Virus record (IMG/VR): IMGVR_UViG_3300047095_000623
Location: 1-59,990 of that record
Length of the DNA: 59,990 bases
Reading direction: 5' to 3' (one strand)
Source: a virus
Position 1 is the first letter of the stretch. Every line of letters begins with the position of its first letter. Position numbers and translations under genes: made by a program. The notes below the pieces were generated by a model. That model was not told where the DNA came from and did no database searches. It worked only from the letters and a program-made list of their open reading frames with translations. Positions 1-59,990 of this stretch are shown in pieces.

Positions 1-2
1 CA

Positions 3-1331
3 AACGGTGCTTCTAGTGGTGGTATTTTCGGTGCTGGCGTATCTAGTGGTAGTTATACCTCTCAGATGACAAACTCCGATGGCTATGCCGCTGGTGACTC
101 CCGTCTGCCCAAGATCCTCATTCCAATGATTAGACGTACTTTTCCAGAATTAATCTCCAATGAAATCTGCGGTGTCCAGCCGATGGGTGGTCCGGTGGGT
201 CTTGCTTTCGCTTTGCGTTATCAATATCAATCAACTCCTCTGAACGTACAGGACAATGTGGGATCTATTACTGCGGGAGCTGGTAACAGCTATCGCCAAA
301 CTGGATTCACCGGAAACGCAGGCACAACTGCTAATACGTTGTCCTCAGAAATGGGGTATCAACTATTGGACACTCGGTTCACCGGAACTTCTTCAGCAAC
401 CCTAACGGGTCATGCTGAGTGGTATTTCGCTGCACAAGATACGGGTGTGGCACAATTGCTGGCAGACTATGAAGCAACAGGTTTGATTCCTCAAATCGAA
501 ATGAAGTTTGAAAAGACTTCTATCGAAGCTGGAACACGCAGACTTGCCACCAAATGGACTATGGAGTTAGAACAAGACATCAAAAATATGCAAGGTATCG
601 ACATCGACTCCGAGCTGACGAATGCCATGTCTTATGAAATTCAAGCCGAAATTGACCGCGAAGTTGTCATGAGAATGATTCAATCCGCGTTTAACGCTGG
701 TTATGGTGCTGGTATCTCCATCTGGAGTCCAGTAAGTGCCGATGGTCGTTGGACTGCTGAACGTAATTTAACATTCTATCAACGTCTTATCATTGAGGCG
801 GGCCGTATGGCCGCTCGTAACCGCAGAGGTGCCGCTAACTTCGTTATTTGCACACCGCGTGTTTGCTCCATTCTGGAAATGTTACCGGATTTCAAAGTCT
901 TTGAAATCAATGGTACTGTTTCTACCGCTGGAGTTGGTATTGCGAAAGTTGGAACTGTTGGATCTCGATTCACTGTCTATCGTGACACAAGAACGGAAGT
1001 TCAGAATACCAATTATTCCCCGAACTATTATAAGACTGGAACTGATGGCGTTTCATACGGCACCAGTGGTGGATACACCTCTCCGGTTGAATATTGCCTA
1101 ATGGGGTATAAGGGTTCTGAATACTATGACACAGGTATTATCTATTGTCCGTATATTCCGATCATGGTTCAAAGAGCTATCGATCCGGTGAACTTTACGC
1201 CTCGCGTTGGTCTAATGACCAGATACGGGATCGTAACGAACATCTTCGGAAGCGCCCTTTATTACCACATCGTTGTAGTCAAAGGATTGGGCACAGCATT
1301 TACGCCTGGGTCGGTTTCTGTCTACCTGTAA
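3..1331 (+). CDS. Major capsid protein, T4 gp23-like (5' end outside window)
   Basis: Head shell subunit of a T4-like phage. The reading frame is open to the left edge, with residues NGASSGGIFGAG before the first in-window ATG at 66, so the true start lies upstream and about 443 residues are visible (T4 gp23 has 521). The segment PMIRRTFPELISNEICGVQP followed by a glycine-rich stretch and FALRYQY matches the conserved gp23 core around LIAFDICGVQP. The C-terminus with the PYIPIMVQRAIDP and PRVGLMTRYG segments is also gp23-like. It is followed by a strong hairpin terminator, as expected for the most abundant late product. A gp24-like vertex protein is the only serious alternative. Confidence 0.93.
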   Translation, partial: NGASSGGIFGAGVSSGSYTSQMTNSDGYAAGDSRLPKILIPMIRRTFPELISNEICGVQPMGGPVGLAFALRYQYQSTPLNVQDNVGSITAGAGNSYRQTGFTGNAGTTANTLSSEMGYQLLDTRFTGTSSATLTGHAEWYFAAQDTGVAQLLADYEATGLIPQIEMKFEKTSIEAGTRRLATKWTMELEQDIKNMQGIDIDSELTNAMSYEIQAEIDREVVMRMIQSAFNAGYGAGISIWSPVSADGRWTAERNLTFYQRLIIEAGRMAARNRRGAANFVICTPRVCSILEMLPDFKVFEINGTVSTAGVGIAKVGTVGSRFTVYRDTRTEVQNTNYSPNYYKTGTDGVSYGTSGGYTSPVEYCLMGYKGSEYYDTGIIYCPYIPIMVQRAIDPVNFTPRVGLMTRYGIVTNIFGSALYYHIVVVKGLGTAFTPGSVSVYL

Positions 1332-1372
1332 CGGTAATAACTCGTTGTAACTAAGCAACTTACGAACAATCT

Positions 1373-1413
1373 GAACCCGCAGGTGCCGAAGACCCTGCGG
1401 GTTCCTCGTTTTT
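1373..1413 (+). terminator. Rho-independent terminator after the capsid gene
   Basis: An 11-bp stem (GAACCCGCAGG with CCTGCGGGTTC) around an 8-10 base loop is followed by CTCGTTTTT. It lies 42 bases past the capsid stop codon. Confidence 0.9.
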
Positions 1414-1468
1414 ACCCATAAAAATCTATCAATAAAGGGGTCGTGCTTGACATTTTAAGATGTTGTGG

Positions 1469-1475
1469 TTAAATA
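1469..1475 (+). promoter_or_regulatory. T4-type late promoter (TTAAATA)
   Basis: TTAAATA with 5 bases to the ATG at 1481, the same geometry as the other late genes here. Confidence 0.7.
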
Positions 1476-1480
1476 CTCTC

Positions 1481-1585
1481 ATGACAGAGGAAGACCTTAA
1501 ATCAGTAGATACTTTTGAAAAGTTGTGGGATGAAAAGAAAAAATCAATCTTGGAAACTTTACAGCGTAAAGGAATAGTTGAATAA
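1481..1585 (+). CDS. Small acidic/basic helical protein, 34 aa
   Basis: Begins MTEEDLKSVDTFEKLWDEKK and ends KGIVE. It is charged, with no cysteine and no membrane segment. Too short to assign a function. The support is the perfectly placed late promoter 5 bases before the ATG and its position between the capsid terminator and the next late promoter. Confidence 0.6.
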   Translation: MTEEDLKSVDTFEKLWDEKKKSILETLQRKGIVE

Positions 1586-1598
1586 TTCATCATTTTAA

Positions 1599-1605
1599 CT
1601 AAATA
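1599..1605 (+). promoter_or_regulatory. T4-type late promoter (CTAAATA)
   Basis: CTAAATA with 5 bases to the ATG at 1611. Confidence 0.7.
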
Positions 1606-1610
1606 ATAAC

Positions 1611-2129
1611 ATGGCAACTTATACGTTTACAACCTCCCTTCTTTCAGCGGAAAAAACCGGGAACCCAAATCTTGTTGGGACTACTCTTACTTCCAACGGG
1701 GTAACTATTCTCACTCTTTCTACTAATGATGTCGGGATTGCTTTTAACCCAGTGTCTCCTCTAAGTGCATTCTCTTCTTCACAGATCACCGCGTTTGCCA
1801 CCCCTTCTCTATCTGCGGCAGCTTTAACCGCTGTAGGGTTACTGTCAAGCGGACCTCTATCAGATTTACCCGCCCTAACCGCATCCCGCATAAATGTATT
1901 GGGAACCACTATGCTTATAAACACCGCATACGCTGGTAAAACTTTCGCAGTTATTAAAACTCCTATGGTTAATAGAGTGGTCGCCCCGTTTGTACATTTA
2001 TCATTCGCACAATTATCTGGAGTCAACAGCTTGTCTACTACCTCACTCGCAGTAAGTTCCGTTTCCGCCACTACGACAGACGCTCAAACCTCAGAGACCA
2101 TTAGAAAGCATCTTCTAGGTTACTATTAA
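1611..2129 (+). CDS. Putative virion surface/decoration protein, 172 aa
   Basis: Not recognised by family. The protein is unusually rich in Ser, Thr, Ala, Leu and Val, has almost no charged residues until the C-terminal KHLLGYY, and contains repeated short LSxxSLSAxALTA-like stretches, as in beta-rich virion surface proteins. It has its own late promoter and its own terminator downstream, which suggests high, separately controlled late expression next to the capsid gene. A head decoration or fibre-associated role is inference only. Confidence 0.75.
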   Translation: MATYTFTTSLLSAEKTGNPNLVGTTLTSNGVTILTLSTNDVGIAFNPVSPLSAFSSSQITAFATPSLSAAALTAVGLLSSGPLSDLPALTASRINVLGTTMLINTAYAGKTFAVIKTPMVNRVVAPFVHLSFAQLSGVNSLSTTSLAVSSVSATTTDAQTSETIRKHLLGYY

Positions 2130-2147
2130 TAATCCTTGTTTACACCC

Positions 2148-2181
2148 AAAAAACCCGCTATAGCAATATGGCGGGTTTTTT
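2148..2181 (+). terminator. Rho-independent terminator
   Basis: An 11-bp stem AAAAAACCCGC/GCGGGTTTTTT with a 12-base loop. The 3' arm itself supplies the T-run. Confidence 0.9.
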
Positions 2182-2182
2182 G

Positions 2183-2210
2183 TTGACAAACGACTCACTA
2201 GAGATAAGTA
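2183..2210 (+). promoter_or_regulatory. Sigma70-like promoter
   Basis: TTGACA, a 16-base spacer and TAAGTA, with 5 bases to the ATG at 2216. It overlaps the tail of the preceding terminator. Confidence 0.55.
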
Positions 2211-2215
2211 TCCAT

Positions 2216-2806
2216 ATGACTGATATCAATACTAATACTATTCCGGTTGGAGATTTGACAATCAAGGATTTAACCATGCTCGCCCAAGTCCGCAACGTCG
2301 CAGACCAAGAGGTAAGCTATCTGGAAAGTTTAAGCATCTCGGCAAAAGAACGCTATGATATGGATTTAACGAACTCGTATAAAGATTATATTAAGTGTAA
2401 GGACAATCCTTTCTGGAGAGCGTGGGGAATGGATAAAGAAGATTTAATATACGGTAGTAAGATTTTTAACCTTATTATACTCGGATTCAACAAACTCACC
2501 GGACAAACATTCTCCAGCGCAGCGGGATCTTTTGTTTGTGATACCGAGCAAGAGGTAAAACAGTTTTTAAAAACCGAAAGGCCGTTGCTATATTGTATAT
2601 ATAAACAACCGCCTATACCAGCGTGGAATCCTAAAACTTTCGAACCAGACCCATCTGCTGATCCCATTCCCGCCCGTTTTATCGTAAGGCGTCATATTAA
2701 AATCGGTAAGCTATCGTGGTTTAAATATCACCTACAATTTATCCTTCCCAAGCTCCCGTTGAACGAGTACTGGTTCAAGTACTTCTATAGGATGTATCTC
2801 GGTTAA
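2216..2806 (+). CDS. Unknown protein, 196 aa, in structural block
   Basis: Not recognised. The start at 2216 (MTDINTNTIPVGDL) is preferred over an upstream ATG that lies inside the terminator hairpin, because a TTGACA-type promoter ends 5 bases before it. The N-terminal third is helical (LTMLAQVRNVADQEVSYLES). The C-terminal third is rich in aromatic and basic residues (WFKYHLQFILPKLPL). It sits directly before the baseplate hub gene, so a tail or baseplate assembly role is possible. Unlike its neighbours it has a -35/-10 promoter rather than a late one, which suggests earlier expression. Confidence 0.75.
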   Translation: MTDINTNTIPVGDLTIKDLTMLAQVRNVADQEVSYLESLSISAKERYDMDLTNSYKDYIKCKDNPFWRAWGMDKEDLIYGSKIFNLIILGFNKLTGQTFSSAAGSFVCDTEQEVKQFLKTERPLLYCIYKQPPIPAWNPKTFEPDPSADPIPARFIVRRHIKIGKLSWFKYHLQFILPKLPLNEYWFKYFYRMYLG

Positions 2807-2809
2807 ATA
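2803..2809 (+). promoter_or_regulatory. T4-type late promoter (TTAAATA)
   Basis: TTAAATA overlapping the stop codon of the preceding gene, with 7 bases to the ATG at 2817. Confidence 0.65.
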
Positions 2810-2816
2810 GTTGTAG

Positions 2817-3542
2817 ATGTTTGTACGTGGTTCTGGAACTGGGCAAGAGTATAAAAGGATGGACTCCACCCTCTTCAGAGGGATAGTAGTCAAGAACGAT
2901 GATCCACTTAGACTCAATAGGGTCAAGGTATACATTCCAGAGATTACCAATCAACCGTACGATGGATGGTTTGAAGCGTACGACGCCATCAATGTCAAAG
3001 CGCCCGGAGTCAACAATGAGACCGACAACTGGACAGATGTTAAGATATTCGAGGAAATCGCCAAACTTATTCCATGGGCGGAAATATCTTATCCGGTAAT
3101 GGGAGAATCCGGGTGTTATAGATACTATAACAAGAAAAACGGAGAGATATCAACCATATCCGATTGCAATTATGAAGACGGGTTTCAGATAAACGACATG
3201 GAACCAGTCTCCTTGGCACTTGGTTCTTTCTGTCCTGCGTATATATATGAGAACGTGGAAACCGCAATCGGAGACGCTTTCTCCAATCCGGTAGACAACC
3301 TATCGGTTAAGTGTAACCCGTACGCGTACTCTTATAGACCGTCCAAACACGTCAACAAGTCCAAAGGGATGTTCGGGGTTCCTGAAGTAGGGGCGAAAGT
3401 TTGGGTATATCATTACGACGGAGATATGAACTTCCCCATCGTCACGGGCATATATCATGATTATAGGGAGCTTACCCTGATCAACGATACCGACAACCCG
3501 GAATTGATAGGACCGGAATATCCGTCCAACTTTGAGAATTGA
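2817..3542 (+). CDS. Baseplate hub subunit with gp5-like OB fold
   Basis: Likely the part of the central tail hub that carries the spike. After MDSTLFRGIVVKN comes DPLRLNRVKVYIPEI, the usual opening of the gp5/VgrG OB domain (FxGxVxNxxDPxxxGRVKVxIP). This is followed by an IPWAEISYPVMG segment and, near the C-terminus, VPEVGAKVWVYHYDGD with a final PIVTGIYH, all in family order. At 241 residues it holds the OB domain only; no lysozyme domain is visible. The next gene supplies the spike, so the gp5 function seems split over two genes. Late promoter at 2803. Confidence 0.82.
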   Translation: MFVRGSGTGQEYKRMDSTLFRGIVVKNDDPLRLNRVKVYIPEITNQPYDGWFEAYDAINVKAPGVNNETDNWTDVKIFEEIAKLIPWAEISYPVMGESGCYRYYNKKNGEISTISDCNYEDGFQINDMEPVSLALGSFCPAYIYENVETAIGDAFSNPVDNLSVKCNPYAYSYRPSKHVNKSKGMFGVPEVGAKVWVYHYDGDMNFPIVTGIYHDYRELTLINDTDNPELIGPEYPSNFEN

Positions 3543-3560
3543 ATAATCCTTTTGCGGTCT

Positions 3561-3566
3561 TAAATA
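3561..3566 (+). promoter_or_regulatory. T4-type late promoter (TAAATA)
   Basis: TAAATA with 6 bases to the ATG at 3573. Confidence 0.65.
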
Positions 3567-3572
3567 GGTATA

Positions 3573-5180
3573 ATGGCCATAATCTATAGAAACCGCTTTG
3601 TCCTAAACCAACGTGGGGGTAGCCTCGACATTGATAATACAACTGATAAAGAGAAGATTAAAATCTCCCAACGGAGTGGTAGTAATATATCACTCACAAA
3701 CATGGTCAATTCCGAGCTGGCAACCAACAACAAACAAGTCAACGTGGTCAACGATTCCTTCGAAACTGTAGGAAAAGACAAGACGATTTTAGTAAATAAA
3801 AACCACACCCTTAGAACAGGAGAGAATAGTTATGCTTTAAAAGGGTTTAAGGATAGTATCCAGTTGGAAGCGTTCCAACAGTGGAAGGACGTCTACACGT
3901 ACGTTGCCAATAAAGCCGCACAGTTTAAAATAAAGCGCGGAGGTAGAGGATACCCGAATTGTATCTACGAAACCCCTAAGATTGGAAGCGCAGCCAAGAA
4001 CCCTGTAATAGGAAGTCCCACGGTCACGGTTGAAAATAACTTTTCGGGCTACACTGGCATACCCATACGGGATAACGCCAACGACCAAGTTGCCACATAT
4101 ATAACGGTTCCCGACCATGGAACTACCAAACCCGCATCAAAAAAAGGAGTCTCCCTGAATGATATTGAGGTATCTGCGGGAGCGTCCGGGTCCAAAGCTC
4201 CGGGGGTACTAAGAGGTGCGAAAGAAAGCGCGGCTACAGAAGGAGGATCATGGGATATAAATGACGACACTTACAATCTGGCACAGATATTAAAAGGATT
4301 CCAGACAAACCTTATACCCATTGAGCAGAAGATGGGAGATGGTGGAGACGAGACATACCTAACCAAGCGGCACAAGTTTGAGCAAGTGGGGGCGGTATTT
4401 AACGACTACCCAAGTATTGTAATCGATCCAGTGGGAAGAAGCCAACCGTTTGAAATGCTGGTATCGACCACGGGAGCGTATAAGAACCATGATGCGGTTT
4501 CCCATATAGAGGAAGTGGACAACAGTACCAACTTCCCATGTGGAAATGATGATAAGGTTGCTGGGAACAGGTACTCTCGAATCGTTGGATCTGGAGGTAT
4601 TCAGCTAAAAACCACCGGGAGTATGGAGCTGGGAGGAGCGGTACTAAACGCGGGATTCAAGCGAATCCATCTAAATTCCTCTCACGGCATACAAATAGGA
4701 TCGGAAGAGTTTATTGAACTCCAGTCTATAAAGAGTATCATTCTGCGAACCGAGCGTCAAGTTTACATTGAAAATTCCCTAGGAGTTAAAGGAAATGTGG
4801 TAATCGGAGGGGGCGCGTACGTAGAGGGGGAACTGTATGTAAACCATATAACCGCTCCTCTGGAGGTTCATCAAACAGAGGACACCGTTCTATATGGTAA
4901 GTTTAATACTGAAGTGCCGCGAAGATTGGCTATCGGAGAAGTCTTCTGTGATTACGGCAACGAGGTAAGGTGGAACACCGTGTACGCTCTAGGAACCCAC
5001 AATCTTATTAAGAACTATCCACATAGTCACCACCATAATGGAATACCGATTCGCCTGACTCGTTCCAATGCGGACGTTAGAAACTTCGCTCAAGCGGAGA
5101 ACATAAACGCCCATAATAACGTATCCCCCGCGTTACCGCAACTCCACGAAAAGAAGGTCGGAGAAGCTACCAGTGTTTAA
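3573..5180 (+). CDS. Baseplate central spike / gp5 C-terminal-like beta-helix protein
   Basis: A 535-residue protein directly after the OB-fold hub gene. The C-terminal half has the alternating short beta-strand pattern of trimeric spike helices (GGIQLKTTGSMELGGAVLNAG, then GIQIGSEEFIELQS, VYIENSLGVKGNVVIGGGAY, with EGELYVNHITAPLEVH). The tip-proximal end carries a histidine cluster, HSHHHNGIPIRL, similar to metal-binding tips of phage spikes. The N-terminal 120 residues look like a gp5-type region (SGSNISLTNMVNSE). Function from context and repeat pattern: membrane-piercing spike at the baseplate centre. The histidine cluster as an iron or zinc site is inference. Confidence 0.75.
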   Translation: MAIIYRNRFVLNQRGGSLDIDNTTDKEKIKISQRSGSNISLTNMVNSELATNNKQVNVVNDSFETVGKDKTILVNKNHTLRTGENSYALKGFKDSIQLEAFQQWKDVYTYVANKAAQFKIKRGGRGYPNCIYETPKIGSAAKNPVIGSPTVTVENNFSGYTGIPIRDNANDQVATYITVPDHGTTKPASKKGVSLNDIEVSAGASGSKAPGVLRGAKESAATEGGSWDINDDTYNLAQILKGFQTNLIPIEQKMGDGGDETYLTKRHKFEQVGAVFNDYPSIVIDPVGRSQPFEMLVSTTGAYKNHDAVSHIEEVDNSTNFPCGNDDKVAGNRYSRIVGSGGIQLKTTGSMELGGAVLNAGFKRIHLNSSHGIQIGSEEFIELQSIKSIILRTERQVYIENSLGVKGNVVIGGGAYVEGELYVNHITAPLEVHQTEDTVLYGKFNTEVPRRLAIGEVFCDYGNEVRWNTVYALGTHNLIKNYPHSHHHNGIPIRLTRSNADVRNFAQAENINAHNNVSPALPQLHEKKVGEATSV

Positions 5181-5187
5181 GAGTTGT

Positions 5188-5218
5188 GCCAAAGGTCAAG
5201 TCCAGCTTGACCTTTGGC
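5188..5218. terminator. Bidirectional hairpin between convergent genes
   Basis: A perfect 13-bp stem, GCCAAAGGTCAAG with CTTGACCTTTGGC, around a 5-base loop between the stop codons of the spike and ClpP-like genes. No strong T-run on either side. Confidence 0.75.
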
Positions 5219-5233
5219 GTATATTACAAACAC

Positions 5234-5887
5234 TTACCGAATCTCATCCACGATTCCATACGCGAGACATTCCGCCGCATCTAAATAGATGTCCTTTTTC
5301 ATCAGCTCGTCCAGTCTTTTCATGGGGATTTTTGTATACTCCTTATAAAAATCCTTCAGGATCTTCATAAGCTTGGTACAGTTTTGTAAATCGTTTTCCA
5401 TTTCGGCAAACGTCCCATACGATTCAGACGATAATTGGTGAATCAGCATGTGACTATACTTACCGATAAACCGTTTATCTCCTACGGAACTTAATAAAGT
5501 CCCTGCGGATGCTACCAGTCCATCCACGTAAGTATACGTCTTAGACCGTAGATTCCTAATAGTATCTACCGTTGAGAAAGCAGGGTATAGTTGTCCTCCC
5601 GGGGTACATATATGTAGATGGATAATAGGAGTAAACGAATCTTCTCCTAAAATGGTTTTAGAATGTTGAAGTTTATTATCAATCTCAACCAAAACTCGAT
5701 TTAATTCTAAACAGGTTTCATCGTCAATATCACCATAAAAGAATATAGTGTTTTCAACTACCCGGATTCCTACGGATATTTGTTGGGGTTGATCCGGCCC
5801 ATTATTTATATAAATGGGAAATTGGCCTGCGATTTTATTATTATCCTCGACTTCCGAAGATAAGCGTTTTTTATGTTTCCAGTGCAT
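5234..5887 (-). CDS. ClpP-like serine protease
   Basis: A 217-residue member of the ClpP/crotonase fold. The serine motif lies in DGLVASAGTLLSSVG (ClpP pattern GxAASMGxxLL), the histidine in HMLIHQLSSES (ClpP IMIHQP), and an aspartate in MKKDIYLDAAECLAYGIVDEI (ClpP RDxxxxAxEAxxYGLID). The N-terminal strand TIFFYGDIDDETCLELNRVL matches the ClpP entry (IIFLGGxIDDexAnxVia). Start choice: the ATG at 5887 gives a gap of 11 bases after the ribonucleotide reductase stop, while an upstream ATG at 5929 would overlap that gene. Phage ClpP-like proteins often act as head maturation proteases, but no portal or scaffold gene is adjacent here, so a role in proteolysis during infection is equally open. Confidence 0.85.
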   Translation of the reverse strand: MHWKHKKRLSSEVEDNNKIAGQFPIYINNGPDQPQQISVGIRVVENTIFFYGDIDDETCLELNRVLVEIDNKLQHSKTILGEDSFTPIIHLHICTPGGQLYPAFSTVDTIRNLRSKTYTYVDGLVASAGTLLSSVGDKRFIGKYSHMLIHQLSSESYGTFAEMENDLQNCTKLMKILKDFYKEYTKIPMKRLDELMKKDIYLDAAECLAYGIVDEIR

Positions 5888-5898
5888 ATAATTATGTG

Positions 5899-8800
5899 TT
5901 ACCGTAATGGACAAGCCCCTCCCGCACATTCCAATCCGTCCAATACTTCACTACTAATATTTAAGTGAAGCCGCACAGGTTTCAATCTTTTGATGAGTGA
6001 AAGGTAGGTCTTCTCGTCGATTTCCTCATAAGGAGCTTGTTTAAACCCATGATTGGAATGTAAAAGGAAACTGAGAGTTTTACATTTGGTCTCATAATTC
6101 TCTTTCATCCATTCCTGAATCCCTTCTAATTCATCAGTACTGTAGTAAATTGTTACCGAAACCGAGTTGTCGGACCAAACCGTTTGTAATTTATTGACAA
6201 GTTCCAATTGCTGGATTGCGGTCATATCGGCGGATAGAATGGCGTCATCACCGACCTGACAAGGAAACTCCACGGCGAAGGTGGAATAATCCTCTGACCC
6301 GTCGAATCGAACCACATACTCCATTTTATATCCAGCGTCTTTACAAACCTGAACCAACGGGTCGGAACTACCTATACGTATTCGTCTTATATAGAATCTG
6401 GAATACGCAGGGTGTCCACCGGGAGTCGCGCCCGCCAATAAAGAAGCCGTACCACTAGGTTTGACCGTAGTCAACTTAATACTGGTGGGCCATCCTCTTT
6501 GTTGACTCCAGTCCTTGTCGAGCTGGACAAGTTTTTTATAACATTCGTCCAGCCACTCCAGTTTAGGTATGGACTGACAAACGCCCGTAACGCCTAGTCC
6601 GATGCGCCGATTCTTCTTACCTATTTTATCGGTTTTCTCGTATAAAGCGGGGAGAGTCCAAACTGCCTTTTGTGTTTTATATAAGAGACGGGCGCAATCA
6701 AACAATTCTTCTTCGTCGTTTATATTGTTTAAATATATCTCGCAAAGATTACATGGCTCTCCATCAGCTAGAGTAATTTCCCCACACGGATTTATTCCGT
6801 CGCAGTTGTCAGGTTTTTCCTCCCCCAATCTTCCAACAGATCTACACAAAGGAAGATTCATAAACCCATACGCCTCCCCTTTAGCTTTTCCGGTTTTTTT
6901 ATCTAACACGTATCCATTGTTCCAAACGTCATCTGATATGTGAGAATATTCGTCCGCGTTAATGGTGTTGTTGGACTTATCCCGCCAATTCGGAATCTTT
7001 CCATCTGCCCAATTCTTGGCTTTTATGAAAAGATAATCGTCTGGATCACCTACAGCTATTTGAGCGGAATTATGAGTCAAGTAACCATTCGCAAAAAACT
7101 CATGCACGTCTTCTACCTCAATGTCGTAAGTTTCTACCTGAGAATTGCCCATTTGGACTTCTAATACTTCAACTGGACATAGTGTGGGGGTTATTCCAGA
7201 GTATCTTTCATATCTATCTATGGTGACTTGTTCGTTTGAATACGCCCCAAGTTCTCTTTTTCCATGAACAAGCCAACTACTTGGGTATCCATTGGAATAA
7301 TTCGTTTTACTTGAAATACGAATATCCTTTTCCAGCATTTCACAGTTTATAACTTGGTTTTTTGAATGATTGGTTATCAACACGACATGGTATAATTTTT
7401 GCCATCCTAGTCTTGACGGGGTGTTTTCACTACCCTCGTTTAATCTAGATTCTATTCCGCATGAATATAATAACGCTTGTATTTCCTTCGCAAAATTTTC
7501 ATAGACGGTAGTTACTACATGTACAGGTCTATTATTTGCAGCTCCATCACCGTCCATTACCCCACACACAAAAGCCAAACGAATCTTATGATTCGCCCGC
7601 AGTATATATTCTGGGACTGTAAGCGGAACGTTGGCTTGTTTTAGATTTTTGTCTAGATACCACGCTATTTGTTTTGATTGACAACTAACCATCCATGAGT
7701 TTTCATTTTTCCTATGTTTTAATACCACATTGACCAACCCGAATCTTTCCAGTTGTTGTTTCGCTCTTTCTGCGATGGAGTATTCGTTTTCGTTAAAAAC
7801 CAAAGAGACACACGCGTTGAACCCGTTATTATCATAATTCGGGTAAGTATACCCGTCAGCCTGAAAAATACCTAAAAACCACGCCATGTCAGAGTCTAGT
7901 TCTGGTACTATAATATCCTGACAAGTGGTAGAATGTTTACTTTTCTCATATTTCCACTCTGGAAGATATGTTTGAATCCCGGTGCAAATATTTCTAGAAG
8001 TCCCCAGTCGGTCTCCCGCTTTCAAGTTTTGGGCCTCCACCCATTCATATTCACCCCCCAAGTTTTTCAAAACCGCCATTTTATGGTTGGGGGTACATTC
8101 AAAACTTCCGTCCTGAGTTTTAATAAAAATGGTGTTCTGTTTTCCTTGATAGAAATTGTTGAGTACTTTTTTATACCCGTCTACAGTAAGAACTCGATCT
8201 CCGACTTTAATATTTTTAATACGTTGTAATCCTTCGTCGGTGTGAACTAGCGTATATTCTGGGAGACACCTTCGTACGTTACCAGCTACCACGATGGACC
8301 CGATAAGATTGTTGATGTCCAGCACATCAACAGAACGCAGTTTTTTACCCTCTCTCCCCCGGAATACGGTGAAGATGGATTCCAGCCCTTCTATAAGAAT
8401 CTGCGGCCCGCTTGAAGTCCCTCCGAATCCTTTTATCGGTTCCCCAAGCCCGCGTACCAGTATAGTGGAATACGTAAACGATTTTCCCGTAACAAAATAA
8501 GAATTCAAAACCTTCCTTAATAGTTCCACCCAACCCTGCCGAGAATCGGGTACGATAAAATCCGCGTCCTTGGACAGTATATGAGTGATAGTCACCCCTT
8601 TTTTAATTTTGGGAAGCTCATGGATATCCTCCCGTTTGACGGAAAATCCAACGCCCCCTCCCAACATAAGATGTTCAAACAGAAAGCAGAAGTCTTCCAG
8701 CTCCCGCATGGAGACCCACCAACACGCCAACAGGCTTGCCAGCCCGAAACGATCTACGGTAGAAGTCCCCAGCTGCCAGAGCATCCTACCACCAAAGGTG

Positions 8801-9084
8801 CATTTTAAATTGAATACTAGATCGTATAATCGTTCCGCTTCCTCCTGTGTATATTCCGCTCCTATTTTTTGCGCTCCATTGATACATCGGGCGACGGTCT
8901 GCCACCATTCTTCAGTGGTGTCCGCATTGATCATTCTGGAGTACGTACGTTTATATACAATGTATCCAAGACCGTTAAAACCCCAATTGGGTTGTCGGTA
9001 CATGTATTTGGTTAGGAATGGTTCGGTTAGTAAAGTGCTGAAACAGTATGTTTCGTTGTATGTTGGTAAATCTTGTGTTCCCAT
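5899..9084 (-). CDS. nrdJ: Adenosylcobalamin-dependent (class II) ribonucleotide reductase with intein
   Basis: Reduces ribonucleoside triphosphates to deoxy forms for phage DNA synthesis. The exteins resemble the monomeric Lactobacillus leichmannii enzyme: FGRMLWQLGT-like entry, first redox cysteine in LLACWWVSM, thiyl-radical cysteine in GINPCGEITL, PSGTASLLAGATPG near the C-terminus, and the terminal redox pair CAGGACPLR. A 400-residue intein interrupts the conserved GNVRR/SAQIA segment. Start: ATG 9084 keeps the family N-terminus (FGFNGLGxxVYxRTYSR); upstream ATGs at 9123 and 9186 are possible, but a minus-strand GTAAATA lies in the extension. About 660 residues remain after splicing. The enzyme needs no oxygen but needs B12 from the host. 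Confidence 0.95.
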   Translation of the reverse strand: MGTQDLPTYNETYCFSTLLTEPFLTKYMYRQPNWGFNGLGYIVYKRTYSRMINADTTEEWWQTVARCINGAQKIGAEYTQEEAERLYDLVFNLKCTFGGRMLWQLGTSTVDRFGLASLLACWWVSMRELEDFCFLFEHLMLGGGVGFSVKREDIHELPKIKKGVTITHILSKDADFIVPDSRQGWVELLRKVLNSYFVTGKSFTYSTILVRGLGEPIKGFGGTSSGPQILIEGLESIFTVFRGREGKKLRSVDVLDINNLIGSIVVAGNVRRCLPEYTLVHTDEGLQRIKNIKVGDRVLTVDGYKKVLNNFYQGKQNTIFIKTQDGSFECTPNHKMAVLKNLGGEYEWVEAQNLKAGDRLGTSRNICTGIQTYLPEWKYEKSKHSTTCQDIIVPELDSDMAWFLGIFQADGYTYPNYDNNGFNACVSLVFNENEYSIAERAKQQLERFGLVNVVLKHRKNENSWMVSCQSKQIAWYLDKNLKQANVPLTVPEYILRANHKIRLAFVCGVMDGDGAANNRPVHVVTTVYENFAKEIQALLYSCGIESRLNEGSENTPSRLGWQKLYHVVLITNHSKNQVINCEMLEKDIRISSKTNYSNGYPSSWLVHGKRELGAYSNEQVTIDRYERYSGITPTLCPVEVLEVQMGNSQVETYDIEVEDVHEFFANGYLTHNSAQIAVGDPDDYLFIKAKNWADGKIPNWRDKSNNTINADEYSHISDDVWNNGYVLDKKTGKAKGEAYGFMNLPLCRSVGRLGEEKPDNCDGINPCGEITLADGEPCNLCEIYLNNINDEEELFDCARLLYKTQKAVWTLPALYEKTDKIGKKNRRIGLGVTGVCQSIPKLEWLDECYKKLVQLDKDWSQQRGWPTSIKLTTVKPSGTASLLAGATPGGHPAYSRFYIRRIRIGSSDPLVQVCKDAGYKMEYVVRFDGSEDYSTFAVEFPCQVGDDAILSADMTAIQQLELVNKLQTVWSDNSVSVTIYYSTDELEGIQEWMKENYETKCKTLSFLLHSNHGFKQAPYEEIDEKTYLSLIKRLKPVRLHLNISSEVLDGLECAGGACPLR
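7069..8268 (-). other. Intein with LAGLIDADG homing endonuclease, inside nrdJ
   Basis: A 400-residue in-frame insertion starting at Cys (CLPEYTLVHTDEGLQ, block A) and ending HN before an extein Ser (ANGYLTHN/S). Block B is visible as CTPNHKMAVL. Block F is VETYDIEVEDVHEFFANG. Two LAGLIDADG motifs are present: WFLGIFQADGY and FVCGVMDGDGA. All splicing residues (Cys1, block B His, His-Asn, Ser+1) are present, so splicing should work. It sits at a conserved nucleotide-binding segment of the host enzyme, as is usual for inteins. Confidence 0.95.
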
Positions 9085-9226
9085 AATTAAAGTTGCGTGC
9101 TGACGATAAAACGATAGTAGCATGTCCGCGCCTAAAGTCAACCTTGTTGCTGGATTATTTACCCGGAAATTGGTCAGGTGGACCACTCTTGGAAAGTTTC
9201 ATCGCCATGATAAATACCGTATCTCG

Positions 9227-9233
9227 TTAAATA
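9227..9233 (+). promoter_or_regulatory. T4-type late promoter (TTAAATA)
   Basis: TTAAATA with 5 bases to the ATG at 9239; a second TAAATA lies at 9211. Confidence 0.65.
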
Positions 9234-9238
9234 TGTAC

Positions 9239-9676
9239 ATGAAATACAAGGGTCTGGAAAAGGCGTATGAAGAAGTTCTGGAAGAGACGTGGAATGGGCT
9301 GTCTATGAATCTACCGCCAGTCAAGGGCGGGCGGGAAACGCCCTCTGAGACCGCTATGGGACTCGCTTATAGACGCGGATTCAATATCGACAATGGAAGT
9401 CTCTACAACCAAAATGCGGCCAATGGACAGCAACCATACGAGCAAGAAGAAGCACCCATACCGCAAAGACTGACCGACGAGCAGCGTCGTATAGTTCAAC
9501 AAAGATACGCCCGCTATAAGTCTATAATGGATGATCCATGGAGAAACGATTTCCATGATGACGAGCAAGCGGAAGACGAATGGAGATGGAATAATATGGT
9601 AGAAGAAATTATGGCCCAAATGCCTCCCAACGTTACCGAGGATATGGTAGAGCTAGAGCTTGAGAGATGTAGCTAA
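9239..9676 (+). CDS. Unknown acidic late protein, 145 aa
   Basis: Start set at 9239 (MKYKGLEKAYEEVLEE) by the late promoter; further upstream the frame runs over the nrdJ leader. Highly charged, Glu/Arg rich, with QRLTDEQRRIVQQRYARYK and EDEWRWNNMVEEIMAQM helices. The N-terminus has an aromatic plus VLEE pattern that could be a capsid-targeting peptide (inference). No known family. Confidence 0.7.
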   Translation: MKYKGLEKAYEEVLEETWNGLSMNLPPVKGGRETPSETAMGLAYRRGFNIDNGSLYNQNAANGQQPYEQEEAPIPQRLTDEQRRIVQQRYARYKSIMDDPWRNDFHDDEQAEDEWRWNNMVEEIMAQMPPNVTEDMVELELERCS

Positions 9677-9688
9677 AGGTACGATATT

Positions 9689-10453
9689 ATGAACTTTATA
9701 AAAGACATTGGTGTGTTGTATGAGAGTTTCGTGATAAACGAAATCGCGGGGGCGATCAATTATTGGTTACACCCGGACGGCGAATTGGTAAAAGTCGCAG
9801 ATCATATGAGCTATGTGATCGACAATTTAAACTATGGGTACTCATGGAACACAAAGAGGCTGGACGTTGACGGGGTGTATGAATCCGCGTACAATGACGG
9901 TTATATCCGAGTAGTAGAAGATCACGCCAATGTTTATTTCACTTATAAGGCTAGCAAACATCCTTCCAAACAACAGTTTAAAACGTTGTATGATCTAGCG
10001 ATGGATAAGGGAAAGAATCTAGTAGATGGAGAAACTGGCAAGGTTATTGTAACGAACAATGAAGCCGAATCAGACACCGTAAGTTCGAATCGGAACGAGA
10101 AGCTGGACAGTATGGACAGGGATATACAACCATCCTTTTATAAGGTTCGTAAAAAATGGGCGGAATCTTATGAACAAAAGTTTCTAAAGGATTACACCAA
10201 ACTTATTTACGAATATAATATAAAAGAACCAGAACCGGATTATAGACAACGCATGGTGGACGACGCGATTGAAGATATCCAAAAAGCGAAAGCCAAAAAC
10301 ATGTCGAATAACCCGTTCTATTCGTTAGAAAGCAAACTGACTTTCTGGAAAGGATTTTTATCAGAAAACGGGTTCTCTGATAAACAGGTACAAAGAATAA
10401 TATCATACGCTTTATATGATCGAAAAGACCAGAACCCCCTAGGGGAATCGTAG
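9689..10453 (+). CDS. Unknown protein with possible capsid-targeting N-terminus, paralog of 14776 and 27522 genes
   Basis: A 254-residue protein. It starts MNFIKDIGVLYESFV, a hydrophobic leader with LYE before S like a prohead-protease site. It shares with the proteins at 14776 and 27522-27926 the order YWLHPDGELVKV (cf. FWIDKHGNFVPV), then GYIRVVEDHANVYFT (cf. GWVRVLIG) and a KQQFKTLYDLAMD end (cf. KIVNIMKEMYDLP). A second half of about 120 residues is unique, charged and helical (YEQKFLKDYTKLIYEYN). The function of the shared domain is unknown. No TAAATA box is visible before it; it may be read from the promoter of the preceding gene, 12 bases upstream. Confidence 0.8.
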   Translation: MNFIKDIGVLYESFVINEIAGAINYWLHPDGELVKVADHMSYVIDNLNYGYSWNTKRLDVDGVYESAYNDGYIRVVEDHANVYFTYKASKHPSKQQFKTLYDLAMDKGKNLVDGETGKVIVTNNEAESDTVSSNRNEKLDSMDRDIQPSFYKVRKKWAESYEQKFLKDYTKLIYEYNIKEPEPDYRQRMVDDAIEDIQKAKAKNMSNNPFYSLESKLTFWKGFLSENGFSDKQVQRIISYALYDRKDQNPLGES

Positions 10454-10464
10454 ATTGTTTAGGG

Positions 10465-10493
10465 TTGACAAATCCCCCAAGGCGTGATACTGT
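10465..10493 (+). promoter_or_regulatory. Sigma70-like promoter
   Basis: TTGACA, a 17-base spacer and TACTGT, with 6 bases to the ATG at 10500. Confidence 0.6.
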
Positions 10494-10499
10494 CGTTGC

Positions 10500-10994
10500 A
10501 TGTCCAAGACCGCAAATCGCCCGCTCGCCCCAAAAGGAGGCAATGATATGGTACTCACCCCCGTTGATACCGCTTCGTTGATTATAAACCATTTCAAACC
10601 ATGTGGGAAAATCCTAGATCCTTGTAGGGGACAGGGCGCGTTTTCCAACCAACTTCCCAACTGTGATTGGTGTGAGATAACCCAAGGCGTGGATTTTTTC
10701 AAAGCTTCCGGTCATTGGGATTGGATAATCACCAATCCTCCATGGAGCAAGTTTAGAGATTTTTTAGTACATTCCATGGAAGTCTCCGACAACATTGTAT
10801 TTCTTTGTTTGATAAACGCCTGTTTTATGAAGGCGAGGCAGCGGGATCTAAAGGAACACAATTTTGGGATCGTTGAAATCCTCCATGTGGACACCCCTCC
10901 GAAACCTTGGCCCCAAGCGGGCTTTTCCCTTGGTGCTGTGTGGTTTAGAAAAAACTGGACGGGTTCCTGTTCTTTTAGCCACTCTGGGGGTTGA
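10500..10994 (+). CDS. Adenine-specific DNA methyltransferase, small
   Basis: A 164-residue S-adenosylmethionine-dependent methylase. The cofactor motif is KILDPCRGQGAFSNQLP (motif I, DPxxGxG) and the catalytic motif is WIITNPPWSKF (NPPW, motif IV of N6-adenine enzymes). Shorter than Dam-type enzymes and without a clear target-recognition domain, so specificity cannot be read. Expected use: marking phage DNA against host restriction or replacing host marks. It has a -35/-10 promoter and no late box, so early expression is likely. Confidence 0.85.
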   Translation: MSKTANRPLAPKGGNDMVLTPVDTASLIINHFKPCGKILDPCRGQGAFSNQLPNCDWCEITQGVDFFKASGHWDWIITNPPWSKFRDFLVHSMEVSDNIVFLCLINACFMKARQRDLKEHNFGIVEILHVDTPPKPWPQAGFSLGAVWFRKNWTGSCSFSHSGG

Positions 10995-11021
10995 CATCTG
11001 AAAAAACCGTGCTAAGATACT
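10991..11021 (+). promoter_or_regulatory. Sigma70-like promoter
   Basis: TTGACA at 10991 and TAAGAT/GATACT at 11013-11021, 5 bases before the ATG at 11027. It overlaps the end of the methylase gene. Confidence 0.6.
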
Positions 11022-11026
11022 GAGGT

Positions 11027-11692
11027 ATGAAAAAAGATTACACACACATTGCGATGGTTGTTGACAGAAGCGGTTCCATGTCCTCTTGCTGGGAAGACGT
11101 GCTGGGCGGCTATAAACAACTGGTCATTGATAACAAGAAAGCTCCCGGTAAATGTACGTTCACCGTTGCGGCGTTCGACACCGAGTACGACACTCTGGAA
11201 GATTTCACCGATATTCAATCTGTCAACGAGACTCTAAAAGTTTCTCCGCGTGGAGGAACCGCTCTTTTAGACGCGATTGGCAAGACAATTACTCTTGTTG
11301 GAGAAAAACTGGCGAAATTGGCAGAAGATGAGCGTCCCGAAAAAGTGATGTTCGTCATTCAAACGGATGGTTATGAAAACGCCTCTAAAGAGTTCAAGAA
11401 AGATGCCATTAAGAAAATGATCACCGACCAGACGGAGATTTATAAGTGGGAGTTCATGTTCATCGGAGCATCTTTGGATGCGGTTCACGATGCCCAATCT
11501 TGGGGAATCCGAGATTGTAATACGAGCGTTTACAACACTAATAACTCAGCCAAAACGTTTAGTCTTGTCGGAGAAAAGATGACAAGATGTAGAGGGGTGG
11601 ATGTTGCTGCTTATTCTGCGGCTTGCTCGTTTACAGATGATGAGAAGAAAACCATGGCGGAATCAAAAAGTACTGCTACAGTTACTAAATAA
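11027..11692 (+). CDS. von Willebrand factor A domain protein
   Basis: A 221-residue cytoplasmic VWA domain. It has an intact metal site: VDRSGSMSS near the start (DxSxS), a threonine in PRGGTALLDAIG, and an aspartate in VIQTDGYEN. The C-terminal part (SLVGEKMTRCRGVDVAAYSAACSFTDDEKK) is a short tail. VWA proteins of this size in large phages usually accompany terD/AAA systems or act alone; neither is next to it here. Promoter TTGACA just upstream; a terminator follows at 11792. Confidence 0.88.
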   Translation: MKKDYTHIAMVVDRSGSMSSCWEDVLGGYKQLVIDNKKAPGKCTFTVAAFDTEYDTLEDFTDIQSVNETLKVSPRGGTALLDAIGKTITLVGEKLAKLAEDERPEKVMFVIQTDGYENASKEFKKDAIKKMITDQTEIYKWEFMFIGASLDAVHDAQSWGIRDCNTSVYNTNNSAKTFSLVGEKMTRCRGVDVAAYSAACSFTDDEKKTMAESKSTATVTK

Positions 11693-11770
11693 TAAGGCTT
11701 ACAATGCATTCCCAATCACAACGCGGCTATGATTCCAAAAATCCAGAGGATTTTTAGGGGGAACATTGTA

Positions 11771-11789
11771 TTAAACACTAGGATACGAT
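11771..11789 (+). promoter_or_regulatory. AAACACTAG-type promoter overlapping a terminator
   Basis: AAACACTAG plus GA plus TACGAT. Predicted start near 11796 falls inside the left arm of the terminator hairpin at 11792-11826. Confidence 0.6.
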
Positions 11790-11791
11790 TG

Positions 11792-11826
11792 GAGCCTCCC
11801 CTAAAAACGGAGGTTCTCTTTATTTT
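11792..11826 (+). terminator. Rho-independent terminator
   Basis: GAGCCTCC pairs with GGAGGTTC (8 bp, one G-T), followed by TCTTTATTTT. It closes the VWA unit. Confidence 0.75.
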
Positions 11827-11910
11827 AAGACATCACCAACCAAACTCGCGAGTTGGCTTCAAAAGCAAAAAACGTGCTAAAAACGTTGAATCTGTGAGAC
11901 AGGGGATTAA

Positions 11911-12606
11911 ATGCCCGTAATAAACGTAATGGAAAAAGTAAAATATACTAGATTTGAATATCGAGAAGAGTATCTTAAAAGTGAGGAATGGAAACTTTTA
12001 AGAGAAACGGTTATGTCCGCTGGCTGTGACTGTCAATGTTGCAAAATTAAAAAAGCTTCAGATGTTCATCATTTGGTTTACCGAAACATAGTTGACGTTA
12101 CAATAAATGACGTTATTCCAGTATGTAGGGAATGTCATACTTTTATACATCAGGCTATTGACGATGAATATATCTCACAAAACGCGTGGGAGTTTAAAAA
12201 AATAAAAGAGAAAACCCTTAATATTATAGGAGACGAGGATTATATCAGGTTTAGAAACTGGCTAACCTCCAAACATTCTTTAAGAGAAGATGAGATTTCC
12301 GAAATCAAAAAATTACAACCTTTTGTAATTAAGAAGATATCGGCACTGGTTAGAAAAAACATATGGTATGATGATTTAGTGGACAGAAAGTTTACTGGAA
12401 GACAGCTAATAAAAATTCGAAAAATAATACAAGTGGCCAACCATAGGAGACATAATAGCATTGATAGCGTTCCAAAACGTAGAGTGGCGTTTGTATATAA
12501 AAAGGTTCTTAGTCTTGAAGATGAACAGTTGAAAAAGTTTGATTACATTCCAGCACTATCAAAAACGGCGGGATTTAAAACTAGAAAAAGTATAAAAGAA
12601 GAATAA
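11911..12606 (+). CDS. HNH endonuclease (free-standing, homing type)
   Basis: A 231-residue protein with an HNH zinc fold: CDCQCCKIKKASDVHHLVYRN, then DVIPVCRECHTFIH. The rest is a basic helical domain likely to bind DNA (KRRVAFVYKKVLS). Placed at the left border of the tRNA cluster, a common site for such elements. Start uncertain: ATG 11911 has a purine-rich AGGGGAT 7 bases upstream, and ATG 11929 is also possible. A Shine-Dalgarno-like leader, unlike the leaderless pattern of the phage genes, fits a recently acquired element. The stop codon TAA lies inside the next promoter. Confidence 0.85.
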   Translation: MPVINVMEKVKYTRFEYREEYLKSEEWKLLRETVMSAGCDCQCCKIKKASDVHHLVYRNIVDVTINDVIPVCRECHTFIHQAIDDEYISQNAWEFKKIKEKTLNIIGDEDYIRFRNWLTSKHSLREDEISEIKKLQPFVIKKISALVRKNIWYDDLVDRKFTGRQLIKIRKIIQVANHRRHNSIDSVPKRRVAFVYKKVLSLEDEQLKKFDYIPALSKTAGFKTRKSIKEE

Positions 12607-12621
12607 ACACTAGGGCATGAT
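12604..12621 (+). promoter_or_regulatory. AAACACTAG-type promoter for tRNAs
   Basis: TAAACACTAG plus GG plus CATGAT; the first three bases are the stop codon of the HNH gene. Predicted start a few bases before tRNA-Glu. Confidence 0.7.
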
Positions 12622-12631
12622 CCTAGAAAAT

Positions 12632-12703
12632 GATCTCATGGTGAAGTGGTTATCACTCTGTCTTTTCACGGCAGCGTCCCCGGTTCAATCCCGGGTGGGA
12701 TTA
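12632..12703 (+). tRNA. tRNA-Glu (TTC)
   Basis: Cloverleaf: acceptor GATCTCA/TGGGATT, D stem GTGA/TCAC, anticodon arm CTGTC-TTTTCAC-GGCAG, T arm CCCGG-TTCAATC-CCGGG, discriminator A. No encoded CCA. Confidence 0.9.
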
Positions 12704-12709
12704 CTTAAA

Positions 12710-12784
12710 AGCATAAAGGTGGTCGTAGGACCACACCCGTCGCTAAAAAGGCGGGAGAGACTAGTGCAGCTCTAGTTTATGCTA
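12710..12784 (+). tRNA. tRNA-like gene with enlarged anticodon arm, identity unclear
   Basis: Acceptor AGCATAA/TTATGCT, D stem GTGG/CCAC with an 8-base loop, T stem ACTAG/CTAGT with loop TGCAGCT (the Lys tRNA here has TGCATGT). The anticodon arm is 20 bases instead of 17: CCCGTC/GGCGGG closes GCTAAAAA, so the anticodon cannot be named. Lies in phase between two tRNAs. Confidence 0.55.
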
Positions 12785-12790
12785 CTTAAA

Positions 12791-12862
12791 TGCAGGGAGA
12801 GTGCTGGTTCTCCGAGCGTCTCATAAGCGACTCTGACGAGGGTTCGATTCCCTCCTCTGCAA
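12791..12862 (+). tRNA. tRNA-Met (CAT)
   Basis: Acceptor TGCAGGG/CTCTGCA, T arm GAGGG-TTCGATT-CCCTC, anticodon loop CTCATAA. The anticodon stem GAGCGT/GCGACTC needs one bulged A. Initiator or elongator type not decided. Confidence 0.75.
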
Positions 12863-12920
12863 CTTATCCCCCGCCGCCTCTTAACAATGCGTAATTGCGG
12901 GGGTGTGTCTTTACAACAGG

Positions 12921-12927
12921 TTAAATA
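12921..12927 (+). promoter_or_regulatory. T4-type late promoter (TTAAATA)
   Basis: TTAAATA with 5 bases to the GTG at 12933. Confidence 0.7.
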
Positions 12928-12932
12928 ACATA

Positions 12933-13496
12933 GTGAAAACCTTTTTAGAATCATTTTACAAAACACAGGAATTACTACCAAGCACAACGTTTAATGATGT
13001 TCTAAACCTGAAACACATACTCGTATATAGATCGTCCGCGAGACCTGATAAAAGTGGTTACGAATCCGGCTCACACGCAGGAACAAAACAACAAGCCTTG
13101 ATACGAGCGGATTATATGCTCAACGACGATGAACAATATGAGAAGTATTATCTATACGAACTGGTTGTTGATATCGGGAAAGTATACCCAACTCTTCTTG
13201 AAGATAACGGACAAGACCATGGGTACGACTACTCCCTAGACTTATCCAGTAAATGTGATACGGCTTTTTACAAAAATACAGGCGAAGGGGATATAAGAAA
13301 CGAAAACCTATCGATCATAATCGTAAACCCAAAAAGCGTAATCTCCAGTAAAATGGTTGGAGAACTGACTAAGGAATACCTACTATCAATACAGAGTAAG
13401 CTTTATGAGAATAACAACAACAAAAACAGTAGACCCCTACTCATTTCAACCAATCATTCATCTCTTCAAAGACGGAGAACACTTTGTCAGTCTTAA
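12933..13496 (+). CDS. Possible ADP-ribosyltransferase-fold protein with capsid-targeting N-terminus
   Basis: A 187-residue protein. The GTG start at 12933 is fixed by the late promoter and gives (M)KTFLESFYKTQELL, very like T4 internal-protein leaders (MKTYQEFIAEA), with FLE before S. The body has VYRSSARPDKSGYESGSHAG then GTKQQALIRADYM, YYLYELVVDIGKVYPTL, DTAFYKNTGEG and ENLSIIIVNP, an order seen in toxin-like ADP-ribosyltransferase folds (HxGT, strand, NxxE, S-I-V-x-P). This fold call is inference. The last 28 residues look unlike a real terminus (see 13405). If injected, it could modify host proteins as T4 Alt does. Confidence 0.65.
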   Translation: MKTFLESFYKTQELLPSTTFNDVLNLKHILVYRSSARPDKSGYESGSHAGTKQQALIRADYMLNDDEQYEKYYLYELVVDIGKVYPTLLEDNGQDHGYDYSLDLSSKCDTAFYKNTGEGDIRNENLSIIIVNPKSVISSKMVGELTKEYLLSIQSKLYENNNNKNSRPLLISTNHSSLQRRRTLCQS

Positions 13497-13677
13497 ATGG
13501 GAACTGATAGAAGATATAAAATACGCCGCCAAGATACACGGCTTCAACGCGCTTGATGAGATAGTGAATATATTACAAGACTCGTTAAAAGATCCGTCAT
13601 TAGATTCGGAATTGGTTACGGTTTTAACAGATTTAAAATGTGGGCTAGTATATGAAGAAAAGAACCAGAAGGTATAG
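13405..13677 (+). CDS. Unknown protein, 90 aa, overlapping the previous gene by 92 bases
   Basis: From MRITTTKTVDPYSFQ on, the sequence is natural-looking (HLFKDGEHFVSLKWEL, then helices NALDEIVNILQDSL). It overlaps the 3' end of the gene at 12933 by 92 bases in the +1 frame, and that gene's own tail (NNNNKNSRPLLIS...) looks non-coding there. Either two genes overlap, or a frameshift in the repetitive AACAACAACAAAAAC tract joins them. It ends in TAG with an in-frame TAA two codons later. Confidence 0.6.
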   Translation: MRITTTKTVDPYSFQPIIHLFKDGEHFVSLKWELIEDIKYAAKIHGFNALDEIVNILQDSLKDPSLDSELVTVLTDLKCGLVYEEKNQKV

Positions 13678-13828
13678 AGAACATAACGCCTCCTTATTTG
13701 TAGCATCCACGCCATTGTAAACAATCCGAATGTAAGTTTTGGAACCGCTTGCGATGGATACATGAAATCCGATACAATGGAGGACGCTATCATAGAAGCC
13801 TTACAAGGATCACAACTAATATAATATA
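13678..13828 (+). other. Short spacer with possible remnant reading frame
   Basis: In the same frame as the previous gene, after TAG and TAA, the sequence stays open from 13687 to 13824 (…AIVNNPNVSFGTACDGYM, then KSDTMEDAIIEALQGSQ). Only an internal ATG at 13762 is available (20 residues). May be a degraded 3' end or a tiny gene. Confidence 0.35.
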
Positions 13829-14155
13829 ATGAAACTAAATCAGTACCAAGACCAAGCAATACAGACGGCCATTTATGGCATAGGAAGCACGATAGTCTAT
13901 CCGACCCTAGGACTCGCAGGAGAAGCAGGAGAAGTAGCCAACAAGGTAAAGAAAGTTCTACGAGACAACAACGGGGTATTTACCGATGAAGTCAAGAAAG
14001 AACTGAAAAAAGAGATCGGTGACTGTCTTTGGTATATCGCCGCCCTATGTAGGGATATAGACTGTACCATGGAGGAAGTGGCGACACTCAATCTGGATAA
14101 GCTGAAGTCGAGAATGGAACGGAACACAATAGCAGGATCGGGGGATAATCGATAA
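13829..14155 (+). CDS. mazG: MazG-like nucleotide pyrophosphohydrolase
   Basis: A 108-residue single MazG domain: NQYQDQAIQTAIYG at the start, the metal-binding GLAGEAGEVANKVKK helix (ExxE) and KKEIGDCLWYIAALCRDI (ExxD). Size fits a single-domain phage MazG, which hydrolyses NTPs or ppGpp-like signals during infection. Followed 4 bases later by two membrane genes. Confidence 0.93.
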   Translation: MKLNQYQDQAIQTAIYGIGSTIVYPTLGLAGEAGEVANKVKKVLRDNNGVFTDEVKKELKKEIGDCLWYIAALCRDIDCTMEEVATLNLDKLKSRMERNTIAGSGDNR

Positions 14156-14159
14156 TAAT

Positions 14160-14408
14160 ATGATAATTGCAACATACATAGTGATAGGGGTTATATTAGG
14201 ACTAGGATGGGAGGTTTATACCCGAGCTTATTGGGGAGATTCGGACCTCAAGGGGTTTGGAATGGTAATAGGGGCGGCTTGGCCAATAGCCGTTGTAGTA
14301 GGCACTGTAGTAGGTAGTATGTTTCTTCTCAATAAATTAGTTGATAGGTGGGTGACTAATATAAAACATGTTGAAAAGGCCCAAGAGTACAAACAATATA
14401 ATAGATAA
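14160..14408 (+). CDS. Two-TM membrane protein, tandem paralog 1
   Basis: An 82-residue protein: TM1 about residues 1-18 (IIATYIVIGVILGLGWEVY), a short acidic loop, TM2 about 36-60, then a basic tail VTNIKHVEKAQEYKQYN. The next gene encodes a copy with the same layout and the same tail motif HVEKAQEYK. Unknown function; an inner-membrane location is inferred. Confidence 0.75.
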   Translation: MIIATYIVIGVILGLGWEVYTRAYWGDSDLKGFGMVIGAAWPIAVVVGTVVGSMFLLNKLVDRWVTNIKHVEKAQEYKQYNR

Positions 14409-14409
14409 T

Positions 14410-14661
14410 ATGATTAGCGTTACAACATACTTTATAGTAGGATTCATAATAGGAATGCTATGGGAAGTCTACATGCGGGTTTACCACGAAGACGAAGAGA
14501 TGGGAGGAACCGGAATACTAGTCGGCGGGGGGTGGCCAGTGGCGATTCTCGTAGCTGTGGTAGCGGGGTTCATTTATCTCCTTGATAAAGTGGTGGATAA
14601 ATGGGCGACCAACGTGAAACACGTGGAAAAAGCCCAAGAGTACAAGAAGTATAAAGTATGA
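14410..14661 (+). CDS. Two-TM membrane protein, tandem paralog 2
   Basis: An 83-residue second copy of the preceding gene (WEVYMRVYHEDEE, GGGWPVAILVAVVAGFIYLL, NVKHVEKAQEYKKYK). It starts one base after the stop of copy 1. Its stop codon TGA lies inside the first bases of tRNA-Tyr. Confidence 0.75.
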   Translation: MISVTTYFIVGFIIGMLWEVYMRVYHEDEEMGGTGILVGGGWPVAILVAVVAGFIYLLDKVVDKWATNVKHVEKAQEYKKYKV

Positions 14662-14743
14662 GCGGCAACGATGGTGGTGTTGCGGCAGACTGTAAATCTG
14701 CTCCCGGTGGGTAACATTGTCTGTTCGAATCAGACCTCATACA
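14656..14743 (+). tRNA. tRNA-Tyr (GTA)
   Basis: Class II tRNA with long variable arm. Acceptor GTATGAG/CTCATAC, anticodon arm GCAGA-CTGTAAA-TCTGC, T arm GTCTG-TTCGAAT-CAGAC. CCA is encoded at 14744-14746. The 5' six bases overlap the end of the preceding gene. Confidence 0.92.
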
Positions 14744-14763
14744 CCACACTTGGCCTTTAGTTA

Positions 14764-14770
14764 TTAAATA
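14764..14770 (+). promoter_or_regulatory. T4-type late promoter (TTAAATA)
   Basis: TTAAATA with 5 bases to the ATG at 14776, a late gene inside the tRNA cluster. Confidence 0.7.
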
Positions 14771-14775
14771 TTTAA

Positions 14776-15225
14776 ATGATTAAGTTCTTAGAGTATTTTC
14801 AACTATTGGAAGCGATTGGCTCCCATACTGAATCTTTCATCCCTAATTTTTTACAGGTATCTCCTAGTACATACGGATTTAAATCGTCCGTAAACGATCT
14901 TCCGAATGGTCGTCCGTATGGATTCTGGATAGATAAACATGGAAACTTCGTCCCGGTTGGACCTTATGGACACGCTCCCTTTGGTTATAAATGCATCGAA
15001 CAATATAATAACACGGTAACACCCGGAACGGGTATACCGATTTATGAAGAAGATCATGACAATATTATGGATTTTCTGTTTAAAGCCGGATGGGTGAGAG
15101 TTTTAATAGGAAGCAACACCATCTATACCTCTGGAAAATTCAAAACAAACGCACAGTCCAAAATCGTAAACATTATGAAAGAAATGTACGACTTGCCGGA
15201 AGAAAACTGGTGGACGTATAAATAA
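14776..15225 (+). CDS. Unknown late protein with capsid-targeting-like N-terminus
   Basis: A 149-residue protein. N-terminus MIKFLEYFQLLEAIGS matches the head-packaging leader pattern, with LLE before A. Core: PYGFWIDKHGNFVPVGPYGH, then a linker, DFLFKAGWVRVLIG and KIVNIMKEMYDLPEE. The closest relative in this window is the product of 27522-27926 (PYGFWMDKHGNYIPVLRLGH); the first half of the 9689 gene is a third member. No known fold recognised. The late promoter and leader suggest a virion-packaged protein. Confidence 0.8.
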   Translation: MIKFLEYFQLLEAIGSHTESFIPNFLQVSPSTYGFKSSVNDLPNGRPYGFWIDKHGNFVPVGPYGHAPFGYKCIEQYNNTVTPGTGIPIYEEDHDNIMDFLFKAGWVRVLIGSNTIYTSGKFKTNAQSKIVNIMKEMYDLPEENWWTYK

Positions 15226-15303
15226 AGACAACATTCTATGGAAAACACGTAGGTAGCAGATGCCAAAACATCTGTAAAAAAAGATGGCGCATTCCTCAGT
15301 GGA

Positions 15304-15639
15304 TTGCGGGTTAGAGTGAAGGAACTGGCTCAAGAAGCTACGTTCATAAGACACGAAGAGAACAAGATAAAGTCGAAGCGCAAGATTACTTGGTGTGACG
15401 GCGAGTTTTGGGATCTTCGAAAACACAGGATCTATGATGTGAGGAATGCCGCGAGAGCAGCACAACTTGCGTACGGATTCTTGAGAGGGGTTCCTTACAG
15501 GAAAATCGAGCCAAAAACCAACTTTATCCTTCCATATTACTGGAACGTAATAGAGAAAGAGATAAAAAGATTGGCTAAAAAATTCGGCAACAACGTCAAC
15601 TTCGACGAGGAGATTGATGCGTGGCTGAAAGAGTGTTGA
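15304..15639 (+). CDS. Conserved basic protein in tRNA cluster, start codon unclear
   Basis: About 111 residues or slightly more. The visible start is TTG at 15304. The frame is open further up to a TAG at 15250 and reads VADAKTSVKKDGAFLSG, which looks coding but has no ATG, GTG or TTG. Either a rare start codon is used or a base has changed. Body basic and helical: VRVKELAQEATFIRHEENK and RNAARAAQLAYGFLRGVPYR. Unknown function. The stop TGA abuts the next promoter. Confidence 0.7.
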   Translation: MRVRVKELAQEATFIRHEENKIKSKRKITWCDGEFWDLRKHRIYDVRNAARAAQLAYGFLRGVPYRKIEPKTNFILPYYWNVIEKEIKRLAKKFGNNVNFDEEIDAWLKEC

Positions 15640-15657
15640 TAAACACTAGGATATGAT
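15639..15657 (+). promoter_or_regulatory. AAACACTAG-type promoter for tRNAs
   Basis: AAACACTAG plus GA plus TATGAT; predicted start near 15664, nine bases before the CTA tRNA. Confidence 0.7.
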
Positions 15658-15668
15658 TCGTCATATCC
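15649..15668 (+). other. UUCG-type hairpin overlapping the promoter -10 box
   Basis: GGATATGA, loop TTCG, TCATATC C: a perfect 8-bp stem with a stable UUCG tetraloop. It spans the -10 region, so it would form in transcripts reading through from upstream. Confidence 0.55.
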
Positions 15669-15672
15669 GAAA

Positions 15673-15743
15673 GGGCAGGTCGTCTAGTGATAAGACAACG
15701 ATCTCTAAAATCGTTTACGCGGGTTTAATCCCCGCCCTGCCCA
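15673..15743 (+). tRNA. tRNA with CTA anticodon (possible amber suppressor)
   Basis: Acceptor GGGCAGG/CCTGCCC, D stem GTCT/AGAC, anticodon arm ACGAT-CTCTAAA-ATCGT, T arm GCGGG-TTTAATC-CCCGC, discriminator A. The 7-base loop has T33 followed by CTA, which reads UAG. The D loop lacks the usual GG. Which amino acid it carries cannot be read from sequence. Confidence 0.75.
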
Positions 15744-15754
15744 CCTTTTAACAA

Positions 15755-15826
15755 TCCCAAGTAGCTCCAACGCAGAGCGGGTGCCTGTTAAGCACTAGGA
15801 TGTTGGTTCAAGTCCAACTTTGGGAG
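15755..15826 (+). tRNA. tRNA-Asn (GTT)
   Basis: Acceptor TCCCAAG/TTTGGGA, D stem GCTC/GAGC, anticodon arm GGTGC-CTGTTAA-GCACT, T arm GTTGG-TTCAAGT-CCAAC, discriminator G as in bacterial tRNA-Asn. Confidence 0.9.
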
Positions 15827-15831
15827 CAAAT

Positions 15832-15903
15832 CTATTACAGGCTGACTGGTGAAGCGCTTGCTTTGGGAGCAAGATGAGTTGAGTCCGATTCTCAAGTAAT
15901 AGA
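15832..15903 (+). tRNA. tRNA-Pro (TGG)
   Basis: Acceptor CTATTAC/GTAATAG, anticodon arm CTTGC-TTTGGGA-GCAAG, T arm TTGAG-TCCGATT-CTCAA. CCA encoded at 15904-15906. Confidence 0.88.
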
Positions 15904-15914
15904 CCAAACTTTAT

Positions 15915-16517
15915 ATGACAAAGAAAGAATATGAATTAAGATTACAGACAAAAGAATGGAAAGAATTCTCCAATTCTTGTAAACTTAAAATGGATAATCG
16001 TTGTCAAATGTGCGGGCATCAAACGTTTGACAATAGCAAGTTACACCTTCACCATATGAGCTACTCGTTAGTTGATGAGGAGAATGAATACAAGGTTTTG
16101 ATTTTGTTGTGTGAAGATTGTCATGAGACTTTTCATAAAAACTCTAAAGCCGCTACTAAATCTTGTGATAGAAACTACCTTCAATTACACTTAGCAAAAG
16201 TTTTAATGAGAGCTGGTAGGGACGTATCTTATTTTCTAGATTCTGGAAGTTCTTTGAATTTGAAATGGGAACTCTTTCCGTTAAAACTTAAAGGGGTCCA
16301 AAAGCCATACGAAGAAAAAAAGTTAGAGGCTAGTAACTGGACCCCCGAAAAAGTTAAAAGAGATTTGGTGTTTATCAATAGGATATTGGACGGAGAGACC
16401 ATTCCCGATGAAATTATTATAGAGACTCTAGGAATTCCCGACTATCCAAGACCTAAAAAATGGAGAAAAAAACTTTTAAAACATCTTACGAACTATTCTT
16501 ACAAATACAGATTATAA
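15915..16517 (+). CDS. HNH endonuclease
   Basis: A 200-residue protein. HNH fold: CQMCGHQTFDNSKLHLHHMS, then LLCEDCHETFHKN with two CxxC pairs. The N-terminal EYELRLQTKEWKEFSNSC is the usual entry helix. The C-terminal half is basic with repeated KRDLVFINRIL / PKKWRKKLLKHL, probably DNA-binding. Lies between tRNA-Pro and tRNA-Lys; likely a homing-type mobile gene. A different subfamily from the HNH gene at 11911. Confidence 0.87.
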   Translation: MTKKEYELRLQTKEWKEFSNSCKLKMDNRCQMCGHQTFDNSKLHLHHMSYSLVDEENEYKVLILLCEDCHETFHKNSKAATKSCDRNYLQLHLAKVLMRAGRDVSYFLDSGSSLNLKWELFPLKLKGVQKPYEEKKLEASNWTPEKVKRDLVFINRILDGETIPDEIIIETLGIPDYPRPKKWRKKLLKHLTNYSYKYRL

Positions 16518-16534
16518 ACTAGACTCAACAACAA

Positions 16535-16606
16535 CGGGGCAATGGTTAGATAGCGAACCTCCAGACTTTTAATCTGGCAAGGAAGGTGCATGTCCTTCTG
16601 CCCTGA
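16535..16606 (+). tRNA. tRNA-Lys (TTT)
   Basis: Acceptor CGGGGCA/TGCCCTG, D stem GGTT/AACC, anticodon arm CCAGA-CTTTTAA-TCTGG, T arm GAAGG-TGCATGT-CCTTC. The T loop is unusual. Confidence 0.85.
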
Positions 16607-16609
16607 CTT

Positions 16610-16894
16610 ATGAATGAAGAAAAATTATTATGTAGCATATTTGGCGAAGAGTATGTTCCAGACGGAACCGAAAACAAGTTCGTTCCCGCTAATTTGGTTT
16701 GGGGATGGTGTAGGATGTGTGGGGCGTATCTAAAGTGTCCCAAGTGCGGCAACAACCTTTGTAACGGCGGGTATGGAACATTAGACGAAGAACGTAAAGT
16801 TCCCTGTGATTTATGTACCCATATGTATGAACTACAGGACTTTTACGACCAAACTAAACAATACCCTAAGAAAGAGGACTTTATAAAGGTTTAA
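16610..16894 (+). CDS. Zinc-ribbon protein, 94 aa
   Basis: Six cysteines in CRMCGAYLKCPKCGNNLC then CDLCTHMYELQDFY indicate one or two structural zinc sites. The N-terminus (EEKLLCSIFGEEYVPDG) is acidic. No catalytic motif. Starts 3 bases after tRNA-Lys, so it is probably on the same transcript. Function unknown. Confidence 0.75.
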   Translation: MNEEKLLCSIFGEEYVPDGTENKFVPANLVWGWCRMCGAYLKCPKCGNNLCNGGYGTLDEERKVPCDLCTHMYELQDFYDQTKQYPKKEDFIKV

Positions 16895-16898
16895 AGCG

Positions 16899-17114
16899 AT
16901 GTACGTTAAAGACATATTCCCGACCCTGACTATACTAGAGAACCTGCAACTAGCCAACTCATGTGATTTTGACGACGAGTCCTTATCAGCTCTTTTTAAT
17001 GGGTGGTGTAATCTGGGGTTCAACACAGAGTTTAATATAGTCACTGTTAAAGCCGGGGAATTGTCCGGTGGGGAAAAACGATTGCTGATGAACCTGATGA
17101 CTTTTATAGCTTGA
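16899..17114 (+). CDS. Small protein with ABC-signature-like motif, 71 aa
   Basis: MYVKDIFPTLTILENLQLAN, then VKAGELSGGEKRLLMNLM. The LSGGEKR stretch matches the ABC ATPase signature, but no Walker A or B is present and the protein is far too short for an ATPase. May be a fragment or coincidence. It starts 5 bases after the zinc-ribbon gene. Confidence 0.55.
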   Translation: MYVKDIFPTLTILENLQLANSCDFDDESLSALFNGWCNLGFNTEFNIVTVKAGELSGGEKRLLMNLMTFIA

Positions 17115-17138
17115 CAAACCGATTTTAGATGATATAGT
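17111..17138 (+). promoter_or_regulatory. Sigma70-like promoter before tRNA-Gly
   Basis: TTGACA, 16 bases, TATAGT. Predicted start about 8-9 bases before the tRNA. Confidence 0.6.
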
Positions 17139-17152
17139 CAAGACTCAACAAC

Positions 17153-17223
17153 GCGCTGGAAGTGTTATGGTAGCACATCGGATTTCCACTCCGGGGGCGA
17201 GGTTTCGAATACCTCTCGGCGCA
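17153..17223 (+). tRNA. tRNA-Gly (TCC)
   Basis: Acceptor GCGCTGG/TCGGCGC, D stem GTGT/GCAC, anticodon arm TCGGA-TTTCCAC-TCCGG, T arm GAGGT-TTCGAAT-ACCTC. The 12 bases before it, AGACTCAACAAC, also precede tRNA-Lys. Confidence 0.9.
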
Positions 17224-17235
17224 CTGAAAATATAT

Positions 17236-17346
17236 ATGACAATAGAACTAAACACAATAATGATTCCCATAATCCTAACCCTTGTCTTATTGGGGTGTTT
17301 GGAACGAATCTTGGTAATCAGGTTAGATAATCGTAATAATAACTAA
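17236..17346 (+). CDS. Single-TM small protein, 36 aa
   Basis: MTIELNTIMIPIILTLVLLG, then CLERILVIRLDNRNN: one hydrophobic helix followed by a basic tail. Lies between tRNA-Gly and tRNA-Thr. Possibly a membrane peptide; unproven. Confidence 0.45.
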   Translation: MTIELNTIMIPIILTLVLLGCLERILVIRLDNRNNN

Positions 17347-17358
17347 ATATATATTCTC

Positions 17359-17429
17359 GCTCCGTTAGTTTAGCGGTAGAACACTCCCTTTGTACGGTAG
17401 AAATGTGGGTTCAATTCCTACACGGAGCT
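17359..17429 (+). tRNA. tRNA-Thr (TGT)
   Basis: Acceptor GCTCCGT/ACGGAGC, anticodon arm CTCCC-TTTGTAC-GGTAG (one mismatch), T arm GTGGG-TTCAATT-CCTAC. Confidence 0.87.
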
Positions 17430-17435
17430 TTTAAA

Positions 17436-17510
17436 TGACCTGTAGCAAAGCAGTATAATGCAACCCGGTTGATAGCCGGGTGATCATCAGTGCGAATCTG
17501 ATCAGGTCAA
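17436..17510 (+). tRNA. tRNA-Ile (GAT)
   Basis: Acceptor TGACCTG/CAGGTCA, anticodon arm CCCGG-TTGATAG-CCGGG, T arm ATCAG-TGCGAAT-CTGAT, discriminator A. Confidence 0.87.
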
Positions 17511-17530
17511 CTACTAAAACAAGCAAGATT

Positions 17531-17893
17531 ATGAGCATAAAAAAGAAACTACAAATCCTACTTAGATATTATGACAATAGTAGGCAGTCTGGTCATACTC
17601 ACACGATGATACATGGTGTGAAAAATAACGATAACCCTGTTATCGTAGTAACCCACAATTTGGATATGGAAAAACATATCAAAACATATATTGGAGACAA
17701 GAAGGTTATTATAATTCCCATTGATTTTATCGATAAGGAGTTAGTTTTTAGAAAAGACACTCCTATGGTATTTGACAACGCGGCGTTATGGGTGTTGCTT
17801 CGCGATGCCGCCCGCCAAATAGAAGTTTTGGAAGACGATCTTCAAATATACAGCGACAAACTACAGGACATAGCAGATGTATTAAACAGATGA
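17531..17893 (+). CDS. Unknown protein, 120 aa
   Basis: ATG at 17531 (MSIKKKLQILLRYYDNSRQS). Contains HTHTMIHGVKNNDNPVIVVTH, alternating strands KKVIIIPIDFID, DNAALWVLL and a C-terminal coiled helix (QIEVLEDDLQIYSDKLQDIA). The strand-helix pattern resembles a small nucleotide-binding or Rossmann-like domain, but no signature is clear. ATGA overlap with the next gene indicates coupled translation. Confidence 0.7.
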   Translation: MSIKKKLQILLRYYDNSRQSGHTHTMIHGVKNNDNPVIVVTHNLDMEKHIKTYIGDKKVIIIPIDFIDKELVFRKDTPMVFDNAALWVLLRDAARQIEVLEDDLQIYSDKLQDIADVLNR

Positions 17894-18144
17894 CCTCCCC
17901 GGATTGGAGCAGCGTGGAAAACGTTAAAAAATACTTTAAAGCTTTGTGCCTAGAATGGGACATGAAGCCTTCTGAGCTATATCCGATTCTTAGATACATG
18001 CTAACCGGAAAGACCTCTGGTCTGGATTTGATGAGTGGAATACATCTCCTTGGATACGAGGAATGTAATAGAAGGATTGTTAGTTTTATACAACACTTGA
18101 ATAATGAGTGTAGTAAAAATGAGCGCGATCAAACGGGACATTAG
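17890..18144 (+). CDS. Stand-alone domain resembling the glutamyl-tRNA synthetase C-terminal region
   Basis: An 84-residue protein. The segment ALCLEWDMKPSELYPILRYM, then LTGKTSGLDLMSGIHLLGYE, ECNRRIVSF matches the end of GluRS anticodon-binding domains (LGxKxGxLfxPLRvAlTGxxxSPxlxxxixlLGxexxxxRi). The catalytic Rossmann domain is absent. Lying in a tRNA cluster and next to tRNA genes, it could bind tRNA-Glu or another phage tRNA, or be a remnant. The family call rests on pattern match by eye. Starts by ATGA overlap; ends in two consecutive TAG codons. Confidence 0.6.
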   Translation: MTSPDWSSVENVKKYFKALCLEWDMKPSELYPILRYMLTGKTSGLDLMSGIHLLGYEECNRRIVSFIQHLNNECSKNERDQTGH

Positions 18145-18173
18145 TAGAGTGGATATAACATCTTTAAAGATAA

Positions 18174-18245
18174 GGCGGGTTAGTGTAAAGGATAACACCC
18201 CAGATTACGAATCTGGTAATTTCTGTTCAAGTCAGAAACTCGTCA
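18174..18245 (+). tRNA. tRNA-Arg (ACG)
   Basis: Acceptor GGCGGGT/ACTCGTC, D stem GTGT/ACAC, anticodon arm CCAGA-TTACGAA-TCTGG, T arm TTCTG-TTCAAGT-CAGAA. Confidence 0.9.
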
Positions 18246-18248
18246 TAG

Positions 18249-18267
18249 TTAAACACTAGGATAACAT
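18249..18267 (+). promoter_or_regulatory. AAACACTAG-type promoter
   Basis: AAACACTAG plus GA plus TAACAT, then exactly 6 bases to the ATG at 18274. Confidence 0.75.
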
Positions 18268-18273
18268 GACAAT

Positions 18274-18315
18274 ATGAGCGCGAGCCATGGAAACATAATA
18301 AGCTACAAAACATGA
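18274..18315 (+). CDS. Putative leaderless leader peptide, 13 aa
   Basis: MSASHGNIISYKT, starting exactly 6 bases after the promoter -10 box and ending in TGA that overlaps the ATG of the next gene (ATGA). This suggests translational coupling of a gene whose own start is far from the promoter. Confidence 0.5.
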   Translation: MSASHGNIISYKT

Positions 18316-18938
18316 ATATGAATATGAATACAGATACAACTAGAAGAAACATTATCAGAACCGGACTTTTATCGGGACTAGGGTTACTTTATCCCTCATA
18401 CGGAAAAAATGAAGAACCCCCGTCTACAGGGGAAGTCTCTAAAATTGTCAACGATTCGTTCCTTAAACACATTTTGACGTTTGAATCCTTTTTCAGAGTG
18501 GCCAACGGGTTTAACATAAATAGCGCCCAACAAACCATGTATGATTATTATCAACGTTACAAATCATTAGAAGGAAACACGACGATTATTAGTAGACAAG
18601 ATAATATGATAACCTTTATGTTGACGTTAAAGATGTATGAACTAGCAGTCAATCATAAAAGTGTTCAGCTGGTAACTCGACCCGAACACAACCCACATTA
18701 TAATAATATGATAAACGTTCAAAAAAGCAACTTATATGATTGTGGATTTATTATAGACTATGTTGCCCCGGGTTATATATGTTATACGCTTGACGAGACT
18801 TGTCACATAAATTATATAGGAAAGGAGATTCCTGATTTACTACTATTAGATTATTATTCAGCCGGTAACGATGTGTATAAACATTTGAAAAAGGTACAAT
18901 ATATGAATTGTTTATTCGTAATTGGGTCTCTTGAATAA
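18312..18938 (+). CDS. Unknown protein, 208 aa, with Tat-like N-terminus
   Basis: Begins MNMNMNTDTTRRNIIRTGLL, then SGLGLLYPSYG: a twin-arginine followed by a hydrophobic stretch resembles a Tat signal, though the hydrophobic segment is short. The rest is a globular sequence without known motifs, Tyr and Asn rich (VAPGYICYTLDETCHINYIG). Export is speculative. Translated from an ATGA overlap with a leader peptide. Alternative ATGs within the first six codons come from the ATGAAT repeats. Confidence 0.65.
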   Translation: MNMNMNTDTTRRNIIRTGLLSGLGLLYPSYGKNEEPPSTGEVSKIVNDSFLKHILTFESFFRVANGFNINSAQQTMYDYYQRYKSLEGNTTIISRQDNMITFMLTLKMYELAVNHKSVQLVTRPEHNPHYNNMINVQKSNLYDCGFIIDYVAPGYICYTLDETCHINYIGKEIPDLLLLDYYSAGNDVYKHLKKVQYMNCLFVIGSLE

Positions 18939-18944
18939 CATATT

Positions 18945-19028
18945 GGGACGGTGGTGAAATTGGTATCCACAACAGACTTAGAATCTGTCGCCGTAAAAAG
19001 CATGAGAGTTCGAGTCTCTCCCGTCCCA
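18945..19028 (+). tRNA. tRNA-Leu (TAG)
   Basis: Class II. Acceptor GGGACGG/CCGTCCC, anticodon arm ACAGA-CTTAGAA-TCTGT, long variable arm, T arm GAGAG-TTCGAGT-CTCTC. Confidence 0.93.
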
Positions 19029-19129
19029 CTTACCCAACCTAGCATATATAGTAATGCCGAAGATTGAAGATCTTCAGAAGACGATGCGAGCGCGTTAGTT
19101 GGGACTTACGAAAATTAAGTAATTGTTTT

Positions 19130-19441
19130 ATGTTAGTACTAAATGATAAAGTAGAAAATAAAATAGGATTAAGCGCCACGCTGGAGGAAATATATCTATT
19201 ATCTTTATGGATAAAAATGTATGTCGAGTGTAATGGTGACGTAGAGTTGCATGTAACTGAGAACGGCTGTGACATCATAGATTATTACGGCATAGAAATT
19301 ATCTTTGATACGGGTGATGATGAAGACGGTAACAGGTTTATGAACTTTATAAAGTCTCTCTCACAGGAAAGTAATTTTGGTGGGGTTAGAGAAAATGAAT
19401 ATTGGATAACCGGAGAAGATGTCGCGTCTTATGAATTATGA
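19130..19441 (+). CDS. Unknown acidic protein, 103 aa
   Basis: Start at ATG 19130 (MLVLNDKVENKIGLSATLEE). Acidic, with a YYGIEIIFDTGDDEDGNRFM segment. No family recognised. Overlaps the next gene by ATGA. The stretch 19029-19129 before it holds no gene that I can see. Confidence 0.6.
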   Translation: MLVLNDKVENKIGLSATLEEIYLLSLWIKMYVECNGDVELHVTENGCDIIDYYGIEIIFDTGDDEDGNRFMNFIKSLSQESNFGGVRENEYWITGEDVASYEL

Positions 19442-19614
19442 GAACATTAGCATGGGCATTAAACCTACACGATAACGAAGGGGATAGATACGCGGACGGG
19501 TTGTACTTATTCATAGATGGTATGACAGTCCTACGGTTCGACGACTCTACTGAACTGGAACAGTTCGCGCATAGGATTCTTTTTATGTTATCAGAAATAA
19601 GACAAAACGAATAA
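19438..19614 (+). CDS. Unknown small protein, 58 aa
   Basis: MRTLAWALNLHDNEGDRYAD, then GLYLFIDGMTVLRFDDST and a helix. Coupled by ATGA to the preceding gene; both products are acidic and may act together. Ends 8 bases before tRNA-Ala. Confidence 0.6.
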   Translation: MRTLAWALNLHDNEGDRYADGLYLFIDGMTVLRFDDSTELEQFAHRILFMLSEIRQNE

Positions 19615-19622
19615 TATAACAA

Positions 19623-19696
19623 GGGGGATGGGTTTGCTGGGGTGGACACCTCACCTGCAATGAGGCATCAGATGGGTTCGATTCCCATATCCTCCA
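19623..19696 (+). tRNA. tRNA-Ala (TGC)
   Basis: Acceptor GGGGGAT/ATCCTCC, anticodon arm CCTCA-CCTGCAA-TGAGG, T arm ATGGG-TTCGATT-CCCAT. Confidence 0.92.
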
Positions 19697-19704
19697 CCTA
19701 ACTC

Positions 19705-19779
19705 GGGATGGTAGCTGTAATTGGTTGCAGCGTCTCTTTTACATGGAGAAGATTGGGGGTTCGATTCCCTCCCATCCTA
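19705..19779 (+). tRNA. tRNA-Val (TAC)
   Basis: Acceptor GGGATGG/CCATCCT, D stem GCTG/CAGC, anticodon arm TCTCT-TTTACAT-GGAGA, T arm GGGGG-TTCGATT-CCCTC. Confidence 0.92.
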
Positions 19780-19783
19780 CATA

Positions 19784-19855
19784 GGAATATTAGTGTAATG
19801 GTACGCACATAACATTGTCAATGTTATAGACCGATTTCAAATATCGGATGTTCCG
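19784..19855 (+). tRNA. tRNA-Asp (GTC)
   Basis: Acceptor GGAATAT/ATGTTCC, D stem GTGT/GCAC, anticodon arm TAACA-TTGTCAA-TGTTA, T arm CCGAT-TTCAAAT-ATCGG, discriminator G. Confidence 0.92.
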
Positions 19856-19867
19856 CTTAATTATCAA

Positions 19868-19885
19868 TAAACACTAGAGCATACT
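19868..19885 (+). promoter_or_regulatory. AAACACTAG-type promoter
   Basis: AAACACTAG plus AG plus CATACT, 6 bases before the ATG at 19892. Confidence 0.7.
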
Positions 19886-19891
19886 TCAATC

Positions 19892-20110
19892 ATGAACCAA
19901 CTGGTCCCACTACACAGTGATTATCCCCTCAAAGGACAGATCAGGATTCCTATCAACTCCCACCCCGGAGCATTTGGATGCCACCGGAGATACAATGTTC
20001 ATGAGGGTATTGATTTATACGGGAAGGAAGGAGATCCCGTATACGCCATCAGCTCTGGGGTAGATGAAATCTTGGACGAAGCTTCTATCTTTAACATATT
20101 GAAACAATGA
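19892..20110 (+). CDS. M23-peptidase-like short protein, 72 aa (probable truncated LytM domain)
   Basis: Contains RRYNVHEGIDLYGKEGDPVYA, the first zinc-ligand motif of M23/LytM peptidases (HxGxDxxxxxGxPVxA). The downstream HxH motif and the rest of the beta sheet are missing, so it cannot be an active peptidase alone. Either a relict or a domain kept for substrate binding. Its own promoter with the standard 6-base spacing and an ATGA overlap with the flavoprotein gene argue that it is expressed. Confidence 0.65.
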   Translation: MNQLVPLHSDYPLKGQIRIPINSHPGAFGCHRRYNVHEGIDLYGKEGDPVYAISSGVDEILDEASIFNILKQ

Positions 20111-20682
20111 ACGTACTATTAGGAATAACCGGAAGTGTGGCGGCTAAACTTACGCCAAAGTTACAGAGAGCTATCTTATGCAAAGGGCATAACGTTGATA
20201 CGGTAGTCACCAAGTCAGCGTTATACTTCGAACCACAGAGATACGAGTTGGACGACTATAACTCTGGTAGAACGTGGATGAACTACTACTCGGATGAAAC
20301 CGAGTGGGACGCCTATAAGAATGAGAATCTAGTTCAACATATCGAGTTGACCAAGAAAGCCGATGTGTTTTTAATCGCTCCATGTACGGCAAACACTCTG
20401 GCGAAAATCGCCAATGGTATATGTGACAATCTGGTTACTTGTTGTGTGCGGGCATTCCCGCTTCACAAACGATTGATAATCGCTCCTGCGATGAACACAA
20501 ACATGTGGGAGAATCCCATTACACAAAAACATGTCTCCATGATACGAGACCAAAAATATGGCTCCCTGATACGAGAACTTCGGGCGTGTCTGATCATCGA
20601 TCCGATATCCAAGGAATTATTCTGCGGTGATACCGGAGTCGGCGCTATGGCGAACATCGATGATATCGTCAATAGCATTTAA
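20107..20682 (+). CDS. Flavoprotein of the phosphopantothenoylcysteine decarboxylase (CoaC/EpiD) family
   Basis: A 191-residue HFCD flavoprotein. Shows GITGSVAAKLTPKL at the N-terminus, the catalytic histidine in LVQHIELTKKADVFLIAPCT, ANTLAKIANGICDNLVT, and the substrate clamp PAMNTNMWENPITQ with FCGDTGVGAM near the end (usual GxGxM). These are nearly all hallmarks of CoaC, which decarboxylates phosphopantothenoylcysteine in coenzyme A synthesis; EpiD/MrsD relatives oxidatively decarboxylate peptide C-terminal cysteines. Which reaction applies is not decidable. ATGA overlap with the M23-like gene. Confidence 0.85.
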   Translation: MNVLLGITGSVAAKLTPKLQRAILCKGHNVDTVVTKSALYFEPQRYELDDYNSGRTWMNYYSDETEWDAYKNENLVQHIELTKKADVFLIAPCTANTLAKIANGICDNLVTCCVRAFPLHKRLIIAPAMNTNMWENPITQKHVSMIRDQKYGSLIRELRACLIIDPISKELFCGDTGVGAMANIDDIVNSI

Positions 20683-20686
20683 GCTT

Positions 20687-20929
20687 ATGGCTAAGAAAGA
20701 AACAGACTATATACAATGCGCTCTTAAACGGAAAGAGTACCACCACATGGCGTGGATTCCGGAAAAGTTCGCAGTTGTCGGCAAGTTCATCAAGATTAAG
20801 AAGAAGAACGATGAATGGGAGGATGGTTGGGAAGTCATAGGAGCGTCCAAGGAGGTTAAGAAAACCGCTAAGGAAGCTGACGATGCATCACAACTTTACA
20901 AAAAGACCCGGATATGTTCTGATATATAG
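20687..20929 (+). CDS. Basic small protein, 80 aa
   Basis: MAKKETDYIQCALKRKEYHH, then WIPEKFAVVGKFIKIKKKND and WEVIGASKEVKKTAKEADDA. The pattern (H/MAWIPExFAxxGKxIxxK...DGWEV) is seen in small phage proteins of unknown function. The stop TAG shares its last base with the first base of tRNA-Ser(GGA). Confidence 0.75.
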   Translation: MAKKETDYIQCALKRKEYHHMAWIPEKFAVVGKFIKIKKKNDEWEDGWEVIGASKEVKKTAKEADDASQLYKKTRICSDI

Positions 20930-21013
20930 GGTGTCACCCGACTGGTAAGGAGCCATCTTGGAAAGGTGGTAAGTGGGGAAACCTGCTTGTGGTTTCGAAT
21001 ACCACGGCACCCG
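20929..21013 (+). tRNA. tRNA-Ser (GGA)
   Basis: Class II. Acceptor GGGTGTC/GGCACCC, anticodon arm CCATC-TTGGAAA-GGTGG, long variable arm, T arm GTGGT-TTCGAAT-ACCAC, discriminator G, CCA encoded at 21014-21016. Confidence 0.93.
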
Positions 21014-21024
21014 CCAAACATTGA

Positions 21025-21042
21025 TAAACACTAGGATACCAT
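21025..21042 (+). promoter_or_regulatory. AAACACTAG-type promoter
   Basis: AAACACTAG plus GA plus TACCAT, 6 bases before the ATG at 21049. Confidence 0.7.
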
Positions 21043-21048
21043 CTTTTT

Positions 21049-21132
21049 ATGATTCACTATTTCACAATATCAGATATATTATACATCGCTTATCTGGCGA
21101 TACAGAAAGTGATAATATACATACTAACATAG
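21049..21132 (+). CDS. Small membrane peptide, 27 aa
   Basis: MIHYFTISDILYIAYLAIQK, then VIIYILT: one hydrophobic helix. Supported by the promoter with exact 6-base spacing. Its TAG stop shares the G with tRNA-Ser(GCT), like the gene at 20687. Confidence 0.5.
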   Translation: MIHYFTISDILYIAYLAIQKVIIYILT

Positions 21133-21218
21133 GAAGATTGGTGGAGTGGTAACACGCTTGATTGCTAATCAAAGGCCCACCCTAACAGGTGGCGTAGGTT
21201 CGACCCCTACATCTTCCA
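21132..21218 (+). tRNA. tRNA-Ser (GCT)
   Basis: Class II. Acceptor GGAAGAT/ATCTTCC, anticodon loop TTGCTAA, long variable arm, T arm GTAGG-TTCGACC-CCTAC. One mismatch at the top of the anticodon stem. Confidence 0.92.
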
Positions 21219-21234
21219 CAGATACCATAAAAAT

Positions 21235-21615
21235 ATGACTACACCAGAATTACTAGCCAAGTGGGCAACGGTTTTAAACTTTACCAATGATCGTATTCGT
21301 CCGATCCCCGATGAACAACTGGAATACGTGGCATCGCAGTTAGAGATGTATGAAAAGAAGTTTAAGAGTTACCCCAAATGTTTAAAGATTCTGATACCCC
21401 AAGTCAGGGAACATTTTGAAAAACTCTTTCATTATATGGACATAGTAGAAGGCGAAGTATGTGTTATTATGAACGGAACCTCCGCTTCAAACTATCATAA
21501 AAGACGATTGATCGCCATACCACTTATACCCGAATTCGATATACACCCGTTCCTATACCAATGGGACCAGTTTTACACTTATAACGAAGACTCTGGAAGT
21601 TGGGTATGGGGTTGA
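21235..21615 (+). CDS. Unknown protein, 126 aa
   Basis: MTTPELLAKWATVLNFTNDR, then helical segments (LEYVASQLEMYEKKF) and a Pro/Trp-rich tail ending SGSWVWG. No family recognised. Follows tRNA-Ser by 16 bases and is probably on its transcript. Confidence 0.7.
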   Translation: MTTPELLAKWATVLNFTNDRIRPIPDEQLEYVASQLEMYEKKFKSYPKCLKILIPQVREHFEKLFHYMDIVEGEVCVIMNGTSASNYHKRRLIAIPLIPEFDIHPFLYQWDQFYTYNEDSGSWVWG

Positions 21616-21775
21616 TTTTACAAGCTACACATGGCAGTTGAAATAAAATATATTAGCTTTGTGATTGCCGCAAGGTATATTAGACCCCCCGTTCTTGAAA
21701 AAATCTATATCATATCCCATACTATTATTTAGTAGCAAAACCTATTTTCGATTCCCTCACGGCACTCTTAGATTT
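21616..21775 (+). other. Intergenic spacer, no gene seen
   Basis: AT-rich with runs of C and A. TGCCG at 21665 and TTCGATTCCCTCACGGCA at 21747 recall tRNA ends, but no cloverleaf can be folded; may hold a decayed tRNA. Confidence 0.3.
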
Positions 21776-22234
21776 ATGACAGAACAAATACTATTACATA
21801 ATTCAGAAACGTTGAAACATATCAACGAAGTTAGAAGCAATGTTTGGAAGCTAATTCAAGCTCTTGACGTACGAGCGGCGGTACACGACTTGTCCAAGTT
21901 CGAAGAACCGGAGTGTAGCATATTCGCTGAGAATACTCCAAAGTTAGCCAAGACTGAATACGGTTCTCCACAATACACTGAGTTGTTAAAAGAGGTACAA
22001 GGGGCGATTGATCATCACTATTCCAAGAATACCCACCACCCGGAGCATTATAGTAGAGGGGTGGATGATATGGACTTGGTTGATGTTTGTGAAATGCTGT
22101 GTGATTGGGCCGCTGCTACGAAGAGGAACAAGAACGGGAACATTCATAAATCAATTGAACACAACACTACGAGATTTAATCTAAGCCCGCAGTTAGCTTC
22201 AATTCTAACAAACACGGTGAATCGGTACTTCTGA
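21776..22234 (+). CDS. DUF5662-like protein
   Basis: A 152-residue protein. HDLSKFEEPE, then IDHHYSKNTHHPEHYSRG, VDDMDLVDVCEMLCDWAAAT: this His/Asp-rich order (DxSKF, HHxxxNxHHPEH, DMxxxDxxEMLCDW) is the signature of the DUF5662 family, common in phages and resembling a metal-dependent HD-like helical fold. Catalysis has not been shown. Start at 21776; the upstream in-frame part overlaps the spacer. Confidence 0.85.
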   Translation: MTEQILLHNSETLKHINEVRSNVWKLIQALDVRAAVHDLSKFEEPECSIFAENTPKLAKTEYGSPQYTELLKEVQGAIDHHYSKNTHHPEHYSRGVDDMDLVDVCEMLCDWAAATKRNKNGNIHKSIEHNTTRFNLSPQLASILTNTVNRYF

Positions 22235-22248
22235 TGGAGATGAGCGGC

Positions 22249-22255
22249 ATAAATA
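22249..22255 (+). promoter_or_regulatory. T4-type late promoter (ATAAATA)
   Basis: ATAAATA with 5 bases to the ATG at 22261. Confidence 0.7.
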
Positions 22256-22260
22256 ATAAC

Positions 22261-22626
22261 ATGGACCCTTTAACTTTAGTATATGAAGCAATGAACAAAA
22301 AAACCCTAGGGTATCACATTACCAGAAGGGCGAACCTACCCTCTATAAGACTAAAAGGGTTGCTTCCAAGTGTTCCCGAAGAGTTTCAAGACGAGGAGGG
22401 GGTATACTTTTTCAAATCAAAAGAAGGTGCGGTGGACGCATTATACAATTGGTTGGGGGAGCGTATTGAAGAATGGGAAGAAGACAATGGCGAAGAGTAC
22501 GATGAAGTATGTCTAGCGGTTGACTTAACAGGGTTGGAATCAGAACTACAGGATTGGGGTGGGTATGAGTGGATTTACCCGCATGTAATTCCCCCAGCCC
22601 GGATCATTAAAACTGTAACTCTTTGA
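22261..22626 (+). CDS. Possible ADP-ribosyltransferase-fold late protein with capsid-targeting-like start
   Basis: A 121-residue protein. The late promoter fixes the start MDPLTLVYEAMNKK, where VYE before A could be a prohead-protease site. Then LGYHITRRANLPSIRLKGLL, P…EGVYFFKS, VCLAVDLTGLESEL: the order YHxTxxxNLxSIxxxGLxP, VYF, strand VDL is typical of KptA/DUF4433-type ADP-ribosyl-handling folds. No full catalytic triad can be confirmed. With the late promoter and leader, a head-packaged effector is a reasonable hypothesis. Confidence 0.65.
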   Translation: MDPLTLVYEAMNKKTLGYHITRRANLPSIRLKGLLPSVPEEFQDEEGVYFFKSKEGAVDALYNWLGERIEEWEEDNGEEYDEVCLAVDLTGLESELQDWGGYEWIYPHVIPPARIIKTVTL

Positions 22627-22629
22627 TTA

Positions 22630-23409
22630 TCAAAGCCTTGCGGCTTGAATATGCATCCAGTCGAAGTTTCTGGCTCTGCCCAAACTCACCCATCCTTCCG
22701 CCTCAACTATTCTGAAGAATGGAATATATTCTTCACGGGCGAAGTATGCCTTATCCTTACCCCATTTCAATTGATTGCGATTGGAATCAAGGTCTAACGC
22801 CCCGCCCCAAGAGTGAATACTCCATGCGGAACCTCCGCGCATTTTTCTAACGTTCAGACATCCCGCATATACGTCAAGGTGTAATTCCTTTATAGCATCA
22901 TGCCCATAATGTGTTAGAGTGTTTTTCAGAATTCTCTCCAAGGAGTCCTTTACCTTTGTGTGGCAGGTGATTTGTTTGACGATGGCAGACGTGTCCCATT
23001 CCAATACCATCGGGTATGGAAGGGTTAGTTGCGTTTGGTTCTCGCCTACACCGCCGTAGAACGCGACCATGCTGGCGTAGTCCTGCTTCGGCCAGTCGTT
23101 ATACTTGGATGTGACTTGTACGACTTGGGAAACCTTTACAGGTTCATCCGTCATCTTAAGATCGACAAGAAGTTTCTCATATCCACCTTGGGTCTTTTGT
23201 CCCCATAGTCCATCAATCTCCCCCACCGTAATATTCTTACGGATACACGCGACTTGAATAACCGCAATGTACAGCTTGTCGTCAGACAGTTCGGAGAAGT
23301 CATAGAACTTACGGGCGGCTTCACAGCTATTCCCGCCGAATTTGCCGTCAATCGCGTGCTTGTAAAGACCAGCGTTTTTTAGAATCGTTTGTGCTACTTT
23401 TTCTTTCAT
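22630..23409 (-). CDS. Endolysin: M15-type peptidase with peptidoglycan-binding domain
   Basis: A 259-residue protein that cleaves the cell-wall peptide at lysis. The N-terminal about 85 residues form a peptidoglycan-binding-like helical repeat (KNAGLYKHAIDGKFGGNSCEAARKF and EIDGLWGQKTQGGYEKLL). The C-terminal M15 domain carries zinc ligands in WSIHSWGGALDLD and FDWMHIQAA, with the catalytic acid in EAEGWVSLG. No signal peptide, so it needs a holin. The start overlaps the preceding gene by ATGA, in one unit with it and the spanin gene under the late promoter at 24502. Confidence 0.9.
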   Translation of the reverse strand: MKEKVAQTILKNAGLYKHAIDGKFGGNSCEAARKFYDFSELSDDKLYIAVIQVACIRKNITVGEIDGLWGQKTQGGYEKLLVDLKMTDEPVKVSQVVQVTSKYNDWPKQDYASMVAFYGGVGENQTQLTLPYPMVLEWDTSAIVKQITCHTKVKDSLERILKNTLTHYGHDAIKELHLDVYAGCLNVRKMRGGSAWSIHSWGGALDLDSNRNQLKWGKDKAYFAREEYIPFFRIVEAEGWVSLGRARNFDWMHIQAARL

Positions 23410-23804
23410 CGAAATTCGGGTACGTCGCTTTTTTCAATCCAATCCAGAGGCGCGTAACTCGGATCGTTATAATAATCATTCTTGAATTGGGATATCACTT
23501 CCGGGTTGGGAATTGACATATCAATTGTTACCGTTGTCATTCGTTTGGTTTCCTCCTGTACTTCGGTTTCGTGCATGGATTTGACGCTATACGCCTTGAC
23601 CCACGAATCACCTGATGCTCCAAGGATGAACAAGGAACCGATTGCCAGTAAGAACTGACAGTACGGGGCAGGGTCAAATGAGACTCCGATATACACATTG
23701 ACGAATAATACGACAAACATACAAGCGATGAAGATGGCACTCCAACGTTGACGATTTCCCGTGAAAAAATTTTCTTTATCTAGTGGATCTCTTTTTACAC
23801 TCAT
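23406..23804 (-). CDS. Two-TM membrane protein in lysis cassette
   Basis: A 132-residue protein: TM1 around WSAIFIACMFVVLFVNVYIG, TM2 around YCQFLLAIGSLFILGASGD, then a charged soluble tail (HETEVQEETKRM). Placed between spanin and endolysin genes. Holin of the two-TM type or a holin regulator; the long C-terminal tail is unusual for a simple pinholin. Start ATG 23804, 2 bases past the previous stop. Confidence 0.75.
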   Translation of the reverse strand: MSVKRDPLDKENFFTGNRQRWSAIFIACMFVVLFVNVYIGVSFDPAPYCQFLLAIGSLFILGASGDSWVKAYSVKSMHETEVQEETKRMTTVTIDMSIPNPEVISQFKNDYYNDPSYAPLDWIEKSDVPEFR

Positions 23805-23806
23805 AA

Positions 23807-24496
23807 TCAAATTCTAAACTTTGTCGTTGGAAGATATAACATTAAAGCATTTTTTATAATCGTCCATAATATAAATCCTGCCACCAGTCCCCATACCCAC
23901 CTTTTATAGACTAGCGCGGTCGCACTTATCTGTTTTTGTTTGGTAACTTCCGCTTTTAGTTTTTCGATTTCCTTTCCAAGACTATTTACATTCGTGGATA
24001 GAAAATTGTACTGTACACGTAGTTGTTCGGCCTCGCTTTCCTTTTGAGTAATCAAAGTCTTGGCGTCGTTCAGATTCGTCTGTACTTCCGCTAATTGTTT
24101 GGCTTGTTCTCCCGTCACAGTTATAAGATCCAGATTTTGCGCTTCAAGACTGTTGTTGCGGAGTTCGATCTTTTGGATTTCCTCCACCAGCTTACCCACT
24201 TCGGGTACCGTAATAAACTCCTTGGCATTCGCCTTGATGTTCATTTGCTGGATCTGTGCCAACGCTTCAGCTATAGCATCCTTCTGTTCCGTGATGGTTT
24301 TTTTCTGGTCTTCTATCTTAGCACCCAATTTTACATTGGTTTTAATGGTTTCGACCACATTGGAATCCACCTTATTGACACTTGGCAGCGCACTCTCCGT
24401 TTTTGGGGGTGGGGGAGATACGAGAGGAAGTGGTACGTTAGGCGCACAACTACCAATTAGTAAGGCACCGATACCCAGCAACACATATGTCTTCAT
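23807..24496 (-). CDS. Putative unimolecular spanin (lipoprotein with C-terminal TM)
   Basis: A 229-residue protein. The N-terminus LLGIGALLIGSCAPN is a lipobox with cysteine at about 17, so it is probably anchored in the outer membrane. A long coiled coil follows (EIQKIELRNNSLEAQNLDLI and further heptads), then a C-terminal TM, WVWGLVAGFILWTIIKNALM. This is the layout of u-spanins such as T1 gp11, which fuse inner and outer membranes at the last step of lysis, and it implies a Gram-negative host. Confidence 0.8.
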   Translation of the reverse strand: MKTYVLLGIGALLIGSCAPNVPLPLVSPPPPKTESALPSVNKVDSNVVETIKTNVKLGAKIEDQKKTITEQKDAIAEALAQIQQMNIKANAKEFITVPEVGKLVEEIQKIELRNNSLEAQNLDLITVTGEQAKQLAEVQTNLNDAKTLITQKESEAEQLRVQYNFLSTNVNSLGKEIEKLKAEVTKQKQISATALVYKRWVWGLVAGFILWTIIKNALMLYLPTTKFRI

Positions 24497-24501
24497 ACCC
24501 T

Positions 24502-24508
24502 TATTTAG
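24502..24508 (-). promoter_or_regulatory. T4-type late promoter (CTAAATA)
   Basis: CTAAATA on the minus strand, 5 bases from the ATG at 24496. Drives spanin, TM protein and endolysin. Confidence 0.7.
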
Positions 24509-24882
24509 GGGTCCGCTTTGCTAATTGGAGGGGCAGTACTCTCCAAATGCTTGTTCATGGCAGCTTCTATTCGAATCAAAGAGTCTTTAACCGCAACATT
24601 AGTTTCCTCTATTCGCATAACACGCCTATCAATGGCCAATTTGTCCGAATCTAGAATAGTCTTATTGGTAATCCAGTCCATGCTGGTAAATCGATTGGAT
24701 TGGGCGGTAGCCATGGATATCTCAAGGGATCGAATGCTTTTTTCCATGTTGTTTATTCGATCCCATGCCTGACTTAAAAACCAAGTGCTAAACATTAAAG
24801 CGATAGACATTACGACTGATCCTACTCGGATAATCCATGTATTAGTAATATTTTGTAATTTTTCGGAAGTAGCAATACTCAT
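24505..24882 (-). CDS. Membrane-anchored coiled-coil protein, holin candidate
   Basis: A 125-residue protein. One TM near the N-terminus (IIRVGSVVMSIALMFSTWFL) after a short cytoplasmic segment, then a helical periplasmic or cytoplasmic domain (RINNMEKSIRSLEISMATAQ…EETNVAVKDSLIRIEAAMNK). Such single-TM proteins with coiled coils are annotated as holins or antiholins in many large phages. The final codons overlap the spanin promoter. Confidence 0.65.
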   Translation of the reverse strand: MSIATSEKLQNITNTWIIRVGSVVMSIALMFSTWFLSQAWDRINNMEKSIRSLEISMATAQSNRFTSMDWITNKTILDSDKLAIDRRVMRIEETNVAVKDSLIRIEAAMNKHLESTAPPISKADP

Positions 24883-24900
24883 ATCATTAGGAGGTATAGT

Positions 24901-24907
24901 TATTTAA
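24901..24907 (-). promoter_or_regulatory. T4-type late promoter (TTAAATA)
   Basis: TTAAATA on the minus strand, 18 bases from the ATG at 24882, a longer leader than other late genes. Confidence 0.5.
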
Positions 24908-24948
24908 TCAAGTTCGTCTCTACTACTTGACAATGGACCCCCCTGTGG

Positions 24949-24956
24949 TATAAATA
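24949..24956 (+). promoter_or_regulatory. T4-type late promoter (TATAAATA)
   Basis: The full T4 consensus TATAAATA, 6 bases before the ATG at 24963. Confidence 0.8.
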
Positions 24957-24962
24957 GACCAT

Positions 24963-25358
24963 ATGGTTAAAAAAACACTATTAGCGATGGGATGGATCTG
25001 CCTTCAGGCGGGTGGGATGGCCGAGTTAGCCGCCGCAGAGCATGGGAAAGCGTCTTGGTATTCTGTCAGGGACAACCACGGGACTGTCACCGCCAGCGGG
25101 CAGAAGCTCAACGACAACCACCTTACGGCGGCACACAAAACCCTCCCCATGGGAACCCAAGTCCGAGTGACTAATTTGAATAATAACAAGAGTATCGTGT
25201 GTGTTATCACGGATCGCGGCCCCGCTATAAAGGATAGGGTACTGGATGTTACTAAGAGAGCTGCGGAAATGTTAGGGTTTAGAGACGCTGGGTTGACAAG
25301 AGTTAAAATCGAAGTTATCGGCAAAGTAAGCTTAAACCGGAGGGTACCTCTCAAATAA
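24963..25358 (+). CDS. RlpA-like lytic transglycosylase domain protein
   Basis: A 131-residue protein with a signal peptide (KKTLLAMGWICLQAGGMAEL to AAA) and a double-psi beta-barrel: HGKASWYSVRDNHGTVTASG, LTAAHKTLPMGTQVRVTN, VCVITDRGPAIKDRVLDVTK, AAEMLGFRDAGLTRVKIEV. The catalytic-type aspartate of RlpA lies in ITDRGP. Acts on septal or naked glycan strands; here perhaps an auxiliary lysis or entry enzyme. A second, partial copy of its C-terminal half lies at 26317 beyond a homing endonuclease gene; the last 27 bases overlap that gene's 3' end. Confidence 0.88.
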   Translation: MVKKTLLAMGWICLQAGGMAELAAAEHGKASWYSVRDNHGTVTASGQKLNDNHLTAAHKTLPMGTQVRVTNLNNNKSIVCVITDRGPAIKDRVLDVTKRAAEMLGFRDAGLTRVKIEVIGKVSLNRRVPLK

Positions 25359-26294
25359 ACGCTCCCTCTTTATTTGTACAAATCGGGTTAAAGCAGATTC
25401 CATATTTTTAGAAACGTGTTTTTGTTTATTACAAAAAAACCAGACGTTGCCTTCGTCGTCTGTTCTTCCGACGCTAGACCGATTAAAAGAGCAAGAAGTT
25501 ATTACCCTCTCGATGAGGCTCTTTTTTCTATTTAAAAATATACTACATCCTTCATATAATAATTTATATAATTTATAACAGTTGTCTCTTCCTGATAAAA
25601 CCACTGAACCATATCCGTTTTTGCGTTCTTTATAAGGGGCGAATATAATACCGTACTTAGTCTCCATAAACTCTTTGATTTGGTTGCACATTGCCTTATT
25701 AGAGGTAAAACTCATAACAATTGGAAGAGTTTTTTTAATACCTCCGTCTCCATCGTAAAATCCTCTAATAAAATGGCGGAATAGTTCCTCTGGAACCTTA
25801 TCAAAGGATGGTAAAGATATTGTAGACGATTTATTAGGGGTGCATCCTAATTTAACCAGATCCTTTCCTAGTGTAATATTACCGAGCTGGAACGACGCTA
25901 TGTTGCTCCAGTTTTTAGTACGCCTTATAATAATTTTGACTAGATCTTCCTTACATAAAATGTAACTTATCTTGCGTAAAATTTCGCCATCCTGCTCTTG
26001 CAACCGTATCCTTAATTTATAAGAGCAAATATGATTTCTATCCTTACTCCAATACGGCGATAATGACCCATCTGAATACATCAGCCCTAGAATATAAGCC
26101 TTCTCTTCGGTGTCGATAGTTTTGAAAAAGTTCACATCTATGTTTGGATTTGTTTTAAACCCTCTTCGCTTATATAGGATAATCCCATTATCTCTTAGAA
26201 AAGTATATATTCTATTTTTAGAAACCTTATATTCGTTTGACAACTCGGCCACCGTTTTCCCGGTATTATATTCTTGAAGTATAGTATTATACAT
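25332..26294 (-). CDS. LAGLIDADG homing endonuclease with N-terminal HTH
   Basis: A 320-residue protein. The N-terminus is a Hin-like helix-turn-helix (TVAELSNEYKVSKNRIYTFL). Two LAGLIDADG helices: KAYILGLMYSDGSL and FIRGFYDGDGGI. C-terminal tail RTDDEGNVWFFCNKQKHVSK. Oriented against rlpA and placed precisely between an intact rlpA 3' end and a second rlpA 3' fragment, which is the footprint of an insertion in that gene. Free-standing rather than in an intron or intein. Confidence 0.9.
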   Translation of the reverse strand: MYNTILQEYNTGKTVAELSNEYKVSKNRIYTFLRDNGIILYKRRGFKTNPNIDVNFFKTIDTEEKAYILGLMYSDGSLSPYWSKDRNHICSYKLRIRLQEQDGEILRKISYILCKEDLVKIIIRRTKNWSNIASFQLGNITLGKDLVKLGCTPNKSSTISLPSFDKVPEELFRHFIRGFYDGDGGIKKTLPIVMSFTSNKAMCNQIKEFMETKYGIIFAPYKERKNGYGSVVLSGRDNCYKLYKLLYEGCSIFLNRKKSLIERVITSCSFNRSSVGRTDDEGNVWFFCNKQKHVSKNMESALTRFVQIKRERLFERYPPV

Positions 26295-26316
26295 ATTACT
26301 ATTTAGTGCGAACGTT

Positions 26317-26451
26317 ATGTTTTGTGGTCCCTACATTAAGGGTAGAATCATTGATGTTACGAAGATGGCGGCGGAAAAACTAGGATTTAAAGAAGCGGGA
26401 GTCACGAAAGTCCGGGTGGAGGTACTTGGTAAGTTTACTATTGATAAATAG
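26317..26451 (+). pseudogene. rlpA 3' fragment left by homing endonuclease insertion
   Basis: The frame reads CGPYIKGRIIDVTKMAAEKL, then GFKEAGVTKVRVEVLGKFTI, and stops at TAG 26449. It is closely similar to the C-terminal half of the RlpA-like protein at 24963 (RGPAIKDRVLDVTKRAAEML…). An ATG at 26317 could give a 44-residue peptide, but the barrel N-terminus is missing. The homology begins abruptly at GP. Confidence 0.85.
26444..26450 (+). promoter_or_regulatory. T4-type late promoter (ATAAATA)
   Basis: ATAAATA overlapping the rlpA-fragment stop, 5 bases before the GTG at 26456. Confidence 0.65.
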
Positions 26452-26455
26452 TATT

Positions 26456-26644
26456 GTGGAAAAGTTCGAGCAGTTTTTTAAAAAAGTCAATACTGATATA
26501 GACTACGATCCCAAACAATTGAAAATGGGCATCAAAGTAGAGCAGGAACACACCACAAACAAAAAAATTGCGGAAACCATAGCCAAACATCATCTGGCGG
26601 AAGATCCCGAGTACTACACCAAGTTAAAAAAAGCCAAGTTATGA
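26456..26644 (+). CDS. DUF5661-like protein, 62 aa
   Basis: The GTG start is set by the late promoter: (M)EKFEQFFKKVNTDIDYDPKQ. Core KMGIKVEQEHTTNKKIAETI then AKHHLAEDPEYYTKL matches DUF5661 (xGxxVExEHTxxxxxAxxIAxdHLxExPdYYtxL), a small helical family frequent in marine and freshwater phages, function unknown. The N-terminal EKFEQFF could be part of a packaging leader. Confidence 0.8.
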   Translation: MEKFEQFFKKVNTDIDYDPKQLKMGIKVEQEHTTNKKIAETIAKHHLAEDPEYYTKLKKAKL

Positions 26645-26841
26645 GGCGAATCTATAACTATTCTTCTGAACAACAGCTATCGATTCTAAAGGATATTTGT
26701 AACGCTATCTATATAGCCCGAAACATATCCATGAGTCAGGAACGTATTGTAAAAGAACTGGAGAGGATAGACTGCTTGTTCCGCACAGTTGAACACGATG
26801 AGGACGAGAGCTTTGACTGTTTGTCTATAAAAACAGACTGA
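26641..26841 (+). CDS. Unknown small protein, 66 aa
   Basis: MRRIYNYSSEQQLSILKDIC, then helical, acidic C-terminus EHDEDESFDCLS. ATGA overlap with the DUF5661-like gene suggests the same transcript. No family. Confidence 0.6.
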   Translation: MRRIYNYSSEQQLSILKDICNAIYIARNISMSQERIVKELERIDCLFRTVEHDEDESFDCLSIKTD

Positions 26842-26845
26842 AGTG

Positions 26846-26852
26846 TTAAATA
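26846..26852 (+). promoter_or_regulatory. T4-type late promoter (TTAAATA)
   Basis: TTAAATA, 8 bases before the ATG at 26861. Confidence 0.55.
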
Positions 26853-26860
26853 TGTGTGCT

Positions 26861-27058
26861 ATGATTAAGAGATTGAACGACAGCACTGTGAAGATTTGCT
26901 GTGGAAAACTTGGATGTCCCATTATTGAAGATCTAGGCGACGGGACGGTTAAAATTACAGATGACGATGGCAAGTATGTGATCGTCAAGAAATCAGAAGC
27001 ATTGCTTCTATCGGATGGAGTCAGAACATTGAATCATGAACAACTTATTCTCGGATGA
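26861..27058 (+). CDS. Unknown protein, 65 aa
   Basis: Start chosen by the late promoter (MIKRLNDSTVKICCGKLGCP). Two CC/C clusters and beta-hairpin-like repeats (DGTVKITDDDGKYVIVKK). Small zinc- or iron-binding domain possible. Overlaps the next gene by 23 bases. Confidence 0.6.
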   Translation: MIKRLNDSTVKICCGKLGCPIIEDLGDGTVKITDDDGKYVIVKKSEALLLSDGVRTLNHEQLILG

Positions 27059-27344
27059 CATATTCTTTCTTTCCATGGTCCTTATCGGGACTTGCTTCAT
27101 TCTGAAGTATGGAAGTATCTTGGATTTTATTAGAGTCCCCCTAACCAAACTAACATTCTTTAAAAAACTATTCTCATGCGCTCTCTGCCTAGGATTCTGG
27201 ATCGGCCTGTTATGGGGAAGTGTCTCGACTGGTTCACTCTATTATGTGTTACAGTTAGCATTATTCTCATCGGGAGTATGCTGGTTGGCTGATCATGCTG
27301 TAATGGTCGCCCAAAAATACCTTTATGGAGACAAACCTATCTAA
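27036..27344 (+). CDS. Membrane protein with CALCLGFWIG motif, 102 aa
   Basis: Three hydrophobic segments: FFLSMVLIGTCFILKYG, LGFWIGLLWGSVSTGSLYYV and LALFSSGVCWLADHAVM. The CxxCxGFWxGL motif is shared with small phage membrane proteins of unknown role. Overlaps both neighbouring genes slightly. Confidence 0.72.
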   Translation: MNNLFSDDIFFLSMVLIGTCFILKYGSILDFIRVPLTKLTFFKKLFSCALCLGFWIGLLWGSVSTGSLYYVLQLALFSSGVCWLADHAVMVAQKYLYGDKPI

Positions 27345-27552
27345 GTGTTACTGTGTAACTCTTTCAGGAGGACCGTTTAGTGTAATCCCAACTACGGATT
27401 ATGACTATCATACAAAAGAGCTAGTCTTGGTATATCTAACAGTTTGTCCCGCTTGTAGAAAATGGTACGACGAACTAGGATTGATTCTGACAGATGATCA
27501 GATCATGAAGTTTTTTGGAGATCAGCCCATCTCAACCGACTTCAAGTCGTAG
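27325..27552 (+). CDS. Small CxxC protein, 75 aa
   Basis: METNLSKCYCVTLSGGPFSV, then VYLTVCPACRKWYDELGLI. Cysteine pairs suggest a zinc site. Its 3' end overlaps the convergent gene 27522-27926 by 31 bases. Confidence 0.6.
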   Translation: METNLSKCYCVTLSGGPFSVIPTTDYDYHTKELVLVYLTVCPACRKWYDELGLILTDDQIMKFFGDQPISTDFKS

Positions 27553-27926
27553 AAGTCTTTCATAAACTCCATATTTCTTTTTTGGTAGGATGTGGGAAAC
27601 TCCCCGGGGTATGTCTCCCAAAATATTTTCTGCTGCCCTTTGCTGACTATAATACGGACCCACCCGAGTCTTAATAGAAAATCATATACACTATCAGGGA
27701 TCGGATGTATTCCAGCCTTCTTCAGGAGTTCTTCCGCTATATCGGAATGGTGTCCTAATCTTAAAACCGGAATATAGTTTCCATGTTTATCCATCCAAAA
27801 CCCGTATGGAGCGGTCATCGGCAAGCGGACCATACTATTAAACATACCCAAGCTCTTAGGTGGTACCTCTAGGAATCTACGCTCTATGTCGGAACTTTCT
27901 AGAAAGAATTGAAGGAAAGTAATCAT
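27522..27926 (-). CDS. Unknown late protein with capsid-targeting-like N-terminus
   Basis: A 134-residue protein. Leader MITFLQFFLESSDIE has FLE before S. Core APYGFWMDKHGNYIPVLRLG, FLLRLGWVRIIVSKGQ and KRNMEFMKDFYDL make it a paralog of the product of 14776 and of the N-terminal half of the 9689 product. Own late promoter. Suggested role: virion-packaged, unknown activity. Confidence 0.8.
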   Translation of the reverse strand: MITFLQFFLESSDIERRFLEVPPKSLGMFNSMVRLPMTAPYGFWMDKHGNYIPVLRLGHHSDIAEELLKKAGIHPIPDSVYDFLLRLGWVRIIVSKGQQKIFWETYPGEFPTSYQKRNMEFMKDFYDLKSVEMG

Positions 27927-27932
27927 ATGGTA

Positions 27933-29429
27933 TTATTTAACCCCAATTTGTTTAGTTTTACGCATAAGCTGATCAGCACTTGGCTCGCGGCCAGCTAGTA
28001 ACTCTTCCGCCACATAGTCTTGTAACTTCGGAAGGATCGTCCCGATTCGCGGCTTATCAGTAGCCAGCACAGGGAACCATGTCATTAGGATATTACCATT
28101 GATATGCTGTGATATCCGCTTCTTAAGCTCGTCTCCACCACCGGGAATAACATTAAGCTTATCTTCAGCGCGTTTGATTTTGGCTTCAAAACTTTCCGCC
28201 CCGAACGCCCCTTTAAAGAACTGCGGACCACGGGACGCTTCGTCACAATACCCCACCGCCTTCACGGTTTCCCAAGACGGATCGTGTATGATCCGTCTCA
28301 GGGTTTTAATGTTTAGTTCGTCCAGCTTATGTATAAGCATGTGTCTCGACACCGCCATTAGAATGTTGCGCTTGTCGATCTGAGTCAGATGGGCAAACCG
28401 CAGTCTCTTAAAGACGTTTTCCACAATAGGAACTCCCGCATCCTCATGCCCGTAATAAGTGGAGTGTCCGTTTTTGCTTCCGCGTGTAACAGCTTTCCCG
28501 AAGTCGTGGAACATTACCGCAAGATTGATCACCGGATCGTTATATGGAGACACCTTCAAACATTCATGGATATGCCCGAGAACGGTAGACCCTCCTTCAG
28601 GGTGACACTTTGGGTCGTGAGTATACCCTGTCATTTGGATAAACTCCGGTAGAATATCATCCAATATTTCCGCGTCCTGTAATTTCTGTAGAAAATTGGA
28701 TAAAGTCTTTCCACTCTTGGCGGCTTTATATAATTCCTGTGAAATGCTTTCTTGTGAGATCAGCTCCGGGTTCCGTAGAAGATGTTTCAGATCTATGGCG
28801 GCTTGAAGAGTTTCCGGTTCTATCTCAAAGTCCATCTTAGCCGCAAATCGGAACACCCGAAGTATCCGGGTCGCGTCTTCCTTGAATCTTTCCTTAGCGT
28901 TTCCAACCGCCCTCACTATCTTATTCTGAAGATCTTTCAGCCCTCCCTGATAGTCCACAATCTTACCAGTATAATCCAGCCCGAAACTGTTGATGGTAAT
29001 ATCCCGTCTCTTCGTATCCGTTTCAAAGCTGTCAACTTCTGTGGAGACGTTTTGCTGTCTCCCCATTTGTGTCTGAGAGTCTTCCCTAAACTTCGCCAGA
29101 TCGTACGCGTAGTTGTTGTGTAGAATAGTGTAGACTGGTTGGGAATCATCCTTGCTGATATTCCGCAACTCCCAGTACTGGGACAAGCCTGTAAATGGAA
29201 TATTGGTAGCCATGTCAACATCGTCGATCTTGTTGCCCATCAGTAAATCCCGGGGAACTCCCCCCACGATGTAAATCTCCCCGGATGGAAACTTGCCATG
29301 TATCTCTTTCATGAGATCCAACGCCACTCGTAACTCCTCTGAAGAGGACACCGCATGTTCCCACTTGGCGGGAAAATCCTCCAAACTGTAGTTTATGCTT
29401 TCTGTGAAAAAGTTGATAAATGACTTCAT
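27933..29429 (-). CDS. CCA-adding tRNA nucleotidyltransferase with HD domain and capsid-targeting-like leader
   Basis: A 498-residue class II nucleotidyltransferase. The head domain has YIVGGVPRDLLMGNKIDDVD (GGxxRD…DxD), RDITINSFGL, and ERFKEDATRILRVFRFAA. An HD domain follows, VMFHDFGKAVTRGS. It repairs or builds tRNA 3' CCA ends, useful for a phage with about 19 tRNA genes of which only a few encode CCA. The N-terminus MKSFINFFTESINYSLED adds a hydrophobic leader with FTE before S, like head-packaging peptides. Translated by ATGA overlap from a late-promoter unit. Confidence 0.92.
   Translation of the reverse strand: MKSFINFFTESINYSLEDFPAKWEHAVSSSEELRVALDLMKEIHGKFPSGEIYIVGGVPRDLLMGNKIDDVDMATNIPFTGLSQYWELRNISKDDSQPVYTILHNNYAYDLAKFREDSQTQMGRQQNVSTEVDSFETDTKRRDITINSFGLDYTGKIVDYQGGLKDLQNKIVRAVGNAKERFKEDATRILRVFRFAAKMDFEIEPETLQAAIDLKHLLRNPELISQESISQELYKAAKSGKTLSNFLQKLQDAEILDDILPEFIQMTGYTHDPKCHPEGGSTVLGHIHECLKVSPYNDPVINLAVMFHDFGKAVTRGSKNGHSTYYGHEDAGVPIVENVFKRLRFAHLTQIDKRNILMAVSRHMLIHKLDELNIKTLRRIIHDPSWETVKAVGYCDEASRGPQFFKGAFGAESFEAKIKRAEDKLNVIPGGGDELKKRISQHINGNILMTWFPVLATDKPRIGTILPKLQDYVAEELLAGREPSADQLMRKTKQIGVK
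27934..27940 (-). promoter_or_regulatory. T4-type late promoter (TTAAATA)
   Basis: TTAAATA on the minus strand, 7 bases from the ATG at 27926, inside the 3' end of the CCA-adding enzyme gene. Confidence 0.65.
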
Positions 29430-29992
29430 AATAGCTGCGCGTATTCTTTATTGATATAGTGACGGAAGTCTGATAAGGAGTTCATGTTATGGCATTGGTC
29501 AAATGCCCGCATTAAATCGAAGGAGTTTTCAAACTTGGATAAGATTATCTCTTGGGTATTATGGGTGGTATTGTTTATACGATCTACCACGTAGAATATT
29601 TGTTTGGTTGTTTCCGCGTGTTCCAGCTCGATCACCCATTGGGCCAGATCGATCCATCGGGTATTCAAGCGGTTCATATCGGAACGGAACGTCTTTTGCA
29701 TTTGAGCGTGTAACTCCTCTGGCGACATCCCTCCGTCTGACAGGGCGAAGTCAGGAGTAACTCTACCACGGGACTTGTACTTTGTCAACTGCTGGTAGAG
29801 CAGGGTTTTAAACACCCGTAAGTACGTCTTTTTAATATTCATCGCGAACTCCTCGACCAAGAACGAGGAGAATTGGTCCAAGCTACGGGTCTGTGAAAGA
29901 GTATACAAGAAGTAGAAGTTGTATATCGTTTTTGGAGATAATACGACTGCCGAGGGAAACTGACTCTCGAAGAAGATAAAAAACGATTGCAT
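29426..29992 (-). CDS. Unknown late protein, 188 aa, with capsid-targeting-like leader
   Basis: Start ATG 29992 (MQSFFIFFESQFPSAVVLSP), set by the late promoter 5 bases away; FFE before S resembles a prohead-protease site. The rest is all-helical (SQTRSLDQFSSFLVEEFAMN, then MSPEELHAQMQKTFRSDMNR). No family recognised. Co-transcribed with the CCA-adding enzyme. Confidence 0.75.
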   Translation of the reverse strand: MQSFFIFFESQFPSAVVLSPKTIYNFYFLYTLSQTRSLDQFSSFLVEEFAMNIKKTYLRVFKTLLYQQLTKYKSRGRVTPDFALSDGGMSPEELHAQMQKTFRSDMNRLNTRWIDLAQWVIELEHAETTKQIFYVVDRINNTTHNTQEIILSKFENSFDLMRAFDQCHNMNSLSDFRHYINKEYAQLL

Positions 29993-29997
29993 ACCTA

Positions 29998-30004
29998 TAT
30001 TTAC
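29998..30004 (-). promoter_or_regulatory. T4-type late promoter (GTAAATA)
   Basis: GTAAATA on the minus strand, 5 bases from the ATG at 29992; back to back with the plus-strand late promoter at 30017. Confidence 0.65.
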
Positions 30005-30016
30005 CACTTCTTTATG

Positions 30017-30023
30017 TTAAATA
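30017..30023 (+). promoter_or_regulatory. T4-type late promoter (TTAAATA)
   Basis: TTAAATA, 5 bases before the ATG at 30029. Confidence 0.7.
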
Positions 30024-30028
30024 TAGAC

Positions 30029-33000
30029 ATGCGCTTCGAAAATCTGATAAGCCGAATCAGCCCTACTCTTTTATTAGAAAGGTATTATAAATATGCGTTT
30101 CCGGCAGATCCGGAGAAACAGATGTATGACTTTTACGTTTTAGATTACCTTAAAACCATTCTAGCCTACCCCCCGGACAACTTTAGAGACCTTCCAACGG
30201 ATTTGGAAGATAGTGTCAACGACACGATAAAGATGTTGTACCCAACCCTTCGGGATGAGTTATTGGACGCGGTTTATTATGCGGTGGTCTCCGAACTCCG
30301 ACATGTGGAGGCGAACTCTATAAATCGAAAGCATAAGTTCGACGAACCTATTCATGCGAAACTACTCAAATCATACTTGAAGTACATGATCTACCATTCC
30401 ACCACTAACATTCCTGCGGAGTGGGATATATTAGGAGTGCGGAAACCGGAAACTTCAGAAGAACCTCCTTCCAGCGAAGCTTCCGAATCTGACCAAGTAT
30501 CACGAAACCAATCATTCAAAGCATCCAAATACGCTATAAAAGCGAACTCCGCTTCTATAAAACAGTTTGTGGAGATGTGTGAGATACTACAAGACCATGG
30601 AGTATGGGATTCCGGTTACGGTGGATATAAATGGGCGGATATATGTAGAGGATGGTTATTGTTATGGGAAAGCGATGAAATAAGCGTAGCGGGCGACTCA
30701 AGTTCGTCCTCTTCTTCGGATTCATCTAAAGAAACAAAAGAAAGTGATGGTTCCTCCTCTGAAGATCCTAAAAGAAGGGCCAAACTTTCCAGCGCGAAAG
30801 CTCCTTCCTTTTATAAAAAGTCCAATAAAAAGAAAAAAAGTGGTAAAGTTCCCATGGCGGTGGCCATAGACCATGTGTATGACTTACAACACAACAAAGA
30901 TACGGTTTTCAACAAACTGAAGAGGTATTATCAGGATGGTATGGGATATGCGTGGATCGTCAACGCCTTGGATTTCAAGGCCAATATTCAAAGCTACCAC
31001 GATCTACTGGAAAACGCATCCGGTACGGTCAAGTCCATGGCAATGCCTATTCTATACAATCGTCTTGGACAAACATGGGAGAAACACATATCCACGGAAA
31101 CTCCGATGACAGATCAGATAGACTCCCGCTATGATAAGATTTCCCCGGGGTCATACACCACGGGTGAATTGGAAAAATTGATTGTAGATCCGAATATTTT
31201 TGTAACTCCTAGAACCAGTAGCCCGGAGCAGCGTACCGCTGGTAAACCCTACAAGATTTATAAACTGGCCACGCGCCATGGTTCCCGTGGGTTTGTTATA
31301 AAAGGAGATAATGGCAAACCCGCGTTCATATATGTTGGCGACATGTGGTTGTTGAAACCAAAGTCGTCTGAAGATTGGGACGAAGACCAACGCGAAGACG
31401 GAGCATCTACGCCGTCTTCGGATAACACCCCCGCCATATTCAAGCCCGGAGATATGATCGAATGTGTAACCGCAGGAGGAACCAAAACACATGTTGGAGG
31501 AACATATAGTGTTAAGGCTGTCGGGTATACCCTCGTACAAATAATCGCAGATGACGGTCTTCCATACTGGGCCAATAAGAATCGATTTGAACTGGTAGAT
31601 TCAGAGGACGAACCTACGATCACAAAATTAGGTTCTCCCGCCCCGGATAAATCAAAAACTCTTAAACTTTACCCCGGAGATATGGTTAAACTGAAGGGAA
31701 ATTATTTTCACTCAATACATCCACACGAAATTTATAAGGTTTATAAGGTAGAGTATGACTATATAGCACACGCTGACGTGGTGACTTTACTACACCCTCC
31801 GTCATATCAGCCTACCGGAGGACAACTGGACTTACAAACCTACAACTCGGGATACTTCGTGTTGGTTAAAAAAGGAGATGATGAAGACGGCGGTGAACCA
31901 TTACCTGCCGAACTCAAAGTAGGAGACTGGGTGAAATGTCTAAAAGCGGAAAGCCCTACCGGATATAAGTATGAGTATATAGCAGTCGGTAAATCTTATG
32001 AGATAGTGGACACGGGCGACGATGGACTCCGTATAAAGGTTCTCACAAAAAAGGGTTTGTATTGGTATGACATGAACCTTTTCGAGGCAGACCCGAACGC
32101 TACCGTATATCCCCAGAAGACACCCGACCAACCAAGGGATTCCTCTAGTAAGTACCCATTTAAAATAGGGGATATGGTTAAATGTGTGGAGGACACCGAC
32201 GATTCTGGAGACCAGTATCAATATATAAAAATCGGGGGGGTTTATCAAGTGGTAAATCTAACTACCAGCTATGATAACGAGCTTCGTGTTATGGTCAATA
32301 CCCCAGAGGGGGACTTTTTCTACCCCATTAAAAAGTTTGAATTGGCGACTCCTAAAAAACCAAAAACTAGGTTTAGAAAGGGGGATATGGTCAAATGTGT
32401 GAAAGACACCTCTCCCAGCGGAACGAAGTTCCATTTTATAAAGCTCGGGGATATTTGTGAAGTATTGAAACTCGTAGATTTTGGCGATGAACTACGGCTC
32501 AGAGTCCAAACCAAGCACGGAGCCTATACATATGAACCAGACGTCTTCGAACCAGTACCCCCGGAAGAACCGAAGGGGGCGACTCCCGAAAACGATGAGA
32601 TCCAAATAGGAGATTGGGTTAAACTAACCGAACACATACCCGGAAACGCCGTTACCATAGGTTTTAACTACATGGTTAAAAACATGGGTGTGAATTGGGT
32701 GGGTTTTTACGATGATAACAACAATCCGGTTTCGGAGGACAAGAGTCTTGTTAAAAAAGTGGTCTTTAACATAGGAGACATGGTTAAGGTGGAGCGTACT
32801 CTTCCCAATAAGAGCGCGATTACCGGAGTGGAATACGAAATAACGGAAGTGGGGGATGAGTTGGTGGCGATGAGCAGCGCCGATAAGCAGGTAATAACCA
32901 CATATCCCAAAAAGTTTATTACTCCCGTTGGGTTTTATCCAACTACCCAAAAGGAGACACCAAAACCTGTCAAGGGCAACCGTCCTACGCAGAAGGATCT

Positions 33001-33634
33001 TCTAAACAAAACCTCCAAATTCAAAGTGGGAGACATGGTGAAGATAGCTCCAAATACTCCACACGCCTATAATTTTAAACAACCGCCGTATAAGATTGAA
33101 GAGGTCAAGCCCGGAGAATACCACACCCTATACAGACTCAAGGACGATCTAGGAAATATACGTTCATTTGGCGGGAATGAATTGATACCCGCCCAGACGA
33201 AAAAGACCCGTCCGAAGGGCAAGTTTAAGATAGGCGACATGGTGATGGTAGATGAGAGCATCCCCCTTGATACCATAGACAACAAGAAAGCGTATAAAAT
33301 CAAAAATGCTTACATTGACAAGCAGGGGAACTATTACTCCTATGTAATTGTAAACAACTATGGTAACAACATGGCGTTCGCGGAAGACGAACTATTACCC
33401 GCCAAGCGGGAAAAGACAACCCCTAAAACCGATTTCAAAGTGGGTGATTTTGTGAAGGTAAAACCGGGAGTCAATATCAAATCAGTAGATCCGACCAAAA
33501 CGTATAAAATCAAGTCAACCGATACCGACCAATCCGGCTACACCGTTTATATAATTTTCGACGATGATGGAAACGACATGTGGCTACGTCCAGACGAGTT
33601 AAAACTTGTGGGTTACGAGGACATCAAGATTTAA
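30029..33634 (+). CDS. Giant late protein with ten SH3/KOW-like repeats, 1201 aa
   Basis: Start fixed by the late promoter (MRFENLISRISPTLLLERYY). Residues 1-220 are a helical domain. A Ser-rich and Lys-rich linker (SSSSSSDSSKETKESDG, SNKKKKSGK) leads into a second helical domain to about 400. From about 470 to the end come ten repeats of about 60-80 residues, each beginning with a (K/R)xGDMVKC-like strand and containing YxVxx…(L/V)RIxVxT…Y, as in KOW or bacterial SH3 barrels. Such repeats bind peptides, RNA or proteins. A late virion or head-internal protein is likely. The stop codon shares TTAA with the convergent neighbour. Confidence 0.85.
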   Translation: MRFENLISRISPTLLLERYYKYAFPADPEKQMYDFYVLDYLKTILAYPPDNFRDLPTDLEDSVNDTIKMLYPTLRDELLDAVYYAVVSELRHVEANSINRKHKFDEPIHAKLLKSYLKYMIYHSTTNIPAEWDILGVRKPETSEEPPSSEASESDQVSRNQSFKASKYAIKANSASIKQFVEMCEILQDHGVWDSGYGGYKWADICRGWLLLWESDEISVAGDSSSSSSSDSSKETKESDGSSSEDPKRRAKLSSAKAPSFYKKSNKKKKSGKVPMAVAIDHVYDLQHNKDTVFNKLKRYYQDGMGYAWIVNALDFKANIQSYHDLLENASGTVKSMAMPILYNRLGQTWEKHISTETPMTDQIDSRYDKISPGSYTTGELEKLIVDPNIFVTPRTSSPEQRTAGKPYKIYKLATRHGSRGFVIKGDNGKPAFIYVGDMWLLKPKSSEDWDEDQREDGASTPSSDNTPAIFKPGDMIECVTAGGTKTHVGGTYSVKAVGYTLVQIIADDGLPYWANKNRFELVDSEDEPTITKLGSPAPDKSKTLKLYPGDMVKLKGNYFHSIHPHEIYKVYKVEYDYIAHADVVTLLHPPSYQPTGGQLDLQTYNSGYFVLVKKGDDEDGGEPLPAELKVGDWVKCLKAESPTGYKYEYIAVGKSYEIVDTGDDGLRIKVLTKKGLYWYDMNLFEADPNATVYPQKTPDQPRDSSSKYPFKIGDMVKCVEDTDDSGDQYQYIKIGGVYQVVNLTTSYDNELRVMVNTPEGDFFYPIKKFELATPKKPKTRFRKGDMVKCVKDTSPSGTKFHFIKLGDICEVLKLVDFGDELRLRVQTKHGAYTYEPDVFEPVPPEEPKGATPENDEIQIGDWVKLTEHIPGNAVTIGFNYMVKNMGVNWVGFYDDNNNPVSEDKSLVKKVVFNIGDMVKVERTLPNKSAITGVEYEITEVGDELVAMSSADKQVITTYPKKFITPVGFYPTTQKETPKPVKGNRPTQKDLLNKTSKFKVGDMVKIAPNTPHAYNFKQPPYKIEEVKPGEYHTLYRLKDDLGNIRSFGGNELIPAQTKKTRPKGKFKIGDMVMVDESIPLDTIDNKKAYKIKNAYIDKQGNYYSYVIVNNYGNNMAFAEDELLPAKREKTTPKTDFKVGDFVKVKPGVNIKSVDPTKTYKIKSTDTDQSGYTVYIIFDDDGNDMWLRPDELKLVGYEDIKI

Positions 33635-35733
33635 CGATCCATGTATTTGTCGAAAACCCGTATATATCCCTCTATGTTCGATACGCGGAAGGCGTGGTAG
33701 AACTGGGTTCTTATATCACCGGATAAGTTGGTCATGCACTTCATATATACATGAAGGTACAAGAGCTTGCGAATATCCTCCATATGGGCGTCAAGAAAAT
33801 CGATTATCTGGAAGGTGATATCCGTGTAATCGGTTGGATAGAACTCAAGGGTTGTTGATAAATAGTGTGCATTAAGACTGGTAGCCGCTTCCACCACTCC
33901 CGATATACCAAAGGGGAATGAGCGTATTCGCGATTGTTCCTCGTTATAGGATTCGAAGAATCCGTCAAACGTGGTCTGTCCGTCCGATGCGGGAACGATC
34001 CGCATGTTGTCTATCACATAATTCCTCAGTACCATACGGAAGTTGAACCAATTTGGAGGGAATGAATACGTACCAGTGGAGACGGCGGGGGGAAATTCCG
34101 TACCCTTATTGGCGAGAGTCAACATCGTGCCAAGACTGAAGATCTTTCTGCCACTGGAGTTGTCAAGACTTATATATTCCCACTCGTCATCATCCGCCAA
34201 TCGGTATCTATCGTAATCGGTCGGGGAACTGTATTCTTTGAGGAGCGTATCCACCGACATCTGTAAATTCTCATACCCGTCATGCACCTCCTCCATACCA
34301 TCCGCGACGGAATCGAACTCATCCGTGTTGGAGGAGGAGTTATCCCCGTTCATGTTGAAGTAAAATTGTATATATTCATCCCGAATTTCAAACGCTTCCA
34401 GAAACAGATCACGCGCGCCGAACAGGTTTTCGAAGGCTGTCGTCATATCCACATATGCCTCCCCCTTCGACTTGTCGGTGTTGTTCATACGTACCAATCC
34501 CCAGAGAGCGGGATCGTTCGTATGGATCGGGAACCGGACGAACGCTTCGATTGTGTAGTACGGCGGGCCGTCCAGCTCTAGATCATAATCCAGAGACATG
34601 AATCTTTCGGGAGATGCGGTTCGGCGGTGATAGGTTATTTTACGACTATACAACTCCTCGCTCATCTGGTCGTATATATCCTGATTCGGGTCCGTGGTCA
34701 AATCGGTCATAAAGTTCAGTGCATTTGAACTATCGCCATAGCTTCCAAAGGGAACATCCGCTCGCATTATAAAATCCTGATATTCCGGGTCGTTGTCGGA
34801 CACGTCGAAATACTTCGAAAGCATCGAACTGATAAATGACCCGCCATCCACGTATGCCGCCCCGATCCTTTGCCATCCGCTTTCCGTATTGAATATCTTC
34901 TTCGCTTTCTCTAGGGTGAAGTCCGGTTGCTTCTCCTGTAGAAAGTTCTGTAAGGTGGGATAGAACTCCGATGAAACATCGTTTCCATAAACCCTCACTT
35001 CGGGGAGCGCCACCTCCTCCTTATAATCCCCCGACACGAAACGCCGAAGTCTTATACGCGCCTCCGGGTGGTCGATTCCCCACACCCTTCTATCATCATC
35101 CGAAAAAAGCTCGTCCGTTTGGAAATCCTCCGACTCCGTATCAATATCCTTAAGCGATTCCGTCTCCACAAGATACGCTATCGCTCCCCCCACAACCGCA
35201 TCCGTAAGGGCGTTGTAAAACAACTCCCGATCCCGCGCATGACACGAATAATTCGTATGATATGTATCCGACATACGTACCACGTCAATCGGGGACCGTG
35301 TAAGTATGATGGTGTACTTATGTGTCTCCATCGCCTTTTTAAGTTCCACTCCGATGGTGTCCTTATACTTCGCGAACCAGTTGAGATAAAAGTTCCTATC
35401 CTCGTTCGACACCTTCATCCTGTGTATCAATTTACCGATTCCTATCTCCTGTGTCTTCGTCTCCCCCTTACCATATTTCGGATCAAGATGGGTTGTAATA
35501 AGAGCGGTCAGGTTATCCGGGTTGAACTTATATAAATTGGGAACGGTTTTCAGGGCATTTAGAAATCTCTCCGCGCCACGGTCTTTCAGAATCGGTATCA
35601 CAATCCGCCACTTATCCCCGAATATATGATCAAACGCGGGATCTTCGAACTCATAATTGATATGGTTGATCACTTCATGATCCATCTCTTGTAATAGAAC
35701 GGATTCATATAGGGCGGCAATCGGGTCAGGCAT
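33631..35733 (-). CDS. Large unknown late protein, 700 aa
   Basis: Start ATG 35733, set by the late promoter 5 bases away (MPDPIAALYESVLLQEMDHE; LYE before S). Recognisable stretches: TIILTRSPIDVVRMSDTYHT, NYSCHARDRELFYNALTDAV, VGGAIAYLVETES, VWGIDHPEARIRLRRF. The RMSD…SCH segment with downstream AIAYL looks like a conserved catalytic-type core, but I cannot name a family. The C-terminal half is Asp/Tyr rich. Probably virion associated. Convergent with, and overlapping by 4 bases, the SH3-repeat gene. Confidence 0.8.
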   Translation of the reverse strand: MPDPIAALYESVLLQEMDHEVINHINYEFEDPAFDHIFGDKWRIVIPILKDRGAERFLNALKTVPNLYKFNPDNLTALITTHLDPKYGKGETKTQEIGIGKLIHRMKVSNEDRNFYLNWFAKYKDTIGVELKKAMETHKYTIILTRSPIDVVRMSDTYHTNYSCHARDRELFYNALTDAVVGGAIAYLVETESLKDIDTESEDFQTDELFSDDDRRVWGIDHPEARIRLRRFVSGDYKEEVALPEVRVYGNDVSSEFYPTLQNFLQEKQPDFTLEKAKKIFNTESGWQRIGAAYVDGGSFISSMLSKYFDVSDNDPEYQDFIMRADVPFGSYGDSSNALNFMTDLTTDPNQDIYDQMSEELYSRKITYHRRTASPERFMSLDYDLELDGPPYYTIEAFVRFPIHTNDPALWGLVRMNNTDKSKGEAYVDMTTAFENLFGARDLFLEAFEIRDEYIQFYFNMNGDNSSSNTDEFDSVADGMEEVHDGYENLQMSVDTLLKEYSSPTDYDRYRLADDDEWEYISLDNSSGRKIFSLGTMLTLANKGTEFPPAVSTGTYSFPPNWFNFRMVLRNYVIDNMRIVPASDGQTTFDGFFESYNEEQSRIRSFPFGISGVVEAATSLNAHYLSTTLEFYPTDYTDITFQIIDFLDAHMEDIRKLLYLHVYMKCMTNLSGDIRTQFYHAFRVSNIEGYIRVFDKYMDR

Positions 35734-35738
35734 ACCAG

Positions 35739-35745
35739 TATTTAA
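35739..35745 (-). promoter_or_regulatory. T4-type late promoter (TTAAATA)
   Basis: TTAAATA on the minus strand, 5 bases from the ATG at 35733. Confidence 0.7.
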
Positions 35746-35773
35746 TAACAAATTATCTTCTTGCAACCCGCCC

Positions 35774-35801
35774 TTGACAAACCCGAGGGGCATGGTATAC
35801 T
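35774..35801 (+). promoter_or_regulatory. Sigma70-like promoter
   Basis: TTGACA, 16 bases, TATACT, 4 bases before the ATG at 35806 and 10 before that at 35812. Confidence 0.7.
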
Positions 35802-35805
35802 ACAA

Positions 35806-36390
35806 ATGATTATGGACAGCGACAAGACAGACAGACCGAAAATATCCTATAGACAACAGGGAATTGACAGAATTGAGGAGGAGCGGACCCGCCAATTTGA
35901 GAAATGGGGAAAACAGGACCACGATATGATGACATGGTTGGCGATTCTTCACGAAGAAACGGGAGAACTGGCGCAAGCCTGTCTTCATAATAAGTTCGGA
36001 GGACCAGCGGAAGGCAATATACTGGAGGAAGCGGTGCAGGTTGCCGCAGTCGGTCTACAGATCGTGGAGTTTATTCTGGAACAGGAGGATATAGAACGTG
36101 CCGAAAGACGGGAGAAATTAAAAGATACAAGGTTCGCGGACTGGTGTCAGAAGGTACAAGATGAGGACGCGGAATCAGGGGTATGTGGAATCGTCCGAGA
36201 CATACAGGAAAACTCAGAGAAGTGGGAAGAAGAGGTGGCGGCGAATGAGAAGGAAATCGCGAAACAATTACAGGATAATATAAACGGCCAGATAGAAAAG
36301 GCGATTCTTAGTGGACTTTTAGACGGCTGGGATCGGGATCGTGGGATGGAATACGAGCAGGGGGTTAGGAGAAATTGGGGGTGGTCTTGA
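35806..36390 (+). CDS. MazG-like NTP pyrophosphohydrolase family protein
   Basis: About 194 residues from ATG 35806 (MIMDSDKTDRPKISYRQQG); ATG 35812 is an alternative. The first 100 residues match an all-alpha NTP-PPase: RTRQFEKWGKQDHDMMTWLA, ILHEETGELAQACLHNK, EEAVQVAAVGLQIVEF (ExxE…ExxQ/D). The C-terminal part is a charged helical extension unique to this gene. It may clean the nucleotide pool. Last plus-strand gene before the long minus-strand block. Confidence 0.8.
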   Translation: MIMDSDKTDRPKISYRQQGIDRIEEERTRQFEKWGKQDHDMMTWLAILHEETGELAQACLHNKFGGPAEGNILEEAVQVAAVGLQIVEFILEQEDIERAERREKLKDTRFADWCQKVQDEDAESGVCGIVRDIQENSEKWEEEVAANEKEIAKQLQDNINGQIEKAILSGLLDGWDRDRGMEYEQGVRRNWGWS

Positions 36391-36693
36391 ACAGGTCGGG
36401 CGGAAAATTCGGGAAAAACTTATAGGAAAAACTTATAGGGAAAATCGGGAATTTTTGAAAAAAATATTTTTGGAGACATGGCCGCCCCCCCTACCCCCCA
36501 AGCCACCCCCCTCTAACCAAATCCTAACAGGTCTCTATCAGCTAACTAACAGTTAGCAGTAGCAGAAACCTATCAGGAAACTAGCAGATATCTATCAGGT
36601 GGCCTGTCCGGGTGCGGCCCCCGCCCCCCATCACAGATGGCGGGGACCATCCTACGTCATCGCGTAGGATACCCGAACAATCACCAATCAGAT
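36391..36693. other. Gene-free transition region with short repeats and hairpins
   Basis: No convincing gene. Contains the direct repeat AAAAACTTATAGG (36418 and 36431), an AT-rich stretch, a C-rich stretch (36481-36512) and at least five CTAACAG/CTATCAG/CTAGCAG copies between 36523 and 36600. Two hairpins follow: CCCGCC/GGCGGG (36620-36645) and ATCCTACG/CGTAGGAT (36649-36670). Coding direction switches here to all-minus. Candidate origin or control region (inference). Confidence 0.45.
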
Positions 36694-36924
36694 TCAGAAT
36701 AAGATGTCGCGTTTAAGTTCGCGGGCTTGCACCGTGAACTGCAACGCTTTGAGGCGATGAACTTCACGCATGGCTTGACGGTGGCGGATCGCAAGGATCT
36801 GGCCAACCGTTCCCATCAAAGATGCGAACGCGGTGCAGTTGCGGGCTTGCGCCATTTGATCCTCAAGATCCATGGTGCGATGGGTGGCGGCATCAAGACG
36901 GTCATTCAATTGGTGGTCAGGCAT
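36694..36924 (-). CDS. Unknown basic helical protein, 76 aa
   Basis: MPDHQLNDRLDAATHRTMDL, then MGTVGQILAIRHRQAMREVH. All helix, Arg/His rich. Promoter with 6-base spacing at 36931. First gene of the minus block; GC richer than most of the window. Confidence 0.65.
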   Translation of the reverse strand: MPDHQLNDRLDAATHRTMDLEDQMAQARNCTAFASLMGTVGQILAIRHRQAMREVHRLKALQFTVQARELKRDILF

Positions 36925-36930
36925 GGCTTG

Positions 36931-36950
36931 ATTCTATTGTAGTGTTTAAT
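36931..36950 (-). promoter_or_regulatory. AAACACTA-type promoter
   Basis: AAACACTACAATAGAAT, 6 bases from the ATG at 36924. Confidence 0.75.
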
Positions 36951-36970
36951 TGTGGTTTCGACTTAAACAA

Positions 36971-37005
36971 GGCGGGCGCGAGAAAATCATATTCTCGCGC
37001 CCGCC
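36971..37005 (-). terminator. Hairpin terminator
   Basis: A perfect 14-bp stem, GGCGGGCGCGAGAA with its complement around a 7-base loop, followed on the minus strand by TTGTTTAAG, just past the stop at 37017. Confidence 0.65.
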
Positions 37006-37016
37006 GCAGGGATGAC

Positions 37017-37361
37017 TTAGCTACGCGCGAAGCGGGTCGTGACGCCGTTCAACTTCATCCAGCGATAGAGCGCGGCCATCACTTGGGGACTGTCGCCGTA
37101 GTGCTTACGGATCAACCCGTCACGTTTGAACAGGGTTTCAGCGATGATGCGCGTGGAACTATGCTTTGCGCTCCGCTTGATGAATTGGAAGTGTGGCGCA
37201 AAGTAGCGATCAATTCCATTCTTGCGGGTCTTGGCGGTGATCACGGTCAACCCATCATTCAGATCCATCAACGGAGTGCGCTTGACGGGTTGCGCGGGAG
37301 TGTGGGCGAGTGCGTATGCGATGGCATTGGCGATGATGGTGGCGAGTGCGATTTGTTTCAT
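37017..37361 (-). CDS. Unknown protein with signal-like N-terminus, 114 aa
   Basis: MKQIALATIIANAIAYALAH, then TPAQPVKRTPLMDLNDG: a short hydrophobic N-terminus that could be an export signal. The remainder is basic (FQFIKRSAKHSSTRIIAETL, YRWMKLNGVTTRFARS). No family. Confidence 0.65.
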   Translation of the reverse strand: MKQIALATIIANAIAYALAHTPAQPVKRTPLMDLNDGLTVITAKTRKNGIDRYFAPHFQFIKRSAKHSSTRIIAETLFKRDGLIRKHYGDSPQVMAALYRWMKLNGVTTRFARS

Positions 37362-37370
37362 GGTAGGGAT

Positions 37371-37390
37371 ATTTTAGGTTAGTGTTTAAT
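37371..37390 (-). promoter_or_regulatory. AAACACTA-type promoter
   Basis: AAACACTAACCTAAAAT, 9 bases from the ATG at 37361. Confidence 0.65.
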
Positions 37391-37419
37391 CACGCCGTTC
37401 GGGGCGGTACTGACAATAG

Positions 37420-37447
37420 GGCGGGGAAGTCATGGAACCTCCCCGCC
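37420..37447 (-). terminator. GC-rich hairpin, second of a pair
   Basis: GGCGGGGA/TCCCCGCC, 8 bp, 12-base loop, next to the stronger hairpin at 37454. Confidence 0.4.
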
Positions 37448-37453
37448 AAGGTT

Positions 37454-37476
37454 GGGCGGGGGAATCACCCCCGCCC
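37454..37476 (-). terminator. GC-rich hairpin after the 37485 gene
   Basis: GGGCGGGGG/CCCCCGCCC, 9 bp with a 5-base loop, 9 bases past the stop codon. No T-run. Confidence 0.5.
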
Positions 37477-37484
37477 GCCAGATT

Positions 37485-37940
37485 TTACTTCAACCCGAGC
37501 GCCTGAAGCTTGGCTTGAATCCTGGCCATTTGTGCCCGGAGAACCGCTGGGTCGTTGTAGTCAATTTTTGCGGGTTTCGTTGGGCGAAGTGCGAAAGTGC
37601 GCTTCATTTCCAGATCAAGATGGTCGATCAAGTCATAAATGACCTTCCCATCTTCGTCACGCTCCCAATCGGTACCCTCTTCGTTTATGCGGGCGCGGTC
37701 TTCGTAACGGCGATTCTTCACGACGTGCAAGCACGCTCCGATGAACTCCTTTTCAGTGGCGGCGTATTCTTTTGTCGCGCCCGCTCCGATGAATTGTTCA
37801 CGCATCGCGGTGATTTCCGCTTTGTCGGCTTTGCTAACGCCAACAATTGCGTTGTCGCTCTTATTCTCAACCACGACGGGCGCGGTGGTTTCGGTTTCGG
37901 TGGTGGTGGTCATGGTTTCGATTGTGTTGGTTTCGGACAT
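37485..37940 (-). CDS. Unknown protein, 151 aa, Thr/Glu-rich N-terminus
   Basis: Starts MSETNTIETMTTTTETETTA. A middle region (EFIGACLHVVKNRRYEDRAR) and the C-terminal helix AVLRAQMARIQAKLQALGLK, which resembles the RKLAKVQAKLAAQG end of the protein at 57590. No known function. Promoter with 6-base spacing. Confidence 0.72.
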   Translation of the reverse strand: MSETNTIETMTTTTETETTAPVVVENKSDNAIVGVSKADKAEITAMREQFIGAGATKEYAATEKEFIGACLHVVKNRRYEDRARINEEGTDWERDEDGKVIYDLIDHLDLEMKRTFALRPTKPAKIDYNDPAVLRAQMARIQAKLQALGLK

Positions 37941-37946
37941 GGCGTT

Positions 37947-37964
37947 ATTCTGTTCTAGTGTTTT
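37947..37964 (-). promoter_or_regulatory. AAACACTAG-type promoter
   Basis: AAACACTAGAACAGAAT, 6 bases from the ATG at 37940. Confidence 0.72.
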
Positions 37965-37985
37965 ATGCTGGTTTCGGTTCTTGGT

Positions 37986-38063
37986 TTAGTGACATGCGCC
38001 CATCATGGTCGCGATATCGTGGACTATATCAGACGGGGCGTCTACGCTTATCATTAGTATCAT
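37986..38063 (-). CDS. Possible small peptide, 25 aa
   Basis: MILMISVDAPSDIVHDIATM then MGACH. Supported only by the promoter at 38072 and a leader (GAATGGCGGGGCATG) identical to that of the next upstream gene. Confidence 0.4.
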   Translation of the reverse strand: MILMISVDAPSDIVHDIATMMGACH

Positions 38064-38232
38064 GCCCCGCCATTCTATCGTAGTGTTTAATCGGCCTGTC
38101 TCCCCGGTATAACGGGAAGAGCGGGGCGGGTTTCTCATATGTCAGGCGGGCGGGCGCGGGAATGACGGGCAAACACCCTATATACTTTAGGAATATAAGG
38201 ACCAGGGACAGTATTGGATTGGACGGTTTCAT
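38029..38232 (-). CDS. Small hydrophobic-N-terminus protein, 67 aa
   Basis: MKPSNPILSLVLIFLKYIGC, then LPVIPAPARLTYEKPAPLFP: one short hydrophobic helix followed by a Pro- and Arg-rich tail. The 3' part reads through the promoter at 38072 and overlaps the next small frame, so the real end may differ in function. Promoter at 38241. Confidence 0.5.
   Translation of the reverse strand: MKPSNPILSLVLIFLKYIGCLPVIPAPARLTYEKPAPLFPLYRGDRPIKHYDRMAGHDTNDKRRRPV
38072..38091 (-). promoter_or_regulatory. AAACACTA-type promoter
   Basis: AAACACTACGATAGAAT, 8 bases from the ATG at 38063. Confidence 0.65.
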
Positions 38233-38240
38233 GCCCCGCC

Positions 38241-38260
38241 ATTCTGTCCTAGTGTTTAAT
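38241..38260 (-). promoter_or_regulatory. AAACACTAG-type promoter
   Basis: AAACACTAGGACAGAAT, 8 bases from the ATG at 38232. Confidence 0.68.
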
Positions 38261-38345
38261 CGGCCCGCCTAACTCCAAACGTGCGCGGGCGCGTACGCGT
38301 ACGCGTGGGACGCACCATGACACTGTGCAGACTATTTCTTGCCAT
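38256..38345 (-). CDS. Possible small Arg-rich peptide, 29 aa
   Basis: MARNSLHSVMVRPTRTRTRP then RTFGVRRAD. The Arg-Thr repeat comes from the palindromic ACGCGT repeat at 38291-38306. Its stop codon lies in the next promoter. Weak. Confidence 0.35.
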   Translation of the reverse strand: MARNSLHSVMVRPTRTRTRPRTFGVRRAD

Positions 38346-38349
38346 CACC

Positions 38350-38431
38350 ATCTTACCCTAGTGTTTAATCGGGTCGCCTAGTGTTTAACCCGCCCCATAC
38401 CCTAGTGTTTAATACATCCGCCTAGTGTTTA
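38350..38431 (-). repeat. Four tandem AAACACTAG boxes
   Basis: CTAGTGTTTA (plus-strand view) at 38359, 38378, 38402 and 38422, spaced 19, 24 and 20 bases. Only the first has a proper -10 box (TAAGAT); the others lack it or have only a poor match. The fourth contains the stop codon of the 38429 gene. Confidence 0.85.
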
Positions 38432-38647
38432 ATACCCACATCCAGTGGGTTTGATATACATGATCACGCGGTCAGATTGTACTTCATCGTCGGGAAGTGC
38501 GTATAAACAGTTGACATCCTCACAGATCGCCACCGTTTGTCGAAGGATATCCGCCTGTTTATGGGCGTAGCTCAGGATTTGGCGGGCCATTGGGAGGTTG
38601 TAATCAGTCCCCGTCATCATAAGTACGTGCTCTTCGTGGGTGATCAT
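38429..38647 (-). CDS. Unknown protein, 72 aa
   Basis: MITHEEHVLMMTGTDYNLPM, helix ARQILSYAHKQADILRQTVA, then YALPDDEVQSDRVIMYIKPT. No family. Promoter at 38654; its TAA stop is part of the last tandem AAACACTAG box. Confidence 0.7.
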   Translation of the reverse strand: MITHEEHVLMMTGTDYNLPMARQILSYAHKQADILRQTVAICEDVNCLYALPDDEVQSDRVIMYIKPTGCGY

Positions 38648-38653
38648 GTGTGT

Positions 38654-38672
38654 ATTCTACGCTAGTGTTTAT
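38654..38672 (-). promoter_or_regulatory. AAACACTAG-type promoter
   Basis: AAACACTAGCGTAGAAT, 6 bases from the ATG at 38647. Confidence 0.78.
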
Positions 38673-38675
38673 TGT

Positions 38676-38700
38676 TAAAAAAGGGCGCATTCGGCCCTAG
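38676..38700 (-). terminator. Rho-independent terminator just upstream of a promoter
   Basis: On the minus strand, AGGGC/GCCCT stem followed by TTTTTTAAC, then directly the promoter of the 38429 gene. Confidence 0.65.
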
Positions 38701-38701
38701 A

Positions 38702-38760
38702 GCAAAACAGGTTTTTTCCCTACTCCCATAAGGATTCCAGAAAATGGTCTCTAACAGGAA
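38702..38760. repeat. 59-bp direct repeat, copy A
   Basis: Shares CCCTACTCCCATA, GATTCCAGAAAATGGTCTCT and AACAGGAA with copy B at 39467-39524, with only a few differences. Both copies lie next to a terminator hairpin and promoter. Confidence 0.85.
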
Positions 38761-38774
38761 TCTAACAGCAATTG

Positions 38775-38810
38775 CCCCCGAAAACGGACACAATAAACCG
38801 TTTTCGGGGG
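38775..38810. terminator. Long perfect hairpin
   Basis: A 13-bp stem CCCCCGAAAACGG/CCGTTTTCGGGGG with a 10-base loop; followed on the plus strand by ACTTTTG. Lies between minus-strand genes at 39040 and 38429. Confidence 0.65.
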
Positions 38811-39039
38811 ACTTTTGCCATGCCTACCAATCAAATCGTGCGCGTGTTATATAATACACTGCTAGTGTGCCACCACTGCAAATGTTTTATTACACTTAAT
38901 CAAGAATGTCAAAACAACTTTTTTACCATTTTCATTAAGTTATATTATTATCAAGACATTCTGTGTGAGAGTTTCGGACTCTGAGGGTGTTTAAATGACA
39001 CGTAATTCCCAATTACTGGCCATTACAAAGGGTACTGTG
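38811..39039. other. AT-rich spacer without a convincing gene
   Basis: Contains AGAATGTC (38904) and its inverse GACATTCT (38955) flanking a very AT-rich 45-base core. A plus-strand frame of about 54 residues from 38820 has no promoter of either class and is not called. Confidence 0.35.
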
Positions 39040-39411
39040 TCACCATAGGTCATCCTCATCAATCAGATCTTCGATCCGAACTGCGTCTTCATCCGGTTCC
39101 TTACGCTCTTCCATAATAACCGTTGCGGAACTGTGACAATTCACCCAATACACGCGGATCGCGAGACGTTTGAAATGTGTATCCTCCTCGATAATGATAA
39201 TCTTGGTGATATTGGATGAATTGGACCCGCCTTGTTCCCATGAGATAAAGTCATTCCAATAGTGATGTAAACATGTGGAGGCTACCACCACCATACCCTC
39301 AAGATGTTTAAGCAAGGCATTAAAGGCGGAAGTACCGATAACATACGAGTCTCCTTCGCTCGTTTCGGTGGTTGTGGTGGTCTCAATCAGTTGTGTGTAG
39401 GTCAGCTTCAT
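39040..39411 (-). CDS. Family A small protein (CxH-W-QGG), 123 aa
   Basis: First of three paralogs (with 39526 and 40102). Shared pattern: MVVVASTCLHHYWNDFISWE, QGGSNSSNITKIIIIEE, RLAIRVYWVNCHSSATVIME. An acidic C-terminal tail (DEDAVRIEDLIDEDDLW) is unique to this copy. The invariant Cys, His and Trp suggest a fold core or metal site. Function unknown. Own promoter. Confidence 0.75.
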   Translation of the reverse strand: MKLTYTQLIETTTTTETSEGDSYVIGTSAFNALLKHLEGMVVVASTCLHHYWNDFISWEQGGSNSSNITKIIIIEEDTHFKRLAIRVYWVNCHSSATVIMEERKEPDEDAVRIEDLIDEDDLW

Positions 39412-39417
39412 GTGTGT

Positions 39418-39436
39418 ATTCTAGGCTAGTGTTTAT
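39418..39436 (-). promoter_or_regulatory. AAACACTAG-type promoter
   Basis: AAACACTAGCCTAGAAT, 6 bases from the ATG at 39411. Confidence 0.78.
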
Positions 39437-39440
39437 TGTT

Positions 39441-39464
39441 AGAAAATTGGTCGTTCCGACCTAG
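39441..39464 (-). terminator. Hairpin terminator upstream of a promoter
   Basis: GGTCG/CGACC stem, loop of 3, followed on the minus strand by AATTTTCTAAC. Confidence 0.55.
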
Positions 39465-39466
39465 GA

Positions 39467-39524
39467 CAGAATAGGTTCTTTCCCTACTCCCATATAGATT
39501 CCAGAAAATGGTCTCTAACAGGAA
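39467..39524. repeat. 58-bp direct repeat, copy B
   Basis: Counterpart of copy A at 38702-38760; ends just before the stop codon of the 39526 gene. Confidence 0.85.
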
Positions 39525-39525
39525 A

Positions 39526-39825
39526 TCAGGACTTTTTCTTGAACAAAACCGTCGTGGGAGTATCACAATCCATCCACCAGACATTGATCGCGAGTTTTCC
39601 GACCTCTTCCACAAGAATTTCAATGTGTTCAAGATTATTCATATTAGTACCACCTTGAGAGTATGAAGGGAACGCGGGCCACTCGTAATGTATACAAGTC
39701 GTCGCAACGAACGTATAATCATTCTTCAAACATTCAAGAAGCGCTTCAAACTCCGGTTCTTTGAAAGAAAACCCTTCTCCAACCTCAAAATCATAATCAA
39801 CCGTCGTTTGTTTGGTGTATTTCAT
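39526..39825 (-). CDS. Family A small protein (CxH-W-QGG), 99 aa
   Basis: Second family A paralog: YTFVATTCIHYEWPAFPSYS, QGGTNMNNLEHIEILVEE, KLAINVWWMDCDTPTTVLF. The N-terminal half is MKYTKQTTVDYDFEVGEGF. Same layout as the neighbours at 39040 and 40102, so a local duplication series. Own promoter at 39832. Confidence 0.75.
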   Translation of the reverse strand: MKYTKQTTVDYDFEVGEGFSFKEPEFEALLECLKNDYTFVATTCIHYEWPAFPSYSQGGTNMNNLEHIEILVEEVGKLAINVWWMDCDTPTTVLFKKKS

Positions 39826-39831
39826 ATTCGT

Positions 39832-39850
39832 ATTCTATTTTAGTGTTTAT
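39832..39850 (-). promoter_or_regulatory. AAACACTA-type promoter
   Basis: AAACACTAAAATAGAAT, 6 bases from the ATG at 39825. Confidence 0.75.
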
Positions 39851-39952
39851 CGTTAAAACTCGCTCGTTCCGACCCAACAGAACGGTATAAATCGGTATTT
39901 TTTAGCATTCTCGCTAGTCTTTATATTTTTCGCTAGTCTTTTCGGTATTTTC

Positions 39953-40075
39953 TTATTCCCCCAAGTCCTTTACACATATCAGTGCAATGATAAAGATGAC
40001 ATTACCCACAATTGACAGGCTTAGTATAAGAAGGAGCCATATTATGAAGAAATCATTTATAATGCTCGTTATCAT
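39953..40075 (-). CDS. Small single-TM protein, 40 aa
   Basis: MITSIINDFFIIWLLLILSL, then SIVGNVIFIIALICVKDLGE: one or two closely spaced hydrophobic segments. Follows the 40102 gene by 26 bases on the same strand, probably the same transcript. A plus-strand frame at 40044 with a purine-rich AAGGAG leader overlaps it and is less likely. Confidence 0.5.
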   Translation of the reverse strand: MITSIINDFFIIWLLLILSLSIVGNVIFIIALICVKDLGE

Positions 40076-40101
40076 ACACTTGCATTCAAAGATGGACGCT
40101 C

Positions 40102-40425
40102 TCAATCATTGATATTGCACATATCTTTGAAGATTACAACGGCGATTTGATCACCAGTCCATGTAACATTCAACGCAAGACGCCCCGAACCTTCATCGAT
40201 ATCAAGAATCTCAATCTTTACGATCCTCGAAAGGTTGCGACCCCCCTGAGAACCACTAGGAAAAGCTTTCCACTCACTATGCTCACAAGATGCCGCAACG
40301 AATGTAAGCTTCTTAAGTCTCTCCAGAAACTTGTTGAAAAACGCGGTGTCGTCCCTGATAATCTGTCCAACGTTGAGAATGATCTCAGACGTAACCAACT
40401 CTTGATACTTTACTGTGATTGCCAT
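40102..40425 (-). CDS. Family A small protein (CxH-W-QGG), 107 aa
   Basis: Third family A paralog: LTFVAASCEHSEWKAFPSGS, QGGRNLSRIVKIEILDID, RLALNVTWTGDQIAVVIF. The N-terminus MAITVKYQELVTSEIILNVG differs from the other two. Own promoter at 40432 with the standard spacing. Confidence 0.75.
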   Translation of the reverse strand: MAITVKYQELVTSEIILNVGQIIRDDTAFFNKFLERLKKLTFVAASCEHSEWKAFPSGSQGGRNLSRIVKIEILDIDEGSGRLALNVTWTGDQIAVVIFKDMCNIND

Positions 40426-40431
40426 ATGTGT

Positions 40432-40450
40432 ATTCTATTCTAGTGTTTAT
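40432..40450 (-). promoter_or_regulatory. AAACACTAG-type promoter
   Basis: AAACACTAGAATAGAAT, 6 bases from the ATG at 40425; contains the stop of the 40447 gene. Confidence 0.78.
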
Positions 40451-40671
40451 ACTATGTCGGAAACCATCATTTCAATGACACAGAACGAACGTTCCCCGCA
40501 TTGAATCTCCAGATAATCCTCGGAATCATCCCGTTCCTCGTCAGTCAATGGACGGTTTAGATATTTTGCCGCAAGATCCTCGATCATGCTTTTTCCTTCG
40601 AATGCTGAAGAAACTTGCATGAGTTCTTCAAGACTATTATTCTCCACGATTGCCACGAATGTTGCTTTCAT
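40447..40671 (-). CDS. Unknown acidic protein, 74 aa
   Basis: MKATFVAIVENNSLEELMQV, then MIEDLAAKYLNRPLTDEERD and CGERSFCVIEMMVSDIV. Mixed alpha/beta, acidic. No family. Own promoter at 40680; stop inside the next promoter. Confidence 0.7.
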   Translation of the reverse strand: MKATFVAIVENNSLEELMQVSSAFEGKSMIEDLAAKYLNRPLTDEERDDSEDYLEIQCGERSFCVIEMMVSDIV

Positions 40672-40679
40672 ATGTGTCT

Positions 40680-40698
40680 ATTCTATCCTAGTGTTTAT
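40680..40698 (-). promoter_or_regulatory. AAACACTAG-type promoter
   Basis: AAACACTAGGATAGAAT, 8 bases from the ATG at 40671. Confidence 0.72.
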
Positions 40699-40835
40699 TA
40701 CAACCCATACCCGAATAAGGTTTGCTGGCATTCCAAGAGTACCAAAAGAGCGATAATCAATCCGCCCAACATATAGATAAGCGCCCGGAATAGAAGTTCA
40801 TCCCAATGGATTCCACGTAGACGTTTGATTATCAT
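40698..40835 (-). CDS. Small single-TM protein, 45 aa
   Basis: MIIKRLRGIHWDELLFRALI, then YMLGGLIIALLVLLECQQTL: basic cytoplasmic N-terminus and one TM. Starts in an ATGA overlap with the stop of the 40832 gene, which also encodes a membrane protein. Confidence 0.65.
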   Translation of the reverse strand: MIIKRLRGIHWDELLFRALIYMLGGLIIALLVLLECQQTLFGYGL

Positions 40836-41056
40836 ATGTGTATATTAGTTAGTGTATATATGTCGTTGTCCCGGCAAACCAGTAAAATAAACATAAGGGT
40901 CAGTCCAATCGCACCAAGCGCACCGACCCACATATTGCGTACGCTTTGGTAAAGATCCCACGCCAATAGTTGTACGAGTTTGGGGGGAAACGGACCCACC
41001 TGTTGATGGGACGGTTTGTCGTTCCATGCCATAACTTCTTTGAGTAATGCGTCCAT
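40832..41056 (-). CDS. Small membrane protein, 74 aa
   Basis: MDALLKEVMAWNDKPSHQQV, then one TM, MWVGALGAIGLTLMFILLVC, and a short tail. Coupled by ATGA to the next small TM gene; the two may form one membrane complex (inference). TACAAT lies before the start, without AAACACTAG. Confidence 0.68.
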   Translation of the reverse strand: MDALLKEVMAWNDKPSHQQVGPFPPKLVQLLAWDLYQSVRNMWVGALGAIGLTLMFILLVCRDNDIYTLTNIHI

Positions 41057-41073
41057 GTTATTGTATGTTGGGA

Positions 41074-41349
41074 TTAGTCAGCGATAACTTCAACATTGGC
41101 AAGGGGAACAAAAAGTTCCTTGTTGCCATAGAAAAGGTCGCGGGTGTCGGGTTCCGCATCACCATAACTTAATCCGCTACTGATACTAACGAGAACGAAC
41201 AACGGTTGAGCACTGTCCACTATAGAGGTTTTCATAACCATATAAATCGTTCCCGCCTTACGATGGCGAAAACAATCACCAACCTTCGGGTTGGAATAGT
41301 CATAGGGAGGAATCAGATCCTTTTTAAATGTGATTTTCTTATCGGTCAT
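41074..41349 (-). CDS. Family B small protein (VGDCFRH), 91 aa
   Basis: One of a local family with 41391, 41699, 41996 and the C-terminal half of 43112. Order: PPYDYSNPKVGDCFRHRKAG, TIYMVMKTS, LFVLVSISSGLSYG, GNKELFVPLANVEVI. The GDxFxH…YMV…(L/I)SxGxxYG…F.PL pattern suggests a small beta-barrel. Unknown function. Confidence 0.75.
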   Translation of the reverse strand: MTDKKITFKKDLIPPYDYSNPKVGDCFRHRKAGTIYMVMKTSIVDSAQPLFVLVSISSGLSYGDAEPDTRDLFYGNKELFVPLANVEVIAD

Positions 41350-41355
41350 GGTATT

Positions 41356-41373
41356 AGTATAGGCTAGTGTTTA
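41356..41373 (-). promoter_or_regulatory. AAACACTAG-type promoter
   Basis: AAACACTAGCCTATACT, 6 bases from the ATG at 41349. Confidence 0.76.
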
Positions 41374-41390
41374 AAGGTGTTTGTTGTAAG

Positions 41391-41672
41391 TTACTCGGCT
41401 TCAGAGATATCCACCTTGGAAAGCGGGGTGAACCTGCGTTCGTTATTGGAGAATACCTTACGATTACGAACAGGTTGGGAATAACCATAACTGACGCCAT
41501 CCGAAAGATCAATAAGCATATACAAAGACAGGTTTCCACCGGGAGCGGTGGTCATGGTGAGCATATAGATTGTTCCGGCTGTATGACGGAAACAATCCCC
41601 GATTTATGGTGAATCGTAGTTATACGGTTCAACTACGGGTTTCGGGCAACTAACGTTTACTTTGGTCTTCAT
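41391..41672 (-). pseudogene. Family B gene interrupted by an in-frame TAA
   Basis: Reads MKTKVNVSCPKPVVEPYNYD SP, then TAA at 41604-41606, then IGDCFRHTAGTIYMLTM…LIDLSDGVSYG…RRFTPLSKVDISEAE in the same frame. The stop replaces the residue before V/IGDCF in the intact paralogs, so a single base change explains it. Promoter and downstream frame are intact, so the lesion looks recent, unless it is a sequencing error. Confidence 0.8.
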
Positions 41673-41680
41673 ATGTGATT

Positions 41681-41699
41681 ATTATAGGCTAGTGTTTAT
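41681..41699 (-). promoter_or_regulatory. AAACACTAG-type promoter
   Basis: AAACACTAGCCTATAAT, 8 bases from the ATG of the broken gene at 41672. Confidence 0.74.
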
Positions 41700-41977
41700 T
41701 ACAGAAGGGTTGGGGTGACTTCGATCTTGGAAAGGGGAGTGAAACAATCCTTGTTTCCCATGAAGATTTCCTCGCTCAGACGCGACACGGGAGTACCATA
41801 GCACCACCCGTCAGCGATATCAAGAAGACCATATCGGTAATTTCCATTACTGTCCATAAACCTATAGACAATATAAACCGATCCAAGATTATGTCGGAAA
41901 CAATCCGCGACTTGTGGACGGGTGTAATCATATGAAACGGCGGGATTTGTTGGCTTTGCAAACGTTTTATTAGTCAT
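41699..41977 (-). CDS. Family B small protein, 92 aa
   Basis: AVSYDYTRPQVADCFRHNLG, SVYIVYRFMDSNGNYRYGLL, DIADGWCYGTP, KDCFTPLSKIEVTPTLL. Nearly the same C-terminus as the next paralog at 41996 (…LELTPTLL), a recent tandem duplication. A TATAAT box at 41981 lies 3 bases from the start but AAACACTAG is missing, so it may be read from 42459. Confidence 0.75.
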   Translation of the reverse strand: MTNKTFAKPTNPAVSYDYTRPQVADCFRHNLGSVYIVYRFMDSNGNYRYGLLDIADGWCYGTPVSRLSEEIFMGNKDCFTPLSKIEVTPTLL

Positions 41978-41995
41978 TGTATTATATTTTTGGAG

Positions 41996-42271
41996 TTATA
42001 GAAGGGTTGGGGTGAGTTCAAGCTTGGCTATGGGGAGGAAACAATCCATGTTTCTCTTGAAAACGCCACCAATGTCGTCTTCCGGCGTACCATAAGGTCT
42101 GCCATCGGAAAGGTCGAGAAGACCATAACGGTAATCCCCATAAGAAACCGTGTTCTGGTAAACGATAAAAACCGTATCATACGTTTTGTGTAGGAAACAA
42201 TCCCCAACCTTTACAGTGGCGAAGTTATAAGCAGGAGCGGGCGTCGGTGGATTGACAATCTTTTTAGTCAT
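41996..42271 (-). CDS. Family B small protein, 91 aa
   Basis: ATG 42271 (MTKKIVNPPTPAPAYNFATV). Then KVGDCFLHKTYDTVFIVYQN, YRYGLLDLSDGRPYGTP, MDCFLPIAKLELTPTLL. Tandem paralog of 41699. Follows the basic protein gene at 42289 by 17 bases, likely on the same transcript. Confidence 0.75.
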   Translation of the reverse strand: MTKKIVNPPTPAPAYNFATVKVGDCFLHKTYDTVFIVYQNTVSYGDYRYGLLDLSDGRPYGTPEDDIGGVFKRNMDCFLPIAKLELTPTLL

Positions 42272-42288
42272 ATTATTATCGGTTGGGA

Positions 42289-42459
42289 TCAATAGGTGTG
42301 ATTGGTGCTGTGACTGGTAAGCGCACCCCGATAAGACAGGATAGGTGTTGCGCGGGAAGACAGGGACTTCTTAATGGTGTAAATCCCTTGTTTGCGGGGT
42401 TTTTTGAATGCCATGGAGACCCAACTTGATTGCAGCGACTTTTGTGGTGCTTTGAACAT
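42289..42459 (-). CDS. Small very basic protein, 56 aa
   Basis: MFKAPQKSLQSSWVSMAFKK, then PRKQGIYTIKKSLSSRATP. Rich in Lys, Arg and Ser with few acidic residues, so nucleic-acid binding is plausible. Promoter with 6-base spacing strongly supports expression. Confidence 0.65.
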   Translation of the reverse strand: MFKAPQKSLQSSWVSMAFKKPRKQGIYTIKKSLSSRATPILSYRGALTSHSTNHTY

Positions 42460-42465
42460 GACCTT

Positions 42466-42483
42466 ATTATATGCTAGTGTTTA
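42466..42483 (-). promoter_or_regulatory. AAACACTAG-type promoter
   Basis: AAACACTAGCATATAAT, 6 bases from the ATG at 42459; contains the stop of the 42481 gene. Confidence 0.78.
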
Positions 42484-43098
42484 ACTCACGATCATCGCGT
42501 ACTTCTTAGGGGCGACCCGTTTGATCGCTTCAAGAACTTCGTCCCACTTCTTATAGGTAATATTCTGACAACCAACGCGGAACGACTTGGCAAAGGCTGT
42601 TCCCCCATAACCATGTTGGGTAATATCTCCCATTATCCGAACTCGTTTGGGAGTCTTGGATGCTCGGGACTCTTTAACCGCCAGTGAGATTTGATGGACT
42701 TCCTCATAAGTAATGTTATACGATACAAGATGTACCGCCTCGGGCGTTATCAGGGCGGTGTGCTTATCCGTTCCCACATTTTTCACACACACGTATTCCT
42801 TATCGATCTTCTTTAGATATCGGGAAAGCTTTTGCATACCCTTGGGTTCCCCCATGGAGATACGTTTCCCCTCTCTGTAGATAGATGTGAGGCAGAGTCT
42901 TTTAGTTGTGATATCCACATAAAAGATGCGGCGGCTGGACGTCTCATATACCCGAGAATACCAATTACTGAAATCCCATAAGGACATTTTATTTTTATCA
43001 TTATTCAAGAAGGGATAACCAGCGTTCTCCAACATTTTAAACGCGAGATCCCGCTGTGCCGTAGTATCATATGTTACCAGAAAGTATGTATTGCCCAT
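42481..43098 (-). CDS. VGCQ-module protein, 205 aa
   Basis: Start ATG 43098 (MGNTYFLVTYDTTAQRDLAF). It has the family N-terminal pattern (QRDLAFKMLENAGYPF) and the C-terminal module FAKSFRVGCQNITYKKWDEV. Two additional middle segments make it the longest of the family: SLWDFSNWYSRVYETSSRRI and HTALITPEAVHLVSYNITYE. Promoter at 43105 is a variant with AAACAATAAC. Confidence 0.75.
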   Translation of the reverse strand: MGNTYFLVTYDTTAQRDLAFKMLENAGYPFLNNDKNKMSLWDFSNWYSRVYETSSRRIFYVDITTKRLCLTSIYREGKRISMGEPKGMQKLSRYLKKIDKEYVCVKNVGTDKHTALITPEAVHLVSYNITYEEVHQISLAVKESRASKTPKRVRIMGDITQHGYGGTAFAKSFRVGCQNITYKKWDEVLEAIKRVAPKKYAMIVS

Positions 43099-43104
43099 GT
43101 GGGT

Positions 43105-43121
43105 ATTATAGTTATTGTTTA
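43105..43121 (-). promoter_or_regulatory. Variant AAACAATA-type promoter
   Basis: AAACAATAAC then TATAAT, 6 bases from the ATG at 43098; one base shorter than consensus. Confidence 0.6.
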
Positions 43122-43501
43122 GTAATAGGAGTGAAAAGGTCACGGAAACCCGCACCAAAGATCTCATTGATATCTTCCCGTGGATCTGTGAAGCGATCAC
43201 CGCTAGACAGGTTGATCAGAGCGAAAATTTCCTTCCCGACCCTACACACCATGTACTCGGTACCATTATACATATACCGATCTCCCGGTGCAATGGGAGT
43301 GTTATAGGTGTATGAAACGTTTACCAAGGTAAGGCTTTCACGGCATTCATGAAATATATGCGCCCGTGTGGTATATCTATGGAGGTCGCCAGTACCAATA
43401 TTACATAACGCGCTCTCTCCATTAAATAGTGGTGTCACCACAAACAAAGCGCCATGCTCATTGACAAAATGATCACCCCTCATTGGTAAGTCCTTAATCA
43501 T
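43112..43501 (-). CDS. Two-domain family B protein, 129 aa
   Basis: Two copies of the small barrel in one chain: MRGDHFVNEHGALFVVTPLF and, after about 65 residues, APGDRYMYNGTEYMVCRVGK with ALINLSSGDRFTDP and FRDLFTPITKQ. The second copy keeps the family B ending (F.PI/L). Suggests fusion after duplication. Own promoter at 43508. Confidence 0.72.
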   Translation of the reverse strand: MIKDLPMRGDHFVNEHGALFVVTPLFNGESALCNIGTGDLHRYTTRAHIFHECRESLTLVNVSYTYNTPIAPGDRYMYNGTEYMVCRVGKEIFALINLSSGDRFTDPREDINEIFGAGFRDLFTPITKQ

Positions 43502-43507
43502 ATATGT

Positions 43508-43526
43508 ATTATAGTGTAGTGTTTAT
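43508..43526 (-). promoter_or_regulatory. AAACACTA-type promoter
   Basis: AAACACTACACTATAAT, 6 bases from the ATG at 43501. Confidence 0.76.
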
Positions 43527-43527
43527 C

Positions 43528-43917
43528 TCAGCACTCCAGCTTCGTTCGCGCCTCGACAATCTCTTCGATCTTTTTCCATGTAATTGTTTGGCATCCAACC
43601 GTGACGTTCTTCTTGGTAACTACCGCAGAATATTCTCCAACTCCTTGAACTGTAATAGCCATGGACCCATTCAACTCGCTAAGGATTTCCTCAATATCTT
43701 CTGGAAACTGGTAGTCATGATCCTTATCCCTATAACTTCCAGTTAGTTCCATGTCGGTCTTAACGTTGACAATGGGAAACCGTTCTTGAGGATACCGTGC
43801 TTGAACATCTTCCGTAGTATGCTCCTCCCCATGCCACTTATACCCATACTTCATCAGAAGGGATAAGAGACGCATTCTAGACTTGGCGGATTTCGTATCG
43901 ATTGAAAAATCTCTCAT
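43528..43917 (-). CDS. VGCQ-module protein, 129 aa
   Basis: N-terminal helix KSAKSRMRLLSLLMKYGYKW followed by a variable middle and ITVQGVGEYSAVVTKKNVTV then GCQTITWKKIEEIVEA. One of the nine members that share both the N-terminal (RxxLLxxLxxxGY) and C-terminal modules. Next to its close paralog at 43929. Confidence 0.78.
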   Translation of the reverse strand: MRDFSIDTKSAKSRMRLLSLLMKYGYKWHGEEHTTEDVQARYPQERFPIVNVKTDMELTGSYRDKDHDYQFPEDIEEILSELNGSMAITVQGVGEYSAVVTKKNVTVGCQTITWKKIEEIVEARTKLEC

Positions 43918-43928
43918 ATGTTTGTAGT

Positions 43929-44330
43929 TTACTGGTTTTCCTTCTTCGCTCGGGCGGCTGCGATCTCATCAAACTTCTCCCATGAGATTGTCTGACAACC
44001 CACCATCAAATGATCCTTATACACTCTCGCGCTATAATCACCAACCCCTTCGATTACAATCGGAGCCGATTGATCAGACAGATCCGCAAGAATAATATAT
44101 GAATCTTGTGGAAACAGATGGGTGACATGCCTATAGTCGGAAGGATTTCCGGATATCTCCATGTCCTCGTCCAGCATAACAACAGGATAGTTATCCCATG
44201 AATACTTTTCATCGACATAGGATACCGTATAATCAGCGTCATTGTGCCACTTCGCACCCATCTTCATCAGAATGGATAGAAGCACAGTCCGGTGTTTTGC
44301 GGCATCTGTATGAATTGCGAAGCGTCTCAT
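43929..44330 (-). CDS. VGCQ-module protein, 133 aa
   Basis: DAAKHRTVLLSILMKMGAKW at the N-terminus, PIVIEGVGDYSARVYKDHLM then VGCQTISWEKFDEIAAA at the C-terminus. Tandem paralog of 43528, 11 bases upstream of it. The weak promoter at 44336 probably serves both. Confidence 0.78.
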   Translation of the reverse strand: MRRFAIHTDAAKHRTVLLSILMKMGAKWHNDADYTVSYVDEKYSWDNYPVVMLDEDMEISGNPSDYRHVTHLFPQDSYIILADLSDQSAPIVIEGVGDYSARVYKDHLMVGCQTISWEKFDEIAAARAKKENQ

Positions 44331-44335
44331 ATGTT

Positions 44336-44350
44336 TATATTGTAGTGTTG
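44336..44350 (-). promoter_or_regulatory. Degenerate AACACTA-type promoter
   Basis: CAACACTACAATATA before the ATG at 44330; the box is weak and the spacing irregular. Confidence 0.4.
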
Positions 44351-44362
44351 ATAGTGAAAGTG

Positions 44363-44737
44363 TTACAGCTCCCGTTGTGCGCTCGCGATATTATAAACTT
44401 CCTCAAGCTTATCAAACGGAATAGTTTGGCAACCAACCTTGGTGGTACCCATATGATCGATAACCGCATCATAGTTATCGGTCAACTTAACCGTGACAGG
44501 TTGCTTGATAACCTTGCGAATAACGAAGATAGGGAAGTTCCAGCCGAGATAAACCCCCCCGTCGCTGATTTCTTGAACCTCATGTTCCTTCCCCACATAA
44601 CCATCCATGTTTTGGTTCCATGAATCAGACCAACCCATTTCCCCCCTAGTCGCGGCATGAGTGACATATACCTTATCGCCCTCTTTAAGGCCCATAAGTT
44701 CGATCATCACTGTCTGTAGTTCTGCGTATGTTTTCAT
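44363..44737 (-). CDS. VGCQ-module protein, subtype 2, 124 aa
   Basis: Different N-terminal domain (MKTYAELQTVMIELMGLKEG, DKVYVTHAATRGEMGW, EHEVQEISDGGVYLGW) joined to the module PVTVKLTDNYDAVIDH, TTKVGCQTIPFDKLEEVYN. The N-terminal part resembles a small KOW/SH3-like barrel (GDKVYV…). Paralog of the next gene at 44769. Confidence 0.76.
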   Translation of the reverse strand: MKTYAELQTVMIELMGLKEGDKVYVTHAATRGEMGWSDSWNQNMDGYVGKEHEVQEISDGGVYLGWNFPIFVIRKVIKQPVTVKLTDNYDAVIDHMGTTKVGCQTIPFDKLEEVYNIASAQREL

Positions 44738-44768
44738 ATGTTTGTTGTGTTTGTATTAAAGTTATATA

Positions 44769-45155
44769 TTATGCCCGTTGTTTAAGAGCGGTGTTATAGA
44801 TCTCTTCCAGTTTGTCGAAGGGGATGATTTCATCGGACACCTTCACGGTTCCATTTGAATCAATCAGCACGTCATAATCCTTCGACAGATTGAGCGTAAC
44901 ATCAGGAACGCGGGATTCCGTCTTGGTAAGAACAAAGATAGGGAAACAATACCAATCGGCGTCCTTTAGAAATAGACCATTATCACGAATTGAATAAACC
45001 TCATAATTGTTACCAACAAAGGCGTCCATTTCCTTGACCCATGAGTTCCAGCCCAACTCATGAGTGGTTGCGCTCCTATTGATTGTGACCCGATCCCCCA
45101 CCTTGAGGGTCATAAGTTCCACCATCGTTGCCTGTAGTTCTCTGTATGTTTTCAT
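44769..45155 (-). CDS. VGCQ-type protein, subtype 2, module degenerate, 128 aa
   Basis: MKTYRELQATMVELMTLKVG, DRVTINRSATTHELGW and DVTLNLSKDYDVLIDSNGTV parallel the 44363 product, but GCQT is replaced by SDE (KVSDEIIPFDKLEEIYNTA). So the Cys and Gln of the module are lost while the following helix is kept. Starts 3 bases after the preceding gene. Confidence 0.75.
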   Translation of the reverse strand: MKTYRELQATMVELMTLKVGDRVTINRSATTHELGWNSWVKEMDAFVGNNYEVYSIRDNGLFLKDADWYCFPIFVLTKTESRVPDVTLNLSKDYDVLIDSNGTVKVSDEIIPFDKLEEIYNTALKQRA

Positions 45156-45158
45156 TGT

Positions 45159-45515
45159 TTATTCTTCGTTGTATTTGTTGTAAATTGTTTCGGAGATTTC
45201 ATCCAGTTCGTCTTCAAATCTTCCAGCCGCATAATCACATATGGCGACCCCCGGTTCATTCCCAAGACAGAAAAAGATCGATGAGACATACCCATCCTTG
45301 GAAATATTGATCGATGCGACATGCCCATCCTTGGAAATATCTAAAGTCGCATCATCCACTCCAAGAATGTTTTCCAATGCTGTCTGGAATCCTAGATCGG
45401 AATCTTTGGTGTTGATAGGTTCCTCATCAACTTGTGTAAGGGTAAACCCTCGCTCGACCAATAGACTGAGAACGTCTTTCACTTCATTATAATAAGGATT
45501 ATCTTCCAGTTTCAT
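45159..45515 (-). CDS. Unknown protein, 118 aa
   Basis: MKLEDNPYYNEVKDVLSLLV, then two near-identical strands (DATLDISKDGHVASINISKD, GYVSSIFFCLG) and ICDYAAGRFEDELDEISETI. The tail helix recalls the WEKFDEL helix of the neighbours, but VGCQ is absent; may be a distant member. No AAACACTAG before it. Confidence 0.68.
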   Translation of the reverse strand: MKLEDNPYYNEVKDVLSLLVERGFTLTQVDEEPINTKDSDLGFQTALENILGVDDATLDISKDGHVASINISKDGYVSSIFFCLGNEPGVAICDYAAGRFEDELDEISETIYNKYNEE

Positions 45516-45538
45516 GTGTGTAATGTGTTGAGGGTTAG

Positions 45539-45829
45539 TTACTTAACTTCGGTCCACTTACCGTTCCAAGGGTTGCCGTTGAGATATGGAGTACCTTTGT
45601 CCGTATGAATCTGTAGTCCGCGAAGACCATTAAGACGCTCGCGGGTTATCTTGGTGTTATGTCCTGCCAAGGTAATAGATAGATTATCCTTGGAATCCAA
45701 TCGGGCGATGGGGTGTCCATGTAAAGCCAGCAACGCGACCTTTCCCAATACGACAACCGCCGTATTGTTATCACACATCGGTTCACGATTTAGAAACGAC
45801 TCTTGAATCTTTTTGGTTCCCTTTCTCAT
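45539..45829 (-). CDS. Unknown protein, 96 aa
   Basis: MRKGTKKIQESFLNREPMCD, then VVVLGKVALLALHGHPIARL, LSITLAGHNTKITRERLNGL, RGLQIHTDKGTPYLNGNPWN. Beta-rich; the pattern (tVxLHGhxIA…isLaGw.T.tTreRLN) is a common small phage protein family of unknown function. Own promoter with standard spacing. Confidence 0.75.
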   Translation of the reverse strand: MRKGTKKIQESFLNREPMCDNNTAVVVLGKVALLALHGHPIARLDSKDNLSITLAGHNTKITRERLNGLRGLQIHTDKGTPYLNGNPWNGKWTEVK

Positions 45830-45835
45830 GTGGTT

Positions 45836-45853
45836 ATTATATTCTAGTGTTTA
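45836..45853 (-). promoter_or_regulatory. AAACACTAG-type promoter inside a coding end
   Basis: AAACACTAGAATATAAT, 6 bases from the ATG at 45829. It encodes the last residues (…LLNTRI) and stop of the 45837 gene. Confidence 0.78.
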
Positions 45854-46106
45854 ACAGTACAGGATGAACAAACCCTGTATGTTTGGTTATCCAATTATAG
45901 AACGGATTGGGCTTGCTTCGACCTATAAGTTGAGGTTGACCCTTTGATATGTCAAACCTCCAGTGGTAAAACCTCATGGTATCCGTGGGCTTGAAAGCGG
46001 GCGAGGTTACTGTAAGTACCTCATTATCATTGGATACCACATAAAACCTATATGGTATCCAATGAAAGAGAATCCAGTCACCAACTTGGAAGTCCCTGCT
46101 GGACAT
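45837..46106 (-). CDS. Small SH3-like barrel protein, 89 aa
   Basis: MSSRDFQVGDWILFHWIPYR, FYVVSNDNEVLTVTSPAF, then RFYHWRFDISKGQPQLIGRS. The opening FxVGDWIxF resembles KOW/SH3 entries as in the 30029 product. Start overlaps the preceding stop (TAATG). Its 3' end doubles as the next promoter. Confidence 0.7.
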   Translation of the reverse strand: MSSRDFQVGDWILFHWIPYRFYVVSNDNEVLTVTSPAFKPTDTMRFYHWRFDISKGQPQLIGRSKPNPFYNWITKHTGFVHPVLLNTRI

Positions 46107-46528
46107 TATCGGAAATCCTTGGTAATCTTAACCAGTTCGTCAAGCTTGTCCCATGTAATATGTTGGCAACCAACGTCGATCCCATCTTTAGAAACTTTCG
46201 CACTGTACTCATCAGTCAGTTGCATGATCACAGGAGACTTAGGGAATCCACCCGCCAAAAGATCCACGATCTCCGGGGCATTCTTCGGCCATTCGTACTC
46301 CATCATACCGCGTGAATTCCATGAATGACCACAGAAGTTGAGACGTTTATCGACACGAAGTCTTTCTTCCAATAGGATATATTCCCACCCGGAATACTTC
46401 TTATTAAGAGAGTTCACGTCCGAATCCCTCGTACCATCGTACCCGCTCTGGTATGCGTATCCTGCTTGTACCAAGATCGACAGTAAGAATGGTTGACTAG
46501 TCTTATCACATTTAATTTTAACGTCCAT
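46106..46528 (-). CDS. VGCQ-module protein, 140 aa
   Basis: DKTSQPFLLSILVQAGYAYQ at the N-terminus; PVIMQLTDEYSAKVSKDGID then VGCQHITWDKLDELVKITKD at the C-terminus; middle LNFCGHSWNSRGMMEYEWPK shared with 47386 and 48255 (LNFC.D.W). Part of the run of seven genes read from 48681. Confidence 0.8.
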   Translation of the reverse strand: MDVKIKCDKTSQPFLLSILVQAGYAYQSGYDGTRDSDVNSLNKKYSGWEYILLEERLRVDKRLNFCGHSWNSRGMMEYEWPKNAPEIVDLLAGGFPKSPVIMQLTDEYSAKVSKDGIDVGCQHITWDKLDELVKITKDFR

Positions 46529-46560
46529 ATATTTATTTGTTTGTTTATTGAGATTTATAC

Positions 46561-46950
46561 TTAATGGTTGACTCCGACGAACTTTACAAGTTCTTTGAAC
46601 GTGTCATAAGGGATTAGCTGACAACCCACCTTGATACCGTCCTTAGTTAGTTCGGCGTTATAGTCCTTGGTAAGCTTGAATATAGGACAAGGAGAAAGTT
46701 CTTCGATGATCTTGATACAGTCAAGCGGCCAACTGTAATCCGTTTCTACCGTAGGCGCATAAGAAGTAATACTAAGAGTTTCGGTATTAAACCCTAGAAT
46801 GGGCCAATCACAAGTATTCACTTCATCGATGAAATGTTCCCATTTCGTATATTCCCAACTCCTCCGGTCATACACGTACCCATACTTGACCAACAGTTCA
46901 AACAATGGCCTGCGATTCGATTCTTGGGGAATATTGATTTTTACGTTCAT
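46561..46950 (-). CDS. VGCQ-module protein, 129 aa
   Basis: ESNRRPLFELLVKYGYVYDR, middle TVETDYSWPLDCIKIIEELS, then PIFKLTKDYNAELTKDGIKV, GCQLIPYDTFKELVKFV. All family landmarks are present (Y.WP…I.ELS before the module). Confidence 0.8.
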   Translation of the reverse strand: MNVKINIPQESNRRPLFELLVKYGYVYDRRSWEYTKWEHFIDEVNTCDWPILGFNTETLSITSYAPTVETDYSWPLDCIKIIEELSPCPIFKLTKDYNAELTKDGIKVGCQLIPYDTFKELVKFVGVNH

Positions 46951-46961
46951 ATGTTTAGAGG

Positions 46962-47363
46962 TTATTGTTTACGGACTTGTTTGGAAGCTTCCACCAACTC
47001 GTCGAACTTCTCCCATGTGATAGTCTGACAGCCGACTTGAATGTTCTTGGCGGAAACGGTGGCGGTATATTCCCCCACGTTGTCCACCACGATAACCTTG
47101 GTGGTAAGATCCTCGATGATCTGAGCGGCATCTTGCGGCCAAACGTAGTCTTCCGAACTTCCAGTCCCGCAAATAGATCCTGTAGGTTCTACGGCGATTC
47201 GTGGATACATATTAAAATCATATATCCTATTCACCAGAGCCGGATCTTGTGTGGTATCGTGTGAGTGTTTATGCCAGATGTATCCATATTGGAAAAGAAT
47301 CGCCAGCAAAGCCGTACGATCTTCCGATGTTTTGGTTAGTATTACCTTTCGTTCTTGTATCAT
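46962..47363 (-). CDS. VGCQ-module protein, 133 aa
   Basis: Start ATG 47363 (MIQERKVILTKTSEDRTALL). AILFQYGYIWHKHSHDT, EDYVWPQDAAQIIEDLTT, VVDNVGEYTATVSAKNIQV then GCQTITWEKFDELVEASKQV. Closest to the 47833 product (IWHK…; DELV.(A/G)SKQVRK). Confidence 0.8.
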   Translation of the reverse strand: MIQERKVILTKTSEDRTALLAILFQYGYIWHKHSHDTTQDPALVNRIYDFNMYPRIAVEPTGSICGTGSSEDYVWPQDAAQIIEDLTTKVIVVDNVGEYTATVSAKNIQVGCQTITWEKFDELVEASKQVRKQ

Positions 47364-47385
47364 ATTATTGTTTAGTTGTTGTAAA

Positions 47386-47820
47386 TTACAGATTACGAAT
47401 TTCCTTCGCGATCTCTGAAAGTTCGTCGAACTTCTCCCATGTGATATCCTGACAGCCAACAGTGATGCCGTCGATGCTAACCACTGCGGAATAATCATCC
47501 GTCAATTGCATCGTGACTGGTTGTGACTTCTTCAATTCCTTGCTGAGATAATCCAGTACTTCCGTTGCTTGGAAAGGCCATGCAAAAGTGACCACGCTAT
47601 CACCCTTTCGAGGATGCCAAGAATCATTACAGAAGTTAAGTTGCTTAGGATCTCTAGGATCTCCAGGATCTCTAGGTTCGATAAGAACGTATGCCCAATT
47701 GTTATACATACCAAGTTGCTCCACGGTTTTATGGTACTCTCGGGAGAAACCAGCGTTGACCAATACGGCCAGCAAAGAATTACGATGTTCTAGAGAACTT
47801 CCAATTTTAATGTTTGTCAT
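47386..47820 (-). CDS. VGCQ-module protein, 144 aa
   Basis: SSLEHRNSLLAVLVNAGFSR, a short DPGDPRDP repeat, LNFCNDSWHPRKGD, FAWPFQATEVLDYLS, then VTMQLTDDYSAVVSIDGITV, GCQDITWEKFDELSEIAKEI. The coding repeat (GATCCT units at 47650-47680) may be a slippage product. Confidence 0.8.
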   Translation of the reverse strand: MTNIKIGSSLEHRNSLLAVLVNAGFSREYHKTVEQLGMYNNWAYVLIEPRDPGDPRDPKQLNFCNDSWHPRKGDSVVTFAWPFQATEVLDYLSKELKKSQPVTMQLTDDYSAVVSIDGITVGCQDITWEKFDELSEIAKEIRNL

Positions 47821-47832
47821 GTTGTGTGATTA

Positions 47833-48231
47833 TTACTTGCGAACTTGCTTGGACCCTTTAACCAGCTCGTCGAACTTCTCCCATGAGACAAGTTGACAAC
47901 CAATCTGTAAACCTTCCCTACCTAAGACGGCAGAGTATCCCGCGACATCTTCCACTGTAACATTAGGATTCATTACATCATCCAATACGCTTGCGGCGTC
48001 TTCCGGCCAATCATACGCGGAGAGTTTATAAATAGTTCCTGAAACCCTTCCATCTGGAGCAATCCCGATAGTTGGATAGCTGCCTTGCGAATACTCTTTT
48101 TCTACCCTCTCGGGATCAGTAGAATGATCACTCATTCCTTTATGCCAAATGAATCCATGTTGAAAAAGCAGGGCCAGAAGTCCGTTGCGATCCGTTGCGC
48201 TCTTCGTATTTACGTATATTTTCTTAATCAT
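47833..48231 (-). CDS. VGCQ-module protein, 132 aa
   Basis: KSATDRNGLLALLFQHGFIW, YDWPEDAASVLDDVMNP, VEDVAGYSAVLGREGLQI then GCQLVSWEKFDELVKGSKQV. Close paralog of 46962. Confidence 0.8.
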   Translation of the reverse strand: MIKKIYVNTKSATDRNGLLALLFQHGFIWHKGMSDHSTDPERVEKEYSQGSYPTIGIAPDGRVSGTIYKLSAYDWPEDAASVLDDVMNPNVTVEDVAGYSAVLGREGLQIGCQLVSWEKFDELVKGSKQVRK

Positions 48232-48254
48232 ATATTAGTTGTGTTGTGTGTTTA

Positions 48255-48674
48255 TTACTTGCGAACTTGCTTCACCAGTTCCGTGAGTTCGTCGAACTTC
48301 TCCCATGTGATATCCTGACAGCCAACAGTGATGCCCGTGTGGGTCACAATAGCTTCATAATCATCGGTCAATGTCATGGTTTTCGCGGAAGTGATAATTT
48401 TTAGGATTTTAGCCGCGCTTTCCGGCCACCTATAAGAATCCGTATAAGAGTTATCCCGAATCCATGCGTCTGAACAGAAGTTGAGATCTTCCGGGGCGGA
48501 TACATCGACAAGAACATTGGGATAGTCGGCCTTAATGTTCTTGTCAACCGCGCCTACGGTGTCCAGTTTTCCACAACTAAAGGAATTATAGCTATATCCC
48601 ATATGGAACAGGATAGCAAGAATAGTTCCCCGATTTTCAATGCCGCTGCATTTAATGTGTATTTGCTTACTCAT
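48255..48674 (-). CDS. VGCQ-module protein, 139 aa, first of a seven-gene run
   Basis: SGIENRGTILAILFHMGYSY, LNFCSDAWIRDNSY, YRWPESAAKILKIITS, AKTMTLTDDYEAIVTHTGIT, then VGCQDITWEKFDELTELVKQ. The promoter at 48681 precedes it; genes 47833, 47386, 46962, 46561, 46106 and 45837 follow with gaps of at most about 32 bases and no other box. Confidence 0.82.
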   Translation of the reverse strand: MSKQIHIKCSGIENRGTILAILFHMGYSYNSFSCGKLDTVGAVDKNIKADYPNVLVDVSAPEDLNFCSDAWIRDNSYTDSYRWPESAAKILKIITSAKTMTLTDDYEAIVTHTGITVGCQDITWEKFDELTELVKQVRK

Positions 48675-48680
48675 GTGTGT

Positions 48681-48700
48681 ATTGTATTCTAGTGTTTAAT
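48681..48700 (-). promoter_or_regulatory. AAACACTAG-type promoter of the VGCQ run
   Basis: AAACACTAGAATACAAT, 6 bases from the ATG at 48674. Confidence 0.78.
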
Positions 48701-48712
48701 GATGTTGGTTGG

Positions 48713-48788
48713 TGAGGGCGACAGGAGTCGAACCTGCATTGAATCCGTTACGGTACTACGCCTTAGAAGGACGTTCCGATACACCCCC
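48713..48788 (-). tRNA. Atypical tRNA, probably Arg (TCT), overlapping a coding end
   Basis: Acceptor GGGGGTG/CGCCCTC, anticodon arm ACGTC-CTTCTAA-GGCGT, T arm GCAGG-TTCGACT-CCTGT, discriminator A, CCA encoded at 48710-48712. Only 7 bases replace the D arm and the variable region is 20 bases, so the fold is abnormal. The 5' half is also the 3' end of the 48756 gene, with its TAG inside the tRNA. Confidence 0.5.
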
Positions 48789-49100
48789 TTGAAAAATTAC
48801 GTCTTGATCCTTATCGGTAACTAACGGAGTTTTGTGGTCAAGTTCAAAAGGCAAACTACCCGCCAGATCCAAGGATGATTGAAGCCATGCCGCTCTTATA
48901 CGATCCTTATGTTTTTCTACAAGATTGTTTAGTGTCGCTATAACTTCGTTTGCTTTCTCATATGGATAAATCGCAAGGGGATTGAACCATCCTTGATAGG
49001 TTGGGACATATACCTGTCCCGACTCAGGGTTTATCTTCTCGACGGACCCATATAAAACGTATGGGTAGATATCGTATTTCCAAAATGCTACAAGTTTCAT
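48756..49100 (-). CDS. Unknown protein, 114 aa, 3' end inside a tRNA
   Basis: MKLVAFWKYDIYPYVLYGSV, YVPTYQGWFNPLAIYPYEKA, then a helix (NEVIATLNNLVEKHKDRIRA). Similar to a widespread small phage family with a WFxPlaIlP.eeg pattern. The last 10 residues (GVSERPSKA) are encoded by bases that also form a tRNA, suggesting the gene ran into the tRNA after a rearrangement. Confidence 0.7.
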   Translation of the reverse strand: MKLVAFWKYDIYPYVLYGSVEKINPESGQVYVPTYQGWFNPLAIYPYEKANEVIATLNNLVEKHKDRIRAAWLQSSLDLAGSLPFELDHKTPLVTDKDQDVIFQGGVSERPSKA

Positions 49101-49103
49101 ATA

Positions 49104-49289
49104 TTATAAAGGGAGTGCATCCATGTCAAACTCTTCGATACCATACTCGTCATGGCGTCCTAAACGATGCGCGTCCCGATCCGAAACATAGATATCCAAG
49201 TTATCTTTCGCAGTTTGTTCGGAGCTATACACCCCCAATATAACGGTAGATTCATAGTTCCAAGATGCGGTCAGTACGTATGCTTTCAT
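49104..49289 (-). CDS. Unknown protein, 61 aa
   Basis: MKAYVLTASWNYESTVILGV, YSSEQTAKDNLDIYVSDRDA, then acidic EFDMDALPL. The pattern (YVLtA..y.esxxi.GVySs.ekA…) matches a common short phage protein; function unknown. Promoter at 49296. Confidence 0.72.
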   Translation of the reverse strand: MKAYVLTASWNYESTVILGVYSSEQTAKDNLDIYVSDRDAHRLGRHDEYGIEEFDMDALPL

Positions 49290-49295
49290 ATAGGT

Positions 49296-49314
49296 ATTAT
49301 AGGGTAGTGTTTAT
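49296..49314 (-). promoter_or_regulatory. AAACACTA-type promoter
   Basis: AAACACTACCCTATAAT, 6 bases from the ATG at 49289; contains the stop region of the 49311 gene. Confidence 0.76.
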
Positions 49315-49472
49315 TCCACTTCTTCAATCGTGATCATGACCTTCTTGCCCACATAAGGAAGAAGAATAAAATCGAGGTACTCTGAGTCCACGGGGGAAGT
49401 AGGAATGCTGAAACCATAGCAACTGTTATCCAGAACTCCCACAATAACTTTCTTGTTGTCGATGTTGTCCAT
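49311..49472 (-). CDS. Unknown protein, 53 aa
   Basis: ATG 49472 (MDNIDNKKVIVGVLDNSCYG). Beta-rich: FILLPYVGKKVMITIEEVE. No promoter box; follows the 49481 gene by 8 bases. Confidence 0.6.
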   Translation of the reverse strand: MDNIDNKKVIVGVLDNSCYGFSIPTSPVDSEYLDFILLPYVGKKVMITIEEVE

Positions 49473-49480
49473 ATGATTAG

Positions 49481-49750
49481 TTAGTTGAGATATTTGACAG
49501 AGTATTCCTGACATGCTTCAAGTCCTGACGGATCGTTGATGTTTCCGCGTGCATGAAGGGCAGGAGCGGCCCATGAAGCAGGTTTGTATAGATTGCCAGT
49601 GGTCTTGTCAACGAAGGCGTACGCGCCAACTCCACGACCATCACGGGCATCACAGATCTTCCAATACCGTTTACCAGTGGTAAAAACCCGTGGACGGTTG
49701 GGATACTTCGCGTTGAGAGCAACCATGAAATCTTCGATTGTCGTTGTCAT
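49481..49750 (-). CDS. Conserved small phage protein, 89 aa
   Basis: KYPNRPRVFTTGKRYWKICD, ARDGRGVGAYAFVDKTTGNL, YKPASWAAPALHARGNINDP. The sequence KYWKI…GG/RGVxAFVDxxTGxLYKPAsWxaPAkhaRGNI is shared by many phages; its function is not established. Own promoter with standard spacing. Confidence 0.82.
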   Translation of the reverse strand: MTTTIEDFMVALNAKYPNRPRVFTTGKRYWKICDARDGRGVGAYAFVDKTTGNLYKPASWAAPALHARGNINDPSGLEACQEYSVKYLN

Positions 49751-49756
49751 GTCCTT

Positions 49757-49775
49757 ATTATAGGCTAGTGTTTAT
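49757..49775 (-). promoter_or_regulatory. AAACACTAG-type promoter
   Basis: AAACACTAGCCTATAAT, 6 bases from the ATG at 49750. Confidence 0.8.
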
Positions 49776-49985
49776 CCCAGCGAGTTCCGCGAACTTCCTA
49801 TCGAACGCGGGAATCTTGGAGTCATCATAGAAAGGGTCCGCGTCTGTATTCATGATCTTCATGTATATGTCAAAGTCTATACAAGCCAATGACTCCATAA
49901 ACGCCTGTCCTTTCCTAAAATGAGGGTGATTCTTCATGTACTCTTGAGCCACGTAGTGAAAGTTGGAATATTGTTCAGTACCCAT
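49758..49985 (-). CDS. Unknown protein, 75 aa
   Basis: SNFHYVAQEYMKNHPHFRKG, QAFMESLACIDFDIYMKIMN. The NHPHFRKG segment parallels NHPDHKTG in the 50759 product, so the two may be distant paralogs. Promoter at 49992. Confidence 0.7.
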   Translation of the reverse strand: MGTEQYSNFHYVAQEYMKNHPHFRKGQAFMESLACIDFDIYMKIMNTDADPFYDDSKIPAFDRKFAELAGINTSL

Positions 49986-49991
49986 AATGTT

Positions 49992-50010
49992 ATTATAACC
50001 TAGTGTTTAT
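49992..50010 (-). promoter_or_regulatory. AAACACTAG-type promoter
   Basis: AAACACTAGGTTATAAT, 6 bases from the ATG at 49985. Confidence 0.8.
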
Positions 50011-50100
50011 TAGATATCTTGATATTATCACACATTTAGTTACTTCTAAGTTAGAAGCATCCAAAACAGACTACGTGGAAGTAGTGTGATTTTCTGTTTC

Positions 50101-50208
50101 TAGGGGCGGGGGGAGTTGAACCCCCTATCCTCGGTTTATCTTGGAATGTCTCAAATAAATGTGACACTCCTAGAGAGACCGACGCATTAACCGTTCTGCT
50201 ACACCCCT
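50101..50208 (-). tRNA. tRNA-like gene with a long insertion in the anticodon loop
   Basis: Acceptor AGGGGTG/CGCCCCT, D arm GCAG-AACGGTTAA-TGC, T arm GGGGG-TTCAACT-CCCCC and an anticodon stem TCGGT/ACCGA are all good. The loop between the anticodon stem strands is 42 bases instead of 7 and contains its own hairpin GGAGTGTC/GACATTCC. Identity cannot be read; an intron or insertion is possible. No encoded CCA. Confidence 0.55.
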
Positions 50209-50342
50209 CTTTAAAGTAGCTCCAGTGACTTCGACATCACAATCCTTTCGGCGGCAGATTTTTGACAAAAGATAGGAGATTAGTACTATCTTCTGATAAG
50301 AAGTCTGCTGGGTATACATTCCCCCATGGAGCCATTGAACCA
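50209..50342. other. Spacer without a gene
   Basis: No frame, promoter box or terminator seen between the tRNA-like gene and the stop codon at 50343. Confidence 0.4.
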
Positions 50343-50762
50343 TTATTTATCTTCCACATCAACCAACAGATTATTATAAGCATCTTCTTTCATATCCTCA
50401 TAATAACCAGAGTTGGTAATGAAATCCCCGCGAGACTTATAAGAACATCCTCCAAGGGTAGCACTACCCTTAAACTCTCCCCAATTTGCAGTAACAGTTA
50501 CCATACACCACGCCCAAGGATTACTCCCCAAATCTTCGAGAATATCTCTAACCATTTCCGCATCGGCTTCATCATCCCCTGACGCAAAATATCCTGACGG
50601 ATGATCCCATTCTTCTGCAATGGTAACTTCAATATACACTTCATCGATAAGCGGCATACGATTATGTTCAAGCGTCAAATCTGCTTTCATATCATCCAAT
50701 AGCGTATTGATTGCCATACGATAATCCTCGATAATTTCATAAGTACGTTTCAGGTGGTTCAT
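50343..50762 (-). CDS. Conserved small phage protein, 139 aa
   Basis: IDEVYIEVTIAEEWDHPSGY, NPWAWCMVTVTANWGEFKGS, ATLGGCSYKSRGDFITNSGY, YEDMKEDAYNNLLVD. The W.WC.V.V.A.w…G…LGgCSY core is found in many phage genomes; role unknown. Last gene of a three-gene unit with ATGA overlaps, read from 51409. Confidence 0.78.
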   Translation of the reverse strand: MNHLKRTYEIIEDYRMAINTLLDDMKADLTLEHNRMPLIDEVYIEVTIAEEWDHPSGYFASGDDEADAEMVRDILEDLGSNPWAWCMVTVTANWGEFKGSATLGGCSYKSRGDFITNSGYYEDMKEDAYNNLLVDVEDK

Positions 50763-51052
50763 AATATTATTTCTTCTACGAGTTTCTTAAAAGACATTCC
50801 TAGTTGTTCAGTCACATAAGTACACAGTGAATGAAGTTTGAATTGTTCACCGAAGAGCTTGCCCCATTTACGGGACTCTTCTTTCATATATTCCTCCAAC
50901 CCTGTTTTATGGTCAGGATGGTTCTTGATAAAGACTTTCTCCAATGCCTTATACGAAGTCCAATCCACATCAGGATTCTTCAAAGGGTTGTGTTGTAGCC
51001 TTGAGAGCTTTCCAAGGTACAGTCGGGCGGGTAAAGTGTCAAGTAATTTCAT
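50759..51052 (-). CDS. Unknown protein, 97 aa
   Basis: MKLLDTLPARLYLGKLSRLQ, ALEKVFIKNHPDHKTGLEEY, FKLHSLCTYVTEQLGMSFKK. Helical, basic. ATGA overlaps with both neighbours. Confidence 0.7.
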   Translation of the reverse strand: MKLLDTLPARLYLGKLSRLQHNPLKNPDVDWTSYKALEKVFIKNHPDHKTGLEEYMKEESRKWGKLFGEQFKLHSLCTYVTEQLGMSFKKLVEEIIL

Positions 51053-51402
51053 AAGGTACCCTTTCCAAATCTTCTTTCAAGTTCCTTCTTACTATCTTGC
51101 TTTCTTCTAAGTTCAAACTCGTACCGATCAAGATATGCAATGGCTTGTTGACGTGCGGTTGCCCTCAACAAAGGGGTACAATTCTCCACATCGACCTGAC
51201 CTACAACAGATGCCAACGCCTGTTCATATAGATCGAATTCCTCTTCCGACAACTTACTAAGGATCGTATCCATCGCATCCAAAGAGGTTGCGTACGACAG
51301 TCCATCATAATAATGTTTCCAATCCGCACCCCATGTTGTACGGTACGTTTCCGCCTCATGCGCGACATATTCACTAAGTTGACTATCGGTTAGGTGATCC
51401 AT
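51049..51402 (-). CDS. Unknown protein, 117 aa
   Basis: MDHLTDSQLSEYVAHEAETY, all-helical, with LEEEFDLYEQALASVVGQV-like region and a basic tail KELERRFGKGTL. First gene of the unit behind the promoter at 51409. Confidence 0.7.
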   Translation of the reverse strand: MDHLTDSQLSEYVAHEAETYRTTWGADWKHYYDGLSYATSLDAMDTILSKLSEEEFDLYEQALASVVGQVDVENCTPLLRATARQQAIAYLDRYEFELRRKQDSKKELERRFGKGTL

Positions 51403-51408
51403 GTGTCT

Positions 51409-51426
51409 ATTCTACGCTAGTGTTTA
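51409..51426 (-). promoter_or_regulatory. AAACACTAG-type promoter
   Basis: AAACACTAGCGTAGAAT, 6 bases from the ATG at 51402. Confidence 0.78.
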
Positions 51427-51645
51427 ACCAACATCTTTATCATAATACGCCTTACAGAAATCCGTTTGAACTCGTTTCCTACGCGCTTTCATCGCTTCTA
51501 AAGCAAGCTCAGTGTTTTTTATATCCTCGTTCAGCTCTACCATATACAGCTTATACACCGCATACAAGTCAGTCTTGTTTTTCGCCGTTGGCAAGAAACG
51601 AATCTTCTCTATAAGAGCATGGAACGATCCACTTAAAGTTTTCAT
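51424..51645 (-). CDS. Unknown helical protein, 73 aa
   Basis: MKTLSGSFHALIEKIRFLPT, then a long charged helix (NEDIKNTELALEAMKARRKR). ATGA overlap with the 51642 gene; stop in the next promoter. Confidence 0.68.
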   Translation of the reverse strand: MKTLSGSFHALIEKIRFLPTAKNKTDLYAVYKLYMVELNEDIKNTELALEAMKARRKRVQTDFCKAYYDKDVG

Positions 51646-51827
51646 AGTTTTGTTTTTCTATACTCATGCACCCAAGAAACAATCTTGTCTTGGACAGACT
51701 TCGGATGCCCGAAAGTCTTTGCCCTTCTTCTTATACTCATGTCGTTGGGACATTTCCTAGCATACTCCAGCAGTCCCAATATATGTATCCCGAAGTTACA
51801 CTCAGGGAAATTATAGGGGTTGTTCAT
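51642..51827 (-). CDS. Unknown basic protein, 61 aa
   Basis: NFGIHILGLLEYARKCPNDM, SIRRRAKTFGHPKSVQDKIV. May be a small helix-turn-helix-like basic protein; not proven. Promoter at 51834. Confidence 0.68.
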   Translation of the reverse strand: MNNPYNFPECNFGIHILGLLEYARKCPNDMSIRRRAKTFGHPKSVQDKIVSWVHEYRKTKL

Positions 51828-51833
51828 ATATAC

Positions 51834-51852
51834 ATTCTACGCTAGTGTTTAT
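51834..51852 (-). promoter_or_regulatory. AAACACTAG-type promoter
   Basis: AAACACTAGCGTAGAAT, 6 bases from the ATG at 51827. Confidence 0.78.
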
Positions 51853-51992
51853 TTCGTGAGGTTTTATAAAGTCTAATATGTAACCTTATGTGGGTCTTTC
51901 GATCCATAACAAAGGTAGGGTACTTACCTCCCCACATATCACAGACATGTCCATCGTGTCTAAGAGGAAACAAACGCCGTATCCACCATATA
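51853..51992. other. Spacer without a firm gene
   Basis: A minus-strand frame ending in the TAG of AAACACTAG (MWGGKYPTFVMDRKTHIRLH…) is open but lacks a promoter; not called. Confidence 0.3.
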
Positions 51993-52187
51993 TTAGTGTT
52001 CAACCCGCTGCCATCCTTCCCTATGAAGTCTGTACTCCACCATTTGTCTTACCGACTCCGCGATATCATAGATACATAGGTGGGCTTTATCCCGTCCATA
52101 ATTGCGAACTTTCTTACCTATTTCATCCGCGAAGACTTTACGTTCCAGACTGATAATCCTTTCAAGTATTTCTGGTCCTGTTTCCAT
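51993..52187 (-). CDS. Unknown protein, 64 aa
   Basis: METGPEILERIISLERKVFA, DEIGKKVRNYGRDKAHLCIY, DIAESVRQMVEYRLHREGW. Helical with several charged residues. No own box; likely read on from the helicase unit. Confidence 0.66.
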   Translation of the reverse strand: METGPEILERIISLERKVFADEIGKKVRNYGRDKAHLCIYDIAESVRQMVEYRLHREGWQRVEH

Positions 52188-52199
52188 AATAAAATAGGT

Positions 52200-52406
52200 T
52201 TACCAACGATGATAGCAAGGATTGTGGCGGTTCGCCCAATCCCGGTCAAACTCGTTGTCCTTGATTTGCTGGTCAATTATAAGTTCCGCTTTTGCTCTTG
52301 TCGCGGCGAACTGCCCATTTACTTTATACCCACCATCATCCCACTTATCGAATAACGATGGATGTACCACTTCTACCTCATATCCTCTATAGTAATATCG
52401 GTCCAT
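52200..52406 (-). CDS. Unknown protein, 68 aa
   Basis: MDRYYYRGYEVEVVHPSLFD, GGYKVNGQFAATRAKAELII, DQQIKDNEFDRDW. Beta strand then helix; a YRGxxVxVxxPSxxxxGYxVNGxxFxTxxxAxxxID layout common in small phage proteins. Follows the helicase gene. Confidence 0.7.
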   Translation of the reverse strand: MDRYYYRGYEVEVVHPSLFDKWDDGGYKVNGQFAATRAKAELIIDQQIKDNEFDRDWANRHNPCYHRW

Positions 52407-52422
52407 ATGTTTGATTTTTTTA

Positions 52423-52442
52423 GGGGGGGATTGAACCCCCCG
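52423..52442 (-). other. tRNA T-arm-like hairpin
   Basis: On the minus strand CGGGGGG, loop TTCAAT, CCCCCC. It looks like an isolated T arm, similar to the one at 50101, but no tRNA surrounds it. No T-run for termination on the minus strand. Confidence 0.4.
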
Positions 52443-52458
52443 TTTACTTACTCATATG

Positions 52459-53985
52459 TTATTGAGCTTCTTCTTGCGGCTTGTTGTTACGGGTAGGAAC
52501 ATCCGTAATATAAGCCAACTTCTTCATGGCGCGGGTGACTGCCACATAGGACAGATTGCGCTCTTGTTTAAGTTGTGCTTCAGTCACCGCATACTTGCTA
52601 GGAACGAATTGCGCCATACCCATCAGATAAGCGTTTTCGAATTCAAGACCCTTTGCCTTGTGAATGGAACTAAGAGTAACAATGTTCGCATTCTTCACAT
52701 CACCGGAATCGGTGAACATGTTGGAGATAAGAGTCTTGAGACTTTCCACAGTGTGTTGTCCCAAAGCTTGGCAACGTTCGATCAGAATGATCATGGTCTC
52801 CATCTTGTCTTCAAGAAGTTGCATCTTGGCCTTGGAAGCTTTCTCAAACTCGCGGTCAAAATACTTCACAAGTCTTTCAGTGAAAGTATTGAGGTCTTTC
52901 ACCTTCCACTTGTTGCAAAGAGTGATAAGATTCTGGCCAATGTCGCGACCCTCAATCCGGCAACCAATACCCTTGCGGATAAGTGCGAATGCCAAGGCAA
53001 CATTAGGAGCATTGTTACGGCAGATGATGCCATCCTTCGCGGAAAGATTCATCGTATCGACTTGCGCCAGAAGATCATCATACTTCATGCTGACAATCTC
53101 GCCATCACCATTCTCTTCGAAAGCTTCGATATGGGGTTGATACTTTTGCGCTTCCTTGATGATGTTCTTCCCGCAACGATAGCAGATAGACAGGGGAAGT
53201 TCAATACAGTTGAACATTTCCTTGAGAAGATTCATCGAATCGCTCTCCGCACCAGTGAACGCATAGATCGCTTGATTCTCATCACCGATGATAAGCAGAC
53301 GCCCACCATCCTTAAGAATCTTTGCGATGAACAACTTACGGGTAACGTTGGTATCCTGCGCCTCATCGACAATCACCCAATCATATTGAGTGCATTTGAT
53401 ATCATAGATAAGCGGAAGATAGATCATGTCCGCAAAGTCAATGTTGCGGAAATCGCGGTTGGACTCACGCAGAACATCCTTGGCGATATCAATAACTTCA
53501 TAAAAGTCCACGTCCGCATCAAGAGAGATATCCTGAGTTTGAATGATTTCCATCCAAGCTTCGTTGTCATCAATGGAACGTTGACCCTTAACGCCGAACG
53601 CATATTCCTTCGCAAAGCCGACAAGCTTCTTGATGAAGGGAATCGCAGCGATAAGTTCCGGAGTTTGGCAGTAACGTTCAGTGATAAAATACACCTTGGA
53701 ATCGGTAACGTTCACGCGACCCTTGGACTTGATAAGATTCTGCATCCCTTCACTATGGAAGGTTGCGGCACGGGCATTGGGTAAGCCCATGTTGGAAAGT
53801 TTGGCAGCAAGAGCCATTGCTATACGCTTGTTAAAGGCGAGACTAAGAACATTTCCAACCATAAGAGGCATAGACGAAATTGCCGTCGAGGTTTTGCCCG
53901 AACCAGCTACCGCGCCCACAATACAATTTCCTTTTCCATACTGTACCCAATCATAAATGGCAGTTTGATATTTACTCGGTTTCAT
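52459..53985 (-). CDS. UvrD/Rep-type superfamily 1 DNA helicase
   Basis: A 508-residue 3'-5' SF1A helicase. Walker A GNCIVGAVAGSGKTST, motif II DWVIVDEAQDT, motif III GDENQAIYAFTGA, motif IV-like LPLSICYRCGKNII, motif V VTLSSIHKAKGLEFENAYLM, motif VI LSYVAVTRAMKKL. Shorter than UvrD (720), lacking large 1B/2B insertions, as in many phage helicases. Likely acts in replication or recombination. Promoter at 53995 with 9-base spacing. Confidence 0.95.
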   Translation of the reverse strand: MKPSKYQTAIYDWVQYGKGNCIVGAVAGSGKTSTAISSMPLMVGNVLSLAFNKRIAMALAAKLSNMGLPNARAATFHSEGMQNLIKSKGRVNVTDSKVYFITERYCQTPELIAAIPFIKKLVGFAKEYAFGVKGQRSIDDNEAWMEIIQTQDISLDADVDFYEVIDIAKDVLRESNRDFRNIDFADMIYLPLIYDIKCTQYDWVIVDEAQDTNVTRKLFIAKILKDGGRLLIIGDENQAIYAFTGAESDSMNLLKEMFNCIELPLSICYRCGKNIIKEAQKYQPHIEAFEENGDGEIVSMKYDDLLAQVDTMNLSAKDGIICRNNAPNVALAFALIRKGIGCRIEGRDIGQNLITLCNKWKVKDLNTFTERLVKYFDREFEKASKAKMQLLEDKMETMIILIERCQALGQHTVESLKTLISNMFTDSGDVKNANIVTLSSIHKAKGLEFENAYLMGMAQFVPSKYAVTEAQLKQERNLSYVAVTRAMKKLAYITDVPTRNNKPQEEAQ

Positions 53986-53994
53986 TATGACGTA

Positions 53995-54012
53995 ATTATA
54001 TTGTAGTGTTTA
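53995..54012 (-). promoter_or_regulatory. AAACACTA-type promoter
   Basis: AAACACTACAATATAAT, 9 bases from the ATG at 53985; contains the stop of the 54010 gene. Confidence 0.72.
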
Positions 54013-54372
54013 ACTTTGATCCTGCATCCAATTCAAAGTCTTATAAATAGCTTCCGCTCTTTGCGCTGCGGTCGCGCCAATACAGCAAGTTAAAGGTGTA
54101 CTAGCGACGGTTCTGTTCATATCCCGGGCGACAATTTCCCTTAACTCACAATGATAGTTTAAGACGTTCGTGAAGTTTATCAGTTTTGATTCTACCTTAT
54201 GTGTTTCATTAAGATCGTTAAAATAATCAGGGAGATTGCCGCCAAGGTCAAACTCGTCATGGCACCAATATGGGTTTAAATTTCCACCCTCCTCGTCAAT
54301 ATGAGGTCTGAGTATTTTCCACCCACACCCCATACCAAGTGTTGTTGCTATACATTGTTCAGTTGCACACAT
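54010..54372 (-). CDS. Unknown cysteine-containing protein, 120 aa
   Basis: MCATEQCIATTLGMGCGWKI, NPYWCHDEFDLGGNLPDYFN, HCELREIVARDMNRTVASTP, LTCCIGATAAQRAEAIYKTL. The GKI/GWKxxxP…DLGGxLPDYxxDLNA-like region, ending in ATAAQRAEAxyKTL, is seen in many phages (phage protein of unknown function, DUF2591-like). Family name given with caution. Confidence 0.75.
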   Translation of the reverse strand: MCATEQCIATTLGMGCGWKILRPHIDEEGGNLNPYWCHDEFDLGGNLPDYFNDLNETHKVESKLINFTNVLNYHCELREIVARDMNRTVASTPLTCCIGATAAQRAEAIYKTLNWMQDQS

Positions 54373-54378
54373 ATCAGT

Positions 54379-54396
54379 ACTATCAATTAGTGTTTA
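54379..54396 (-). promoter_or_regulatory. AAACACTA-type promoter
   Basis: AAACACTAATTGATAGT, 6 bases from the ATG at 54372. Confidence 0.7.
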
Positions 54397-54458
54397 ACAC
54401 TCTTCCCACAACCGGGATCGACTTTATAGTTTCATATAAGTTGTAAGGTTGGAAGAGG

Positions 54459-54560
54459 TTAAAAGGCAACACCATCAAGCAGATGTTCCATGAAATAGTT
54501 CGCGGCTAGGATCAGTAGAAAGATCGCCGCCCATAATAGTAGTTTTCGTATCGTCTTCAT
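54459..54560 (-). CDS. Small single-TM protein, 33 aa
   Basis: MKTIRKLLLWAAIFLLILAA then NYFMEHLLDGVAF: basic N-terminus and one TM. Starts 3 bases after the SprT-like gene and is too short to be found by length filters. Confidence 0.55.
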   Translation of the reverse strand: MKTIRKLLLWAAIFLLILAANYFMEHLLDGVAF

Positions 54561-54563
54561 AAG

Positions 54564-55244
54564 TTAAAAATTAAAGGTAGGAACAGGGGCGAGTGTACGT
54601 TCCAGACGAGCTTGGATAACCTTCAGTTCCCGCTGAAGATCTTCAAGTCTCTTCTGATTAGGATCTCCCAACTGTTTAAGATAGATACGATCACCACAAC
54701 GACTACAAATCTTCAACCCGCTCCTGTATACATATCTTCCAAGACGGGCGTTCCACCTACGTTGTTGAATACCTTTTAACCCATTCTGGATATGGTTGTG
54801 CATGGTCGTGGAGATAGCAAACTCTGTGTTACATCCACAAGTATAGATATGGCGAAGTTCGCGTTTAACCTTTGTAACAGTTGTGTCATAGTTATGGCAC
54901 CTATCCGCAGGAATACCATACACCCTCGTCATGATGTACTCCCACTCATAACCATGCGGGCGAAGCTTTTTACCCACTTGTAGATAGAGAAAAAACTGCA
55001 CATAATGCGCGACTTCGTGCGTCACGGTGTTCTCGTAATCTTCCGGGTGATGTTCAGCCAAATCCAATTGGAACATGAGTTCCCGCTTTGTCTTGGAATA
55101 GTTCATGGTGCATCTTCCACCAGTAGTACCGCTCCTTCTAAACTCAATGTTTGTCGGGCGAGGGAATGGTTGTTTATAGTAATTCTCCGCAGTGAGAAAA
55201 CATGCTTCAACCTTATCGAGGATTTGTTGTTTCATGGTAGGCAT
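54564..55244 (-). CDS. SprT-like zinc metalloprotease
   Basis: A 226-residue protein. Catalytic motif NTVTHEVAHYVQFF (HExxH) with a third ligand in RPHGYEWEYIMTRVYG, the SprT/Spartan pattern (HExxH…HgxxWk). The C-terminal zinc ribbon CGCNTEF…CSRCGDRI is as in bacterial SprT. SprT-like enzymes in eukaryotes cleave DNA-protein crosslinks; the phage role is unknown. Promoter at 55251. Confidence 0.88.
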   Translation of the reverse strand: MPTMKQQILDKVEACFLTAENYYKQPFPRPTNIEFRRSGTTGGRCTMNYSKTKRELMFQLDLAEHHPEDYENTVTHEVAHYVQFFLYLQVGKKLRPHGYEWEYIMTRVYGIPADRCHNYDTTVTKVKRELRHIYTCGCNTEFAISTTMHNHIQNGLKGIQQRRWNARLGRYVYRSGLKICSRCGDRIYLKQLGDPNQKRLEDLQRELKVIQARLERTLAPVPTFNF

Positions 55245-55250
55245 GTCCGT

Positions 55251-55268
55251 ATTATGCTCTAGTGTTTA
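55251..55268 (-). promoter_or_regulatory. AAACACTAG-type promoter
   Basis: AAACACTAGAGCATAAT, 6 bases from the ATG at 55244. Confidence 0.76.
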
Positions 55269-55281
55269 ACTCCACGTTCTT

Positions 55282-55491
55282 TCAAGCCCTAGTAAACTTT
55301 GATTCCCAATCACCGAAAGCTTCGAATGCAGTGGACATTAAACCCGCCCAATGCCCCCCAGTCTTATCTTGAACAAGAATCCATAGATCAAAGTCCGGTA
55401 ACTTTTGAAGGGTGTAATGAATCTCATATCCATCCACGTCCCCGTATAAAAACTTATCACCACTCTTTAGATCATCGTGTTCAGTAATCAT
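55282..55491 (-). CDS. Unknown protein, 69 aa
   Basis: MITEHDDLKSGDKFLYGDVD, GYEIHYTLQKLPDFDLWILV, QDKTGGHWAGLMSTAFEAFG. The SGDKFLYGD opening suggests a small barrel. Promoter at 55498. Confidence 0.68.
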   Translation of the reverse strand: MITEHDDLKSGDKFLYGDVDGYEIHYTLQKLPDFDLWILVQDKTGGHWAGLMSTAFEAFGDWESKFTRA

Positions 55492-55497
55492 GTCGTT

Positions 55498-55515
55498 ATT
55501 GTATGGTAGTGTTTA
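55498..55515 (-). promoter_or_regulatory. AAACACTA-type promoter
   Basis: AAACACTACCATACAAT, 6 bases from the ATG at 55491. Confidence 0.75.
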
Positions 55516-55517
55516 AC

Positions 55518-55703
55518 TTACATTTCGGATCGAGGTACCAGTAGTTCCACCGTGTACTCAATATCTTCCGGTTGACAATCGTACTCCTGATCCCATGTAA
55601 CCTTAAAACTAACCGTGTTACGGTTTATAGATTTATTGAGTTTGGTTACGATATGGTCGTTTAGAATCTCTTTAATCTCTTCTTGTGTCAGTGTTAGTTT
55701 CAT
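55518..55703 (-). CDS. Unknown protein, 61 aa
   Basis: MKLTLTQEEIKEILNDHIVT, KLNKSINRNTVSFKVTWDQE, YTVELLVPRSEM. Resembles small phage proteins of the MkltltqeEI.e.i..y…g pattern. Last gene of the unit from 56567. Confidence 0.7.
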   Translation of the reverse strand: MKLTLTQEEIKEILNDHIVTKLNKSINRNTVSFKVTWDQEYDCQPEDIEYTVELLVPRSEM

Positions 55704-55707
55704 ATGG

Positions 55708-56007
55708 TTATTCCAGTGGGTAGTCGATGTAACAACGAATCAAAAAGTTTCTCACCGGAGACTTCGAACTGTTGTATTTTTTATAACATTTAACAGGATC
55801 GTTGAAATGTTCTTGTGCGTTTAAAATCTCCAAGAACTCTTCAACTCCCGCGTCACTTAAAGAATGTAAAGCTTGTAAGCAATCAAAGAAGAACATGTCA
55901 TATCCTCTCGGCTGCCAGTCCCAATCACCAAACCCGTCTTTTACCATCGTAAAAGGAATGTTTTGGCGTAGTTGATGAAAGTACCATATTGCTTGTGGTT
56001 TGTTCAT
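55708..56007 (-). CDS. Unknown protein, 99 aa
   Basis: MNKPQAIWYFHQLRQNIPFT, GFGDWDWQPRGYDMFFFDCL, EILNAQEHFNDPVKCYKKYN. Aromatic-rich, no family. Within the five-gene run that starts at 56560. Confidence 0.66.
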   Translation of the reverse strand: MNKPQAIWYFHQLRQNIPFTMVKDGFGDWDWQPRGYDMFFFDCLQALHSLSDAGVEEFLEILNAQEHFNDPVKCYKKYNSSKSPVRNFLIRCYIDYPLE

Positions 56008-56014
56008 GATAGTA

Positions 56015-56221
56015 TTAGCATAGAAAAGTTACGTTATAGTGCCTAAGTCCTCTAGGGTTAGGTTCCAATACGGTAATACCATGAAGATTGATGTTACAAT
56101 CTTCCCATGATTCAACCGTTCCGCTGTACTTCGGTCTAAAATAACAGGGAAGATCGGGGTTAAACTCTTTGAGTTTGTCTATGATTTCTCCTACCGTCGC
56201 AGCTTTTAACACATTGTCCAT
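56015..56221 (-). CDS. Unknown protein, 68 aa
   Basis: MDNVLKAATVGEIIDKLKEF, NPDLPCYFRPKYSGTVESWE, HYNVTFLC. The first half (TVGEIIxxLxxFNPDLPcyF) matches a frequent small phage protein of the Lxxl.pdxpV type; function unknown. Confidence 0.7.
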   Translation of the reverse strand: MDNVLKAATVGEIIDKLKEFNPDLPCYFRPKYSGTVESWEDCNINLHGITVLEPNPRGLRHYNVTFLC

Positions 56222-56224
56222 AAA

Positions 56225-56560
56225 TTATGATAGTAAGTCTTTCCAGATGTTCTCCACTCGTTCCATCAAACGTTTCTCCCAACCGGGAACCCTATTGATA
56301 CGCTTGCTTTTGATAAGACCTTTGTTGGTGATGGTACTAATCGCAGATACCCGGATGGCATCCTGACCTACACCCCGACTTATCCCACTGTTCTTATGAA
56401 TGGATGAATAGACTTTTATCAGAACCCAAGGTCTGGTCTTAAGACTTTTCGTATAAACAATCTCTTGTGCGTACCCGGAAAGTTCCTTATTCCAATTCTT
56501 CTCGGGTTTGAATATCGCATCAAACTCCCCTTCAAGAATCGTACAATAGGTGGCTGACAT
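56225..56560 (-). CDS. Conserved phage protein, 111 aa
   Basis: YCTILEGEFDAIFKPEKNWN, ELSGYAQEIVYTKSLKTRPW, VLIKVYSSIHKNSGISRGVG, QDAIRVSAISTITNKGLIKS, RVPGWEKRLMERVENIWKD. The strands and RGVGxDAIRVxAI…RVPGWExRLxxRV order recur in phages of several hosts; not functionally known. Promoter at 56567. Confidence 0.75.
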   Translation of the reverse strand: MSATYCTILEGEFDAIFKPEKNWNKELSGYAQEIVYTKSLKTRPWVLIKVYSSIHKNSGISRGVGQDAIRVSAISTITNKGLIKSKRINRVPGWEKRLMERVENIWKDLLS

Positions 56561-56564
56561 GGCC

Positions 56565-56903
56565 TTAGTATATCCTAGTGTTTAAATATGCCTCCCCTTC
56601 CGATATTATTCGATCTATCACCCAAGATTGATATAGTCGGTTGCCTTTGGCATCATACCCGTTGTCATACAAGTCATCATTGGAAATACAGTGCCACACT
56701 TCACCAACCCGGACAGGATGGAAGCTTAACATATCGTTAAATTCCCAAGTTAAACCATCACATCTGCTATGGGCAGAACCGTAAGAGCTTCCATCAACAT
56801 CGGAGTACCATTGGCTATTCGGGATAGAGTCATAACATCTAATGTTGTCCGGTATGTCGGATAATACCAACCCATACTCTCTTTCATGTTCTTCCCATGT
56901 CAT
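56565..56903 (-). CDS. Unknown protein, 112 aa
   Basis: MTWEEHEREYGLVLSDIPDN, GSAHSRCDGLTWEFNDMLSF, RVGEVWHCISNDDLYDNGYD, SWVIDRIISEGEAYLNTRIY. Trp and Tyr rich. No family. Its TAA stop is the start of the next promoter. Confidence 0.68.
   Translation of the reverse strand: MTWEEHEREYGLVLSDIPDNIRCYDSIPNSQWYSDVDGSSYGSAHSRCDGLTWEFNDMLSFHPVRVGEVWHCISNDDLYDNGYDAKGNRLYQSWVIDRIISEGEAYLNTRIY
56567..56584 (-). promoter_or_regulatory. AAACACTAG-type promoter
   Basis: AAACACTAGGATATACT, 6 bases from the ATG at 56560; contains the stop region of the 56565 gene. Confidence 0.77.
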
Positions 56904-56909
56904 GTCACT

Positions 56910-56927
56910 ATCATATCCTAGTGTTTA
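56910..56927 (-). promoter_or_regulatory. AAACACTAG-type promoter
   Basis: AAACACTAGGATATGAT, 6 bases from the ATG at 56903. Confidence 0.77.
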
Positions 56928-57125
56928 AATATCCAATCCCACCATGATTCTATACTCGCCATGGTTTTTAGTTCGAAGCTTTTCCACTATTCGAACACAA
57001 TCCTTAAAACTCAGATTGTTTGTCACTTGCGCCCAATCATCCAAGTCCTGATGAAACTCAAATACACTCATGCTTTGTATAGGAATGTCCTTCCCATTGT
57101 ATGTGAACTTCTCCTCGTTTTTCAT
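56925..57125 (-). CDS. Unknown protein, 66 aa
   Basis: MKNEEKFTYNGKDIPIQSMS, VFEFHQDLDDWAQVTNNLSF, KDCVRIVEKLRTKNHGEYRI. No family. Follows the 57128 membrane gene by 2 bases. Confidence 0.66.
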   Translation of the reverse strand: MKNEEKFTYNGKDIPIQSMSVFEFHQDLDDWAQVTNNLSFKDCVRIVEKLRTKNHGEYRIMVGLDI

Positions 57126-57127
57126 AA

Positions 57128-57508
57128 TCAGTTATCTCTCGTATCCCTATAGCCACACATGAATATGAATGCGAACAACAATCGTAGGGAATATTTCAGC
57201 CATCCTTCCAGACACCATGAGTATGTATTGGTAACACCTTCAATGATAATCGGCCATTCAAGCTCACATAGTTTTCCGCTTTGAATGGTATAGCAATACC
57301 CGATCAGCCCGATCACAAGAAAGATTAGATATCCCATCCCTGTTTTAGCATTGCCAAGTATTAGAAACGCTCCACCTAATCCACTTACGAATCGTAGAGA
57401 CGTTCCTATATTATACCAATCGATATCACAGCAGCACCCGAATCCTATAAGGACTAATCCAATAAACAAACGGAATCCTCCCAACATGTTAAGTAAGTCC
57501 TTAATCAT
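57128..57508 (-). CDS. Multi-TM membrane protein, 126 aa
   Basis: Three to four hydrophobic helices: FRLFIGLVLIGFGCCCDIDW, RFVSGLGGAFLILGNAKTGM, GYLIFLVIGLIGYCYTIQSG, LLFAFIFMCGYRDTRDN. No transporter motif. Inner membrane location inferred. No promoter box of its own; 81 bases separate it from the 57590 gene. Confidence 0.7.
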   Translation of the reverse strand: MIKDLLNMLGGFRLFIGLVLIGFGCCCDIDWYNIGTSLRFVSGLGGAFLILGNAKTGMGYLIFLVIGLIGYCYTIQSGKLCELEWPIIIEGVTNTYSWCLEGWLKYSLRLLFAFIFMCGYRDTRDN

Positions 57509-57589
57509 AATATCTCCATTCCAAGCATATGACCCCCTCCCATGATTATCTCACGGGATGGGGATTATGCGCCTACCTATACAGGGTTA

Positions 57590-57970
57590 TTACACCGCCA
57601 CTTCAACAATGGTTTCCGGTTCATCGGTAGTTTCCGCTTCACCATCCACCGACACGCCTTGCGCGGCAAGTTTAGCTTGGACCTTGGCAAGCTTCCGCTC
57701 AAGAGTTGCCTTGAGCTTTTCTTCGGGAGTCAGTACAACCTTCTCCTGCTTAACCTTCACCAAACCAAGAGTCTTGGCAAGGACTGCGAAAGTGTCAACT
57801 TCCACGCCATCGGCCAAACCAATACGGTTGTTTGTGGCAATCTCAATAAGAAGACGAACCACGCCCTTGTCACCAAGGTTCAGTTCTTCTTTCAGAGTAT
57901 TGATAATGCCCTTGTCTGCTTCGTTGGTATTCACCACGAACTGTTTTGTTTTGTTTGCTGTATCACTCAT
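57590..57970 (-). CDS. Unknown acidic protein, 126 aa
   Basis: MSDTANKTKQFVVNTNEADK, GIINTLKEELNLGDKGVVRL, LIEIATNNRIGLADGVEVDT, RKLAKVQAKLAAQGVSVDG. The last helix resembles the end of the 37485 product. The N-terminal half looks like a small DNA-binding ribbon-helix-helix-type region (speculative). Promoter at 57979. Confidence 0.72.
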   Translation of the reverse strand: MSDTANKTKQFVVNTNEADKGIINTLKEELNLGDKGVVRLLIEIATNNRIGLADGVEVDTFAVLAKTLGLVKVKQEKVVLTPEEKLKATLERKLAKVQAKLAAQGVSVDGEAETTDEPETIVEVAV

Positions 57971-57978
57971 ACTTTTTT

Positions 57979-57996
57979 ATCCTATTCTAGTGTTTA
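57979..57996 (-). promoter_or_regulatory. AAACACTAG-type promoter
   Basis: AAACACTAGAATAGGAT, 8 bases from the ATG at 57970. Confidence 0.7.
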
Positions 57997-58568
57997 ATGT
58001 TGTTGGCTTCTAAGAGTTCTTTATGTAGAGCCACCAGATCATAAAGAGTTTGGGCGGGAAACGTCTGACACCCGACCACCACCTTGTCCACATAGACGCT
58101 GGCGTTGTATTGTTCATTGAGAGTTAAATCCTTGCTCTTCGGAGGAGCGGAGTACGCGGATAAAGGAATGTAACTTGTTAGTTTAAGTTTATCGAGTCGT
58201 ATGACCAACACAACACAAAAACCATCACGGTCAAAATCCTCTTTTATCGCGGGAGTAACGTATGCGCGATTCAGTTGTCGAATATCCATTAGAAGGGTCG
58301 CGTCCGTAACCGTACCCGTTTCATATTCTAGAGCGGCTTCATGTCCTATAAGACCCATGCCTTTCTTATATTCTTCCATCGGATCTAGAGCAATAGGCTC
58401 AAACCTTTTTCTAGAAAACCAACTAATATAGTCTCCATCCTTAGTATAAACGTCACATAGGCCGCCGTCACGACCTCCAGAAAACTGAGCAATTCTATAC
58501 ACTTCTCCTACTACCAGTTGGCCCGTCCACCCTTCTTTACACCGCATCAATGTTGTTTCTCTTTCCAT
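57987..58568 (-). CDS. VGCQ-module protein, subtype 3, 193 aa
   Basis: N-terminal barrel-like region MRCKEGWTGQLVVGEVYRIA, VYTKDGDYISWFSRKRFEPI, then a middle domain (ATLLMDIRQLNRAYVTPAIK, CVVLVIRLDKLKLTSY), and the module LTLNEQYNASVYVDKVVV then GCQTFPAQTLYDLVALHKEL. Paralog of 58607 along its whole length. Confidence 0.77.
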   Translation of the reverse strand: MERETTLMRCKEGWTGQLVVGEVYRIAQFSGGRDGGLCDVYTKDGDYISWFSRKRFEPIALDPMEEYKKGMGLIGHEAALEYETGTVTDATLLMDIRQLNRAYVTPAIKEDFDRDGFCVVLVIRLDKLKLTSYIPLSAYSAPPKSKDLTLNEQYNASVYVDKVVVGCQTFPAQTLYDLVALHKELLEANNIKH

Positions 58569-58606
58569 GTTATTATTCTTCTAAGTTTGTCCATTCCTTT
58601 TGGTGG

Positions 58607-59173
58607 CTATTCGATTTCTTTATGCAGAGCCACCAAATCATAAAGGGTTTTAATTGGGAATTCCTGACACCCCACTTTAATTTTGTCCGCGTACACCTCG
58701 GCGGTATATTGTTCATTAAGAACCAAGGATTTGTGTATCGCTGCGGGACGACATAGTTCCAAGGGGTGATTCGCTCTACGTCTAGATTCTGATTCCGTAG
58801 TCAACACGATGCAATATTGCTTGTTGTTGAATCGCTCTCGGATATCTGGAGTATCATAATCATATACTAACTGCCGTTCATCCAATAGAAGAGTGGCGAA
58901 CATAACCTTTCGAGTAACAACGACACCCTCGGTCTGTATCTCTACCCATGTTCCGATAAGGTTTAGGGCATCGCTGTATAACTGTTTGTAGTCCGTACAA
59001 AGTTTTTCAACTATCGGACGAAACCTCTTTGAACAATATATTCCAAGATAGACTCCATTCTCGGTATAGACTTTATACATGTCCTCCATGTAATTCTGTG
59101 AAGTTACCCTATAAGTTTGTCCATGTACCAAGTCTTGGATACGCTCCACACACTCGACAAGTTTTGTTTCCAT
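58607..59173 (-). CDS. VGCQ-module protein, subtype 3, 188 aa
   Basis: VECVERIQDLVHGQTYRVTS, VYTENGVYLGIYCSKRFRPI, ATLLLDERQLVYDYDTPDIR, CIVLTTESESRRRAN, then LVLNEQYTAEVYADKIKV, GCQEFPIKTLYDLVALHKEI. Same three-part layout as 57987, so the pair arose by duplication. Read from 59739 together with 59175. Confidence 0.77.
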   Translation of the reverse strand: METKLVECVERIQDLVHGQTYRVTSQNYMEDMYKVYTENGVYLGIYCSKRFRPIVEKLCTDYKQLYSDALNLIGTWVEIQTEGVVVTRKVMFATLLLDERQLVYDYDTPDIRERFNNKQYCIVLTTESESRRRANHPLELCRPAAIHKSLVLNEQYTAEVYADKIKVGCQEFPIKTLYDLVALHKEIE

Positions 59174-59174
59174 A

Positions 59175-59732
59175 TTATTCTTTTTCTAAGTTTGAATCCT
59201 CCCACCAATGTTCCTCCACTTTGAAACCATCATCCATGGATTGTTCCCATTCGAATTCCTTCTGTGAATTATACGCCCATTCAAGAGTCATTGAGTAAGC
59301 AACAAACATTGCCGCTACTAATGAACCATGTGTAGAATGAACCACATAGTCTGCACCCGGTGGTTCCCAATAAGATCCCCCGGTAGTGTGGACATATCCT
59401 ACTTCAAAGGACTTCAGAGATCTATCCGCCACAATGGTAATGCCCCATTCCTTAGCTTCGATCCCCCATGGGAAGTCCCAATCACACATATCCGTAGAAA
59501 CAAACTGTAAGGTAGTATCTAGGGATTTGATATGTTCGTTGAAGTTTTTCACATCGATATCCAACCGCGCCGTGGTATGAATGAGGTTGCGAATGACTAA
59601 TTGATCTTCCGTACCATATTCATCCTCGGCGTTGTGCCAATCCTTATAGGGAGTCTTCACCCACAATTCCGACCAAACTTCACCGTCCTCACCGAACAGT
59701 TTATTTTCAAACTCGATTGTATCCAAGCTCAT
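59175..59732 (-). CDS. Unknown protein, 185 aa
   Basis: MSLDTIEFENKLFGEDGEVW, SELWVKTPYKDWHNAEDEYG, DWDFPWGIEAKEWGITIVAD, SFEVGYVHTTGGSYWEPPGA, DYVVHSTHGSLVAAMFVAYS. Trp-rich, mixed alpha/beta. No family recognised. First gene of a three-gene unit; TAA stop overlaps nothing. Confidence 0.72.
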   Translation of the reverse strand: MSLDTIEFENKLFGEDGEVWSELWVKTPYKDWHNAEDEYGTEDQLVIRNLIHTTARLDIDVKNFNEHIKSLDTTLQFVSTDMCDWDFPWGIEAKEWGITIVADRSLKSFEVGYVHTTGGSYWEPPGADYVVHSTHGSLVAAMFVAYSMTLEWAYNSQKEFEWEQSMDDGFKVEEHWWEDSNLEKE

Positions 59733-59738
59733 GGTCGT

Positions 59739-59757
59739 ATTATACGCTAGTGTTTAT
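59739..59757 (-). promoter_or_regulatory. AAACACTAG-type promoter
   Basis: AAACACTAGCGTATAAT, 6 bases from the ATG at 59732; contains the stop codon of the 59754 gene. Confidence 0.8.
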
Positions 59758-59987
59758 TGTAGGAACCACGCGAACGCATCCTTGATAACCGTAAGGTTCA
59801 CCTGTCCATAACAGATCCATTTGACCCATGCGAAGAACCAGAAGAAGAAGTCCATGACCGCCCAAAACTTAGGCCATTCACTATTCGCAACCACGTTGAT
59901 ATGGTACCCTAGAATACCCGTAAACAACGAAATTAAAAGTAGAACGATTTGTCCTATGGACGATCCCCCCGCTATTTGTATTATTAC
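59754..59987 (-). CDS. Membrane protein, start not resolved
   Basis: The frame reads VIIQIAGGSSIGQIVLLLIS, LFTGILGYHINVVANSEWPK, FWAVMDFFFWFFAWVKWICY and ends DAFAWFLQ, with two or three TMs. An in-frame TGA sits at the right window edge and no ATG follows it before the hydrophobic part; a TTG or GTG inside, or a sequence error, is needed. Stop TAA lies in the promoter at 59739. Confidence 0.5.
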   Translation of the reverse strand, partial: VIIQIAGGSSIGQIVLLLISLFTGILGYHINVVANSEWPKFWAVMDFFFWFFAWVKWICYGQVNLTVIKDAFAWFLQ

Positions 59988-59990
59988 TCA

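Follow-up and report, generated by a model that had tools for sequence, protein, structure and literature searches.

Does a phage that repeats one short sequence (the box) beside its -10 elements, at a fixed distance from start codons, build promoters for mRNAs beginning at the A of ATG, and what reads the box? The question is raised by a stretch of 59,990 nucleotides (the window), which, judged from its genes, is part of the genome of an uncultured T4-like (gp23) phage. Positions 66-1331 encode a gp23-type major capsid protein (match to the phrog_138 major head protein, E 6e-75), whose best isolate matches are T4-like cyanophages at 33% identity, and relatives of the window reach about 200 kb. 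Because a CTA-anticodon tRNA is present, stop-codon recoding was considered; TAG ends 15 of the 115 genes called in the window, and the idea was rejected for want of any general sign of recoding.

In the window the box, AAACACTA, is present in 41 copies, where a dinucleotide model predicts 2.36, and AAACACTAG in 30; the reversed 8-mer occurs 3 times. A hexamer of the form (T/C)ANNNT lies exactly 3 nt downstream in 35 of the 41 copies (P about 1e-43, with 3.9% per site expected by chance), and an ATG follows exactly 6 nt after the hexamer in 25, where 0.8 would be expected (1.9% per site, P about 6e-33). The histogram of hexamer-to-ATG distances has a single sharp peak at 6, followed by 6 cases at 8 and 2 at 9, and this peak recurs in seven other contigs. 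The preliminary description, which had counted about 40 boxes adjoining TAnnAT and had predicted such a peak, is borne out in both respects. Its 26 cases at exactly 6 nt (23 on the minus strand) become 25 in our recount (22 minus, 3 plus); the sharp excess stands, and a near-box, TAAACAATAAC-TATAAT-N6-ATG, probably accounts for the extra case. In 25 of 25 cases the reading frame has no possible start codon further upstream than this ATG, and of those on the plus strand 19892 opens a 72-aa ORF. Some copies lack a -10 element or a gene, and those at 5753 and 24973 look like chance. The box promoters of the window are as follows.

59730..59756, minus, ATG at +1, gene 59175-59732 (orthologues in four other contigs, each with box)
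57968..57996, minus, 8 nt to ATG, gene 57590-57970
56901..56927, minus, ATG at +1, gene 56565-56903
56558..56584, minus, ATG at +1, gene 56225-56560
55489..55515, minus, ATG at +1, gene 55282-55491
55242..55268, minus, ATG at +1, gene 54564-55244
54370..54396, minus, box with poor -10 (GATAGT), ATG at +1, gene 54010-54372
53983..54012, minus, 9 nt to ATG, UvrD-type helicase gene 52459-53985
51825..51851, minus, ATG at +1, gene 51642-51827
51400..51426, minus, ATG at +1, gene 51049-51402
49983..50009, minus, ATG at +1, gene 49758-49985
49748..49774, minus, ATG at +1, gene 49481-49750
49287..49313, minus, ATG at +1, gene 49104-49289
48672..48698, minus, ATG at +1, gene 48255-48674
45827..45853, minus, ATG at +1, gene 45539-45829
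43499..43525, minus, ATG at +1, gene 43112-43501
42457..42483, minus, ATG at +1, gene 42289-42459
41670..41698, minus, 8 nt to ATG (CACATATG), short ORF
41347..41373, minus, ATG at +1, gene 41074-41349
40669..40697, minus, 8 nt to ATG, gene 40447-40671
40423..40449, minus, ATG at +1, gene 40102-40425
39823..39849, minus, ATG at +1, gene 39526-39825
39409..39435, minus, ATG at +1, gene 39040-39411
38645..38671, minus, ATG at +1, gene 38429-38647
38359..38431, minus, four boxes in tandem at intervals of 20, 24 and 20 bp, -10 at only one box
38230..38258, minus, 8 nt to ATG, gene 38029-38232
38061..38089, minus, box with -10, 8 nt to ATG, short ORF
37938..37964, minus, ATG at +1, gene 37485-37940
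37359..37388, minus, 9 nt to ATG, gene 37017-37361
36922..36948, minus, ATG at +1, gene 36694-36924
18250..18276, plus, ATG at +1 (18274), only a 13-codon ORF
19868..19894, plus, ATG at +1, gene 19892-20110
21025..21051, plus, ATG at +1 (21049), only a 27-codon ORF, tRNA-Ser (21132) downstream
12604..12621, plus, upstream of tRNA-Glu (12632)
15640..15657, plus, upstream of the CTA-anticodon tRNA (15673) and following tRNAs
11772..11789, plus, short hairpin and T-rich stretch directly after

The box had been placed where an extended -10 element would be. The sequence logo puts it at about -24 to -15, ending 1-3 nt before the -10, and hence in the spacer rather than in the extended -10 proper. 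The -10 element itself is ordinary sigma70-type, with the box fixed relative to it. The logo carries no information at -35 to -28, so that the reported lack of TTGACA holds as a general statement, but 16 of 425 box promoters in the clade do have a perfect TTGACA/T at 16-18 bp, against 1 of 425 at control spacing. These clade-wide counts come from eight contigs, the window and seven others, some of which are related to each other, and therefore not all counts are independent events.

Across the eight contigs, ATG stands at the predicted +1 in 265 of 427 sites with box and -10, and the base at -1 is C or T in all 265, compared with a pyrimidine at 61% of control genes. Where the ATG is missing from +1, the signature stays in register (pyrimidine at -1 in 77%, purine at +1 in 86%). 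No Shine-Dalgarno signal was found in box genes or operon-internal genes, in which similar motifs are at control level, in agreement with the preliminary description. Its claim that the mRNA begins at the A of ATG gains support from the recurrent 6-nt spacing and from the start-site signature. Box promoters also precede tRNAs, and therefore the box acts in transcription rather than translation. Two observations count against this picture: 38% of box promoters have no ATG at +1, and in contig L108 two box -10 hexamers directly adjoin tRNA 5' ends, and those tRNAs would be cut short if transcription began 6 nt further on.

The preliminary description had confined the feature to 36924-59757. These limits do not hold; the feature extends beyond that region and beyond box genes, because two other groups, the late-type promoters and many of the sigma70 type, likewise have their predicted start on the ATG or close to it. 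Those in the window are listed here.

1600..1613, plus, late-type TAAATA-N5-ATG, gene 1611-2129
2804..2819, plus, late-type TAAATA-N7-ATG, gene 2817-3542
3561..3575, plus, late-type TAAATA-N6-ATG, gene 3573-5180
9228..9241, plus, late-type TAAATA-N5-ATG, gene 9239-9676
14765..14778, plus, late-type TAAATA-N5-ATG, gene 14776-15225
22250..22263, plus, late-type TAAATA-N5-ATG, gene 22261-22626
24494..24507, minus, late-type TAAATA-N5-ATG, gene 23807-24496
24951..24965, plus, late-type TAAATA-N6-ATG, gene 24963-25358
26292..26305, minus, late-type TAAATA-N5-ATG, gene 25332-26294
27924..27939, minus, late-type TAAATA-N7-ATG, gene 27522-27926
29990..30003, minus, late-type TAAATA-N5-ATG, gene 29426-29992
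30018..30031, plus, late-type TAAATA-N5-ATG, 1201-aa gene 30029-33634
35731..35744, minus, late-type TAAATA-N5-ATG, gene 33631-35733
10991..11029, plus, sigma70-type TTGACA-N16(TG)-TAAGAT-8-ATG, gene 11027-11692

The distance from TAAATA to ATG peaks at 5 in all eight contigs and in 6 further ones. With the motifs tested, this peak was not seen in T4, P-HM1 or ACP17, and the few TAAATA motifs near T4 genes lie mostly 20-29 nt from ATG. A gp55-like sigma2 protein is present in 10 of 10 searched contigs of at least 120 kb (35% identity to P-HM1 gp55, E 4e-16) and missing from the window fragment; a PF04542 search in the clade found only this protein. The sigma70-type promoters have the form TTGACA/T-N16/17-TAnnnT, mostly with an extended -10 TG, and lie 5-9 nt from ATG; with this spacing, their mRNAs are predicted to be leaderless or nearly so. 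They carry no box and serve a different, conserved gene set in the same phages. Promoter class is conserved between orthologues, with 147 box/box, 364 late/late and 37 sigma70/sigma70 pairs and 11 of mixed class.

The box itself is lineage-specific, being AAACACTA, AAAAACTA or AAAACCGAA at nearly the same position, and its type is that of the genome in 285 of 286 genes. Swapped boxes are carried by 24 orthologue families, and many non-structural genes have the virus-specific box beside their promoter. Such a virus-specific, lineage-differing box points to an undiscovered viral control protein. Together with the chance-level occurrence of the box in cellular genomes, the swaps favour the dedicated recognition factor that had been proposed; both halves of the earlier interpretation, leaderless start and dedicated recognition, are thus supported at the level of sequence.

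We suggest, with a probability of about 0.7, that a T4-like early, middle and late programme has been converted to leaderless mRNA and that the box is a middle-class element read by a predicted phage factor beside sigma. The programme would comprise three promoter classes, namely sigma70-type, box with TAnnAT, and T4-type late TAAATA. In the box and late classes, both of which show a spacing peak that places +1 on the start codon, the -10 element would be positioned to put +1 on the A of ATG; their mRNAs would then have AUG at the very 5' end and need no Shine-Dalgarno sequence for translation, the host being one that tolerates leaderless mRNA. The box class would be the functional counterpart of T4 middle promoters, with sigma region 2 reading TAnnAT and a lineage-specific, phage-encoded factor reading the box flush against the -10, substituting for the missing -35 contact.

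Host machinery, either an alternative sigma or a host activator, might read the box instead, and different boxes could then track the different hosts infected by the phage lineages; the ordinary sigma70-type -10 would also fit. However, a search of a genome collection of about 85,000 prokaryote species gave 15 scattered hits, one each in unrelated taxa, which is about or below what chance would be expected to give, whereas a host that used the box would show several copies per genome; the pattern clusters in phage contigs. Moreover, the same phages have the box-less sigma70-type promoters on their own conserved genes. A host-encoded factor would fit if the host were missing from the collection, in which neither alignment of the major capsid protein to genome contigs nor a search for the S21 family found a relative or the family. 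We consider host recognition unlikely.

Somewhat less probable still is that the boxes bind a phage repressor, in the manner of stoperators or lambda operators, and overlie ordinary promoters without activating them. The many identical copies and the four-box tandem array at 38366-38430 with only one -10 are what a protein-binding site might give. However, an exact -35 is missing from 96% of box promoters, which would be left with nothing but a -10 if the box were taken away, and orthologues of box genes rarely have sigma70-type promoters. The box is fixed relative to the -10, whereas the position of operators is usually variable. Very improbable, in our estimate, is that the spacing reflects compact packing or translation-start context, with mRNAs starting elsewhere and carrying leaders. 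Phage genes are tightly packed and some T at -1 is also seen in operon-internal genes, but this would not explain box promoters ahead of tRNAs, the pyrimidine/purine signature in register without ATG, or the single-base width of the peaks in two promoter classes unrelated to each other, and the peak is absent from other T4-like phages, whose genes are packed as tightly.

Several searches were directed at the factor that the middle-class reading predicts. A search of 13 contigs at E<=1, which a very diverged MotA could escape, gave no MotA (PF09114), and no clear DNA-binding regulator was present among the top 25 families of each tally of 140 conserved proteins. Two early-promoter families were rejected as candidates: cl80, whose alignment looks like a glycosyltransferase, and cl90, whose predicted fold (pLDDT 88) has no significant structural match, the better of the weak ones suggesting nucleases. 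Nothing marked a PHROG 'DNA binding protein' (L141:8606-9070) as a regulator, and protein families present only in AAACACTA contigs contained nothing convincing.

Leaderless transcripts are usually regarded as a host trait or a single-gene oddity. If our reading is right, start codons and transcription starts become predictable for hundreds of genes in an uncultured yet widely sampled virus group, and hosts with efficient leaderless translation are implied. The recognition element of a phage regulon would have been swapped across many genes with its position nearly fixed, offering a natural series for the co-evolution of a transcription factor and its sites, and a direct route to the factor. 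We see even odds for the stronger statement that a new kind of phage factor reads the spacer (about -24 to -15) beside host sigma, that its specificity changed at least twice in the clade with regulon-wide rewriting of sites, and that the promoter classes were built for leaderless mRNAs.

In the earlier literature we found neither this motif nor leaderless promoters used throughout a clade of phages, and no phage clade in which two or more promoter classes are reported to be positioned on the start codon. Leaderless genes of Deinococcus-Thermus and Actinobacteria have no SD and carry TAnnnT some 6-7 nt ahead of the ORF (PMC3160421, PMC12340547). Those are cellular and make up about 20-46% of genes, whereas the clade is of phages, spans promoter classes and has an extra, lineage-specific box. 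Leaderless promoters have been predicted in single phage operons, such as those of Cluster O mycobacteriophages (PMC4351075); these are one or two per genome and of host SigA type, not a genome-wide architecture. AR9/phiKZ-type promoters likewise have repeated phage-specific motifs, with an early-class start 6 nt downstream, but they depend on phage multisubunit RNA polymerases, have leaders of 26-491 nt, and their motifs are unrelated to the box (PMC5312081). Close parallels are also found in T4, whose middle promoters (MotA/AsiA sigma appropriation; PMC2988021) likewise combine a phage-specific element with a sigma70-type -10 in place of the -35, and which also has separate early (sigma70) and late (gp55) classes. 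The MotA box, TGCTTtA, has its centre at -30, at a distance of 12+/-1 bp from the -10 (PMC2988021), whereas the clade box is unrelated in sequence, lies nearer to the -10 and serves mRNAs predicted to be leaderless. T4 late promoters (gp55; TATAAATA) share the TAAATA core and a gp55-like protein with the clade, and the spacing of its late promoters to +1 is as expected for those of T4, but only in the clade, and not in T4, P-HM1 or ACP17, does that spacing bring TAAATA into a 5-nt peak before the ATG.

The window, a complete IMG/VR record of 59,990 bases with mechanical gene calls, contained 41 copies of AAACACTA, its version of the box, where 2.4 were expected. (T/C)ANNNT stood at +3 of the box in 35 of these copies (P about 1e-43), and ATG followed exactly 6 nt past the -10 hexamer in 25/41 (P about 6e-33). 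The preliminary description, which proposed promoters placed for leaderless mRNAs, had given 26 such cases and was correct to within one. In all 25, no possible start codon lay upstream of the box ATG in its frame. Two plus-strand cases opened nothing longer than mini-ORFs. Box promoters also preceded tRNA-Glu and a tRNA with a CTA anticodon. Further box arrangements in the window were the following:

38366-38430, minus strand: four tandem boxes at intervals of 20, 24 and 20 bp, most of them lacking a -10
11773-11820, plus strand: hairpin and T-rich run directly after a box promoter, without an intervening gene
36000-38300: GC-rich stretch (52% vs 43%), in which some box promoters have CAGAAT hexamers or lie further from the ATG

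The tandem boxes are possibly a binding array for a putative box factor. The promoter–hairpin arrangement recurred in a second phage (sequence L102, about 11801, plus strand), and would yield a very short RNA or act as a regulatory decoy.

The following tRNA features were observed in the window:

12632-21219, plus strand: cluster of 16 tRNA genes
12765-12863: tRNA with a predicted four-base anticodon (gctg), within this cluster
15673-15745, plus strand: CTA-anticodon tRNA, which would read UAG, with a box promoter upstream; called Pyl by ARAGORN
50101-50208, minus strand: tRNA-like Rfam match of 108 bases, as if bearing a long insert, uncalled by ARAGORN
48713-48788, minus strand: second tRNA-like Rfam match, also uncalled

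Because UAG remains in use as a stop in the window, the CTA tRNA may be a suppressor.

The window encodes a gp23-type capsid protein (66-1331), whose best identity to isolates, cyanophages and other T4-likes, was 33%. No relative was found in a genome collection of about 85,000 species, and relatives were numerous in IMG/VR, some of about 200 kb. A 1095-aa ribonucleotide reductase (5899-9186, minus strand) has additional sequence in its centre that matches other families and may be an intein or an insertion.

Box and -10 were common in six long relatives and occurred once in two more. The peak at 6 nt extended beyond the window to four relatives (G001, G003, G004 and G006). Other relatives lacked AAACACTA and kept the TANNAT-N6-ATG peak with a different box in the spacer: AAAAACTAG in G024 and G031, about 90% identical at the protein level, and TTAAAACCGAA in G005. 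In the logos, the box spanned about -24 to -15 (conservation from -27 to -14 in G005) and was followed by the -10 and by ATG at +1; -35 information was absent, in agreement with the earlier claim that TTGACA is missing upstream. In G024, -10 preference varied between neighbouring box-promoter blocks, with TACAAT in one stretch and TAAGAT in another.

Across eight contigs, whose shared ancestry means that site counts overstate independence, ATG stood at +1 in 265/427 box and -10 sites. Base -1 at these 265 was always a pyrimidine (C 60%, T 39%). The remaining 162 sites, in the same register, had a pyrimidine at -1 in 77% and a purine at +1 in 86%, compared with 61% pyrimidine at -1 in control genes without a nearby -10; at some of the 162, an ATG or GTG at +1 does begin a gene with a GTG start or a short ORF, so this set is not wholly independent of start codons. 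Y(-1)R(+1) is the usual preference of bacterial transcription starts, and its persistence in the same register argues that the box-promoter register is set by transcription. In L108, part of G024, tRNA-Met and tRNA-Arg directly adjoin, at their 5′ ends, box -10 hexamers at 19637 and 19732 (plus strand); transcription initiating 6 nt past such a hexamer would truncate the tRNA.

Two other promoter classes also lay close to start codons. In the eight contigs, as in six further ones, TAAATA-to-ATG distances peaked at 5 nt; read as a T4 late promoter, TAAATA-N5-ATG puts +1 on the ATG. This peak was absent from 50-kb stretches of T4, P-HM1 and ACP17, and in T4 TAAATA lies mostly 20-29 nt from ATG. 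A gp55-like sigma2 protein was encoded in 10/10 searched contigs of at least 120 kb. Sigma70-type promoters (TTGACA/T-N16/17-TAnnnT) had TG before the -10 in 55/75 cases and were mostly 5-9 nt from ATG. Class was kept between orthologues (late/late 364, box/box 147, sigma70/sigma70 37, cross-class 11). Shine-Dalgarno motifs, for which the preliminary description saw no room between hexamer and start codon, were no higher than control level in box genes, and the same held for operon-internal genes.

Box sequence differed by lineage in 24 orthologue families at a position constant to within a base, and 285/286 box genes carried their own genome's box. A changing trans-acting factor would predict a concerted swap of this kind. 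In the genome collection, the AAACACTA pattern gave 15 matches, one each in unrelated taxa, where a few tens were expected by chance as estimated from base counts, while matches in viral contigs clustered in a few phages; hence, the box appears to be used by no sampled host. Both points favour the dedicated recognition factor of the preliminary description. Against it, MotA was undetected in the clade contigs searched, and the one candidate that was folded did not resemble a regulator. The gp55 homologue was the only sigma-like protein seen.

We infer early, middle and late timing from promoter type and gene content. The box class would correspond to the middle promoters within a T4-like programme, in which host sigma region 2 would bind TAnnAT and a putative phage factor on the adjacent spacer would assist sigma, replacing the -35 contact. 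Deinococcus-Thermus and Actinobacteria have leaderless genes in which a -10 adjoins the ORF (PMC3160421, PMC12340547), and leaderless starts have been predicted at single phage promoters (PMC4351075); our literature search yielded no account of promoter classes placed on the start codon across a phage clade. In marine T4-like phages, middle promoters reportedly could not be identified (PMC9004378). In T4 middle promoters, MotA binds at -30 and AsiA acts on sigma region 4 (PMC2988021). The problem solved there is the same, but box promoters differ in position, sequence and protein; they would thus function like a MotA promoter and, by the tests made, are not one.
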